Source of the DNA: Lolium rigidum
Lineage: Eukaryota; Streptophyta; Magnoliopsida; Poales; Poaceae
Assembly: GCF_022539505.1 (NCBI RefSeq)
Contig: NC_061514.1
Location: 35,307,769 to 35,371,768, forward strand
DNA length: 64,000 nt
Direction of reading: 5' to 3'
Under the pieces are notes generated by a model. It saw only the letters and a program-made list of their open reading frames with translations. It was not told the DNA's origin and did not search any database. Shown piece by piece: positions 1-64,000 of the stretch. The stretch's first letter is position 1, and every line of letters begins with the position of its first letter. The position numbers and the translations under genes were made by a program.

Positions 1-640
1 AGAATGTGCATGGCGAAATCGGCGTCTGCGCCACCGATGGCAAACGAGGCCACGACGACGGTGATGGTGGCCATCGTCAGGCCATGTTAAACGGCACCGG
101 TAACGATGACGGAGGCTGCGCCGCCGGCGATGGTTACGGCACCATGTATACAAAACTCATAGCTACGGCAGGAAAAAAAAAACCATGGAAACACAATACC
201 AGCCCAGAACATACCTCGGCCAATCAGATGTCCAACAAGGCGCTAATGATGCGAACATGATTTAGAAGAGAGCACTCCTGCAAGTCCATGATTTCAATAT
301 GGCAAAGCTATGAAGCGTTTGGCATCTAATTATACGTGATTGGGGACCTTATAAATAAGCAGTATGTATGGGTTTGAAAAATTGGAAAAGTCATTTATGG
401 CACATCAATCACGATTGATAGGAAATAAAACAAATCATCATGCAAATTGTTGGAAAGAGAAAATTTGCCAGGACGGTGCTTGCATGCAAATTATATTTGG
501 AAGGTAATCGGGAATTGGTATTGGAGATACAAAAGGGGTTTCCTGGTGCACTAACGGGTTTTGTTGATGAAATACCCGGATTCATGTTATGTCTCGTCGA
601 TTGATCTAATGGTTGGTGATATGGGTGCCTGGGCACCTTG
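1..640. other. Unassigned flank
   Basis: The first 250 bases are GC-rich with scattered GATGG-type triplets and an open frame of 84 codons (6-260, +). That frame matches no family I recognise and has skewed composition, so I do not call it a gene. The rest to 640 is AT-rich with no gene or repeat structure that I can see. Confidence 0.5.
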
Positions 641-655
641 GTGCCCCTGTTAATT

Positions 656-695
<40 letters not shown>

Positions 696-718
696 CTGGG
701 GGCAGAATATTATTCTGC
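625..718. repeat. AT microsatellite with palindromic flanks, copy 1
   Basis: An uninterrupted AT run occupies about 659-693. To its left, 625-646 contains GGCACC and GGTGCC in inverted order. To its right, 702-718 is a palindrome, GCAGAATA, one base, TATTCTGC. A similar palindrome next to an AT run recurs near 10.6 kb, so this looks like the terminus of a repeated element rather than a simple microsatellite. I cannot name the family. Confidence 0.6.
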
Positions 719-894
719 ACCCGGGCCGGCCTACGCACCAGCCGCTCGAGCCATCCCGCGCGAAGCGCCACCGGCTCACGCGCAAGCCCGACCGATCGCA
801 CCCACCAGGCGTCGTAGGAAATGTGGTATGCGACATAAGATTCCTTCACCCCATCGATCAGCCCGCAACACGTGCGCTTCCTGTGCATGCCACG

Positions 895-988
895 TAATTT
901 AGCTGAGACAAGTTACTTCAGAAGCTAGGAACTTATGGACGCCACCTAATTTAGCTGAGACAATTACTTCAGAAGCTAGGAACTTATG
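895..988. repeat. 52-bp tandem duplication
   Basis: A block beginning TAATTTAGCTGAGACA occurs at 895 and again at 947, a period of 52 bases. The copies differ only by a small indel (AAGTTACTTC against AATTACTTC) and the junction bases. It is a recent local duplication with no coding content. Confidence 0.85.
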
Positions 989-1417
989 TCCATGAAGAAA
1001 CGGCGTGATACATTCAGTTACAGACCAGCGTAATCTTTTTGATGGCATATTCTAAAGTGGCAACGAGATAGATTTGGCTGCAAGAATTGCCGGCCTGATA
1101 CGCATTCATTCGAAAATCATGCTGTAAGAAGGTTTAATGTGCCAGCAAAATCACGCTAGAACCAAATACGTCATAAAATCAAGACCCTATTAACCGTGCA
1201 TTCAAAGTCATGAAACTTGAGAACTCCGATAGATATAGTATGAAAATAATACACATAATATATGTGTATACCAAGTAATTACATATGAAGGCCACTGTAT
1301 ACACAATTCAAATCAGTGATAATTGCTAATGCATGAGCCGTGTTAGACCTGGACAAAAGAAACTATATAATGTCAGACGATGTTAACTTCATATCACTTG
1401 CCCACGAACGACTTCCT

Positions 1418-4400
1418 TCATATCAGCGGCTGCAGCTGCACAAAATTGAACTCATTTAATGCTCAAGAGAGGGGAAGATACGAAGTATACAGTGTGTCAA
1501 ATACGAAGGGTAAAACTATGAATCATAAGATTGCATCATGTAAAAATACTATGCAGTCTGTGCTGTGAAGTTTACAGAAGAGGCAGAATCAAAACCCAAT
1601 AATCAAGTTGAGAGATGCTGTGAGTTATGCTATTCATTATGCACTGCTGAGAAATAGAACAAGTTCCTAAACTAATCCTCAAGCCCTGCCATATACTATC
1701 AGGCACAGTGTGCTTCCTTTATTTTAATTTTACATGTATGACTGGATCTCACATGCTAGAAAATGACTGGTCCAAAGAAATCTTTTATTATGCCGTAGCA
1801 ATTAAGTTTACAGCGATGTAAACTGCAAATTGTCACTCAATTACTGCATGAAGAAAAAATGATCCAAAATGCATAACCAATTCAAATAGGTGTTCAAAAT
1901 CTGAAGAAAGTTTGATGTCATGCTTAACCAAGGTGAACTGATTGATGCTCTGCAACATGTATACTACAAGTTTTACCCCCAGTCCCCCATCTAGCATCCA
2001 CTCAATTTCCACTCAATTTCCAGTCAATTTGACAAGCTAAATAAAAGAGAAAGCATTATACACCATACAGTACATTTACCAGGTTATAAGAAAAGAGTGG
2101 GCAGCTACTGTACCTTAAGTCGAAGGCCACCAGGTCCACCAGCATGCTCTGCCCACCGTGAAAGGACCCACAACTGGTTGCACATCATCATAGTCAGGGT
2201 AGCATCTAGATCAACAAGAAGATAATTATACTAGTTTGTCATCCTTCTCCTGTAAAACAATCTCCAGATTTCCCAGGCCTCCCAAATATGTTATAAATTG
2301 TTGATCAGTTCATGAAGACCATAGATATAGTAGTAATATCTGAATTAATGAAATCTTATTTATCCTGACATATGAGAAATTGCAGAGCCTACCAAATATC
2401 AGCTCGGTCTTGAAGAATGAACATATGGCGCATACCCTTGTTGTTATGACCGGCCTGGTCTACCGCCGGAGGGGGCCCATTGGCCCAACCGGCCAAGCTT
2501 AGTTAGGGGCTTAGCCCAGTTAGCAGATTAGGGTTTCGCTAGTTCTCTTATATATACGAGTTGTAATAGACTAAATCAATCAAGCAATAATCGGATATCA
2601 TTATTGCCGACTCCCGGAGGAGTCGGCCTTCTCTTGCTCGCGCCGCCCAAGCCCTAGCCGCCGCCGCCGCGAGCCCGCCACGCGCGCCCTCGCCGCCGGC
2701 GCCGCCTTCCTCCCTCTAGCTCTCCGCACTTCCACCCCTACAATCTACGCCCTCGCCTCGGTAGAACCCTAGTTTCTACCAATTTGGTATCAGAGACATC
2801 TACGATCATGTCTTCGGGCCAGATCACCGCCACCTCCGCCGCCGCATCCGAGACGCCGCCGGCCTCCTCCGCCGCGCAGCTGCCGCCGCCCTCCACGGGC
2901 GCCGCGGCGCCCCTGGCAGATGTAGCCGGCGCCGCCCCCCTCCTCTCGCCACAGGAGCTGTCGACGGCCATCCGCGACCTCGCCACCGCCGTCCAGGGCA
3001 TCCGCCTGTACCTCATCGGCACGCAGGGGATGACTACGCCGGTCCTGTCGCCACCCCTCGGTGCATACCCGGCCGCGCCGACAGCCCTCCCCGGCCAAGG
3101 AGCGCCCACTCCGCCCCCGGCCTCACCGCCGCCACCATGGGCGTCCTGGCCGCCGGCCCCCAGCCCGGGCCCCGCCACGCTGCCCCAGGGGGTGCCCATC
3201 CAGCGGGTCCAGTTCCCGCCCTCGCCCTCCCGACTCCCTGCGTGGGTGACCGCGACGGAGCCCCCGCCGATCCACTCGGCCGCACCGGCGCCAGCCCCCG
3301 TCTACACCACCGCCGGGGACCCTCCGCGGCCGTCTTTCCCGGACCCGCCGCCCGCCCGCTTCGCCGAGCCGTCCGGCTGGTCGCGCGGAGTACCCCGCCC
3401 AGGGCGCCACCGGCCTCGCTCCCCCACGCTACGCCAAGCTGGAATTCGCCACATACGACGGCGTCGAGGACCCCGTCAACTGGCTCAACCAGTGCGAGCA
3501 GTTCTTCCGGGGACAGCATACCCTGGCTTCGGACCGGACGTGGCTCGCCTCGTACCACCTCCGCGGCGCCGCCCAGACGTGGTACTACTCCCTGGAGCAG
3601 GACGAGGGTGGCATGCCTCCATGGGACCGATTCCGTGAGCTCTGCCTTCTCCGCTTCGGCCCCCGGTCCGCGGCGGCCGCCTGGCGGAACTTGGACGTTT
3701 GGCGTTCACCACCACGGTGCAGGACTTCGCCGACCGCTTCCAAGCCCTCGCCTGCCATGCGCCCGGCGTGACGGGCCAGCAGCGTGCCGAGCTCTTCATC
3801 GGTGGCCTCCCGGACCATATCCGCGTGGACTTCGAGCTACGAGCCCCGCGGGACCTCCGGACGGCGATGCACTACGCGCGCGCTTATGAGCGTCGCGCCC
3901 GGGCGGTTCGGCGGACGTCCACGACCCGCGGCGCCCGCGCCGCCCGTCCTCCTCCGCCGGCCGCAGCCGCCACCCGCCCGCCCCACCTGGACCGGGCTGG
4001 CCCTGCCCCCGCAGCTACACGCACGTTCCGCCGCCTCACCCCGGCGGAGCAGCTCGAACGCCGCCGCACGGGGCTGCGCTTCAGCTGCGATGACCCATAC
4101 ACGCCCGGACACGTGTGCCCTCGCCTCTTCTACCTGGAGACGGTCGATGTCGAGGAGGGCGACCCGATGGCCGGGCCGGTGGCCGCGGCATCCGAGATGG
4201 CCGCGCCGACCGACGCAGCTGCCACGGCCTTCGTCGTGTCCCTCCACGCGCTCGCCGGCATCCGCCACGAGCGGACGATGTTGCTCCCGGTCACCATCCG
4301 GGGCGAGCCCCCGGTGGCGCTGCCGGACACGGGGTCTACGCATAATTTCCTCCCCGCCGCCACTATGCGCCGCCTCGCGCTACGGCCGACGGGCGGGGAT

Positions 4401-7400
4401 TCCCTCCGCGTGACCGTGGCCAACGGTGACCGCCTCCACCGCCATGGGGTGGTGCAGCACGTCCCCCTTACCATCGGCGACGAGCACTTCGTCATCACGT
4501 GCGCCGGCATCGACTTGGGCTGCTTCGACTTCATCCTTGGCGTCGACTTCTCGCGGACACTCGGACCCATCCTGCGGGATTTCGACGCCACGACGATGAC
4601 CTTCGGCGCCGGGGACGCCACATCCGATGGGAGGGCCTCGGGGGCACATCTCCCGCACCGCAGCTCCAGCTAGTCTCGGGGGCCGACGACGCCGACCACC
4701 CCTCCCCGACGCACCTCCTACAGCAGCATGGCGACATCTTCGAGGAGCCGCAGGGCCTGCCGCCCCCACGAGCATGTGACCATCGCATACACTTGCTCCC
4801 CGGGTCGGCGCCAGTGGCTGTGCGCCCATACCGCTACCCCCAGCTGCAGAAGGACGAGCTGGAGCGCCAGTGCGCACTCATGTTGGCGGCGGGCATCATC
4901 AGGATCTCCACGTCCCCGTTCTCCGCGCCGGTGCTCTTGGTGCGCAAGTCGGATGGCACGTGGCGCTTCTGCATCGACTACCGCGCCCTCAACGCCCTCA
5001 CGCTCAAGGACAAGTTCCCGATCCCGGTGGTTGACGAGCTGTTTGACGAGCTCCACGGCGCGAGGTTCTTCACCAAGCTCGACCAAGCTCGACCTCCGCT
5101 CAGGCTATCATCAGGTGCGCATGCACCCGGAGGACATCGCCAAGACGGCGTTCCGGACACACCATGGCCACTTCGAGTTCGTGGTGATGCCCTTCGGCCT
5201 CACCAACGCGCCCGCGACCTTCCGAGCCCCGATGAATGATGTCCTTCGCCCATACTTACGTCGTTTTGTGCTGGTTTTTTCGATGATATCTTGATCTACA
5301 GCGCATCATGGGCGGAGCACCTGCAGCATGTCGCCATCGTCTTCAACGAGCTTCGAGCGCATCGACTTCACCTCAAGCGCTCGAAGTGCTCGTTTGCGAC
5401 GACCTCGGTGGCCTATCTTGGTCACGTCATCTCCGCCGACGGGGTGGCCATGGATGCGGACAAGGTGGCGGCGGTCGCCGCCCGGCCGACGCCGCGTTCA
5501 CCACGCGCCCTCCGCGGGTTCCCGGGGCTCGCCGGCTACTACCGGAAGTTCATCCGGGACTTCGGCCTCATCGCCTCGCCGCTCACGCGCCTCGCTGCGA
5601 CACGAGGCCTTCGCTTGGGACGACGAGGCTACCGCTGCCTTCGAGGCCCTTAAGGGGGCCCTCACGACGGGCCCCGTTCTCCAGATGCCGGACTTCGACA
5701 AGCCGTTCATCGTCGACTGTGACGCTTCCGGGGCGGGGTTCGGTGCCGTCCTTCACCAGGGTGACGGGCCGCTCGCCTACTTCAGCCGGCCGTTTGCTGC
5801 ACGCCACCTCAAGCTGGCGGCGTATGAGCAGGAACTCATTGGCTTGGTCCAGGCCGTCCGCCACTGGCGCCCTTACCTATGGGGGCGCTCGTTCCGCGTA
5901 CGTACGGACCACTACAGCCTTAAGTTCCTCTTGGACCAGCGGCTGTCGACAGTGCCCCAGCACCAGTGGATCAGCAAGCTGTTTGGCTTCGACTTCACGG
6001 TGGAGTATCGTCCGGGGCGCCTCAACACGGTGGCCGACGCCCTGTCCCGCCGCGACGTCGAGCCCGACGCCATTGAGGGTGACTCGGCCGGACACCTACT
6101 CTGCATCCGCTCGGGTCCCTCCTTCGCTCTCTTCGACCGCATCCGCCAGGCGACGGTGTCCGCGCCGGATGCCCAGCTACTGCGGCAGCAGCTCACCGCG
6201 GGCGAGTTGGACGACCCTTGGCGCGTCACCGACGGCCTTCTCCTCCACGGGCGCCGCATGTTCGTCCCCGACCATGATGATCTCCGCCATCAGGTGCTGC
6301 TCTTGGCGCACTCCGCCGGTCATGAGGGTGTCCAGAAGACCCTCCATCGCCTTCGCGCGGACTTCTACATCCCTGGCGATAAGGCCCTGGTCCAGGATTG
6401 GGTGCGTTCGTGTGAGACGTGCCAGCGCAACAAGACGGAGACTTTGCGTCCAGCCGGTGTCTTGCAGCCGCTTGACGTTCCTTCACAGGTGTGGGCCGAC
6501 ATCTCCATGGACTTCATCGAGGGCCTTCCGAGGGTGGGCGGCAAGTCTGTCATCCTTACGGTGGTTGACCGCTTCTCCAAATACGCCCATTTCATCGCGC
6601 TTGGCCATCCCTACACGGCGGCGTCTGTGGCCCGCGCCTTCTTCGACGGTATCGTCCGCCTACACGGGTTTCCCTCGTCCATTGTCTGTGATCGAGATCC
6701 GGTGTTCACGGGGCACGTATGGCGGGACATCTTCCGCATGGCTGGGGTCCAACTCCGGTTCAGCACGGCGTTCCATCCTCAGACGGACGGCCAGTCCGAG
6801 GTGGTCAATAAGGTGATCGCCATGTATTTGCGCTGTGTTACGGGTGATCGTCCTCGCGCTTGGGTGGATTGGCTTGCATGGGCGGAGTACTGCTACAACA
6901 CCTCCTACCACTCTGCCCTGCGTGCCACGCGTTCGAGGTGGTCTACGGTCGACCCCCACCGCCTATCCTACCGGTGGATCCGAGCCGACGAGCGCGGACG
7001 GAGGCAGCCGTGGCGAGCTCATCCGCGCTCGCGACGAGATGCTGGCCGAGGTGCGGCAGCGTCTTGTCCAAGCTCAACAGGTCGCCAAGCACTACTATGA
7101 CGGGCGACATCGGGAGGTTGAGTATGCGGTGGGTGACTGGGTGTGGCTTCGCCTGTTGCACCGCTCTCATCAGTCCCTCGACCCGCGTGCCAAGCGTAAA
7201 CTTGGTCCGCGCTACGCAGGGCCCTTCATCATCGTCGAGCGGATTGGGACCATGGCCTACAGGCTTCAGTTGCCAGAGGGGGCTCGCATTCACGACGTGT
7301 TCCACGTGGGCCTGCTGAAGCCCTATCACGGTGCCCCGCCGATGGCCACTCCACCACTTCCGCCGACGGCTGAGGGTCGTCTCGCTGCCCGGGTCCGGCC

Positions 7401-10205
7401 AAGGTGCTCCGCGCTCAACTCCGTCGTGATGTGTGGCACTTGTTGGTGCAGTGGGAGGGCCTTTCCGAGGAGGAGGCGACTTGGGAGCCCCGCGAGGAGT
7501 TCCGAGCAGCATTATCCGGACTACCGGCTCGAGGACGAGCTGTTTGCGCAGGCGGGGAGAGATGTTATGACCGGCCTGGTCTACCGCCGGAGGGGGCCCA
7601 TTGGCCCAACCGGCCAAGCTTAGTTAGGGGCTTAGCCCGGTTAGCAGATTAGGGTTTCGCTAGTTCTCTTATATATACGAGTTGTAATAGACTAAATCAA
7701 TCAAGCAATAATCAGATATCATTATTGCCGACTCCCAGAGGAGTCGGCCTTCTCTTGCTCGCGCCGCCCAAGCCCTAGCCGCCGCCGCCGCGAGCCCGCC
7801 ACGGCGCCCTGCCGCCGGCGCCGCCTTCCTCCCTCTAGCTCTCCGCACTTCCACCCCTACAATCTACGCCCTCGCCTCGGTAGAACCCTAGTTTCTACCA
7901 CTTGTATATCAGTATCCGTGTTGACCATCTTTCTAATGTACAAATCCATTGTACATAACTAAATTGTTTTCGGTGGTGATATTTTGCCAAAATTAACTCG
8001 AAATGGTATGTAGCAAAGGGACTCCATGAAGATAAGCATATTAGAAAATAAGGATGTAAAACCAAGGGGAGACATATGAGAAGCTTATACTAGACAGAAC
8101 AACAGGTATTCCCAGCGACTGATCTATTGCACAAATGACAAAAACGAAACAGCCAAATAGCATAATAAAATTACTACAAGGGAGCAGAGAAGGTTGCAGC
8201 TTCTTTGCAAGAGAGAGACGCTGAGAGATGCCGAGATTGCAGCTACTGCTAGCCTGCTGCTGCAACCACCCACGCGGATATCATAATACCAATTTTTATT
8301 TTGATTTGGTACATTCACATAGAACCTAGCATGCCCACTAGCACTAGATTGGAGATACCATTGCAGCCAACAACAAAGAAATTATTATGCATAAATACTT
8401 ATCTCGAGCTTTATTTGTTACAGCAACAAAAATTATGGCGAGTAAAACTGAAATATTGAACACACCAGAGCTTTCATCCCTTATTAGAGCTTTCATGCAT
8501 CTCTTAATCTCTACATGTATGTTATATATATGTAGCATCTGTAATGTGCTATATGCAATGGTAAAATAAACTGCAATACTAACTCAGCAAGTAACTGGAG
8601 CAGAAAATAAGTACTACAACTACGACGAACTACATAATGCAGTCTGAAGTAACCTACATTCCATGAAATGTCTCTCAACTAAAATGATAAACACAGGAGA
8701 TTTGTACAGTTTCAAGCTGCACCAAATGGTCTGCAAAATACTTGGCATTTTAGCTATGACAATTACGAGGTTAGGAGAGCAAACACCATTCCAACAAGGA
8801 CCATCAGAATCGATGTCACCCAGCAGTCACCAATTTACCCACACGTTATAATATGAATTATAGATAAGCAATGCTAGCAATGTTTATGATTAATCCATGT
8901 TTAACTATTTCTATGGAAGAGTTGCAGACGAGCATAATTGGCAAATGTAAATAGAAATGTTTTTTAATGTTAGATAAGCAAAAACTCTGTCCTCACAGAC
9001 AAGTTGGATCTCTCATCGCTTGCTGGAATTAAACACTGCACCGAGGAGATATCAACCTAATGATATAATAGGATACACAACTCAATTGCGATCCAAAAAT
9101 GTTGCACAATGGAGACCAGCACTTAATCATCCAAATTGGTAGAAATGGGGCGGTACTGAAGAGTACTAGAAGAAAATAAAGAAGCAGCCAATGTCAATCA
9201 CCTGTTGCGTACCACCGAAATCAGCAAGGGAGCACACCGACGCAGCTACAAGATAATAATTTTCTTCGAAATTACATCTCAAAAAGCTACCTCTCTCCAC
9301 GGTTGGGATGATTAAAATCACAAACAATAATTACGGCACAGCTATGATACCCCAAACAATAATTACGGTTCTGCAAACTGCTAACAGTGACCAACAAGCT
9401 CACAGAAAGAAGGAAATCGGCAAATAGATATTTTTGTATTGAAAGTGATCTTCCACGAGTAATAGGCAAGGCACTGAAAGAACTTATGACTCACTTACGT
9501 CAAATTGAGCTACTACTAGAGTACTAGTGATGCCAAATAAGCTAGCGATTAACTGATAATAGATTCATCTTCGCTGCTCTAATCCTCACTTCCATGATGA
9601 ATTGCTAAATGCAAATCTCTGTTCGACAAAGAATGCATAAGCATCTGAACTAATCTACCCTTCACGCATGTTCAAACAACAAACAATACTCGTCAGGAAA
9701 AACAAATAATTTGTAGAGGCATGAATCCTGCAGTTAAAGCAATGCACAACAGAGCAATGGAACGGCATGAGCAGTCGTTGTCAGTAGCTTGGCATGTGAT
9801 GTAAGAAAATTTGAAGACCAAATACCCATCGAGGTAAGCTGAGTACTTAATTCAATGGCGCACTGTCCGACTAAGATGCACATTCGGCCCATCGATGCCC
9901 CCTGCAGCGTCGACCGCAACCCCACCTCCCTCCGCCAAAGGCCGCTCAGTATGCTACCGACTCAGCCGGCCGACCACGGCGCCAGCGATTCTACCAGCCA
10001 GCCACGACGGATACGAGTAGAACCAGAGCGCGCAGAGTACACCCGCCACTCACCACCGGCCGTTCACCCACCGCTCTCGTCGCCTGGTACGCAGCAATCA
10101 CAGCAAAATTTTCCCCACGATCTACCAGGGGCAGCGGTTGGAAAGAAAGGCCTCACCGACGTCGATGATGGTGGAGAGGAAGCCCGCAGATGACGGGCTC
10201 GCCAT
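1418..10205 (-). CDS. Possible low-copy gene on the minus strand, split by a retrotransposon
   Basis: A chain of short minus-strand segments joins in one consistent phase with GT donors and AG acceptors. The segments are 10205-10157 (ATG in a GC-rich stretch, peptide [16 protein letters not shown]), 9245-9202, 9035-8997, 8259-8178, 2205-2114 (includes [10 protein letters not shown]) and 1435-1418, which ends in TGA. The product would be about 100 residues and matches nothing I recognise. The Reina-like element at 2442-7900 would lie in an intron between the fifth and fourth segments, reading left to right. The GC-rich block 9870-10480 followed by AT-rich DNA is typical of the 5' end of a grass gene. 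I chose segments partly because phases agreed, so chance assembly is a real risk. It could instead be non-coding DNA. Confidence 0.27.
2437..2441. repeat. Target site duplication CTTGT (left)
   Basis: CTTGT stands directly before the 5' LTR and again at 7901-7905 directly after the 3' LTR. This defines both ends of the insertion exactly. Confidence 0.95.
2442..2781 (+). repeat. 5' LTR of Reina-like copy 1
   Basis: This LTR of 340 bp has a TATA-like TTATATATA at about 2548-2556, which probably serves the genomic transcript. GC-rich GCC triplet repeats lie at about 2655-2705. The last bases form a small inverted repeat, GGTAGAAC and GTTTCTACC, around CCTA. Confidence 0.95.
2785..2795 (+). promoter_or_regulatory. 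Primer binding site, initiator Met tRNA type
   Basis: TGGTATCAGAG begins three bases after the LTR. It is the standard complement of the 3' end of plant initiator methionine tRNA used by chromoviruses. Confidence 0.9.
2808..7550 (+). pseudogene. gag-pol polyprotein, frameshifted (Reina-like copy 1)
   Basis: The start is taken as the ATG at 2808, just after the primer binding site. Gag runs to about 4070, with a Pro/Ala-rich N-terminus and a capsid-like region near 3430-3890. A degenerate zinc knuckle ([11 protein letters not shown]) follows. An aspartic protease with DTGSTHNF is near 4327, then reverse transcriptase at about 4700-5480. RNase H (IVDCDASG) is at about 5710-6040. Integrase has a zinc-binding region near 6300-6430 (CETCQRNK) and a DDE core (MDFIEG, CDRDP, and a Glu before VVNK). 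A chromodomain lies at about 7400-7500. The frame shifts near 3400, 3695, 4625, 5085, 5280, 5600, 6930, 7000, 7400 and 7505, and a stop falls at 4671. A 10-bp direct duplication (CAAGCTCGAC, 5074-5093) and a short T-run at 5275-5280 before the RT catalytic motif explain two of the breaks. It cannot make a full polyprotein as written. Confidence 0.88.
7551..7562 (+). promoter_or_regulatory. Polypurine tract
   Basis: GGCGGGGAGAGA abuts the 3' LTR start TGTTATGACC. This is the expected plus-strand priming site. Confidence 0.85.
7563..7900 (+). repeat. 3' LTR of Reina-like copy 1
   Basis: This is 338 bp, near-identical to 2442-2781, and is followed by the CTTGT target duplication at 7901-7905. 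The differences are three transitions and two one-base deletions in the GC-rich part. Confidence 0.95.
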
Positions 10206-10529
10206 GGGAACTCCGCTCGAGCTCGTGGATGCATCCGTCGTCTACTGGGAAGTGCCCCGCGCGCAGCTCCCCACGGGGAATGCCGCGCAGGCCGACTGGA
10301 ATTCAAGACCGCCAGCGAGGAAGGTGAAGGGAGCTCGGATTGCCGTACAGTAGGAGGAAAAGATGCAGAGTCGCCCGGATCTCCGCGGCGGCGTCGGGAA
10401 CTAGAGGCCGCCGGTCGAGCTAGGAGAGGCGTGCGGGGGCGGTTTCTAGACTGAATCGAGTGGGGAGTAAACAATTGGATCTCTCACCATAAAAAAACTG
10501 CCCACCCAAAAATATTACATCGCGGTGTA

Positions 10530-10655
10530 TTTTTTTTACAGTGAGCACGGATGGGTTGGCTGGATCGAGCCGCACCGAAGCACGTCAGGCTGGCTGGGCC
10601 GATCGACCGGGGTGCAGAATAAGTTATTCTACATCCAGGGGTTCTAATAGAGTTT

Positions 10656-10709
<54 letters not shown>
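10530..10709. repeat. AT microsatellite with palindromic flank, copy 2
   Basis: A long TA run lies at about 10659-10709. At 10613-10634, TGCAGAATAA and TTATTCTACA form a near palindrome like the one at 702-718, here on the opposite side of the run. The GC-rich part (about 10540-10612) resembles 720-800 in reverse orientation. The two loci therefore look like related repeat termini in opposite orientation. Confidence 0.55.
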
Positions 10710-10714
<5 letters not shown>

Positions 10715-10719
10715 CAGCC

Positions 10720-11980
10720 CCTTCTTGTGTCTCACGTCACCTGACCAAGATCTTCCAATCATGCAGGGGAAGATGACAGAATGCTCACCGTCGATCATTT
10801 CGTAAAAAAAAAAACTCGATAATAATAGTAGTATTACTTAGCGAGTGGTTCTGAAGATACAGAGATCTTTTCGCAAAAAAAAGAAGATACAGAGATCGAC
10901 CAACCGTTTACTGCCTTCGCTGTGTCGTTGAAACCATTGAATTGCGAAACGTGTACCGATTCCTAGCTAGCTCCAGGAGTGGGGAAGTCAAACAAATTTC
11001 AGGCGCTTTCATGTAGGGTCGGGACGGTGGAAAATTTTTCCACGAGATAATGACACAATAAGCTGAACCTGAAAGCAGTGCGTGCCAATGTATATGGTCG
11101 AACTGAGCTAATCTCGACTAGTATCCTTGAACGGTCACACAATTCTACCACTCCAGAAAACTGACTAAACTAAATTAACTAACCTAACCTATCAGTTTTC
11201 GAATCAGAACCCATTTGATGGGAATATCTCGACTAGATTGTCATTCAAAATAAGCTTTTGCCGGCAAATCGTTTGGAAAAGAGAGATGTTGGCCAACCTA
11301 TGTGGAAGCACTATACCAGCTTAATTTGTTTGAAACGCTGGGGGCTACCGTACCCCACTAGAATATGTAAGTCTTCCAATCTAACATCAACGGAATGTCG
11401 CAAACTTGGTTCTTCAACCCAAATCAAAATCTTTAGCAGCTCATGGGGATGACTTCAGGAAGTCCCAGTCACCAACTTGTAAGTAAACTCCATGCAGCCT
11501 CTCCTATCCAGTGAACTTTTATCTCTCTGTCAAAACCCGATGAGTCGTTGACATACTTCCCCAACAGATTCTCAGAGATCTGTAGCAAAACCTCAGCACT
11601 CTAAGCACAATCATGATCAACGGCTCCACGCAAGCGCTCCTCATAGGATTAATGAACTGGGCTCTCAACCGCAACCCTCCGCCAACCCAAGAACAATTAC
11701 ATGGCTTTATGGGATCATATGTCGGGGAGAAAGAAGACGACAATACCACCAAGGATGGGTAGTCACAGTCACTCACTCTAGCGACTGACAATTGTAAGAA
11801 ATTTAGGGTTTTGGAGATAGACGGTCTACCCTTTACTCATATGCTTGTGTAATGGAGAAACTGTGATAACTCATAAGGCAGAGCGATAGAGTTTAGACCG
11901 TCGATCCATCGATGAAAACCTCCTACAAATAACAACGTAGCAATGCGCACGGGAGAGAAGCTATCCGAACACAACCTAAG
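10720..11980. other. Unassigned AT-rich DNA
   Basis: I see no convincing gene, LTR or terminal inverted repeat here. Short open frames (for example 11519-11791 -) have no recognisable domain and no compositional support. Confidence 0.5.
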
Positions 11981-11984
11981 TTTT

Positions 11985-12690
11985 TTGAGAGCAAGTGAGC
12001 AACCACATATTTCATTAATCGAAAACCAAGTTACATAAAGCAACATATGTGGAAACTAAAAGATAAACCGGGATAAAATGATTATCCTGAATTTGCAGAT
12101 AAAATCCTAAAAGATCGAGAAATACAAAACGATCCTTAGAGTTTCCTGCAACCACCATAGCCAGCGGCCGCCGTCTAAATCCACCGCCGCCGAGACGAAC
12201 GCAAGAAGAGACGCCGAGCCTCCACCATTGCAAGATCCAAAAAAGCACCATCGCCAAAGAGGCTTTGTGAGTCGATGAACAAGCCTGCTGCAAGCAGCGA
12301 GGCACATGTCGCCGTGGCACGTCGACCGGGCCGGGGGACGTCCCCGTGCTGTCTTGGACCAAGATACGCCGCCTCCCATCGACGAAGTCGGAGAAGAACG
12401 GCATATCCACCACCTCCGGACCAACATCTTCGCTCCAGAAGAACCACCTCGCCCCGGCCCCCAGCGTCGTCGTGGACAACGACAAACGCCAGTGACACGT
12501 CGAGAAACAGATCTCGCCAGATCTGAAGAACGGCGAGAAGACCAAGCTACCGACCTGAAAGATCGACAAGCATACTTTGCCAACAACTCCGAGACGCCGC
12601 CGTGAAGGTCGTCGCCGGTGTGGGAGTGGAGTTGTGGCAGATTTATTTGCCCGGGCGCCGCTCCCACCACCCCAATGACGCACCACAACA
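11985..12690 (-). mobile_element. Possible LINE-like or retrosequence fragment, minus strand
   Basis: Read on the minus strand, a GC-rich block of Arg/Ser/Pro-type triplets (about 12690-12170) leads to an AT-rich tail ending ATTAATGAAATATGTGG and then a run resembling TCTCAAAAAA near 11990. That layout resembles the 5' and 3' untranslated parts of grass non-LTR elements. A 223-codon frame spans 12015-12686 but carries no reverse transcriptase motif. I did not find a target duplication. It may instead be a fragment of a host gene. Confidence 0.3.
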
Positions 12691-12998
12691 GATAAGCTCT
12701 AACTACAAAACGGAGGAGGAATGAGGTCCCCTTCCCCTCCTGTCGCCAGAGCGGTGGAGATGGGATCTGGCTGCCCGCCGCTTGGGAGAAAGAGCAGGGG
12801 CAAAACGGTTCGTGCCGTGTGGAGTTGTGTCTAACACAACCCAAGTTGCTTCCGCATGCACGTGCGTAAGCAGCCTCGCCGGAAAAAAATAGAGACCATG
12901 TTGATTCGTCCTGGCCGGACGTAGGCACGCAGTGATACATTGCGAGCAAAGGATCGCGATCTTATCCATGATGCATCGATCTTTGTTCTACTCCATGC

Positions 12999-13105
12999 GA
13001 GGCAAAGGACGGAGGAGCTGAGTAGCTCTTGCGCCCGGGCCATCGTGCGCGGCTGCGCGCACCAAGTTAAAAAATTTGGCACTCAGCTCCTCCGTCCTTT
13101 GCCTC
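12999..13105. repeat. Perfect 25-bp inverted repeat (hairpin)
   Basis: The arm at 12999-13023 (GAGGCAAAGGACGGAGGAGC plus TGAGT) is the exact reverse complement of 13081-13105, around a 57-base loop. The foldback is about 107 nt, the size of a small-RNA precursor. Pairing stops sharply at both ends, and no TA or TWA target duplication flanks it, so it does not look like an ordinary MITE. Confidence 0.85.
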
Positions 13106-13412
13106 GAGAAATCAAGGTGGATATATTTTGTAGAATATAATGGTACTAGGAATTAGTAGTGATACGCATGCAACAGCTGGCGGTCCATGCGAGGACAAAG
13201 TTCGAGTTAACACCGATAGCTACGTGTGCTCTTGGCATGAGTAGAATATACGGTCCATGGACTGGCTCTGAATTGCACTTTCTTCGGATCGAAGGAATAA
13301 TGATCATAGAATAGAAAAGGGTATTGTTTGGATGGCATACACCGTCATTTTTCCACCTCAAAGCACATAAAATACACAGATAATACATTTGATGGTGCAG
13401 AGTAAGCTAATA

Positions 13413-13652
13413 TATGAATTATAGAAAATACGAGAAAGAGAAATGGGTTATGAACTCGTGCTGAGATTTCTACGGAATTACATAATCCCTCTAATTTAAA
13501 AATTAATTGGCACAAATCAGGGCAAAGTTTTGCCTATATGAACTATAAAAAATATGAGAGAAACGGGTTATGAATTCATGCTGAGATTTCTACGGAATTA
13601 AATACTCCCTCCAATTTAAATTAATTGAAAAAAATTAAGGCAAAGTGTTGCC
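13413..13652. repeat. Diverged tandem duplication of about 120 bp
   Basis: The blocks starting at 13413 and 13537 share GGGTTATGAA, GCTGAGATTTCTACGGAATT and CAAAGT.TTGCC in the same order, 120-124 bases apart and with scattered substitutions. The second copy runs into the CTCCCTCC sequence at about 13605. Confidence 0.8.
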
Positions 13653-14418
13653 TTCTGTCTCGATTTCATAAATTTGCGTCAACTAGTTTGAATCACATGG
13701 AGTTGTGTTAACTCATTTCAAAATATAAGACATTTTGGCTAGTTTATCCTACCAAAACATCCCATATTTTGGAACATAAGCAGTACACAAGAATGCATCT
13801 AATAAGAATCTCACAACCAATAGGCCCTTTGTAGAAAACTATACTAAACACATTGAATTCTATTTTTATCTTATATTTACCATTTGCGACACCAATTAGG
13901 GTTCCTTTGATTCAAAGGATTTGCATAGGAATTGTGTAGGATTTGGTTCCTATGGGAAAATTTCCTATACATGTTGTTTGATTCATAGGAACATATCCTA
14001 TAGGAAAAAATCCTATAGGAATCTTGTAGTGTAATTCCTATAGGAAAAAAGCATTAGCTCATGCCTCATGGAAAAATTCCTTTGCTACAATCAAACAAAC
14101 TTCATCTTCCTATAGGATTCAATTAGACATGCCATTCCAATCCTAAACCTTTCCTATTCCTATGCTTTTCCTATCCTTTAAATCAAAGGAGCCCTTACCA
14201 CATTACCTGCGGTCTTAAGAACCAAATGGGCTTTGAGAGAATGTAGGTGATGTACCATCTACGAATATTAGTTATGTTGTAGCGGTAAGATTGCACGCTT
14301 ATTTGTTTTTCTCGAACACTTCATCGTTCTCACAGCTTTGAGAGAATGCACATATGATATCCTGTACACCTAGATACATCTCAATCTATCACAAGAATTA
14401 ATAAATGGAGGAAGTAGT
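13603..14418. mobile_element. Possible Stowaway/Mariner-like MITE interrupted by a Tourist MITE
   Basis: TACTCCCTCC near 13603 and its imperfect reverse complement GGAGGAAGTAGTA near 14405-14418 resemble Stowaway terminal repeats of Triticeae. Removing the Tourist element leaves about 520 bp, long for a Stowaway. The pairing may therefore be fortuitous, or the element may carry extra DNA. Confidence 0.35.
13899..14194. mobile_element. Tourist-like MITE (PIF/Harbinger type)
   Basis: This 296-bp element has terminal inverted repeats GGGTTCCTTTGATTCAAAGG on the left and GGGCTCCTTTGATTTAAAGG on the right, read inward. TTA is duplicated at 13896-13898 and 14195-14197. The 3-bp TTA duplication and short length are diagnostic of Tourist-type MITEs. 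The interior is full of CCTATAGGA palindromes and has no coding capacity. Confidence 0.9.
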
Positions 14419-14648
14419 ATATTTATTTATTTATTTATTATATCTCCCAGTAATATGTGCTATATAGCAACTTTTCTACTGTACTCTTATCTTTTTCTTT
14501 ATTATCTCCTAACTGATAGTTGGACCCACTAGTGGTTCTCATAATTCTTTGTGTGTATGGAAGTTTAGTTCCGAAAAAATAAAATAACATGTAAAATGTG
14601 CCAATACTTTGTAAATAATGTCAAAGCTGCGCAAAGTCAAAACAAACA

Positions 14649-14650
<2 letters not shown>

Positions 14651-14704
<54 letters not shown>
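14651..14704. repeat. AT microsatellite, copy 3
   Basis: An uninterrupted run of about 27 AT units. It lies immediately left of the first GAACTTC motif (14729), so it may mark the left border of the large MULE. Confidence 0.9.
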
Positions 14705-14705
<1 letters not shown>

Positions 14706-14712
<7 letters not shown>

Positions 14713-17700
14713 CTCGAACCCTTTCTGAACTTCCGGGTGTTTTCCTAGTGAACTTCTCGACGGAATACCCGAATTGCATGTTCGTGCGGACAGTATTTTC
14801 ATGATGATTTTCAAACCGCTTATCGGATTGATGCGTATAATATACCGTTGGATTCGCACGGAAATTTCGCAACTTTTTCGTGTTCATTGTTTTCCCAAAT
14901 TCTATATTGATTAAAACTAATTTGAAATATACAAAACAACGTTTTCACGGATTTCTCTATTTTTGTACAGTTTTAGGGTTCCAGTTTTCAAACCGTTTAT
15001 CGGAATGATGCGTATGATATGCCGTTGGAAAGGTGCTGACTAGGCGCACCTTTTTCATGAAGAAAACTTTTCTAAATTCCTTATAGTTTAAGAGCAGATT
15101 TGAAAATACGTGATTACGTTTTTCAAACTTCTCGGTTTTTCAAACTGTTTTTGGGGCTTATTTCCGAACCACTTATCGGAATGTTCCAAATGATATTGCG
15201 TTGAAAATATATTGATTAGGCAAATCTTTTTCATGTTGAATGTTTTTCCAAATTCTAAATGGTTTTAGTTTAATTTCAGAAATACATAAAAGTGAAGATA
15301 ACGCCGACACAAGAACGTTTCGAAATTGGCTCATCTAGATTGATTAGGTGGGGTATTGCGATATGTTGGAGTATTAGTAGAGTTATATTAGTGCTAATTG
15401 TACGTTGAGTTGGTCGATTTGAGCAATCGGTGGTTGTACGGACGATTTCTATGCGTATGATTTCCGTCCAGAAAAACAGAGTGTATGAGGTGCTCGAATA
15501 TAGAAGTGAACTTCACATAGGATTTTCGCCTGGTAAAAACAGAGTGTATGAACTACGTCCTAACATGCAGGTGAACTTCGCGATAAGTGTTAGTGAACTC
15601 CTGGTCGCGAATTATGACATACAAAATTATGTTTTTTGAACTCAATCCTATGTGTTTTTGTAGTCTTTCGAAGTGTACATTTGATATTGTAAACATTGAA
15701 CCAACTTCTGAAATTTACGAGTGAAGATATAGCATCATGTGTGCTTTAGTGAATTTTTTCATATATACAAAAATAACTTCCTCACGAGAAAGAATAAACT
15801 TTTCAGATACTAAACAATCTCCCATGAAATATAAAGAAAATTCCCCGTGTTAATAATGTGAACTACTAGTTATTGTATGAATCAACTTTGGTGTTTACAG
15901 ACAAAACAAACTGCAATCTACTTGCAGTACCAAGTGTTTTTTTTCAAAGTTGTTCGCAGTTATGTGTGAACATTTTTCCCTGCTAATGAATTGGGGAAGT
16001 TTGTTATCAAACAAGTAAACTCGCACACCTAACTGAACTTATTTTACAAAATAATCTGTAGAAAAATCACTTACACAATCCATAAAAAAATAACTCCTAC
16101 ATAACCAACTTAGAACTATTTAAGGACCCGAACGTGAACTTGTCCTAACAGGAGGGTGTGCCATCGTGGTCCAGCTAGAAGGAGACACTTCACCCGCGAA
16201 GTCTTTTTAAGTAGCAAATTTTGTTTTCATAAGTTGGACTTTGATCTTCCCGTACTGACGAAATGAACTTCCTGTTAACAAGAAAATGGAACTTCGGTCA
16301 GACCATCCCTAAAATTATAAGAATGAACTTCCCTTCGAGTATTTTTTCCATTATGAACATATGCCAGAAAATATTATATAAATATGCAAACAAAACCTTG
16401 ATTGAATTATAAACAGAAATACTTGAGTCAAGCAGAACCATCAAGAGCAAATGAGCATTTAAATCAGAGTTAATACAAATACAAGTGGTCAATAAACCTT
16501 AAACTTATAGGCGGATAATGTGAAATTCATGACAATATACAGATGAACTTCAACAGAGAGAAAATGTGAACTTCACTAATAAAATGAACTCTGCGAGAAA
16601 GTGAACTCACATATAAGAGTAAATGAACATGATACGACAATGTTCGAAGGCTAACACGGAGCTATTATGTAAACCGTACAACTATTATGTGCAGAAGAAA
16701 CTCAAATCACCCCTAGAACTATATGCGCAAAAGATAATCAAAGTAGCAACCACATTTCATATTGATTAGCACCGGGAGTAGCATACTGACCTGGGCATGG
16801 GAGACTCTCAACTGCCTTAGTTGAAGCGGTGGACTCTCGGGATGGCGTTGGGTGGACTTCCTAGGTCAACTGCGTGAACTCCTAGGGAACAATCAAGTGC
16901 ACTGATATTAAATTTCTAATTATTCTTCATACTTGTACTATACTTCAGACTTCTACTATCATATACAACAAACTACCAGAACAGGAGAATGTACTGCCTG
17001 TTTTGTAAAATTGAGTAGTAATTAAAACTAAAAGTAGTTTGGTCTTGAAGTTTTTTTACAATGAATTTCTGATTTTAAGATTTTTATACAAAATAGAGTA
17101 AACTCCTCATGCCGGACAACTTCTCTGATGAATGAACGTGAACTTCGCAGCAATTAATTTGTTCGGGGTCACTTTTCAACTAAGGCATCAGTCACTTCTC
17201 CATGCATTAGGATAAACAAAACATCAATGAAGGTAAAACTGAACCGTGGGAAACAAATAAACTGAACTGTGTAACAAAGGCAGAACTAAACTGCAGAACC
17301 AGGTGCTTTATCCCTAGCAGCATCTCTACAAAATGAGGTCCCCATGCTGGTCGGGTTTAGAGGTGGCAGACAACGACGCTAAGATTAGAAATATAAGAAT
17401 AATCCACCTAGCGGGAATATCTAAATTTAAGTTGCAAGAGATGTGAGCTTCACCAATTAGGATGAATTAGGAGAAGTTAACTCCATAGGTCAGAAGAATG
17501 GAACTTCCAGTTAGCTGGCATCGGCGCAGGAACTTGGAGCATGTAGAGAACGAAAATGTACAAGGCTAACTCCCAGGAAAAAAGGAGGTGAACTTCAAGC
17601 ATGATTATAAAACAAACATCAACAGATTCCTATATTTTTTACCTCCAGAGATGAAAGTTCACAGCATACGTAACAAAAAAAAATTAAGACGGCAGCCGCA

Positions 17701-20640
17701 ATACACACATAGCAGTTCACTATTTCAATAAGCGAGTTCGAGAGCAACTTAGCCTGGGAGTGAACTAAACTGAGAGCGAACTTGATAGTTTATGTAAGGT
17801 GAACTTCCACTGTACAAACAGAGATATTTTTGTTTTTCTGTTTATATAAAATGTATACTTTTATAGTAAACAAAACACCAAACTTCGGCATGTTGATCAA
17901 CTGCATTTCACGATTAAAAACATATACTTTTTCGAAGAGCTGGTGTTTGCTTTTAAGGTTGAGGAAACAACACTACGTGTGCACTTCTCAAATGCAAATA
18001 ATGAACTTATACATATCAAAGAATGAACTTTTGAAATTGCTTTTAAAGCTAACGTCCAAAATTTTCCCAAACGAAACAAGCACACACAATCTATAAAATT
18101 ATCTCACACATGCACAACCAACAGAAATTGAAGAAATACTCTAAGTACGAAGTTAAAATATTCGGTAGTTTCTCGCGATTTAAGTGGTTGTGCCTGTACT
18201 GCGGTGCATCGGCAGCAGCAGGGGCTGCAACAATGAGGTTTAGAAATATAAACGAAGAAATTCAGAAGGGTGTGGCAATACGAACTTCAAAACAAAAATA
18301 AGTAAGCTTCATATGTGCATATGGTGAACTTATATTTTCAAAGCAATCGTAATGTTCTATAATCAGTACATGAAAATGGTAAGTTGTCCTCTAAACTGTT
18401 TGCATAAGCATACATGTGTAGAGTAATACAAGGAAATAAAAGTAAGCTTCCCCTCATAGAAGATCTGAACTTTTAGCAAACTATTGAATGGATAAGTATT
18501 GAGAGGAGGAGCAGCTGTGGTGTAGCAGCAGTACCTGTGCTTTAGATGATACGCTCGAATACAGAGCGTCGGCGCACCTTCCCGCACAACAACACCGGCG
18601 GCCCCTCTCCGACCTCCCATCCACCACCGCCTGATGCAACTCGAAATCTGCCTCGTGCAGCTCACCATGCAGCAGTTTCAGAGGCAACGCACGAAGCCAG
18701 AATATCTGCCCTGCAATGTTGACTTTTACATGAGCTTAATTTTTGTTTTACATATTTGAAAAGAACTGAAACCGAACTTCGTACATAAAAAATGTGAACT
18801 TCTGAATTCGTACATAAATTATAAATTGCAGGAGAGAACCAGGAACTACGAATATTTTATGAAATGATTCAGAAATGATTTACCTAGCAAGCATTTACAA
18901 TGTTTCTAAGGAATTTCAGCAGAAGATGACACTGGGACACCACAGGAATTTGTAGTGGCAACACACTTGAGTCCCCATGAAAAAAGAAACAAGGTGATAC
19001 ATCTCTGAGCTTGGATGCTTGCAATAACCTTTTAAAATTCAGAATAGGAGACAAAATAAAACGAACTGAATTTCCGAGATAAAATAAGTGAACTTCATGA
19101 CAAGGAAATGCAAACTTTGTGAGAGAGTACTTCACAACTGCAGTCTATGACTTTTAACTAGACCCGGCGCATATGATAAATTTCCAAATTTGCTATTGTG
19201 AACTTCTCTCAATTTGGAAGGTGGCATTTTTCTCTCACGTTTTTACAGGAACATGAACTCCTTCCCTCGAATAAAGACAAGAGCAAACTGAACTTCAGAA
19301 TAAGAAAAGTGTGAACTCCACCAAAAAAGAAAAGAGTGAACTCCAGATGAGAACAGAGCGAACACCCATACACAAAGCTAAACAGAGAACAGGTTTCGCT
19401 ACAGATGAAATGAACTCCAGATGAATTTATCACATGGACAAAGTGAACTTCATATAACATTATATACTTTTTCTGAGAAAAAATGTGAATTCTGCGTGTA
19501 GGACAAAGTGTACCTCTAATTTTATCTACCAAACTTCTGTGATTTTACATAGCAAACCGATGTAACCTGAATAGTGAACTCCTGTTTTCTTTTCCTCTAG
19601 GAGAACTGTTGAATTTTTATCACACTGGACTTCTCAAAACAATAATAGTAAACTTCATAGCTGCAGACACACTTTTGTATTTTTTGTTTGAATTTAATTT
19701 TTGTGGTGTGCTTTCAGACTGAAATAGTGGGAAAGATAAATAAACTCCCGGAAGATATAAAAGGAACTCCCAACTGTGAATATTCATGTTCATGAACTGT
19801 AACTGAATTTCACAATAAACACTAAACTAAACTCCCATCACTAACGAAGTGGTTGTACCAGGAAGTAGAAAGTCGACTCCCAACACTGACAAAGTGGATT
19901 CCCCAGTAAAAAATAAGTTAACTTCCAGCAAATAAAAATTCCATGTAGACGAATTGAACTTTATCAACATAATAACCTAAACATCTCACACAGTAGCAAA
20001 TGGATTTCTATATTTTATACAGTAGCAAAATTTTCAGCTTCTTTTATCAAACCAAAACGCCAATAATGAACTTCTCAAGGACACAAGAGTAAACCTCCAA
20101 ATACAGATTTTGGCATATCATTGAGAGTTTACGTTTACCGATCATATCACTGGAGTGCAACATCTACTCAAATTCACAAGCATAAGAGACAAACTGAACC
20201 TATCAGGAAAATAAAGTTTAACTTCCACGCCTTCTTCGTTTCTTTAAACCACAAAGCAGAGAAAAAGAACTCATTGAAAATAAAATACGAACTTGCCATT
20301 TGAACAATATGAACTTCTTTTTTCCTTCTATATCGCAATTATAGTACTTCTTCAAATATAAGCTATCGCACACAACAATCATCTTTTTGTTGTCCAAATT
20401 GTTTATCTATGCATTTTGGAAATAAATGCTACAGAAGTCCATGAAAAAATTATCTCTCACACACATAGCAGGGGCAGTTTCAGTACAAGAAAAATTGCCC
20501 AACAAGCAGATTCTCAGAAGCAGCAACACGTCAGTTCAGTTAGTGCAGCAGACCTATTTTCAGTACCAGCAGCTTAGAAGAGGGGAATCAGTGTTGGAAG
20601 AAACTACCTGAGCGGCCTGATGATCTGTGCTCTACGCCTG
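14706..20640. repeat. Left arm with about 22 GAACTTC motifs
   Basis: By hand count GAACTTC occurs about 22 times on the + strand, usually as GTGAACTTC or ATGAACTTC, and related GTGAACTCC adds about a dozen. The reverse complement is essentially absent. No long reading frame is present. The motif field ends near 20309. Confidence 0.8.
14805..15290. repeat. Three tandem copies of a 176-178 bp unit at the left end of the MULE
   Basis: TTTTCAAACCGCTTATCGG at 14808 recurs as TTTTCAAACCGTTTATCGG at 14984 and TTTCCGAACCACTTATCGG at about 15162. Each is followed by a TGATGCGTATRATAT-like block and CCAAATTCT about 80-90 bases later. Such units fit subterminal repeats of a large DNA transposon. Confidence 0.8.
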
Positions 20641-20651
20641 ATCGAGCTTGA

Positions 20652-20926
20652 TTATCCATCTGCAACTGTGCAACCCAATGTGCTAAGCGAGTTCAGATCC
20701 GGAATTAAAGAAGTGCAGGGGAGGGGTAGTCTACTTGATGCCGTTCCTCTCGGAAGCTTGAAGGCAGAGCCTGAAGGGTGAGGGTAAACTGATACAGGGT
20801 AATCCACAGGCTTCGAGTAGGCAGCAGCAGGGACTGGCGCTTCCTTCACGATCGAGCACACAGATGCCTGCACAGGGGTCGGGGCTCCCGTGCTGGCCAT
20901 CTCAGCAGTAGCAAGTCTGCACCAAG
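20652..20926 (-). CDS. Unrecognised exon-like ORF, possible captured gene fragment
   Basis: On the minus strand an acceptor-like TTGGTGCAG (ending near 20927) precedes an open frame with ATG at about 20900. Its peptide starts MASTGAPTPVQASVC, runs about 83 codons and is rich in Pro, Ser and Ala. Codon use is GC-balanced, unlike the AT-rich arm around it. A donor-like GTAGTTTC follows downstream near 20604. The nested Reina-like element would sit in its upstream intron, and the GC-rich block at 26.9-27.9 kb could hold its 5' end. I do not recognise the product. It could be a host gene piece captured by the MULE or a MULE gene of unknown role. Confidence 0.35.
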
Positions 20927-20995
20927 AGGGAGGAAACACATCACTCTGCGTTAGTCACGAGTATACTCTTAGAGACGAGATTAATCTCCAGTTCA

Positions 20996-21000
20996 TATGT
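20996..21000. repeat. Target site duplication TATGT (left)
   Basis: TATGT precedes the 5' LTR and recurs at 26385-26389 right after the 3' LTR. Confidence 0.95.
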
Positions 21001-21291
21001 TGTCATGGGCCTACCAGCTCACGACGCGTCAAGTGGGCCGTCTCCACGGCCCAAGAGGGCCTGCAAGGACAACCCACGCTACAGCCCAGAAGAATGGACT
21101 ACTTGAGGACGAAGGAAAGAGCATTGGGGGCATCGAAGAACAGAACCAAGCCGAGACGGCTCTCCTGTATCTCAGTCTGTATCTCTCTCTATCCCATCCC
21201 AGGCTCCAATTCCCCTCCCCTTTCCTGCTGTATCTGAGGAATCCTGAACCCTAGACCTATATTGGGAGGAATCGAGAGTATAGCTGTAACA
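21001..21291 (+). repeat. 5' LTR of Reina-like copy 2
   Basis: It starts TGTCATGGGCC and ends GCTGTAACA. A pyrimidine-rich TATCTCTCTCTATCCC stretch lies in its second half. Confidence 0.95.
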
Positions 21292-21346
21292 ATCTGGTAT
21301 CAGAGCAACCGATCTGGCGCCGCGCACTCGATTGGTGACGGAAATC

Positions 21347-24300
21347 ATGGCGGAGTTGCAGACCAAGGAGCAGTTCGCGGAGATTATGACGGCGATTCGA
21401 GCGCAGACGGAGAAGTTGGACGGCTTCAACAACAAGCTCGAGACGCTAGAGGTCAAGGTGGCTTCACTGGAAGAGGTGAAGCCGGTGCTGGTGGATGCGG
21501 CGCTGTGGAAGCCCCGGGTCGATCTGATGCGTGGGTGCTCTCCCGGACGGATGCTGGGCGAGTTGCGGCGAGCATCGATCGCCTCGTCATCAACTCCGCA
21601 CCACCCGCACCAACGGCTCCCGCAGGGCGCTGGCGCCTCCTCCACCTCCCGGCCGGGGAGCGCCGCGCCGATCTGCGCACTGGTGACGACGAACGTCACG
21701 GGCCTGCTGGCCGCCGCGTCGACATCTTCACCCGGGGTTCGGTTATGGGGCCGCATCCCCAATCGACCCCGGCCAAGGGTACGCTCCCGTGCCATCCTCC
21801 TGAGTCTTCATCCAGTGTCGGGTTTAGAGATCGTGATAAGGAAAGGTTTGGAAAAACTCCGAGAGTGGATTGCCCTGGGTTCACTGGGGAAGGGCCACTG
21901 GAATGGAAAATCAAGTGCGAATCCTACTTCCGTGTGTGTCGGGTAGATCAGGATCTGTGGATCGACACCGCTGTGGTGTATTTCACTGGGGAGGCTGCTC
22001 TTTGGTTACAATGGACCAATGCGCACGGCGTCGCCCGAGATTGGGATGATTTCGTGTCCATGGTGTGTGCTAAGTTTGGTCGTCGTGAGTTTGAGCAGCT
22101 GTTGCGTCAGTTTTCGAGGTTGCGTCAAACGGGTACTGTAGCTGAGTATGCTGTTCAATTCAACACCGCTATGAACTGTCTCCTAGCACACCATCGCTCG
22201 TGGGACCCTCTTTATTTTGTCACTCAATTTGTTGATGGGTTGCGCGCTGACATTAGAGTGGTGGTTATGGTTCAACAACCCAAGGATTTGGACTCTGCGG
22301 TTTCTCTTGCTCTCTTACAGGAGGAAGCGATGGAGTTGACAAGGGAGGCCACGCGTGTGAGCAGTGGGCATGGTCCCTTTCCCAAGGCTCAAACGCGCAC
22401 GGCGCTGCCATTGCCGCCGCCGCCTGTTGGAAGGCCGCCGGGCCTGGCCACACCCTCGTCTCGCGTGGAGGACAAGCGCGGAGTGGCCAGCAATCAGATG
22501 CCATCCACGGACGACAAGGTGCGGGCACTGCGAGCATACCGTCGTGCTCGCGGGGAGTGCTTCGACTGCGGCGAGAAATGGGGGCGCAATCATGTGTGCG
22601 CTGCCACTGTTCCTCTCCATGTTGTTCAAGAGCTTCGTGTCTCTTGGAGGGTGAGATGGAACCGCATTCCTCACACTGTCGACTCGCGCGGTGAATTAGG
22701 CATGATATCCGCCGCAGCCTTACAAGGAATCGAGCCTCCACGGACGGTTCGAATCAAAGGAGTTGTACAAGGGCAAGAGGTGCTAATGTTAGTGGACTGC
22801 GGCAGCACTCACAGCTTTATCAGTGAGGCAATCGCTGCACGTTGGTCAGGTGTACGCCAGTGCAAGCCTATGCAAGTTAAGGTGGCCGATGGTGGGACGC
22901 TCAGGTGCGATTTGGAGATTCCAGAGTGCAAGTGGCAATCACAGGGCACTGAATTCCAGACTACTCTTCGGTTATTTCCTTTGGGGTGTTATGACATCAT
23001 CCTCGGCATGGACTGGCTGCGAGTCACGGGTGATATGAATGTGAATTGGCGCAAGAAACAGCTATTCTTCCATTATCAAGATCGTCCGAGTTTTTCTACA
23101 AGGCATGGTGACTGATACTACTACCTGTCAGAAGATCACTGCTGAGGAACTCCAAACCTTGAATGCAAGCAATGCTATATGCCATGTGGTCCAGTTGAGT
23201 GAGCTGAAGGAACCAGAGGAGCTGGTGCCATATTCACAAGATATTCAGAATCTCTTGTCTGAATTTGAAGGTTTGTTTGCTGAACCACACGGGCTGCCAC
23301 CAAGGAGGGAATTCGACCATGTCATTTCATTGTTACCGGGTGCAAGGCCAGTCAACATTCGTCCTTATCGATACAACCCAAGTCAGAAAGATGAAATCGA
23401 GAAGCAAATTGCAGATATGCTTAAGCAAGGGATTATTCGGTTCAGTACCAGCCCGTTCGCTTCGCCTATTCTCTTGGTGCAAAAGAAGGACGGCACATGG
23501 CGATTCTGTATTGATTACAGATACCTTAATGCTATGACACTAAAGAACAGATATCCTCTACCCATTATCGATGAGTTGCTCGACGAGTTATCGGGTGCGG
23601 CATGGTTCACAAGCCTGGATCTCCGAGCGGGCTATCACCAAATCAGGTTGGCTGAAGGGGAAGAGTTCAAGACGGCATTTCAGTCTCACCAAGGTCATTA
23701 TGAGTTCATGGTGATGCCTTATGGTCTGACAGGAGCTCCAGCCACCTTTCAGAATGCGATGAACAAGATATTCGCACCCCTCCTCAGACGATGTGTGTTA
23801 GTATTTATCGACGACATCTTGGTCTATAGTAAGACAATGGAAGAGCATAGGGAGCATTTGAGGGCAGTTTTCTCGTTATTGGAAGAGCACCAGCTGAAGG
23901 TCAAGAAGACCAAGTGCTCCTTTGCTCAACCCAAGCTCAAGTATACGGGGCATATTATCTCTCGCGACGGTGTGTCCAGCGATCCGAAGAATGCTGGAGG
24001 CGATACACAATTGGCCGGTACCTACCAATGCAAAAGATGTGAGGAAATTCACTGGGGCTCACTTGGATATTACCGCAAGTTTGTCCGCAACTATGGACTG
24101 ATCGAGCGGGGTGCTTACGGATACGTTGAAGAAGAACGAGCTGTTTGTGTGGACGGTCAACCATCGGGAAGCCTTTGACACCTTGAAACGAGGCCCTGCT
24201 GCGGGCTCCGGTGCTAGCCTTGCCCAATTTTGCAAAAACCTTCGTGGTGGAAACGGACGCCGGTGAAAAAGGATTGGGTGCCGTGCTGATGCGGGATCAA

Positions 24301-26085
24301 CATCCTTTGGCCTTCTTGAGCGAGCTCTCGGGCCGAGACTACGCGGCTTGTCGACATATGAGAAAGAAAGCCTCGCAATCCTTTTGGCCGTTGATCGGCG
24401 GCGACCCTACCGAGACAATCCCAGTTTGTTATCCGGACTGACCAACGTGCCCTCGCCCACCTAGACGAGCAGCGACTCACTACTCCATGGCAGCACAAGG
24501 CACTGACGAAACTGCTTGGCCTACAGTATACAATCGAGTATAAAAAAGGGTGTACCAATCAAGTTGCTGATGCTCTGTCACGTCACCCAGCTCTCTCAAT
24601 TGGGGAAGTGCTCTCCATCACGATGGGTACCCCGGCCTGGCTGGACGACATTGCTGCGGGATATGGTAAGGATGCAATCGCTCGGCGAGATTATCCGACG
24701 AGTTGGACAAACCGGACTCTACGGTGAAGCATATGTCTTGGGATGGACACATGTTGCGCTTCAAAGGGCGTGTATGGGTAGGCGGCAATCTTGCCATGCG
24801 GCGGCAAATCCTCCAAACACTTGCATGCAAGTGCCATTGGCGGTCACTCAGGGATTCAGGCTACTCTACAGCGGATAAGGCAGTTGTTTGCCTGGCCACA
24901 GATGAAGTCGACGGTGAAACGGTTCATTGATCAATGCAGTATCTGCAAGCAAGCTAAGACGGAGCGAGTGAAGTATCCTGGCCTCCTTCAGCCCTTAGCA
25001 GTGCCTGACTCTGCCTGGCAGGTGGTGTCGCTCGATTTCGTTGAAGGGCTACCCAAATCGTCGGGTTTTACAACCATTCTGGTCGTGGTGGACAAGCTCA
25101 CCAAATATGCACACTTCTTGCCTCTCTCTCACCCTTATACAGCAGCTCAAGTTGCCCGGCTCTACTTCGATCGGGTCTTTCGCTTGCACGGCATGCTGCG
25201 GCACTCATTTCGGACCGGGACAAGGTTTTTACCGGCAAATTTTGGCGGTCCTTGTTCGAGGCTGAGCAAGACGGAGATGCGAATGAGCACGGCTTATCAC
25301 CCGCAAACGGATGGGCGGACGGAGCGGGTCAATCAATGCCTCGAAACTTACTTACGTTGCTTTATCGGCACACGCCTGCACAGCGTGGAGTAAGTGGCTT
25401 CCGCTAACGAGAATGCTGGTATAATACGGCCTACCACCACTGCGATCAAGACCAACCCATTTCAAGCTGCAGCATGGCCATGCTCCGAGATATCCGGGGA
25501 TCACGGCTGAGTCGGTGCCGGTCACGGATCTGCGGCTATGGCTTCGGGAGCGCCAATTGGCAACGACGGTGCTCAAGCAACATCTACACCGAGCTAATAA
25601 CCGTATGAAACAATTCGGCGACAACAAACGTTCAGATCGTGTGTTTCGGGTGGGTGATTGGGTGTATCTACGTCTCCAGCCGTACATCCAGACGACCTTG
25701 GCCATGCGAGCCAACGCCAAGCTTGCCTTCCGCTACTTCGGGCCATTCCAGGTGGAGCAAAAGGTTGGGGATCGTTCCTACCGTCTCAAGTTGCCGGACA
25801 AGTCAAAGCTCCATCCGGTCTTTCATGTCTCGCTGTTGAGGAAAGGTATTCCACCAGAGGAAGTGCATGAGGAGTTGCCGGTGATCGACGATGAACACCC
25901 TCCCCGACACGTACCAGAGCAAGTTCTACAACACCGTCAAGTGCAGCGTCGTCACAAGACCAAGGACCAGGTCCTGATTCAATGGTCGGGACTGCCGGCG
26001 TCACTTGCTACTTGGGAGAATCTCGCCGAGCTGAAGACCGAGGTTTCCTCGAGCTCCGGCTTGGGGTCAAGCCGCTCTGAAGGAG
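21347..26085 (+). pseudogene. gag-pol polyprotein, frameshifted (Reina-like copy 2)
   Basis: The first ATG after the primer site is at 21347. A coiled-coil-like gag N-terminus (AELQTKEQFAEIMTAI) runs to about 21740. The frame then shifts and stays open to 23115, covering the rest of gag, a zinc knuckle (CFDCGEKWGRNHVC, about 22560) and a protease with DCGSTHSF. RT is intact at about 23300-23980, with FIDDILVYS near 23806. RNase H is scrambled at 24000-24560. Integrase has a Cys region (CSICKQ) near 24940, the first Asp in LDFVEG, a disrupted second Asp near 25210 and the Glu in TERVNQ near 25320. The integrase C-terminus and chromodomain (25515-26040) are open. Copies this young with broken frames point to trans-mobilisation or sequence indel errors. 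Confidence 0.88.
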
Positions 26086-26091
26086 GGGGAA

Positions 26092-26384
26092 TGTCATGGG
26101 CCTACCAGCTCACGACGCGTCAAGTGGGCCGTCTCCACGGCCCAAGAGGGCCTGCAAGGACAACCCACGCTACGGCCCGAGAAGAATGGACTACTTGAGG
26201 ACGAAGGAAAGAGCATTGGGGGCATCGAAGAACGAGAACCAAGCCGAGACGGCTCTCCTGTATCTCAGTCTGTATCTCTCTCTATCCCATCCCAGGCTCC
26301 AATTCCCCTCCCCTTTCCTGCTGTATCTGAGGAATCCTGAACCCTAGACCTATATTGGGAGGAATCGAGAGTATAGCTGTAACA
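26092..26384 (+). repeat. 3' LTR of Reina-like copy 2
   Basis: Near-identical to 21001-21291; flanked by the purine tract on the left and TATGT on the right. Confidence 0.95.
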
Positions 26385-26869
26385 TATGTATATCGCAATT
26401 CCAGAACTAGCAACTATGTTCTCCCATGAAGGTACTGTCGGCAGAGGAGATTGGAACCTTGCAGTGTGGTTACGTTCTTCTCTGAACCTACTGAAATTCC
26501 AAAGAACAAAAAAAACCGGCCATTTCAAGTCTACCGTGTATTTCAAGCACACCAATTTTGGTCGCGGCAATACGAATTTCTGCAAGTTGGGACAAGGAGG
26601 AAGACATGATGGATGTCATGTATCGAGTGCAACTTGAAATTTCCAATTAAAAAGCTACGGTACAAGAAATATATGACGAGGCGAGCGACTATATGAATTT
26701 TTTGTGGGAAGCTGCCAGCGGAGCGCTCGAAGTCAAGGCTGAAGGCCTAAATCACGGAGAAATCTTGCTCGCATAACAACGGGTAGACACTACTACAGCT
26801 GCCTGATCTAAGCAAACAAACGCCGAAACGCTTGCTTGTTTCCTATAATCCTAAAAGGGGTGCTTGTTT

Positions 26870-28035
26870 TCCTCGTCGGGCGCGGGACGACGGCGTATCA
26901 GCCGCCGATTCATGCCGCTCTGCGAGCCGGCGAGTAGGTACACGCAAACCGCGGCGAGTAAGGATGGAGACGGGATTGGTGGAGGATGACTTGCCTGGAG
27001 GGAACCGAGGGAGAAGACCGTAGACGTGGAGCGCCGCTGCCGTCTTGCTGCGATGGCTTGGTGTGTGCGGCGAGGGTCGGCATGGTCTGCAGGGGAAGGG
27101 CTCCTCATGAGCTGCAAGGAAGGGGAGGGCGGCGCGCCGGGTGCGGGGGATCGGAGCGGTGGCGTGCGAGCTGCGAGGGATGTGATGGGCCGCTCAAGCG
27201 CTGCGGGGAGGGGATTCGGCGGCGCGCGAGCTGGGAGGATGGGTGCCGCCGGACTGGTAGGTTCGCGGGAGGCGGCGCCGGCGGAGGTGGGATTCGAGCG
27301 AGGGATTGGTGGAGGATGGGGGCAGTACGGGGGCGCCTCGGTATTTTCGGGTGCGGGAGGTGGGGATCTACGGCCGGGGAAGTAGGCGGGCGCTGGGATG
27401 AGTGCTGCCGCCGAGGAAGAAGGTGGGGCAGGAATTCGGTGCTGCCGCCGGGAAGATGGCCGGGCGGGAGCTGGGGCCGGCCGCCGGGAAGAAGGCCGGG
27501 CGGGAGTTGGGGCGGGCCTGCGTGGTTTCCTGTCGGGAGTTCAGATAGAGGAGAAGTGCAGGTTGGCGTCGGTGGGTTTCCTAAACCCCCTAATCCCGCT
27601 CGGCCACCTCTCCCCGTCCGAACCGAACTCCCCAACTCCCCCACCGATAACGATTCGTGTAGGAACCGAACTCCCCACCTCCGTCTCATAAAAACATCGC
27701 GCCCCCGCCCCGCCTCGAGCGGAGATCATCCAGCTCCGCACCTCGACCTCCTACATCGTCGGCGCGGGCGAGCGGCGGCGGCGGGAGCCGACGCGAGGGA
27801 GCCCGCGACGGACACCTACCTGGTCGGCGCGAGGTAGCAAGCGGCGGCGGGCGCCGACGCGAGGAAGCCAACGCGGACGCGAAGACAATCAAGCAACCCT
27901 ACCTGGTCGGCGCGGGCGGCGGCGGCGGCGGGAGCCGGCGCGAGGGAGCCCGCGACGGAGGTGAGCGGCGGCGGTAGGCGGCGGAAAGGAGCCAGCGGCG
28001 GAGAACGGCGAGATCCGGCCTCCTTACGGGCGGTA
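26870..28035. promoter_or_regulatory. GC-rich block, likely divergent promoter and leader of the MULE genes
   Basis: This 1.1-kb GC-rich island separates the minus-strand exon-like ORF (with its putative intron) from the plus-strand transposase. A TATA-like CATAAAAACATC is at about 27686-27697. Imperfect repeats are visible. GCCGCCGGGAAGA plus about 20 bases recurs near 27441 and 27480. A longer unit with CTACCTGGTCGGCGCG and GGGAGCCCGCGACGGA recurs between about 27760 and 27960, followed by a donor-like GAGGTGAGC at about 27957. A 283-codon open frame (26986-27837) is a by-product of high GC and is not called. Confidence 0.5.
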
Positions 28036-31000
28036 ATGGCTCCAATTCGACGCAGATCGGCGAGCATCCTCCAAATTCAAGCCGGCCAAGCTCCGAGAAA
28101 GAGGCCGGTAGAGGATGAGGTAACAAAAAAAACGAGGAAGTTCACATGATTCACTTACGATATTGGAAGTTCACCTCCACTTGAAGTTCACATGCGAGAG
28201 TCTATTGTAGGAAAGAAGAAAACAATTCATCACTCTGTTTCCTCTTTTTTATATGTCCTTTACTAGGAAGTTCTTAAAACCGGTTTCATGGAGTTCACTT
28301 CGGTTATAAAATAAATTAAAACAGCAAAATGAAAAAAAAATAAGTATTCGAGGTTAGCATGTATGCGGGAAGTTCATATTAAAAATGTTTGGAGGTTAAC
28401 TTTACTTGTTTTAGTTTTTTGAAGACATCGAGACAAAGTTTTATGTACAAAGTTCTAGTCCCAATGTTCAAGAAGTTCACATGTTAAAAAACTAACCGGG
28501 TTACTGCTGGCACGGGCAAAGAATACGGAACGAGCGATGACGACGAGATAATCAGCTGGTCGAGGCCCTAAAAAGCCTCCAATGACTCCCATATGCTTGT
28601 GATAAGCCGAGTTTCATTTATCCAGCCGGTGTTCCGCAATCCCAAGAGAAAGACAAATGCTGCTTGCCGTTGAAAGGAATTTCAATCAGAAAATCCAAGA
28701 ACAAGATGACATGGATAACGGCAAAAGGAAGCGGGATACCACAACATCAACGAGATGATGATGAGGATATTATGTGTTGGTCGAGGTCCACCAAAAAAAC
28801 CCCGTTCTCCAATAAAGTGCACTGAGGAGATATTTGCTAGTAATGCAACGTTCCGTCGGCCACGAAAACGGCAATCTACAAGTACATCTACAACAACCAC
28901 GAGCTGGAAGCAACGATGTGAACGGGGACGGTGGGCAAAAGTCGTCTTCTAGCAATGATGCTTACGAACGACAACGCAGTTATGGTGATGGTCAAAGTGA
29001 CAACATACACCAAGATCGTCGAGGCACTCAATCAAGTCATATGCCGCCTCGAGATCCACTCTGCCATGTACCAAAAGTCACACCGCCATGCCCCATAGTA
29101 CCAGATGATAGAGCCACCCCTGCAGAGCTGCAAACATACACACACGTAAGTTCAATTTATATATTGCTGATAAAAAATTCACTCTTACACAAAACATTTA
29201 TTTAGACAATTTGCATGGAAGTTCACATATTATATCTTTAGAAAAAACAGTTGATATGATTTGGAAAGTTCGTGAACACTATATCCATGATAAAAGTTCA
29301 GCTGATTTTTAGGAAGTTCACATGCTCAGTTTATTATATGAAATGTATAGTTGATATGTTCTCGATATTCATGTGCAACAGTTTTTACGTGAAAAAAGTT
29401 CAGATGACTTTAAGAAGTCCATGTTCTTATTTTTTATTAAATTTTAGGAAGTTCACTTGACCTATTTCCTGAAGTTAACATACAAATAACATATGTATTA
29501 TAAAAACAAAAAAAAATGCGATAACAAAACCGTGGCAATTTGCAGGCTGCAGATCTTGATCCGGACCTGATACCATCCATTGGTCAAGAATTTAGCACAT
29601 TCAAAGACGCATATGTATTTTACAATACATATGCAAAGCACACGAGGGTTTGGGATAAGGAAAGGACAGCACAACAAGAGCGAGGCGTTACTTGAGATGT
29701 GTACGAGAAGGTGCACACCGCCAAAGTGTCAACGAGGAAGACCGACGAGCGTGACAAGATGACCAAAAGAACTGGGTGCAAGGCCTTTATGAGATTGAAA
29801 GAGAGGAGTGATGGTACATGCATTGTCAAGGACATTACACTTCAGCACAACCATACCCTGTCTGTTAAGCCCATCAATGCTAGTTTTCATGCGTTCTCAC
29901 AAAAAGGTGGATCCAACATTGAAGGGGTTGGTAAAAGACCTTCGGTTCAGCAATATAAAACATGTAAACATAATGGGCACTGCTTACAAGGCTGCATGGG
30001 GGCCGTGATAAGATTGGCTGCCACAAGCCGAGACATACTCAACATGTAAGTACTCCCCCCCACCCCACACCCTCCTTTATATATAAAATGAAAACTTACA
30101 TTAAAAACAGGGGAAAGAAAAAAGCAAAACAAAAAAAGAAAAAAATAACAACAAATTTATTTTTGCAGGAAAGCAGAAAACACGAGGAAGGAGTCCATGA
30201 ATGAGGTGCGAGAATATGTTCAAATTCTTTGAAAACATGAAGAAGGAGAATGAAAATTTCTTCTATGACTACAAGGTTGATGACGAAAACAGACTGGAAA
30301 ATGTTTTCTGGTCTAATGCTAGCTCAAGGGCAGCATATGCAGATTTTGGAGATTGCATAACTTTCGATACTACTTACAAGTCGAACAAGCACCACTTGCC
30401 CCTTGCAGTATTTGTCGGCGTAAACAACCACTTGCGATCAACAATCTTTGGTGTTGCGTTGATGGGAAACGAGTCGGAGGAGTCCTTCAAATGGGTATTC
30501 AGCAGATTCCTTGAATGCATGGGCGGTAAACAACCAATCTGCATACTTACGGGTTTGGAGAAAATCAGAATCTATCCTCCTGTTTGTACCTTCGGTTGTA
30601 GTTCATAACAAAAACACACGAAGTTCGGATGTTTACACCCGCAACCCGAAAAAATAAAAGATATTTAATTTGCTGAAGTTCACCTTTGTTTTGTTTTTGT
30701 GAAGTTTGCTTGCATTATACCTGATGTGTTTTTTCCTAATAATTGTTCAGATCAATGCCCAGCAATGGCAAAAGCAATACCTAAAATTTTCAAACGGACT
30801 CTACATAAGTTATGTAGATGGCACATAATGAACAAGCATAAGGACCCGCTGAAGAAGCTTTATAAACTATTCCCTGATTTGAAGGATAAGCTGACTGCAA
30901 TTTTGAACCATCCCCTAATGCCATCTGAGTTTGAAGATGCGTGGAAGGCTTTGATTGAAGAGTACAATCTGCATGATATAAATGTCATGATTAACTTATG

Positions 31001-33160
31001 GGCTGAAAGGAAATTGTGGATATCAGCTTACTTGGAAGGAAGTTTTACGTGCACGCATGACTTCAACACGGAGAAGCGAGAGCATGAACTTTGTGCTTTG
31101 AAAAGGGGTTTTGTCACCGAACGAGACAACCTCCACATTTTTGCTAAGCAAGTTAACAAGCTGCATACGAGCAAGGCATGAAGCGAGAGAATGCGAGAGG
31201 CAAATGCATCAACGGTGAGTGATCGATTTCCTTTTTTATGTTAATGAAAAAAAATATGCTTCAATAATTTGGAAACACATAGGATGAGAACATAAAAAAA
31301 AGGAAAAAGACTATGCAGATGTTATGGAAGTTCACAACTGTTTGGTCAGTGGTTCTTCTGTACACAAAAAGTGTCATCTGTTTTCGAGAGAAAAAAGTAT
31401 GCACATGTTATGGAAGTTCACATCTGATTAGTTCTGGGGTTCATATATCTATATAAAAGTTATCTTATGTTTCATGTTCAAAAGCAAATGACTTTTCCAC
31501 CGACAAAAAATCAAAATTGCGGGGCACAAGGAAAACGAGTCACCGAGTATGGCTTCGAGGCACGGGTGATGGATAAGTACACACGGGCGATGTACTCGGT
31601 TTTCCGGGAGCGGCAATATCACGGCACAGCTTTCCGCATTAAGACTTCCCAGGATAATCCCAACATTTACCTTGTGCATCACTACAATCAGAGTAAAGAA
31701 TTCGCTTGGTCAAGACATGAGTTCAGAGTGCTAGCAGATGAAGTTGAAGGCCGCTATGAATGCGAATGTAAACTATGGGAACATACAGGTAAAAAAAAAG
31801 CCTCTTTCAGCAATTGCTTTTGGTTGTATTACACTACAGATGCGTATAAAAAAAGTAATTGTTGACACGAAAGAATAAAAAAATTAACCGAGCTAATGTT
31901 AACTTTATGCACACACGGGGTTGTTATCGCCACCATGTCATAGGCTGTCTTTGAGCACCTACGCCTGGATGAGATACCAAGCAAGTATATACTCCGAGAG
32001 ATACACCAAAGATGCGGTGACAAACCCCGATTACAACCGCAGAGACTACGGGACAACAACGGATGATGGGACTTCAATTGAATACGGACGAACAATCCTT
32101 TACGAGTGAAGCGGTTAAAATTATAAACAAAGGATGCACTTCGGAAGCAAAATTCCAAATAGCATTATCTCGCATTCAGAGATGCCAATACAAACCTGGA
32201 CAATGAGGATGCGAGCCGGAGAATAATGAGGATGCGAGACATGGAGAATAATGAGGATGCGAGAGATGGAGAACAATGAGCGAGTCATCGAACCAAGAAA
32301 ACACAACACGAGAAACTGGCGAGCACAACGACATTCCTCGGAGCGAGGACAATGATCCATATGCAGATATACAGCCTCCACTACTTGCAATAACAAAAGG
32401 AAGCAAGACTACAGATGCTGCAAGGAGGAATGGAAAATGCAAACCCCCTGCACCTGCCCGTCCGGAACCAGAACTAGATGAATACGGGAGACCGAAAGGT
32501 ACAAGATTATGCGGAACATGCAATAAAATTAATGGCCACAATTCCAGAACCTGCAAGGCAAGGCAGCTGGCTAAAACACTCTTGGAAACACATAAGAAGG
32601 TGTATGGGCCTACAGCATCTTCAGCAAATATCAAGGTGCGCATAAGAAACTTGCTTGCTCGCCAGCACATTCCAGAGAATGATGAAGAGGAAAAACTGGA
32701 CACAGATGAGGGTGAATGCTTCGAAGATGAGACGGATGATGAAGAATATGAGCAAGAAGATGAGGATGAAGAAATCACTGAGCAAGAAGATACACGAGAA
32801 ACACCGGATGTGGAGAGCAAGCTGCAAAACTTAAATAAAACGGGAGGACAAAGGAAATGCGGCGTGTGCAACCTAAGGCTAGGACACTACGCATCAACAT
32901 GCCCCAACAGGGAAAAGATACTACAACAACAGATTGTTGAACGACAAAAAAGTGATAGTGCGACAGTGAAACCACAAGGGGTGAAAGCTTGTGGTACATG
33001 CAATAAGATAAGGGGACACAACTCTAGAACTTGCGCAAGAAGGCAGCTTGAGGAACAGCTATTACACCTACGAGTCAACGAGAAAATGATAGCAACACAA
33101 TGGAAGATAGAAGCAAGGAGAAGAACAAGGAGAAAACACAAACTACACCAGCAGCTATAA
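28036..33160 (+). pseudogene. FAR1-type Mutator-like transposase, multi-exon, damaged
   Basis: The proposed start is the ATG at 28036, whose exon ends in a basic PRKRPVEDE stretch before a GTAAC donor. Later exons lie at about 28700-29143 and 29546-30050, the second holding the FAR1 DNA-binding region with DAYVFYNTYAK and LQHNHTL. The exon at 30170-30552 is the MULE transposase core with FDTTYKSNKH; its first catalytic Asp is at 30366. A 198-bp intron (30553-30750) splits the codon of the second catalytic Asp. The next exon runs from 30751 to about 31210 and includes CRWHIMNKH and the Glu-bearing STRRSESMN near 31059-31089. SWIM finger pieces follow (ECECKLWEHTG near 31760; a CxRH near 31925). 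Frameshifts are visible near 29660, 31060-31100 and 31930-32000. The family excises and reinserts MULE DNA in the nucleus. Confidence 0.85.
32276..33160 (+). CDS. C-terminal zinc-knuckle exon of the transposase
   Basis: This open frame of 294 codons ends in TAA at 33158. It holds three knuckles of the form C-x2-C-x5-H-x4-C: CGTCNKINGHNSRTC (about 32515), CGVCNLRLGHYASTC (about 32861) and CGTCNKIRGHNSRTC (about 32992). Between the first and second lies a strongly acidic run of Glu and Asp (about 32690-32800), and the C-terminus is basic. MULE and FAR1-like proteins commonly end in such knuckles, so I take this as the last exon rather than a separate gene. It has an ATG at 32276 and could be translated alone. 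Just upstream (32205-32276) a GAGGATGCGAGA unit is repeated three times in tandem. Confidence 0.75.
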   Translation: MSESSNQENTTRETGEHNDIPRSEDNDPYADIQPPLLAITKGSKTTDAARRNGKCKPPAPARPEPELDEYGRPKGTRLCGTCNKINGHNSRTCKARQLAKTLLETHKKVYGPTASSANIKVRIRNLLARQHIPENDEEEKLDTDEGECFEDETDDEEYEQEDEDEEITEQEDTRETPDVESKLQNLNKTGGQRKCGVCNLRLGHYASTCPNREKILQQQIVERQKSDSATVKPQGVKACGTCNKIRGHNSRTCARRQLEEQLLHLRVNEKMIATQWKIEARRRTRRKHKLHQQL

Positions 33161-33164
33161 GAAG

Positions 33165-33945
33165 GAGTACAAGGAAGAGGTAGACACAAAAAAGGAAAAA
33201 TAGAATAGGAATTGCTCAAAGACTATAGAGACCTCACTTGTTTATTGAAACAATATGTAGTTGGTTACATTGTGTAGAATTACATTAATATACTGCTGAA
33301 GTTCACTATTTGTTCGTGCTACTTCAGCTGATCCAAATTGTGAAAGAACAGGAATTTTCATAAAAAATCATTTATTTTAAACCTCTACACAAGTATGTTG
33401 TGAGAATAAATATATCGTAATTCAAGTCTTGCTAAACGAAGTTGTTCACGTAAAATGTTGATTAAAAAAAAAAGTAGAGAAGTTCACGAGCACGATTATC
33501 ACGAGAAGTTCACTATGTATGACGGTGTGAAAAAAAAGTTACGTATAAAAATTAAAACGAGGAACACACATGCAAAAGAGAAAAAAGGAGTTCGAGATAT
33601 CAACAGAAGTCTGCGAAGTTCTCACATACTATTTGCTTGTAAAATGATAAAACAGAAAACTAGTAAAAATTGACTCGAATATGAGTGTAAAATAAAATGA
33701 ACGAGACAACATATAGGATTGCAAAAACAAGTAAAAATAGGGACATCTTCATTGTATTATAAAATGAATAAATGGGAATGGAAACACAAAGTAAAAAAGA
33801 AATTTATGATTGCGAAGTTCAGATCTAGCCAACTAAGGAGTTCTCTTAAACATAAAACCTAAAGAAAAAATGTAGGTAAAAGTAAACGATTACAATCTGA
33901 TCATAGAAAAAATAGAAAAGAAAAATGTCCCTACAAAACTAAAAT
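33165..33945. other. Spacer between transposase and exonuclease genes
   Basis: AT-rich, with GAAGTTC at about 33298, 33478, 33500, 33615 and 33815. No gene is seen. Both neighbouring genes end here (convergent 3' ends). Confidence 0.6.
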
Positions 33946-33947
33946 CT

Positions 33948-34630
33948 TCACCAATCCCTGCCACGCTTCTTCTCGGGATGTTTGAATAAGGCGAAGAAGC
34001 CCCTCTCAAACACATCCGAGCCTTCGAAAAACCTCGTACGTGGCATATGCATCCCGTGCAGCATATTCCAAGTGCTTAGGCGGTAGAGGCGGCGGATTAA
34101 CCCACATCCTGTGCTCTCTCCTTCCAAAACCATCCTTCATCTCAAGATAGATTGGATCTATAATAGCTCCAGCAACATCCTTCAGACCTTGAGGTTCTCT
34201 TCTTGTTGTCCGGATCTCTCCATATTGCACTGGATATCCTTCACATTATGACACATAGTAACTTTGAACGTGAAAGAATGGTGCGGTCTTCTGCGATGCA
34301 AAACCCAGCAAAAATGTACCTATAGCCATGAAAGAAATCGATACAAACTTTTCACTCCTCTCATCAGCATGGCATATGTGGTACACAAGAACATCAGTGC
34401 CAACACATAGCTGGATCACAGCAGCTTTCTTCGGATTGAAATAGGTTCCACTGAGTTTATCATACTCAACATCAAGACCAACAATCTTCCTAGCAGAAGA
34501 ATCTAGGGAAGCTTCAGCATTGGTGATCCACTCCTCAACACTAGGCTGCTGCATTTGTGTACAAAACCTTCATAGTGGTTGTGCCATGGCGAGGGAATGT
34601 GTACTCGTGGGAAAAAGGAGCGTTTGCCAT
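33948..34630 (-). pseudogene. DEDDy 3'-5' exonuclease (WRN-exonuclease-like), damaged
   Basis: The proposed start is the ATG at 34630 (MANAPFSHEYTF). A shift near 34545 is followed by the exonuclease fold. Motif I is GLDVEY with Asp near 34473 and Glu near 34467, followed by IQLCVG and VLVYHI. Motif II, with Asp in IAEDRTIL, is near 34290 in another frame. Motif III is YAARDAY, with Tyr near 34065 and Asp near 34053, preceded by LKDVAGAI and MWVNPPPLP. The C-terminus, in a further frame, ends HPEKKRGRDW and stops at 33948. Length (about 210 codons) equals the single exonuclease domain of plant WRN-exonuclease-like proteins, which degrade nucleic acid 3' ends. All four acidic residues and the Tyr survive, but at least three frameshifts separate them. 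It is flanked on both sides by the MULE motif field. Confidence 0.75.
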
Positions 34631-34639
34631 GCAAATCGG

Positions 34640-35765
34640 TGGACGAGAAGAAAACACACAAGAAAAAGAAAAAAGAAAAGGAAGAAGAATCGGTGATTGA
34701 TATGCACCGAAACACGAGAGGAAAAAGGACATGTATTTATAGTTCCAGAAAATGTAACAACAGACGTCGTGATCCACAAATTCAGGGAACAAACCAATAC
34801 ATATCCAGTAAGAACACAACAGAAAACAGCCGAGAGATAAACCACAAAAAAACAAAAAAATCCTGCGGGATAACAAACAAAAAAGGATCTTATCCGGGGC
34901 CAGTTGTGAGTTCACGTGCAAGCACAAAACAAAAAGCATAAAAAGACTACAAAGAAGTTCACGTGATAACAGTGCGAGACGTTCACACGGAGTAAAAAAC
35001 ACGAAAAAATAAAAAGCTGTTCCACACCAACCAACCACCCCCCACCCCACCAAAACCACGCCCAAACCACCAAAAACCACCACTCGGCGCAACACAAACT
35101 CAACCATTGCCCTGGTGTTCCGCCGGAAGAAACATACCACGGAGGAGTCGAAGGAAAAGAGCAAAGGGAGAACAAGAACAGAGAAAAGAAGAAGAAGAGA
35201 AGTCTAGCAAGATCTACAAAAAAGAAGGTGCGTCTAACCCATCCCCATCCCATCTACTCATTTAAATCGCCGTGGATCTTCCTCTCTTTCATCCTTCATG
35301 GCCGTGGTTTTGAATCTAGACTAGTATAAAAAACAAGATCTAACAACTTAACAAAAAATAAAACCTTACAGATTACTTAAAAAATGGTTTGCATACGATA
35401 GATCTATCAAAAAAATCAAATAAAAACATGTTAGGCGAGAGGGTGGTGGTGGAAGAGGGGGGAATATACACTAATGAACAAAAGAACGAGGAGTTCGAGA
35501 TAAGAACTCCCGAGAAGCTCACTTGTGAAAAGAAATGGAAAAAACAATATACAAAAAATAAATAAAGTTGGAGGGTTTTAAAATCTACAAACATGTATCC
35601 AGCTCGGCATGAGTATATTGTTATTGGGGAACTTAAAAAATATATAAATAAAAGAAGTTGGAGTTTAAAATGTAGACAACGAAAATGCGGACTAGAAGTA
35701 GAAGTTCGGTTCAAAAAAGTGCAGAGGTCCTGTTAGTACAAAAAATGTTTTATGCTGGAATCTTG
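34640..35765. other. Spacer with 5' regions of the exonuclease and B3-like genes
   Basis: AT-rich, with a C/A-rich patch at 35030-35080. A purine-rich stretch ends in a donor-like AAGAAGGTGCG near 35224-35234, which could close a leader exon of the downstream B3-like gene. A 207-codon minus frame (34541-35164) is low-complexity Phe/Val/Cys and is not called, apart from the part that overlaps the exonuclease start. Confidence 0.45.
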
Positions 35766-35771
35766 TGACAG

Positions 35772-36568
35772 GAATGGCTCGCTGGTCCATCGTACGTCAT
35801 CCTCGGCGACAGCGAAAGCGATGAAGAGACTCGTAAAAGAGGTAAAAAAAGATAGAAATGCTTTCAAAAATACTTTATGGAACTAAAAATGTGCTTATTT
35901 TTTATGCAGGTCCAACTATTCATGGATTTGAAATCTTTGACAAGCACTCGTCACTTCGGAAATGAAGTTGAAATGACCAAGGAAAATCTGGATCATCTCA
36001 AAAGGCAAGTACTTGACTACAAGCCAACAATCCCATATTATGTATGCAAGATGGGGAAGACAACGAACAACATCACGAGAGGCAGAATGGTAATACCAAA
36101 ACGCCAACTTACAAAACTTATTTTCGTACACTACCTGTATTACATATGATGTTTTGGCTGAACCAACATGTATTACTAAACTATATTACGGTCTTCCGAT
36201 ATTTAAATGTTTACTTGAAGTCCGGATAAAAGAAACTGTGAAGTTCACTTACGAATACACTTGAAACATGGCTATGATATTCACTTTCATGTGTTTTCAT
36301 GCGGACTTTCGATAAGGAATACACTCGAAGAACACCTAAAGAATTATCTAACGGAGCCAACAACAATTCCAATAACCTCCAACACAAATGCCCAGGTTGG
36401 TACACGGGTAAGGATAAACAAAGTTGCAAGCTCGGAAATGCGATGATGACAACAAATTGGCCGGATGTAGTCATGGGTGCAGAAATAAAAGATGGAGATA
36501 TCTGCATGTTCTGCTTCTACGACGGAACAAGAGAACTCGGCTGCTTCGTGACACGTCTTAGCAACTGA
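35772..36568 (+). pseudogene. B3-domain-like protein, multi-exon, damaged
   Basis: An acceptor-like TTGTGACAG precedes an exon reading EWLAGPSYVILGDSESDEE, which ends at a GTAAAA donor near 35841. The next exon begins after TTTTATGCAG near 35909 in matching phase (PTIHGFEIFDKHSS). It shifts frame once, reads LDYKPTIPYYVCKM and then RGRMVIPK. After an AT-rich interval another segment gives LQHKCPGWYTG, then NWPDVVMGAEIKDGDICMF and CFVTRLSN with a stop at 36566. The VIPK, GW and LKEGDICMF-like features in this order and spacing match plant B3 DNA-binding domains. B3 proteins bind DNA as transcription factors. The identification rests on short motifs. A DNA-binding accessory protein of the transposon is the obvious alternative role. 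Confidence 0.5.
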
Positions 36569-36569
36569 G

Positions 36570-37085
36570 TCTGAAAACCCTACTATGAAAATAAAATTAT
36601 GTACCAGTTTACTTTATTGAACCTTATGTTTTGTATCAGCACCCCGATAACAATTATGGTTGTGTTTCAGTATTGTTGATGTAATAAGAATGCTTATGAA
36701 GAAGTTCACATAGAGTGAGTACGAAGTTCGCTTATAAATGAAAAAAGATTAGCAAGTTTATATTCACGAAGTTCCCTACATGAAAAATCATTTCGAATAT
36801 AAAGGAATAAAAATAGTACGAGTTTGCATTGAGAAAAACGAATGGATATGGGAATACTTTTACACTCATAACTGGCAAAAAAAAGAAGTTCACACTTGTG
36901 ATGACGAGAGAAGTTCACTAATAACAAAAAAATACGGCACACAGATTTTGTACAGACTGTACACTTGTTTTGAAAAAAGAAAGAACATATCCTCACTAAT
37001 TACATCCGTATCCTGAATTCAATCACATAATGAGAAGTTCAGTTCAATAAAACAACAAAAATAAAAATGTTGAATATCCTATCAA
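36570..37085. other. Spacer, convergent 3' ends of B3-like and ULP1-like genes
   Basis: AT-rich, with GAAGTTC motifs near 36702, 36724, 36767, 36885, 36912 and 37033. No gene is seen. Confidence 0.6.
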
Positions 37086-37087
37086 CT

Positions 37088-40000
37088 ACTAATTGCGAAG
37101 ACAATTGAATCGGATCATCATCATGCGGATCCCAATGATTGTTTGGGTTGTCTGCGAACCTAGACCAATAAGCAGCATGAGATCTTTCAACATACTAGGC
37201 CACTGCTCCGCCAGAATTTCATTCTTGGGATGAAAAAGGAGCTGATACATGTACTCAGCTTTCCAATCCTCAACACGCCGCTGGTAGACAATCAGGAATG
37301 GAAAAAAAAACATAAGAAAAACAGTAAAAAAAAGACAAAAGAGCTATACAGCGAAAAAAACACAGCACTACACTTACATCCTGGTTTTTTATATTATCAG
37401 CAATCTTATCACCACCGTATGTAGCACAAATTCTTAGAGCATAGAAGCCACACTCATTAGCCCCTTGTGCCGGAGTCTTTGGATATGAACACCTGTCAGC
37501 AACAACATCCCACTGTATATTACCATTATATTTGTTAAATTCTGCAACACCATACACCTGTTTTAACAAGGCCACCATCCTATTAATCGCAAAAACAAAA
37601 AAAAGTGAATGGTTTCAGCGAGTTTAAAAACAAAAAAGGAAGAAAAAGGCTGGGAAGTTCACATAGTAATCGACATATCGGTTCACACACTACTACGGAT
37701 AGTTTCAGCAGTTTAAAAAACATATAAAAAGCTGGGAAGTTCACAGTGTACTAACATATCAAATTAACACACACAGTCAGATGGTTTCAGCAAGTTTAAA
37801 TAAAATATAAAAAAAGCTAGGAAGTTCATATTGTAAAAACATATCAGTACAGACAAAAAAGTTTGAATGGTTGCAGTAGTACACATAAAAAAGAAAAAAA
37901 GCTGGGAAGTTCACATTATATTAACAAATGAGTTCACATCAAAAAAGTAAAAAATGATAGCAGTGAAAAAGTAAAAAAAATAAATGATGAAAAGAAAATC
38001 ACGTACAATCTCAACACGATCCTCGTGGTGCCGACTCCTTGAAGTATGTGCCAGACCAGTATACCTCCTAGTGTCAAGGATGTCCAACGTACCAGTGTAC
38101 TTGTTCATAACATAAACAGAGTGATGATCATGCATGAAATGAGGGATGATGATCTGTTCAGAAACAACCGAAATTAACAAAAAGGAAGTACGCACGTGAA
38201 AACAAAAAAAAAACAAAGGAAGTTCACTACAGCAATATGAAGAGGTTCAGATTAAAAAAGCATACCAACTTTGCTTTCAGCAAATTTTCATTAGGCCGAA
38301 CATAACGCTTGAACATTTTAGCAAGCGAGACATCACATCAAAAGGTTGTCTCGGTAATGGATTACCATTGTCTGTCTCTTAGCTTGAATGGCGCAAAATC
38401 AAGCAAGTACTTGCACAAACACACAAAAGGAAAAACACAACCAAAAAAAGGAAAACTATACAAAGTAAGTATATGCATACAAAGGTATATCTGAAAAAAT
38501 TAATTTTCAATGTTTGAAAAAACCTACAGGGATAGTATGAGGTGACATCAAAACACGAGAGCCAGATTCAAAAATATATTTCATCCCTGGATCATCCTTC
38601 CAGTAATTGATGATACGATCCATCATGTCGGATTCCAACATTTCACAGCGGCCAAACAGTTTATACATGTACTTGGCATCAACTAAAACAGGATCATCAA
38701 AATCATTGCAGAACTTCACCAGGGGGACACTGCACACACATTAAAAAAGAGAAAAATATATATATAAGACTAGGGAAGTTCACTTAGCATATAAAAAAAT
38801 GAAACTCTCCTAAAACACACAAAAAAATAAAAGACCTAGGGAAGTTCACTTAGCACAGTATATGAAGTTCATATGCCACAAAAAAACTAACTAAGTAGTA
38901 AACGAAAAACATACCTTCCATGAGCTTTGATGTACTCCTTGCTTAGAATTAACTCCATCATCTCGCTTGGCCTTGGATAAATGAGGAAACACATATGGTA
39001 CAAAGTTTGGGACTTCTTCCCCGAACTTATTGGACAATTTAGTAGGCCTTTTATTCGAAAGAACCAGATTTTTAGCACTAGACTGCCTGGGCTTCTGAGT
39101 TTCAAAATCATCACTGCTAGTCGGAGAACAGCGCCGAACATCCTTTGTAATGGGCTTCGCAGTAAGCGTCTTACCAAGCTGAGTGACAAAGTCATCAGAA
39201 TCATCATCGTCGTCGAGCAAAACTACATCAGCCTTCCCCTTCTCTGCAGTGTCGGGAACCTTATTCCTAGAAGATTTTCTGGTATTGGAATGCAGCCTCT
39301 GGATAATCTTCTTTGACTTGCTTACAAGACTATCAAAATTCTCTTCAGGGATAATCTGAACTTCTGGTGTGAATGACTGAGTCTCGAAAAGTGAGAAATT
39401 ATCTTCCTCGATACCAAGAGATGGACCTGCATGAAAAGTATACAAAAACCAGGAAGTTCACTTCTGAATCAAAACACAAAAACAAACAGAAAACAGTGCA
39501 GTCCAAAAAACATATGTTATAGAGCATAGCCAGCGATATATTTTGCAAAAAAAGTAAAAATCATACCAGGATCAACACCTAAAACATCTTTCAGGTCGAT
39601 ATTGAAATCTCCACCTGTCAACCAGCTATATAACATGGTCATCCTGATGTTTAGAATATCTTTTTGACTGAACAAGCACATGCTTTCCCCATCATAAGAC
39701 TGGAGGATCTGTAGCATGAAGAACCCGCAATCATGGCTGCAAAAAAAACACAAACAAAAGAATAAGAATAAAAGAAAACAATTGTATTAGTTAAAAAAAA
39801 ACCTGTAGTCAATGTATACATAATAAAGAGCAAAACAAGAGAAGAGGGAAAAAAACGCTTACGCAGTTGCCTGTCTTGGAGAATTAACATAGTGAAGCTT
39901 GAAGTGGTCGATGGATTTTGGATGAAAATGATCACCCTTTGAATTCCCTGCTAACGACCATAACTTCTTGATACCAGATGCCATTGTATGTAACAGACTT

Positions 40001-43000
40001 CTTACCATCCGGATCATTTATATCGCGTAACGAATCAAGCAATTCAAAACGCTCTTTCTCAAGGTTCAAAGCAACAACACGAAGTGACCGAGGAACGTGT
40101 GGTGCACATGGATCAGGAGGATCAAAGGTACCAAAAAGAATCTGCCATTAAAATGATAAAAATAAAAAAGGACAGGTTAGAAGTATGAAAGGTAGACTAT
40201 TTCCTCAAAATAAGAAATCACATTTAACTTTACTACTGAGTTATTTTAGTAACATGTACAACAGGGGAGGGAAGAAAAGGTAGGAAGTCCACATGCCATA
40301 ATTAGTGAAGTTCAGATGTATAGAGAAGAAGAAAAAAGACAACAGTCAGTACCACTTTCTTGTGGTCCAAACGTTCGGAGCATCGACGCTCGAAAATATT
40401 ACGAACAAGCCGAGAACTCAGATTTCTTTCAAATATCCGCCTCTGCAAACATGACAATGAAACACAAAGAAGGTTAAAACATAAAGGAGGAAAAAATAAG
40501 CACCAACATTAACAAAAAAAACTAAAAAATGATAAAAAGAACGGAGAAATAACTTACGGAACAAATGTATGGTACCACCATTTTATCGAATTCTTGTACT
40601 TCGACCAAGCAAGTATGTTCCAACGAAACAGGTTAGAGAACAAAGAAAACCGTTGGGTTTAAAAGCTTCAAGCAATTTGTCCGATCGTGCAATCACATTG
40701 ATCATTCCCGAAAAGGGTCTTCTTCACTGCAGAAAAAAACACAAAAATTAGAGGACAAAACAAAAAATTTAATAAAAAAAAAACAAAAAAAAGCCTAAAA
40801 AACGGATAGAACCTTCTTATGGGATCTTTCCTCAACTTGCAAACACTTTCATATACTTCTTTGATTTTAATCATCATAGGTTGAAGAGACAGTGAAGGCG
40901 TCGAACATAAACTCGAGTCTGCAAAAAATAAGGAAATACAGACAAAATGTAAGAACAAAAAAGAAGTTCAGATGATGATATTCCAGAAGTTCACATATTC
41001 AAATAACGTGGTGCAGAAACTGGAATATCCAGAAGACCCACAGTTCATCAATGAAGGCTACCATCAAAAAAATACACACACACGATATCGCTCCCCCCCC
41101 GGTCAGTCATATACAAGCAGAAAAATGAAAACTACGACATGAACTCATGCCGCATTACATAGCATTAGAAAGTGTCTTACATGGAACATGATGCCAAACA
41201 GCGAAAAACAAAAATACATATACAAAAGCACCCCACCACACCCCTCCCCCTCATAAAAAACCAAAAAAAAGGAAAAAGGTTTTAGATAGAGATATATGAG
41301 GAGTAAACATAAAGAATAAAAAGGCGGGCTAGCATTAGGGGAGGGTGTGTGGGGTAGGAGAACTGTATGTTCCCCATTCAGATATCCTTGCCTAAGTCTT
41401 GCGGGGATTCTTCAATAGAAGCGCTCAAGTCATCCGTTGATTCTTCAAAGAATGAGCTCGACTGCTCAATCAAATCAGAGGCATCGCGTCCATGGTTATC
41501 TCCAGCCTGAAACTCATTATTGTCATCATCATCAGCACCAGTGCTGCGCTCTATATTGGCTTCAGTAACCGGCAGTTCTTCCCGTGCAGCAGCAACACCT
41601 ACTTCCTCACGACCATGCGCAACAACAGACTTACAATCCATAGCAGCTGGTAATACACCAACATCATCAGCAGCCTCAGCACATGTTTCGGAAACAACTG
41701 CACCAATACCAGGTAGTTGGGCAGCATCCTTAGCATCATTTCCATCCTGACATGTTACAAGATCTTCAGGAATTGAGAAACCTTTTCCAATGAATCGCAC
41801 AATCTTCGTCATGGTGTTCGACATCTTTGTCTCCATCGAGAATGTGCAACTATCTCGGAAATAAATTCCCCTTTCCAACAGAGTCTAACTCGGAATAATG
41901 ATCAGCAACTTTGTCACATGCACCACAGAATTACCATCACTGTCATCTAAAGGAGGAGTTACAGGGGTTGCCGGATGAACAAAATTATGCTTGACATAAT
42001 AACGATCAACAGATGAATTGTCATCACTGTCATCTGGAAGACCATCCTTCTCAACACACTTTTCATTTACCTACCAAACAAAAAACAAAAAAAAAACAGA
42101 AGTTCAGATGTAGAAGATGGAGTAGTTCATATACACAAACAAAAAACAAAACAAAAGCCCAACTATAAAAAAAATAAAAAAATAAATTGCAAAACACAAA
42201 AAAAAATACCTCAGCTAAAGGAGGTGATTTATCAAAAACTGCATCTTCAACATGATCACCAGCAAAAGCTGGAGGACATTGAGGGGTTGGCGGACGAACA
42301 AACCCATCATTCACAGGTGCATGATCACCATCTCCTGAATTCTGAGGTGCATTTTCCTCAGCAATCCTAGCATCTTCCTGCAAAAAAATAAGAGGATAAC
42401 AAAAAAGAAAAGGTAAGGAAGTTCACATGAAACAACACAGAAGTTCACATATGTGTAATAACACAAAACAAGAGATAAAAAAAGGAAGTTCACATAAAAA
42501 GGGATGGACATAAGTTCAAGAATGACTAATTATACCTCAGCTTCAGCAGTCGATCGACCAAGTCCTGCATCAACATCTTCAACGAGAAGAAGAAAAATTC
42601 TTCCGAACATTACTTTCAACACTATTATTGCCCGATACATTTGCACGGCTCTCAAACTCGCTTGCACAAAGAGTCCCGATTCATACCAAAATCAAGAAAA
42701 CCTGTGCGCATTAGAGACAAAGCCCCCTCAAGCTATCAAGGAGCGATGTTTCACGCTTTGATCTGCTCATCCGAGTGCTTCAACACTCAGGGAAATTACC
42801 ATCGGCAAGCCGACCTTGAAATTGTTTCAGACGATCAGCTGTAGTCGGAATCGTACGAGAGAGATACTCAACTTTATGCAACAGTGATCCAATCTGATCA
42901 ATAACACCAGCAGAAGGCATCCCAGCACTAGTTGAAGCAGACTGGTGCTTGTCTTTCGTGTTGACATTAGCAATTTGCGAAATTGGAATCTCGCAATGAC

Positions 43001-46000
43001 CTCCAGCAGGATGTTCATTGGCATTACCGAGCATCAGGCTCACTACAATGGGTGCCCTCATTAAGATGAACAATTAAATCTTCAACACGATACCGATATG
43101 AATAAGCAATTTGGTTGCGGCCTTTCCACTGCATTGTAATACGGGAGTTCACTTAGCAGATAATATGAAGTTCAGATGATACATAAAAAGTAAAAAATAT
43201 ATAAAAAACTATGTAAGTTCACTTGGATATAAAAAGTAAACCTCATATGCCACATAAAACATTAAAAAAAAGACATAAAGGAAGTTCACTTGCGACGTAG
43301 TATGAAGATCGGATGCCACATAAAAAAAGGGTTACGAGTTTGAAAAAACTAACCACAATTCCGCCAAACTTGTACTTCATCAACTCGGTCCACCATTCTT
43401 TTGAATGTCCATTTTGTAAATAGCCTTCGGAGGTTTCTCATGCGTAAAGTTTGCGCGAGGAGTTCGAGTATGCATGACGGAATGTGGTGGTAGAAAGATG
43501 CTTGTCAAGATACATAACGGTGGGGATAACAAGCACACCCTTCTAACCCGACTCGAGGGATATCGGGGTCTTGATATTTAGTAGCAGCTCGTTTCAACTC
43601 ATCAACAACAAGCTGGCAATAATCCATCTTTGCCATCTTATCATAATCCATGTTCACAAGCATTGCAGCTTCCCTACCGACACGGGTAGCTGAACCAGGA
43701 CATATGAGCTTACTAAAAAGAATGGCAAAGAAGACCTTAACAGCCAAATCTTCCTTCTCGGGGTCTTCAACAAGATCATATAACAATTGACGCAGATCTT
43801 TAGGCTCAATACTAGCATTGCTTTCGAACCCAAACTCTTGTTTCAAAAGAGCCAATGACTCGTCATGTCCAGATTCTCGCGAGCGGTATAGGAGTATCGC
43901 CTCCTATAGGAAAACCAAACACCCGATGAACAAGTGTCTCTATTAACCTCTAGAACTCGCCGGATCCACAAGCCAACTTCATGGTAGAAGTGTCAATAGT
44001 CTTCATCAAATAACACATGAGAACACGTGATATGTTACCCTCCAGGACCCACCGAAAAACACAGCCAAAACCAGACTTGCTCAACCTTCAATCTGTGTTG
44101 CGGTTTTAACATTGTCTGCAGCCGAACGAACTTCACCGAGAGAACAGCGAATAGTTTGCCGAAAACGTGTCTTCTCACCATCAAGATCTTCAACTCGCCT
44201 TCCTCTTCCTAGCCATGGTTTTCTTTGTCGGCCTTTTCGTAACTTTCTTCGAATCACCTTCCAAAACAACAGGTTTAGAAGGACCTGGCTTCCTACCAAC
44301 TTTCTTCCCCTGGTATAGAAAAAAGCATAAAAAAACAAACATTTAAAAACCACAAAAAAATTAATGAGAAGAGGAAGTTCACACCAACATGAACACAGAA
44401 GTTCACACTACACTAACCTTGGCAGGAGCTTCAAAGTCTGATTCATCGCTAACCAATTCTGTACGACTCTTCTTAGCATTGCACTACATAAAATGAGATG
44501 CATAAAAAGGGAAGAGTTCAGATTCAATAAACAAAGAAGTTCACAGTGGAAGAATTATGTAAAAATGAACAAAACAAAAATAACCTTGCCAGCAGCAACA
44601 CCATCTTCAGTGGAATCTGGGACATATGTCTCATCGACATCAATCTTACGTTTACGGTGACCCAGACGTGATTTCCCAGGAGATGAAACTCGTTTCGAAG
44701 CAACGGTGGACTGGACAGTAGCAGCAACACGAGGGCTGCGCCGCACAGGATTTGTAGCCTGGACAGAAGCAGCAGATTTTTTTTAAAAAAATAGAGAAGT
44801 TCACAATGGCACACATATGTAAAAGTGAACAAAAAAGGAATTTAACAGAATAAACAAAAATAAGAACATAAAAGAAATAACCTTGTCAGCAGCAACATCT
44901 TCTTGAGTGGCACCTGGGGCGTATGTCTGCCGCAAAGGATCTCTCGGCTCGGGCAGCTGACGCAGCAGCAGCTCTTTCCCCGGAGGTGAATTCTCTTTTA
45001 TCTTCCCGCAAACAACCCTTTCTTTCCTCACTTTAGGAGGAATAATTTCAGCAAAGACATTCATCACGTGTGCTTTCAGCAGCCTCGCCGTCACGTGGAA
45101 CATCATTGACAACGGCATTACCCTTAGCAGACTTTGCTTTCGCAGGGTATTTCCGGTAATATGTAGTCAATTTCTCCTGGTGCTGAGCTAATTTAGCAGC
45201 TTGTCTCTCCTTTTCCTTCGCAAGCTGTTCTTCAACCATATAATCCTGAGTAACTATTTGAGTACCAGCCACAGACTGAGATTGGGTTTCTTCCATCACA
45301 GGTGTAGCTTCAACTGTTTCAGATTCAAGAACTTGCCGCAGAGGAGTATAATCAAAAACAGGGCTGCCCATGTTACCCTTCTCAACATCATGAGTCCTGT
45401 CAAATACAGGGGGATCTAAGAAACGCGGTAAACTGTCAGTAGAATATGCAGCAAAATCCTGGTTCAGCAAATCCAGAGATTCTCTTATAGTCTTGTCAGC
45501 TGCATAACACAAACAAAAAACACAAAAAAGAGTAAAAATGTAATCAAGAAAGCTTGTATGGATTGCAGGAAAAGGAAGTTCACTAGAAAATGTTAGTGAG
45601 GTTCACATATGTATGTTCCTAACCTGACTCATCGACATCATCCGTCATATTAGAAGATAAATTCCCCAAACCAGAAAACACAAGATCACCGTAATCATCA
45701 ACATGATCAAATACCTTCCCTAAAAAATACAGAAAACAAAAAAATTCAATCTCAGAAACATAGGAAAAAAATTCATGTTCAGACTTATACTTCCTATGTG
45801 CAGCAAAAATGTTAATTTCATGATTCACTTTAAAAAAAAACAGCCTGTACATGAAAATAAACATTATACATAGGAAGAATGAACATAATTAATACAGTGA
45901 GTTCAATTAAATGACAAGTAGTTCATAACATGTGCTATACAGAAACACAGATAAACAGATAGAACCCTAAATGGTGACCACAGGGAATTATAACACACAA

Positions 46001-46178
46001 AAAAAGCCTACAGAAAAGCAAACCCTAGAACAAAAATAAATGGGCCAATCATAGGACAGAACAAAAACATGGATATTTCATTTTTGACAACGCAAGAATA
46101 AAGCATGAATTTATGGGTAGTAAAAAATACAAATCCGAAAAACAAACCTCCACCACCAGTCGAAGCATCCTTATCCAT
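37088..46178 (-). pseudogene. MULE-borne protein with two ULP1-like cysteine protease cores, multi-exon
   Basis: The start is ATG 46178, chosen because three first exons splice in one phase: 46178-46148 (MDKDASTGGG), about 45720-45624 (KVFDHVDDYGDL) and from about 45499 (DKTIRESLDLL). Exons near 44.9, 44.7, 44.45 and 44.3 kb are basic (SPGKSRLGHRKRKIDVDE). About 44.05-43.5 kb carries the conserved N-terminal module of MULE ULP1 proteins (LVHRVFGFPIGGDTP). Acidic linker exons lie at 43.1-41.4 kb. Core 1 (40.1-39.5 kb) has RFELLDSLRD and HDCGFFMLQ, with Cys near 39729; the usual His-Trp is not seen. Core 2 (38.2-37.1 kb) has HHSVYVMN (His near 38123), LDILDTRRY (Asp near 38075), Gln near 37467 and ANECGFYALR (Cys near 37452). 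Several frameshifts are present. ULP1 enzymes remove SUMO-like modifiers. Confidence 0.8.
41378..41878 (-). CDS. Longest acidic linker exon of the double-ULP1 gene
   Basis: This 166-codon open frame includes SNTMTKIVRFIGKGFSIP and then an Ala/Glu/Asp-rich segment ending EESPQDLGKDI. It has no recognisable domain and is low-complexity and acidic, like linkers elsewhere in this gene. The stop at 41378 is unexpected if the exons downstream belong to the same reading frame. Either it marks the end of a first gene, or splicing skips it, or it is damage. This leaves open that the 46.2-41.4 kb and 40.9-37.1 kb parts are two adjacent genes. Confidence 0.45.
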   Translation of the reverse strand: MERGIYFRDSCTFSMETKMSNTMTKIVRFIGKGFSIPEDLVTCQDGNDAKDAAQLPGIGAVVSETCAEAADDVGVLPAAMDCKSVVAHGREEVGVAAAREELPVTEANIERSTGADDDDNNEFQAGDNHGRDASDLIEQSSSFFEESTDDLSASIEESPQDLGKDI

Positions 46179-46179
46179 C

Positions 46180-46570
46180 ACTCACAGAGAAATAAAAAGA
46201 GGAACGGACTCCCAAACCAAAAATTGAAGCCGACCAGCCCGTATGGGACGAACTAGAACCACCGCGAAGAAGAATCAGAGTAGCGCCGGAGTTCCAACCG
46301 CCGGCCGAACGGGGAAATATCGCCGGCAAACACCGAAGACGGCGAGGACGAGCAAACTGCAGCGAACCTAGGGTTTAGACCAAAGGGGAAATGGTGGATT
46401 TCGAGTAGAACGAAGGAATAACAACAGGGACGGGGGATAGCAAACGATGCGGGGGCAGCAGTTACCTAGAGCGCCGCCGCCATTGCAGAGAGGATGTAGC
46501 AGTTTCGGGATGTCCGCCTGCGAGTGGGGGAAGTGGGGAGTGCGAAGGAGAAGGCGCAGACAAGAGGAGT
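46180..46570 (-). promoter_or_regulatory. GC-rich 5' region of the double-ULP1 gene
   Basis: A GC-rich island lies directly upstream of the ATG at 46178, in an AT-rich surround. It mirrors the GC-rich block in front of the transposase. I see no clear TATA box in it. Confidence 0.45.
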
Positions 46571-46599
46571 AAAAAGAGGAGTTGGAAATAACTGCACCA

Positions 46600-47420
46600 A
46601 ATTTATATTAAAAAAAAGGAGGCAACAATAAAAAAACACCGAAACGTTACCTTTGTCAGTCAGATAGAAACAAACAGGAAGTTCACATTTAACTCGCGAT
46701 CGCGATTCACTTTGTCTAAAAAAAAAGAAAAATATAGGATGGGAGGGTCACACCCGCACTGTCCCCACAACCATTACGAAGTTCACTTGCAAAACACGTC
46801 AGGGGTTCACTCATCTTGAAAAAAGGTATTTGGGTATGTTTTAAAAACATTAATTGATTTCCTAATATAGCGGGTAGGAGTTTCCCACCACAATTACGAA
46901 GTGCACTTCCGTAAACGCAAGGAGTTCACTAATCTTAAAAAAGGTATTACACTCTATTTTAAACATTTATTAAAAAACCTTTTATTCATTTCCTAGTATA
47001 GTAGGGGGTCCCCCCCAACCCCCTCCCCCCTTTAATGGTACAAGAATAAAAAAATTAACACTGGTTAATTTATACATGGAGTTAAAGAAAAAGAATACCA
47101 GAAGTAAACTGACAGCAGTTCACGTAATAAAGTAACAGCAATTCATTTTCAGATAAAAAAAGATAAAAACATGCGTATGAATGGAAAAACAATAATACAA
47201 CAAAATTGGATAGTACATTAAAGGGAAGTTCACAACTTACAAACAGAGAGATACATACATGCTCGATGTGGATTTACATGTGAAATAGAGGCCACAACTT
47301 ATCTGAAAAGATGTAAATCAAACATGCAATTGACAAAGTTCATGCATTCCGGTAGTTCACATCATAAAATTAAAGAAGTTCATTTGTTATAACACCAACA
47401 AACATGCACTGCTGGTAATG
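46600..47420. repeat. Right arm of the MULE with GAAGTTC motifs
   Basis: Non-coding, with GAAGTTC near 46679, 46778, 47225 and 47374, and GGGGTTCACT or GGAGTTCACT variants. An internal near-repeat, TTCACTCATCTTGAAAAAAGG and TTCACTAATCTTAAAAAAGG, lies about 120 bases apart (46806 and 46925). The motif stops before 47.5 kb. Confidence 0.7.
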
Positions 47421-47429
47421 AAAAACAGA

Positions 47430-48000
47430 GCAGAGACTTGTAAGCTACGAAAAAACCCACATATAACAAGCATTATCTCGGATTCTCGTTACTACATCAA
47501 AGTGTAAGCATGAACACCACCGCGTCATCAATGTATCAACTGAGGAAAACATAACTACACAAGCATAGGCAAATACCGAACTAAGCAAAAGAACATAGAT
47601 CCGTGAAAACAAAATTCGTGGATAAGGATCAAAGCAAACCTATCAAAACAAAAATCCTACAGGGGAGAGAGACCCAATACCATTACCGAAGACAAACAAA
47701 GCGCGAGAATATAACGGCGGAGCCATCAACCTCGAGGATTTTCACGTAGAAGAACGCCGAAGCTGTGCGACGGCCATCGGAAAAAACAAATCTGCAGATC
47801 AAGATAAAAAAGATAAGACCAATGTCCGGATAGCATAGAAGAGACTGTGCCGCAGACATCGACGATGTGCGATGCACCAGTGGAGAACAAATTCGTTGAT
47901 GGAGCGTCGGACACGAGCACGGAGATGAGCCGCCACCGTCGCCGAAGTTCTAACAAACGCATCGAGCAAAAAAGGGAGGAGCTCGGGAGCGAGCAAGGAG
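47430..48000. other. Unassigned DNA before the assembly gap
   Basis: AT-rich, then mixed composition from 47.65 kb. Open frames running into the gap have no recognisable domain. The right end of the MULE may lie here or in the gap. Confidence 0.4.
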
Positions 48001-48100
48001 NNNNNNNNNNNNNNNNNNNNNNNNNNNNNNNNNNNNNNNNNNNNNNNNNNNNNNNNNNNNNNNNNNNNNNNNNNNNNNNNNNNNNNNNNNNNNNNNNNNN
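48001..48100. other. Assembly gap
   Basis: Exactly 100 N bases, a conventional placeholder length. Real distance and content are unknown, and open frames spanning it are artefacts. Confidence 0.99.
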
Positions 48101-51100
48101 TTTATTTTGCATTGCCTCTTTTGCTATGTTGGATGAATTTCTTTGATCCATTAATGTCCAGTAGCTTTATGCAATGTCCAGAAGTGTTAAGAATGATTGT
48201 GTCACCTCTGAACATGTTAATTTTTATTGTGCACTAACCCTCTAATGAGTTGTTTCGAGTTTGGTGTGGAGGAAGTTTTCAAGGATCAAGAGAGGAGTAT
48301 GATGCAATATGATTAAGGAGAGTGAAAGCTCTAAGCTTGGGGATGCCCCGGTGGTTCACCCCTGCATATTATAAGAAGACTCAAGCGTCTAAGCTTGGGG
48401 ATGCCCAAGGCATCCCCTTCTTCATCGACAACATTATCGGGTTCCTCCCCGAAACTATATTTTTATTCCGTCACATCTTATGTACTTTGCTTGGAGCGTC
48501 GGTTTGTTTTTGTTTTTTGTTTTGTTTGAATAAAATGGATCCTAGCATTCACTTTATGGGAGAGAGACACGCTCCGCTGTAGCATATGGACAAATATGTC
48601 CTTAGGCTCTACTCATAGTATTCATGGCGAAGTTTCTTCTTCGTTAAATTGTTATATGGTTGGAATTGGAAAATGCTACATGTAGTAACTCTAAAATGTC
48701 TTGGATAATTTGATACTTGGCAATTGTTGTGCTCATGTTTAAGCTCTTGCATCATATACTTTGCACCCATTAATGAAGAAATACTTAGAGCTTGCTAATT
48801 TGGTTTGCATATTTGGTTTCTCTAGAGTCTAGATAACATCTAGTATTGAGTTTTGAACAACAAGGAAGACGGTATGGAGTCTTATAATGTTTACCATATG
48901 TCTTTTATGTGAGTTTTGCTGTACCGTTCATCCTTGTGTTTGTTTCAAATAACCTTACTAGCCAAGGGGGGGCCGCGCCGCCCTGTGGTGTGGGCCCCTC
49001 GTCAGCCCTCCGACTCTGCCCTTCCGCCTACTTAAAGCCTCCGTCGCGAAACCCCTGATGCGAAAAACCACGATACGGAAAACCTTACTGAGACGCCGCC
49101 GCCGATCCCATCTCGGGGGATTCTGGAGATCTCCTCCGGCACCCTGCCGGAGAGGGGATTCATCTCCCGGAGGACTCTACACCGCCATGGTCGCCTCCGG
49201 AGTGATGAGTGAGTAGTTCACCCCTGGACTATGGGTCCATAGCAGTAGCTAGATGGTTGTCTTCTCCTCATTGTGCTTCATTGTTGGATCTTGTGAGCTG
49301 CCTAACATGATCAAGATCATCTATCCGTAATACTCTATGTTGTGTTTGTCGGGATCCGATGGATAGAGAATACCATGTTATGTTAATTATCAAGTTATTA
49401 CATATGTGTTGTTTGTGATCTTGCATGCTCTCCGTTACTAGTAGAGGCTCGGGCCAAGTTTTTGCTTTTAACTCCAAGAGGGAGTATTTATGCTCGATAG
49501 TGGGTTCATGCCTGCATTGACACCTGGGACAGTGACGAAAGTTCTAAGGTTGTGTTGTGCTGTTGCCACTAGGGATAAAACATTGGCGCTATGTCCGAGG
49601 ATGTAGTTGTTGATTACATTACGCACCATACTTAATGCAATTGTCTGTTGCTTTGCAACTTAATACTGGAAGGGGTTCGGACGATAACCTCAAGGTGGAC
49701 TTTTTAGGCATAGATGCAGTTGGATGGCGGTCTATGTACTTTGTCGTAATGCCCAATTAAATCTCACTATACTTATCATGCCATGTATGTGCATTGTTAT
49801 GCCCTCTCTATTTGTCAATTGCCCGACTGTAATTTGTTCACCCAACATGCTTTTATCTTATGGGAGAGACACCTCTAGTGAACTGTGGACCCCGGTCCAT
49901 TCTTTTAATACTGAAATACAAATCTGCTGCAATACTTGTTTTACTCGTTTTCTCTGCAAACAATCATCTTCCACACAATACGGTTAACCCTTTGTTACAG
50001 CAAGCCGGTGAGATTGACAACCTCACTGTTTCGTTGGGGCAAAGTACTTTGGTTGTGTTGTGCAGGTTCCACGTTGGCGCCGGAATCTCTGGTGTTGCGC
50101 CGCACTACTGTTATCACCAGAATTTGACCGAGCCAGAGGTGGGCCGCGATCAAGATGGACGTGAAGAATATACATGGAAGAAATACGTGAATCGGCCTTG
50201 TGTACCAAGTTTGGGCTAAATTGCCCGTGTATCTGTAATATATTAGATCGCATCTTAGTTTAGAAGGTAGAGTTTTACCCGTGCACGGTTTAGTGCACGC
50301 CCACATTAGAAAGTCCCCTGGACTATAAATATGTATCTAGGGTTTATGGAATAAACAACAACCAACGTTCACCCCAAACAAATCTCGGCGCATCGCCAAC
50401 TCCTTCGTCTCGAGGGTTTCTACCGGTAAGCACCATGCTGCCTAGATCGCATCTTGCGATCTAGGCAGCGTAATGCCTATCCCCGTTGTTCATGCGTTGC
50501 TCGTATCGAAGCCTTTTTGATGGCGAGCAACGTAGTTATCTTAGGCATGTTAGGGTTAGCATTGTTCTTCGTATAATATGCTATCGTAGTGCGACCCTTG
50601 CATGTCTAGCCGCCCTTACGCCTATCTTAGGTGTAGGGGCGGCACCCGCTTGATCATGGTTTAGTAGATTCGATCCGTTACGGTTGCTCCTTGATTCTTC
50701 AAGGATTAGTTTAACATCTGCAATAGTTAGGCCTTACAAAGGGTTGGAGGATCCAGCGGCGTGTAGGGTGTAGTTTGCTGGCCCTAGACAGGATGTTCCG
50801 AGGATCAACCTCGTGTTGGTTTTTAGGCCCCGTCTAGGATCGGCTTACGATCACCGTACGCGAGCGCGAGGCCCAATCGTGAGTAGGATGATCCGATTAT
50901 GCGGTGAAAACCCTAAATCGTCGTAGATCAGATTAGCTTTATCTTGATCAAGCAGGACCACCATATATTCGGACACCTTGTCTGAATCATGGGTGGATCG
51001 GCTCTTTGAGCCGATTCACGAGATAACCTCGAGAGCCGATCGAGGCTCGTATTTAACGTTTACGTGTGTGCCCTGCAGAAACTAAGCGAGGCATCATCCA

Positions 51101-51426
51101 CACCTTCCCGACCAGGTATAGGTCAGGTGGCACGCCCTTGCGACAAGCATCGGGCGCGTGACCAGAAGGCTTTGCGGGCCGTCGCTCAGAGGGACTGGGG
51201 CCAGCCGCAGCCCTTAGTTGTTCCCGGCTCTCCTGTGTTGCCAGTCGCTGCCCGCCGGTGGGTTTCTGACGCCAACAACTACATCCCGCCGCCATCAACC
51301 TTCAACGTGCTTCTTGACTCCTACTGGTTCGATTAAACCTTGGTTTCTAACTGAGGGAAACTTGCCGCTGTGCGCATCACACCTTCCTCTTGGGGTTCCC
51401 AACGGACGTGTCAACTACACGCATCA
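48101..51426 (+). mobile_element. Truncated gypsy element: internal 3' part plus 3' LTR (same family as the solo LTR at 57.9-59.5 kb)
   Basis: 48240-48960 resembles the region before the 3' LTR of abundant Triticeae gypsy elements (AGCTTGGGGATGCCC repeated at about 48334 and 48391). From about 48958 to 51426 the sequence parallels, in opposite orientation, the solo LTR at 57920-59513, ending in the same ACACGCATCA. About 300 bp containing the LTR start are missing at 48958, so a deletion joined internal sequence to the mid-LTR. A second solo LTR interrupts it at 50109-51277. Family names such as Sabrina or Fatima come to mind, but I do not assign one. Confidence 0.75.
50109..51277 (+). mobile_element. 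Solo LTR nested in a gypsy LTR
   Basis: This 1169-bp insertion begins TGTTATCACC and ends ACGCCAACA. ACTAC is duplicated at 50104-50108 and 51278-51282. Removing it restores exactly the CGCACTACATCCCGCC seen in the related LTR near 58070. A TATA-like ACTATAAATATG lies near 50323. No internal domain or second LTR is present, so this is a solo LTR left by recombination between LTRs. Family not assigned. Confidence 0.93.
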
Positions 51427-52426
51427 CTCCGTCATTACCAACTGAAGATGAACCTGCTGTGAAGCCCAAGTCCAATGAAGTCAGGATTGGACCAATGACA
51501 CGAGCTCGTGCGAAGCTTCTTAAACAACAGGTGAACTTGTTCCTAAACGATACTTTGATTGATGAGAACTTTATACTACCTAAGTCCTATTACTTATGTA
51601 TCATCAGGTATGAAGAGGAGACAAGCATCGCACAAGGAGGAGAGGAGCAGCTGGACGTGAAGATGGACGTGAAGCTGGACAAGGAGCTGGACATGAAGAT
51701 ATCTCATGGACGCGCGAGGGAGGAGCGGGAGGAATGCGCGAGAGGAGAAGAAGAAGTCCAGGCCGGTCCAGCGCCCGGTCAGACCGGCCCCCACGCCGGG
51801 CCGCCCGGTCCCTGGCCCGGTCGACCGGCCGCCAACCGGCCGCCAACCGGAGGGAGTGCATCGTACCGGTCAGAAACCGGAAACTTCGCAGTTTCCCGGT
51901 TGCCGACCGGTTGACCGGACCACCGACCGGACCGGCCGGTCCACAGCCCGGTCGACCGGATTCCAGACCGGACCAGTCCGAGTCTGTCTCGACCAGATCT
52001 ATTCCGGGTCGGTTTTACTTGTATTTTTCGACCAGAACTCGTCCCGGACGCCTATATAAGTGCCTTGGACGACCCCCTAGCTGCTTTAGACCACGTTTAA
52101 GATAAACCCTAGTTCTTAGTTGTTTGCTCGCAAAACTATTGAATTCCCTACACCATATTGCTTGGATATTGTGTAGATCCTGTTTAAGTCTTGTGTGATC
52201 TGCTGTTCCATTGGAAATTAGACGATTGCAACTTACCGCTTCGTGGTCGGCGGCTACGTGCGCAAGTGTGTGGAGTTGCGAATATCTTGCAGGGTTGAGA
52301 GCTGTTGCATCTGGCGACAGGGACCGATCGAGAGATCTCGTTGCGTCATACAAGTTATCATCCACTACATCGTCGTGTTTCTCCGCTGCTATCACCCCGT
52401 GAACATCATCACCACCGTTTGCTTAC
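51427..52426 (+). mobile_element. Gypsy remnant: polyprotein C-terminus and CCGG-rich LTR
   Basis: 51427-51760 encodes a gypsy-type C-terminal tail (IGPMTRARAKLLKQQVN, then an acidic and Lys-rich stretch). This runs straight into a block (51765-51990) with about 20 CCGG tetranucleotides, followed by a TATA-like CCTATATAAG near 52050 and leader-like DNA to about 52426. I read this as the end of the internal region and one LTR. Exact LTR ends are unclear, and the 5' remainder is cut off by the preceding LTR. Confidence 0.55.
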
Positions 52427-52429
52427 TGA

Positions 52430-52727
52430 GAAGATTGGGCCACCCCTTATCAACCTACCAAGAAATCATTCCAAAATTGAACCACCCAAATTTTTAAGAG
52501 TATTAGACCATATTATATGTGCAAATCACCAACCAGTTGCACTTCAAAAGATTTTAGGTACCTCTGGCCCGAGATACTCTAGCGGGACTTTTGTTTCTTA
52601 GTTTTCTTTTCTTGTTTTTTGGCCGTGTGCATCCGTAGTGCCATTAGGGTGGTGTGTTGTTGCAGAGGCTGGGTGTAATTGACATCTTCTTGATATTAAT
52701 ATATTCCCTTTATCGAAAAAATCTAGA
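52430..52727 (+). mobile_element. LINE 3' end, plus strand
   Basis: The tail GGCTGGGTGTAATTGACATC and then TTCCCTTTATCGAAAAAA (about 52667-52726) is the terminal signature of Triticeae LINEs and is shared, inverted, with 53061-53160 and 60204-60290. Only untranslated sequence remains. The 5' limit is approximate and a target duplication was not found. Confidence 0.6.
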
Positions 52728-53964
52728 ATCTAGCGGAATTTGAACTACACATGCATGCTTGATAGGTTGCCCATGATTTTTCAAAAAAATTATCTTTAGA
52801 TTCACAACTATTTATTTTATCATAGATCCACAAAGATTTTTGAAAGATTATGATAATACGTAAGAAAGTTCGTGTCCGCTGTGGAATAGAAGTATTAATA
52901 TGGAAGGACCTACGTCGACGGCATTGCAATCAGCATAGGTAACACCATCATACGCATGTTAACCGTGCTAATGACTTTTCTACGCTGACGGCCGAGTTAT
53001 GGAAGGATGACCTACGTCGATGGCTCCGATAAATGGCCGTCGGTCCATCGGCGTCTAACTTTTTTAGATAAAGGGAATATATTAATATCAGAAGATATAA
53101 ATTACACCCAGCCTCTGCAAACAACGCACCACCCTAATAGCAATACGGATGCACACAGAAAAAAAGAGTAAAAAAGAAACTAAAAAAAGGTCACGCGACA
53201 ACATTCTAGCCCTAGCAGCAACAATACAACCACCACCATGACAACACCTGAACTTGAGGCTCTTCAAAGAACAAAGATCTTAGGTTTTCACTTTCAAGAT
53301 AGTCCGTGCTTTCAAAACAATGTCAAGGTCATTGCCATGCACAACGAATTAAGGCCAAATCTTGAATTTTCATCCTGAAAGGCAGGACTCTGAACTTCAC
53401 CAGTGTTACCGCTCCCACTTTCATATTGCTGCTGCAAGCATAGAATACCAAGCAAGTTCCTCACTAGCGCATAGATTTAGACCTCCATTGTTAGTACTCC
53501 AAGTCCGGCCATCATGATATTCTCCGCCTCTGACTTCACCCAGGACCAAAATGTCGTTGTATGACAAGAAAGAACAGAGCTTCGCGCCGCTCCCTCCAAA
53601 ACCAAACGGTTGGAATAAACACATGGGTGAGCACGACCAAATACCACCCTGTCCAGCAAACTCCATGCATCATGTGCACTGTTACATTTGCCGGTGGTGC
53701 CTTCCGGAACTCAACACACTAGCCAGATCGAGAAGGACATGCTCAGGCAGGTCTTCATCTTCGCACAAGAGCAACCCTAGGACCGCCACCTTTATTCAGG
53801 TCGTGCCCCAACGCCGTCGACCATCTCAGGCCAGCCGAAGCTACGTGGAGACACCAGGAAGACATGGGCAACACCTTGCAACCAGCCAGCCCTCCACCAG
53901 CGACAGATGGGATCAGGAGAGGACAAAGAGGAGAAACCTAGGGTTTTCACCCAATCAGCCCGTC

Positions 53965-54444
53965 TGATGTGGGCATAACCCTTCGGGTACTCGACATTGC
54001 CATACCCGGGGCAAACTATGAAGCTGGACAAGCACAAGGACTCGACAAGCTGGACCTGCACGCGCCTCAACTTGGACTACAAGGAAAGAAGACTCCAATA
54101 CGAATCCTACTAGGACTCTTGTAAACCCTATCTTGGCTGATATATAAATCCAGACAGGGGCACCCCTTAGGGGACACATTCAGAAACACAAATCATAGAG
54201 CCGACACGCCTAGACACCGCAACCCGCGGATTAGAACTAGACTAGATCCAACTACTCCGCCTATGGCGGCCCCCTGTACACATACATTCATATACTGGAT
54301 TGCTAGCAGGACGTAGCGATCCTCCACTGCGGGGACGTGAACCTAGGTACGTCGTGTACTGCCCCGCTCCCGGAACTTCCGTCGTCGCCTTTCTCTAAAA
54401 CCCAAACCCCTCATGGTGAGCATTGCCGAGGAACCGCCTCGTCA
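53965..54444 (+). repeat. 5' LTR of the non-autonomous element
   Basis: 480 bp with a TATA-like GCTGATATATAAATCC near 54137. Followed by ATTGGCGCC, which contains the primer binding site. Confidence 0.92.
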
Positions 54445-55365
54445 ATTGGCGCCGTCTGTGGGAATCGCGGCGTTTGGATTTTGTTATCCGGGCAGAATCC
54501 GATAGATTCATCATCAACATCATCGACTAGATTGAAGTCGAGCAACGAAAAGAAGTCAAGTTCAATCGTCGTCTGCATGTCCAGATCGCATCTGGAGAGA
54601 ATATTAGTTAGATTATTATAGGCCGATTTCATCTGCAGCGCCGGTTTTTTTTCAGTCTCATGATCGCACGCTCGCCAATCTACATGGAACGCCTTGGAGA
54701 TTGCGTTGGGGTACATGAGCCTGCTGGTTTGATTGATCAAGTTGTCGGCTGCATAACCAATCACAAGGAAGAAAAGGATAAAAAAGGAAGGAGAAAACAG
54801 AAAGACCTACTACTGGTGCTTGCAAACACTACATCACGTGGCAAAAGGAAAGAAAAATCTGGATTAACCACTGCTAGTACTACGTATGGAAGCGTGCAAG
54901 GCACTTTAGCAAAGAAAGGAAAGAGATACGACAGAGTACTATCGTGTGAGATTGACATAGCGAAGATCAAAGTCACCTAGAAGAAGAAAAAAACCATACG
55001 TCGTCATCAGCTTTCCAGCAGCCGACATCGCCAGGAGCCGCGTGACTACATCAATTTCTTCCGGTTAAACGTCACTCCACTTCGTCAAAAATATCAGGTG
55101 CTATACTTCTAACTAATCACTACTCGCAAAATTTTATTTCGCCAAATATTTTTTGGCTTGTACTATTATTTGTGCGCAGGTTTTTGCGCCATAATATAAT
55201 TGTAGATTGAAACAAAAGCTTCGGCTACTCCACCCGGTCGACCGTGTCCGCCGCAACCCGTCGTACTAGAGGGCTCGTCTATCGCGGACCCGACATTACA
55301 GACCCGATATATTCGGGTTCTCACCCGTCCTCTTCATCGACTATTTCTGGCTGGACGATCACTTC

Positions 55366-55650
55366 GACTGCGCCCGCCGCATGGACTTTCTTTGGTGGCG
55401 CAATTATTTCGACTGCGCCCGCCGCGTGGATTATATTGGATGGCGCGACTATTTCGACTGCGCCCGCCGCGTGGATTATCTTGGATGGCGCGACTATTTT
55501 GACTGCGCCCGCCGCATGGATTATCTTGGGTGGCGCAATTATTTTGACTGCGCCCGCCACGTGGATTATCTTGGGTGGCAGAATTATTTCGACTGCGCCC
55601 GCCACGTGGATTATCTTTGGCCGCACAATTATTTCGACTGCGCCTGCAGA
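55366..55650. repeat. 45-bp minisatellite, seven unit starts
   Basis: GACTGCGCC starts at 55366, 55411, 55456, 55501, 55546, 55591 and 55636, a constant spacing of 45 bases. Because 45 is a multiple of three, frames stay open across the array on both strands (a 15-residue repeat such as TAPAAWIILDGATIS on +). I do not regard these frames as established genes. Confidence 0.95.
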
Positions 55651-56498
55651 ACTAAGTGTTCCTCTTCCCTTCGCCACACACGATGATCGGGGAGGCCATT
55701 ACATCATTACCTCCGGTACTCTCGATTACTCGGTGGATTTATTTTCCCCGACTGAGTGGATTTATTTTCTTCATCATCTATGATTACTCGATGGACTGAT
55801 CTTTTTCGGCTCTGGATATATCATCACCTGCGGTTATTAAAGGATTATCTCCTATGACTATATAATATTGACCTGATACACTCTCGGGTCAATGGATTCA
55901 TCGCCTAGAATATTCAATGGGTACCATCTTATATAATATTGACCTGATGCGCTCCCATCGGGAGCGCCGGTGCACTGGAATTGCTCAGGGGCTCTTGGAT
56001 TATCTTCGAACTATTGAGCGCTGGAATTCAAAGAAATATGAAGACTCCTTACAATATTAATCCCATCGGGAGCGCCGGTGTGCTGGAATTACTTGGGGAC
56101 TCTTTGAAGATCGCCGGTGCGCTGGTTCGCTGGAATTCAAGCAAGATTTGAAAACTCTTCATACCTGAAGTTATCATCTAAAAGCCTCTGAAAATACGAG
56201 TGCTGCAATGGATGGTAATCAACGGGACTTATAAATATCCTTTTGCTAAAGCCTCAAGATTACGAGAGTGCTGCGAATAGCAAGGATATACAATTATTAC
56301 TTGCGAAAAGACCCATGCCGGTACTTTAAACTACAGAAGTACTAAAGAGGCGACGGAGTCGACGGCAGGCATAGTTCCTTCGATTCGTTCGTGGGCTGTC
56401 ACCAAAACATACGAAGCGACTCTGCAAAAATTGCGATTACTACAGGGTCGTCGAACGAGCTAACTGACTTGATCCCTCAGTTGCCTTCGACAAACAAA

Positions 56499-56862
56499 AG
56501 ATTTGACCGGGCTCATAGTCCCTTGAAGATTTGACCGGGCTCACGGTCCCTTGAAGATTTGACCGTGCTCACAGTCCCTTGAGATTTGACCGGGCTCACG
56601 GTCCATTGAATATTTGACCGGGCTCACGGTCCCTTGAAGATTTGACCGGGCTCACGGTCCCTTGAAGATTTGATTGTGCTCACGGTCCCTTGAAGATTTG
56701 ACCGGGCTCACGGTCCCTTGAAGATTTGACCGGGCTCACGGTCCCTTGAAGATTTGACTGTGCTCACAATCCCTTGAAGATTTGACCGGGCTCACGGTCC
56801 CTTGAAGATTTGACTGTGCTCACAGTCCTTTCAAGATTTGACTGTGCTCACAGTCCCTTGAA
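56499..56862. repeat. 28-bp minisatellite, about 13 units
   Basis: The unit AGATTTGACCGGGCTCACGG followed by TCCCTTGA repeats in tandem. Variants read GACTGTGCTCACAGTCC, and one unit is a base or two shorter. Each unit holds the small inverted repeat GACCGNGCTCACGGTC, so single strands could form hairpins. Confidence 0.95.
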
Positions 56863-57094
56863 GGATATCATCCAAATCATCGGCTCCTCCTGGATATCAT
56901 CTGAATTATCGACTCCTCCAGGATATCACCCAAATCATCGGCTCCTCCAGGATATCATCTAAATCATCGGCTCCTCCAGGATATCACCCAAATCATCGGC
57001 TCCTCCTGGATATCATCTGAATTATCGTATCCTCCTGGATATCACCCAAATCATCGGCTCATCCTGGATATTATCTTCCAAATCATCAATTCCT
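56863..57094. repeat. 29-bp minisatellite, eight units
   Basis: GGATATCA or GGATATTA starts at 56863, 56892, 56921, 56950, 56979, 57008, 57037 and 57066. The units alternate between CATCTGAATTATCG and CACCCAAATCATCG types, suggesting duplication of a 58-bp pair. It directly abuts the 28-bp array. Confidence 0.95.
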
Positions 57095-57533
57095 CTATCT
57101 ATGATATCATCAGAGTCATCATCATCATGATCTTGGAACTCGAAGACATGTACGGTATTCGACTCAGCATTTTTTACACCCTGTACATAACTATTTCTTA
57201 TTTATTTACAGGCTCGGGGGCTACTCCCATCGGGAGCGTTGGTCGCGCACCCGAGGAAAAGATGGCAACCTCGCCAACAAAGAAGAATAAACTTGAAGAC
57301 GTCGGCATCAACAACCAAGATCTTCGAGTAGTACAACTTGAGTCTATGCATGGCTGCAAGCACCCGCCCATAGACTCGGGGGCTACTCCCATCGGGAGCG
57401 CTTCGCGCACCCGACATAAAGCAACTTTGACTCTACGTCAAGCACAAGATTTAACAGAAGATCAAGACATTCGGCGAAGACAACTTTTAGTCCCTGCCCG
57501 AAGCTTCACTTCGGCCAGACACTCGGGGGCTAC

Positions 57534-57914
57534 TGATGTGGGCATAACCCTTCGGGTACTCGACATTGCCATACCTAGTGCAAACTATGAAGCTGGGCCA
57601 GCACAAGGACTCGACAAGCTGGACCTGCACGCGTCTGAACTTGGACTACAAGGAAAGAAGACTCCGATACGAATCCTACTAGGACTCTTGCAAACCCTAG
57701 CTTGGCTGATATATAAAGCCAACAGGGGTACCCCTTAGGGGACACATTCAGAAACACAAATCAGAGAGGCGACACGCCTAGACACCGCAACCCGCAGATT
57801 AGAACTAGACTAGATCCAACTACTCCACCTATGGCGGCCCCCTGTACACATATATTCATATACTAGATTGCTAGCAGGACGTAGCGATCCTCCACTGCGG
57901 GGACGTGAACCTAG
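57534..57914 (+). repeat. 3' LTR of the non-autonomous element, first part
   Basis: Starts TGATGTGGGCATAACC and parallels 53965-54343. It is interrupted by the solo LTR at 57920 and continues at 59519-59611 (GTACCGCCCCGC...). Confidence 0.9.
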
Positions 57915-57919
57915 GTACG

Positions 57920-59513
57920 TGATGCGTGTAGTTGACACGTCCGTTGGGAACCCCAAGAGGAAGGTGTGATGCGCACAGTAGCAAGTTTCCCTCAGTAAGA
58001 AACCAAGGTTTAATCGAACCAAGTAGGGAGTCAAGAAGCACGTTGAAGGTTGATGGCGGCGGGATGTAGTGCGGCGCAACACCAGGGATTCCGGCGCCAA
58101 CGCGGAACCTCGCACAACACAACCAAAGTACTTTGCCCCAACGAAACAGTGAGGTTGTCAATCTCACCGGCTTGCTGTAACAAAGGATTAGATGTATAGT
58201 GTGGATGATGATTGTTTGCAGAGAACAGTAAAACAAGTATTGCAGTAGATTGTATTTCAGATGTAAAGAATAGGACCGGGGTCCACAGTTCACTAGAGGT
58301 GTCTCTCCCATAAGATAAAAGCATGTTGGGTGAACAAATTACAGTCGGGCAATTGAAAAATAGAGAGGGCATAACAATACACATACATGATATGATAAAT
58401 ATAGTGAGATTTAATTGGGCATTACGACAAAGTACATAGACCGCCATCCAGCATGCATCTATGCCTAAAAAGTCCACCTTCAGGTTATCATCCGAACCCC
58501 TTCCAAGTATTAAGTTGCAAAACAACAGACAATTGCATTAATTATGGTGCGTAATGTAATCAATAACTACATCCTCAGACATAGCATCAATGTTTTATCC
58601 CTAGTGGCAACAGCACATCCACAACCTTAGAACTTTCTGTCACTGTCCCAGATTTAATGGAGGCATGAACTCACTATCGAGCATAAATACTCCCTCTTGG
58701 AGTTAAGAGTAAAAACTTGGCCAGAGCCTCTACTAATAACGGAGAGCATGCAACATCATAAACAACACATAGGTAATAACTTGATAATTAACATAACATA
58801 GTATTCTCTATCCATCGGATCCCGACAAACACAACATATAGCATTACAGATAGATGATCTTGATCATGTTAGGCAGCTCACAAGATCCGACAATGAAGCA
58901 CATAAGGAGAAGACGACCATCTAGCTACTGCTATGGACCCATAGTCCATGGGTGAACTACTCACTCATCACTCCGGAGGCGACCATGGCGGTGAAGAGTC
59001 CTCCGGGAGATGATTCCCCTCTCCGGCAGGGTGCCGGAGGCGATCTCCTGAATCCCCCGAGATGGGATTGGCGGCGGCGCCTCGGTAAGGTTTTCCGTAT
59101 CGTGGCTCTCGGTACTGGGGGTTTCGTGACGGAGGCTATTTGTAGGTGGAAGGGCAGGTAAAGAGGCGGCACGAGGGGCCCACACCATAGGTCGGCGCGG
59201 CCAGGGCCGGGGCCGCGCCGCCCTGGTGTTTCGCCACCTCGTGGCCCCACTTCGACTCTCCTTCGGTCTTCTGGAAGCTTCGTGGCAAAATAGGACCTTG
59301 GGCGTTGATTTCGTCCAATTCCGAGAATATTTCGTTACTAGGATTTCTGAAACCAAAAACAGCAGAAAACAGCAACTGGCTCTTCGGCATCTTGTTAATA
59401 TGTTAGTGCCGGAAAATGCATATATACGACAAATAATGTGTATAAAACATGTAGATATCATCAATAATGTAGCATGGAACATAAGAAATTATCGATACGT
59501 CGGAGACGTATCA
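57920..59513 (-). mobile_element. Solo LTR, minus strand, nested in the 3' LTR
   Basis: This 1594-bp insertion reads on the minus strand TGATACGTCTCCGACG to GTGTAGTTGACACG... ending CGCATCA. GTACG is duplicated at 57915-57919 and 59514-59518. Removing it restores GGTACGTCGTGTA as in the intact 5' LTR. It is a typical Triticeae gypsy LTR, related along its length to 48958-51426 in opposite orientation. A frame on its minus strand (58961-59482) is LTR sequence, not a gene. Confidence 0.93.
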
Positions 59514-60061
59514 GTACGTCGTGTACCGCCCCGCTCCCGGAACTTCCGTCGTCGCCTTTCTCTAAAACCCAAGCCCCTCATGGTGGGCATTGCCGAGGAA
59601 CCGCCTCATCACCGTCCCCCTGCACCACTACCGCCGCAACCCGCCGCCGGAGGAAACCACCACCGCCACCATCATGAAGTCTTCCACCGCCAAGCCCCGG
59701 CTCGCTCGAACCCATGCACCTGGCCGAACCCATCTGAGACGGGGCAGCGAGGTTCAGAGCTGAGCCGCCACCGGTGTCCGCTATGGCCGTCATGGGATCC
59801 AACGCCGAACCCGAGCTCCTGAAAGTGCCCCGCCACCATGGAGGAAGAAGGCCCCAACCCCTCCCCTGTGATGCGGGTGATGAAGATCCGCCGCCGCCGA
59901 CGACGCTCGGGCTTAGTCCGATGACCCCTTCCTGTGGCGGTGACGGAGGGGATGCGAGAGGGCAGAGGCGCCCCGTCGCCCTCGGGGTGGGGGTGGGGGG
60001 GTAGGGTTGAAGGTAATTCCCCCTTTTTCCGTCGGGGGCGTCTAACTGTTTTCGTATAGTG

Positions 60062-60203
60062 AATTCTACCGGTTTATTCCATGTGGGATGCTATGCAACT
60101 ACGTGGGTATCTTAAAAGCATGGTATGAATTTCATCGGAAAAAAGCATGATATGAATTTGCAAAAAATAAAACATGGTATGAGAAAATTTAGCCATATTG
60201 ACT
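60062..60203. other. Short spacer
   Basis: AT-rich, with three imperfect GCATGGTATGAATTT units at about 60117, 60147 and 60174. No gene. Confidence 0.6.
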
Positions 60204-62262
60204 CTTTTTTTCGATAAAGGATGCATTATTACTTTTTAAAAAGTAATTACATCCAGCCTCTGCATAACCAGGATGCACACAGCCGTTTATGAGTCTTAAG
60301 TCCAGAAAGATGCCAAACTAAAAAAGAACTAGGCGGAATACATATGGGAACGATGAATCATATAACTCCTAAGGTGTGGGTGGGGCTTTAATCCGTAGAC
60401 TATGCTGCCACCCATGTAGGGAAAAAGTATCCCTCGCCGTAGCCTCCAACCGTGTACAGACCTCCGTAAATAGGTCTTGGTTCTCCATGCGCTGAAGAGG
60501 TAACCACGAACGGAGAATACCTGTACATCTGTAGATGACCTGCAACAAAGAGCAATTTTTATCATTAAAAATCTTGTCATTTCTACTCAGCCAAAGCGCC
60601 CAGATAACTGCTAGCGCCCCCACCCTAAGAAGCAACTTGAACCTTGAATCTATACCATGAAGCCAGTTGCCAAAGACATTGGCCACACTAGTCGGAGGGT
60701 ACAAGGTAGACGCTACTTGGATGACATACCAAATAGATCTCGTGAACTGGCACTGGAAGAAAAGGTGTTTAATAGTTTCATCATGATGACAAAAAACACA
60801 TCGAGTACTTCCGTGCCAATTCCGCTTAACAAGATTGTCTTTGGTGAGGATGACCCCTCGACGAAGATACCATCCAAATATTTTTATTTTTAGTGGTATC
60901 TTCATCTTCCAAATTTTCTTATTATTATCAACTGGTAAATCAGAATGAAGTATGGCGCTGTATAAAGATTTGACCGAGAAGGAGCCATCTACATGTAAAT
61001 TCCACCTAAATTCATCTGGTTCAGGTGATAGATTAATATCTCCCAGCCTTTGAATTAAGGCATTCCATGCCAATAACCTTTGTCCAAGCAAAACTCGTCT
61101 GAACGGCACATTCGATGGAGAGGTAGCCATTACTGTGGCAATGGTATCTCCTTTGCGACGAACGATACTATACAATGCAGGATACTGGGGTGCATTGTCT
61201 AACCAAGCATCTTCCCAGAACCGTATCTGTGCTCCATTCTTAATTGAGAAAGTACCATGATGAAAAAAGACATTTTTTTGTCGCCATTAGACCAACCCAG
61301 AAGTGTGAATCCCCAGGTTTTCAAACCACTTGGGATAACGTCTTGGAGCCGATATATTTTATCCGAAGAATAGTTTGCCAAATCCCATCCTCGGTTAGGA
61401 GCTTAAAAAGCCATTTACCCAGCAGAGCTGAATTCTTGACCTCCAGGTCATGAACTCCAAGACCGCCTTGATCTTTGGGACTACAAACTATACTCCAGTT
61501 AACCAGTCGATATTTCTTTTTCTCGCTGTCCCCTTGCCAAAAGAATCTGGATCGATAATAATCGAGTTTATGCAAAATTTCTTTTGGCAATAGGAAGAAT
61601 GATAACATATACAGTACCATATTTGTCAGTACCGAATTAATGAGTACCAATCTTCCTCCCAGGGACATCAATTTACCTTTCCAACTACTAAGACGCTTCT
61701 GTAATCTTTCTTCCACTATTTTCCATTCAGCAATCGTAAGTCTCCGATAATGAATCGGAATACCCAAATAGCGAATAGGAAATTGGCCTTGCCCACAACC
61801 AAACAACTCTGTATATAGATCTGTATCATCTTGGGCATCACCGAAACAGAACAATTCACTTTTATGAAAATTGATTTTCAATCCCGACAACTGCTCAAAA
61901 GCCGCCAAAATTAATTTCAGGTTGTGAGCTTTTTCGAGATCGTGATCCATAAACATAATTGTATCGTCGGCATATTTAAGGATAGATAAACCACCATCAA
62001 CCAGATGTGGAATCACACCTTCAATCTGACCATCAGACTTGGCCCGCTCTATGAGTATAGCCAGCATATCCGCGACAATGTTGAATAACATTGGTGATAA
62101 CGGACCCCCTTGGCGTAACCCTTTTCATGTTTGGAAATAATGGCCGGTGTCATCATTAACCCGAATTGCCACACTACCTCCATACACGAAATCATTTATT
62201 AAAGTGCGTCATTCAGGAGAAAAAGCTTTCATCTTGAGTGTCTGTTGTAGAAAAGACCAAAC
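60204..62262 (-). mobile_element. 5'-truncated LINE, minus strand
   Basis: The element ends at left in a T-run and CGATAAAGG (the LINE tail on the minus strand, 60204-60290). It carries the 3' half of ORF2 up to about 62262, where recognisable coding stops. 5' truncation is normal for LINE insertion. No target duplication was found with confidence. Confidence 0.85.
60369..62262 (-). pseudogene. LINE ORF2: reverse transcriptase C-half and zf-RVT domain
   Basis: From the right: FVYGGSVAIRVNDD, LRQGGPLSPMLFN (usually RQGDPLSP), then the catalytic KYADDTIMF near 61970 and the thumb region to about 61325. The zinc-binding reverse transcriptase domain follows, with WKMKIPLKIKIFGW and CVFCHHDETIKHLFFQC at about 60790-60850, and the stop is at 60369. 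Three in-frame stops (near 62210, 62120 and 61321) and one frameshift in A/T homopolymers near 61265 disable it. ORF1, the endonuclease and the N-terminal RT are missing through truncation. Confidence 0.88.
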
Positions 62263-62269
62263 TTAAAGT

Positions 62270-63690
62270 GGGGCCAAACTTAATGTCGGCTTATAGCATA
62301 TAAACATTGCATACACTCTACTTTCATACAGTATGATATAATGGGTTTTTCTTAGATTATTAGATACTTTTAACATGACTCGTGCAAGTTCTGGCTCAAG
62401 TGAGGCGATACATGTCTTTCATCAGCTATGCGCAACATCGCAACACTGCCAGGTGGAGGTATCTAAGCATTATGATCGCAAAAAAAGCCGCCTAGGACTT
62501 TCATGACATACCTTGTAAGAATTATTTTTAATAACTTAATTAATGTTAATCGGTTTCCTTTAGAAACAAAACAATCCCCAACTCTTGTACAAAATGGCTA
62601 CTATATATACTGATCCACAATATCTTAAAAGCGCCACGGAGTAAATCTTAGTTTATAAGAAGCTTCTTGATTTATACCTACATCATCGAATTGTTCATTC
62701 GAAATATGACTTTTATCAAAATGCATTAAAACAAAGTAATCATTTTTAAGTACTATATATGGCTACCTTTCATAAAAGTGAATTTTCACGTGCATTATAT
62801 TTGCATATGTAGATAACGAAAAGACTTGACAGGCCATAGCAACACACGGGTATTGTGCTAGTTTCACATAAGGTTACAAGATGCTTTCGGTGTGCCATTG
62901 ATATCCCCCGAAGGAGTATGTCTTGGCCGCGGGCACACCATCTAATTTTGGAACATCAACGATCTTCCGTATCACACATAAACACGGCCTTTCATTTGTG
63001 ACGGAGCCTTTGAAGGACGCATCTAGGGAGCACACGCGTGCTCGTTGGTAGAATCTGACATACCTATATTTATAGTAATATTTTGTATGATTAAATTTCA
63101 TAAAAGTAAAAAAACTCTAAAAGCAGGCACGTGGTCACAGTAACGCAAAGAAAAAACAACCTGGCCGAACCTGAGCGTCCACAGCTCAGTTCACGAGCAC
63201 CTCCATGCCCACATATTCTCACATGGATGCCTAATGATTACTTTCCAAAATCATTTAAAAAAGCTATAACGTTTGTGTCGAATCTCGAAATTATGATTCG
63301 CTTTTACTTTCGGCATCCTGACGATGAGATCTTCGAAACAAGTTTTCATTTCCATATGTTCCGATGAAATCTATTAAGAAGAAACTTTGATATTTTGATA
63401 TGTGACTGAGCAACTTCCATTTTACAAAAAAAACAACTTTGGTGCACGATGAAAAAGGTAAATTCACATCGATATTGGGAAACTTCCCAAGAACAATAGA
63501 AAGTTCATAACAACTAAAAATCAACTTAGTCTTGACCGAATACAATAAATGATGGCAACCCATTTTCTCGTCACTAACGAGACACACTTCTAGAACACCA
63601 TGACCTATTATTGTTGGGAAGTTTTTTACCATTTAGCGGAAAATTACCCACTGATGAAGCGAAGTTGTCTACAATTTTTATGTAGTTGGA
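62270..63690. other. Unassigned AT-rich DNA
   Basis: No gene, LTR or terminal inverted repeat could be supported. Minus-strand frames at 62874-63101 and 63291-63632 have no recognisable domain. Confidence 0.5.
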
Positions 63691-63694
63691 TACA

Positions 63695-63990
63695 AAGTTG
63701 TGCACCAGAATTGCACCATCGGGCTCCAAACTTGCTCTACCGTGGACCAAAGTTGCTCTGTGGGGCATCAAAATTGCTTTCTCACACACCAAAATTGTTC
63801 AGTGGGCCGGCCATCAAATATGCTTTGCCGGGCACTAAAATTGCTCTATCAGGCACCAATATTTTGCCACCGAGCACCGAAGTTGTTTTGTCGGGACCAA
63901 ACTTGCTCCATCAGGCACCGAAAGTTATGCCTTCGGGCACCAAAATTGTATCATTGGACACCAAAGTTGTATTGTCGGAGACCAAAGTAC
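63695..63990. repeat. Degenerate short tandem-like repeats of about 26-28 bp
   Basis: About eleven variants of CACCAAAATTGCTCTATCGG follow each other at roughly 26-28 base spacing (for example near 63700, 63731, 63762, 63834, 63906, 63933, 63961). The window ends within the array. It resembles the subterminal repeats of DNA transposons, but no terminus is visible. Confidence 0.6.
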
Positions 63991-64000
63991 ATGACAAAAA

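What the first reader, a model, noticed from the sequence alone, without database searches (positions are those of the whole stretch)
14706..47420. Giant MULE combining transposase, DEDDy exonuclease, B3-like and double-ULP1 genes
Seen: motifs of four unrelated protein families lie within one 19-kb stretch (28.0-46.2 kb) unified by the same short repeated motif in introns and spacers. Known: ULP1-like genes occur in plant MULEs (Kaonashi type), and FAR1-like transposases define many MULEs. Inference: the exonuclease and B3-like genes are also element cargo, making a transposon with its own DNA-end processing and regulatory proteins. I know of no description of this exact gene set, but I could not search.
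Basis: partly seen in the sequence, partly recalled or inferred. Interest (0 to 1): 0.9.

Follow-up and report, generated by a model that had tools for sequence, protein, structure and literature searches.

The report
Giant transposon with one-way address words
A stretch of probably ryegrass DNA carries a transposase gene beside SUMO-protease-like, exonuclease and weakly B3-like genes, plus 49 copies of one nine-letter word that all point away from the middle; together they likely form one giant mobile element whose word would be the docking address for an element protein predicted to keep the element from being silenced.

Summary
Pfam confirms FAR1 and MULE transposase domains, a 3'-5' exonuclease and a Ulp1 (C48) protease; the second Ulp1 domain is confirmed only through homologs, and the B3 match is below Pfam's cut-off. 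The word GAAGTTCAC occurs 49 times between 14.7 and 47.4 kb: 38 on the + strand (right arm), 11 on the - strand (left arm), 0 in the opposite orientation, 0 in the 31 kb outside. None of the 38 right-arm copies lies in exon. Orientation follows the arm, not gene direction. A Ty3 retrotransposon is nested at 21.0-26.4 kb.

Closest known system: Ulp1-carrying VANC (KIU) genes of Arabidopsis non-TIR MULEs, where short noncoding motifs are targets of an anti-silencing protein. I infer a grass system of similar working, plus an exonuclease and a B3-like gene. A Festuca predicted protein joins the transposase tail to the same B3-like domain. Co-location of the exonuclease elsewhere was not shown; no TIR, no significant TSD and no DUF1985 were found. 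Many frameshifts look like assembly errors at CAG/CTG sites. Closest relatives are Lolium and Festuca, not Triticeae.

The parts
14706..47420 (.). Inferred extent of the element (32.7 kb; about 27.3 kb without the nested retrotransposon)
   Evidence: Limits of the motif: outermost AAGTTCA-type cores at 14726 and 47376; true borders not established
14748..19451 (-). Left-arm array: 11 exact GAAGTTCAC, all on the - strand
21001..26384 (+). Nested Ty3-type LTR retrotransposon (a later insertion, not part of the system)
   Evidence: LTRs 21001-21291 and 26092-26384; TATGT at 20996-21000 and 26385-26389
26385..28100 (.). GC-rich centre without the motif (0 exact copies, 0 with one mismatch)
   Evidence: possible divergent promoter (inference)
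28137..47233 (+). Right-arm array: 38 exact GAAGTTCAC, all on the + strand, in introns and spacers
28816..33180 (+). Transposase gene: FAR1 domain, MULE domain, C-terminal zinc knuckles (long exon 32255-33160)
   Evidence: 77% identity over 97% of the query to Lolium P0067
33948..34630 (-). Intronless WRN-like DEDDy 3'-5' exonuclease gene (frame shifted in this assembly)
   Evidence: Pfam DNA_pol_A_exo1 1.8e-5; 81% identity to Lolium perenne P0009; catalytic residues
35774..36568 (+). B3-like gene
   Evidence: Pfam B3 1.1e-4, below cut-off; 59% identity to the end of Festuca P0076
37100..46178 (-). ULP gene region: N-terminal domain (44.1-43.3 kb), acidic middle, two Ulp1-like domains (40.6-39.5 and 38.7-37.1 kb); one protein in wheat, perhaps two genes here (a stop after ELGKDI at about 41.38 kb is shared with Lolium P0002)
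37643..37993 (+). Small tandem array (unit about 82 bp) that carries the motif
   Evidence: motif copies at 37654, 37736, 37906
48001..48100 (.). Gap of 100 N just beyond the right limit

Best explanation
This is likely one giant Mutator-like transposon that carries its own sequence-specific anti-silencing system: a double-Ulp1 protein that it encodes is predicted to recognise the GAAGTTCAC words spread through its introns and spacers and so to keep its chromatin open. Shown: the genes, and the number, one-way orientation and absence from exons of the word. Inferred: that all parts are one element, that an element protein reads the word, and that the effect is loss of silencing marks, perhaps through SUMO removal. 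The transposase would do the cutting, the exonuclease would trim or repair DNA ends, and the B3-like protein would be a second DNA-binding factor. The shared orientation within each arm suggests a reader that binds or spreads with a direction.
For: MULE/FAR1 transposase, exonuclease, C48 and weak B3 matches. 49 outward against 0 inward exact words, 0 in 31,285 flanking bases; 38 right-arm copies all in 9,225 noncoding bases, 0 in 10,095 exon bases; conserved core of about 11 bp. Known precedent: VANC21 binds a nine-base motif in noncoding parts of its own MULE family and removes methylation (PMC5735166 and PMC10398659, passages); a review says that Ulp1-carrying VANC (KIU) genes do likewise (PMC13317346, passages). 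Two catalytic sets H-D-Q-C in one wheat protein (P0004) and in Lolium P0001. Transposase tail and B3-like domain joined in Festuca P0076. Lolium P0001 reads EVNFL where the window has GAAGTGAACTTCCTG, compatible with the same word in another copy.
Against: No TIR; the best direct repeat at the limits (10 bp) is matched or exceeded in length by 20% of control pairs. DUF1985, a domain of VANC, was not found in the ULP proteins. The word is mostly not in tandem repeats, unlike VANDAL21. No recognisable gene in the left arm. The four more distant Festuca ULP hits do not show the double catalytic set. No listed row shows exonuclease and transposase on one contig. No binding or methylation data. In this copy the reading frames are broken (57 shifts in 2790 aligned codons), including the catalytic H of the first Ulp1 domain.
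Confidence: 0.45

Rival explanations
1. The words are a transposase-binding array (spread-out subterminal repeats): the FAR1-type transposase binds them, their orientation marks the end to which each half belongs, and anti-silencing plays no part.
For: Opposite orientation in the two arms is what end-related repeats would show; FAR1 is a DNA-binding domain.
Against: Words run through the whole right arm, up to about 19 kb from its end, and are not denser near the limits in the position list; subterminal repeats of DNA transposons usually lie near the ends (established knowledge, recalled).
Confidence: 0.2
2. The B3-like protein, not the ULP protein, is the reader of the word, as a transcription factor that drives the element's own genes.
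For: B3 domains are sequence-specific DNA binders (established knowledge); the gene sits next to the transposase gene here and in Festuca P0076.
Against: B3 match below cut-off in window and Festuca; words are spread through introns and spacers and are not confined to promoters.
Confidence: 0.15
3. The words have no function: they spread by duplication of intron pieces, which also keeps their direction.
For: A motif-bearing tandem array at 37.6-38.0 kb and duplicated pieces 38746-38886 and 43185-43326; 13 of 75 sites have a flank at 0.65 identity or more against 0-4 in five control sets.
Against: 62 of 75 sites have no flank match at 0.65, and none reaches 0.70 (two of the control sets do, with 4 and 2). 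Conservation ends at about 11 bp.
Confidence: 0.1
4. The interval is a patchwork of two or more unrelated repeats, and exonuclease and B3-like genes belong to others.
For: No border found; left arm without recognisable gene; no listed contig shared between exonuclease and transposase rows.
Against: One rare word covers the whole interval and nothing else in the window; transposase-B3 adjacency recurs.
Confidence: 0.1

Closest known systems
Kaonashi (KIU) non-TIR MULEs: Ulp1-carrying VANC genes
   Same: MULE with transposase and a Ulp1-bearing gene; short motif in noncoding DNA (review PMC13317346, passages)
   Different: Two Ulp1 domains in one protein of wheat and Lolium; DUF1985 not detected; extra exonuclease and B3-like genes; motif with fixed direction; grass and not eudicot
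VANDAL21 / VANC21 of Arabidopsis
   Same: Nine-base word repeated in introns and upstream regions of the element, not in coding parts (PMC5735166, passages)
   Different: Other word (YAGTATTAY there); there in tandem repeats, here mostly dispersed; no Ulp1, exonuclease or B3 mentioned in the passages seen; protein binding shown there, not here
WRN-type DEDDy exonuclease
   Same: Catalytic D-E-D-Y-D pattern; homolog P0009 weakly matches human WRN exonuclease in the PDB (2fbt, E 0.017)
   Different: Stand-alone protein of about 205 aa in a family of many copies, beside a transposase

Membership tests
MULE (Mutator-like) superfamily | MULE-type transposase domain | tested here: met
   PF10551 E 7e-28, PF03101 2.2e-12
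MULE (Mutator-like) superfamily | Target site duplication of about 9-10 bp | tested here: inconclusive
   Exact 10-bp repeat TCAAAACAAA at 14637-14646 and 47643-47652, but 20% of 2000 control pairs share a word as long; gap at 48001-48100
MULE (Mutator-like) superfamily | Terminal inverted repeats (absent in non-TIR MULEs) | tested here: inconclusive
   At most 10 of 20 terminal bases match in any pair printed (best 5-6 pairs for each setting); borders unknown
VANDAL/KIU anti-silencing MULEs | Gene with Ulp1 (C48) domain (KIU) | tested here: met
   PF02902 5.7e-7; two stretches in homologs
VANDAL/KIU anti-silencing MULEs | DUF1985 domain of VANC | tested here: not met
   No hit at E up to 10 in the window's N-terminal domain or P0001-P0008; hmmscan filters may miss remote kin
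VANDAL/KIU anti-silencing MULEs | Short motif enriched in noncoding parts of the element | tested here: met
   38 of 38 right-arm copies noncoding
VANDAL/KIU anti-silencing MULEs | Motif carried in tandem repeats | tested here: not met
   Mostly dispersed; one small array
VANDAL/KIU anti-silencing MULEs | Encoded protein binds the motif and removes methylation | not testable with these tools
   Needs binding assay and methylome
DEDDy 3'-5' exonucleases | Catalytic D-E, D, Y-D residues | tested here: met
   All in the window; among 58 homologs, of those with a letter: D 53/54, E 50/54, D 55/55, Y 50/50, D 47/50
B3 DNA-binding proteins | Match to the B3 profile above the curated score | tested here: inconclusive
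   22.5 bits against 30.1 in the window; 18.3 in Festuca; structure model too poor
Ulp1/C48 proteases (second domain) | H-D-Q-C catalytic set | tested here: met
   H...D in the pattern search and Q...ECG in P0001 and wheat P0004; in the window by my reading

The most novel reading that the evidence does not exclude
A grass transposon of about 27 kb has written a direction-coded address into its noncoding DNA: one word, read outward from the centre whatever the direction of the genes, is recognised by its own double-headed SUMO protease, which travels along each arm and clears silencing, while its own exonuclease and B3-like factor free it from host repair and regulation.
Probability: 0.22. Interest if true: 0.85.

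Novelty: new variant of a known kind. Interest (0 to 1): 0.6.

Why it matters
Sequence-specific anti-silencing by a transposon is described in the sources I saw for Arabidopsis MULEs; the cited study of its coevolution names eudicots in its title (Sasaki 2022, seen only as a reference). A grass example with a sharply defined word of fixed direction could be tested at once (does the double-Ulp1 protein bind GAAGTTCAC and strip methylation?) and might give a tool to open chromatin at chosen sites in grasses and cereals. A transposon-borne DEDDy exonuclease would also bear on how MULE ends are processed.

Tried and rejected
TIR/TSD search: no TIR; an exact 10-bp direct repeat TCAAAACAAA at 14637-14646 and 47643-47652 is a candidate TSD, but 20% of 2000 control pairs share a word at least as long. 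Left arm against right arm: apart from the nested retrotransposon's own LTRs, only short matches, at best 34 bp at E 0.047, many of them the word. Pfam on the left arm, both strands: nothing below E 0.3. Exonuclease tails against the ULP and transposase proteins: no match. Viral contigs: no relative of the exonuclease. Structure models of P0003 and P0076: mean pLDDT about 40, so no fold search was run. The motif's letters in papers: 0. The idea that the frameshifts mean a long-dead element was weakened by the CAG/CTG pattern, with reservations told in the report.

Full report
What is there. The window is plant nuclear DNA. The best hits are Lolium multiflorum for the ULP protein (84% identity in the aligned part), Lolium perenne for the exonuclease (81%) and Lolium multiflorum for the transposase (77% over 97% of the query), so a Lolium-like grass is likelier than a wheat relative (inference). 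Unjoined six-frame reading of the same stretches found only FAR1 and MULE among these families. The second Ulp1-like domain gives no Pfam hit in the window, but Lolium P0001 and wheat P0004 each show two C48 stretches. In wheat both domains, each with H, D, Q and C, lie in one 1598-aa protein with the N-terminal domain. The four more distant Festuca hits (P0005-P0008) do not show this double set. In the window and in Lolium P0002 the N-terminal half ends at the same place (ELGKDI), so here the two halves may be two genes.

The motif. GAAGTTCAC occurs 38 times on the + strand between 28137 and 47233 and 11 times on the - strand between 14748 and 19451. It occurs 0 times in the opposite orientation in either arm, 0 times in the nested retrotransposon and the GC-rich centre, and 0 times in the 31,285 flanking bases. 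With one mismatch allowed the counts are 65 against 4 (right) and 32 against 6 (left); with two, 108 against 43 and 64 against 37. The core AGTTCA is found 109 times outward and 8 times inward. In 200 order-1 Markov resamplings the mean number of exact copies was 0.185 (right, at most 2) and 0.03 (left, at most 1). None of the 38 right-arm copies lies in 10,095 bases of exon; all lie in 9,225 noncoding bases. With one mismatch, 2 of 65 are in exon. The exon limits are the 22 stretches plus 5 that I read myself. Information is confined to positions -2 to +8 of the core, giving GAAGTTCACWT. Flanks are slightly more alike than in controls (13 of 75 AAGTTCA sites at 0.65 identity or more against 0-4 in five control sets; none at 0.70, where two control sets have 4 and 2), so the word is mostly dispersed and not copied with its surroundings. 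Exceptions are a small tandem array at 37.6-38.0 kb and a duplicated piece (38746-38886 and 43185-43326).

Orientation. In the right arm the word is sense in the transposase and B3-like genes and antisense in the exonuclease and ULP genes, so orientation follows the arm and not transcription. It flips across a centre that holds the nested Ty3 retrotransposon (21001-26384, TSD TATGT) and a GC-rich, motif-free stretch. A site read without regard to direction would be expected in both orientations; 49 to 0 calls for a directional reader, an end-related role, or a copying mechanism that keeps direction. Which of these holds is not decided.

One element or several? For one: the common extent of the motif; motif copies on both sides of each gene of the right arm; a Festuca glaucescens predicted protein (P0076, cluster of 15 members) in which residues 234-422 match the transposase's zinc-knuckle exon (83%) and 426-578 the B3-like gene (59%), so that this adjacency recurs; and the exonuclease gene between these two. 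The exonuclease family has many copies (58 hits, top cluster of 77 members), as expected of transposon cargo, and keeps its catalytic residues. Against, or open: no TIR; a candidate 10-bp duplication TCAAAACAAA just outside the motif limits that 20% of control pairs match in length; a 100-N gap at 48001-48100; no recognisable gene in the left arm; no other copy with exonuclease and transposase seen together, the listed rows lying on contigs of different length (cluster representatives, listing 120 of 327). The own-genome search did not complete.

How it likely works. VANC proteins of Arabidopsis VANDAL MULEs act on noncoding parts of their own family and remove methylation, and VANC21 binds a nine-base motif there (PMC5735166 and PMC10398659, passages). 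A 2026 review states that some VANC genes carry a Ulp1 domain (KIU) and act likewise on KIU-carrying elements (PMC13317346, passages); the primary paper is not held. The locus has the same combination of MULE transposase, Ulp1-bearing gene and short noncoding word, so I propose the same working. Membership is not claimed: DUF1985 was not detected, and the word is mostly not in tandem repeats. The parts played by the exonuclease and the B3-like protein are inference.

State of this copy. Against Lolium proteins the coding parts show 44 +1 and 13 -1 shifts and 195 mismatches in 2790 aligned codons. Of the 44 +1 shifts, 23 lie in 16-base stretches holding CGAG or CTCG, against 10.7% of control stretches; of the 13 -1 shifts, 6, against 9.2%. 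The commonest change that would explain a mismatch is CGG for CAG (18 of 193 testable, next best 6); the mirror change CCG for CTG adds only one. The LTRs of the nested element differ at 3 places, all CAG against CGG or CGAG; a second LTR pair (2442-2793 and 7563-7912) at 7, 4 of this kind; two older repeat pairs show mixed differences. The simplest reading is assembly error at CAG/CTG sites, as could arise if CHG-methylated cytosines were misread in nanopore data. It does not account for all shifts, and the cause is my inference: the two Kyuss ryegrass assembly papers use nanopore reads (PMC8358221, PMC10940895, passages), the word methylation does not occur in them, and I do not know that the window comes from them. 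If right, the genes are less broken than they look and the copy is methylated.

What is in print. Listings of searches for Mutator-like with ULP1, exonuclease, wheat and B3, Kaonashi/ULP1, Lolium with Mutator, FAR1 and ULP, VANC with monocots, non-TIR MULEs with exonuclease or cargo genes, and the motif letters (0 papers) named no such gene set or word. I read listings and passages only, and the library lacks most subscription papers.

Noticed in passing
21001-21291 vs 26092-26384; 2442-2793 vs 7563-7912; coding exons 29.5-45.5 kb: Differences between near-identical repeats and many frameshifts sit at CAG/CTG read as CGG, CGAG or CTCG, which looks like a systematic assembly error at CHG sites.
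   Followed up: partly
14780-15270: Diverged tandem repeats of about 177 bp at the left limit (14808-15092 resembles 14985-15268 at 70%).
   Followed up: no
18484-20954, - strand: Open stretches that might be exons of a left-arm gene (for example 20954-20655 and 18735-18484), with no Pfam match.
   Followed up: partly
48971-50108 and 58066-59202: Inverted repeat pair of 1.1 kb at 92% identity.
   Followed up: no
56498-57076: Two adjoining minisatellites (28-bp unit x13, 29-bp unit x7).
   Followed up: no
43.3-44.1 kb, - strand; P0003: N-terminal domain of the ULP protein (FGFPxGG motif) without Pfam match and present twice in Puccinellia P0003; its likeness to plant mobile domain/DUF1985 is recalled, not tested.
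   Followed up: partly
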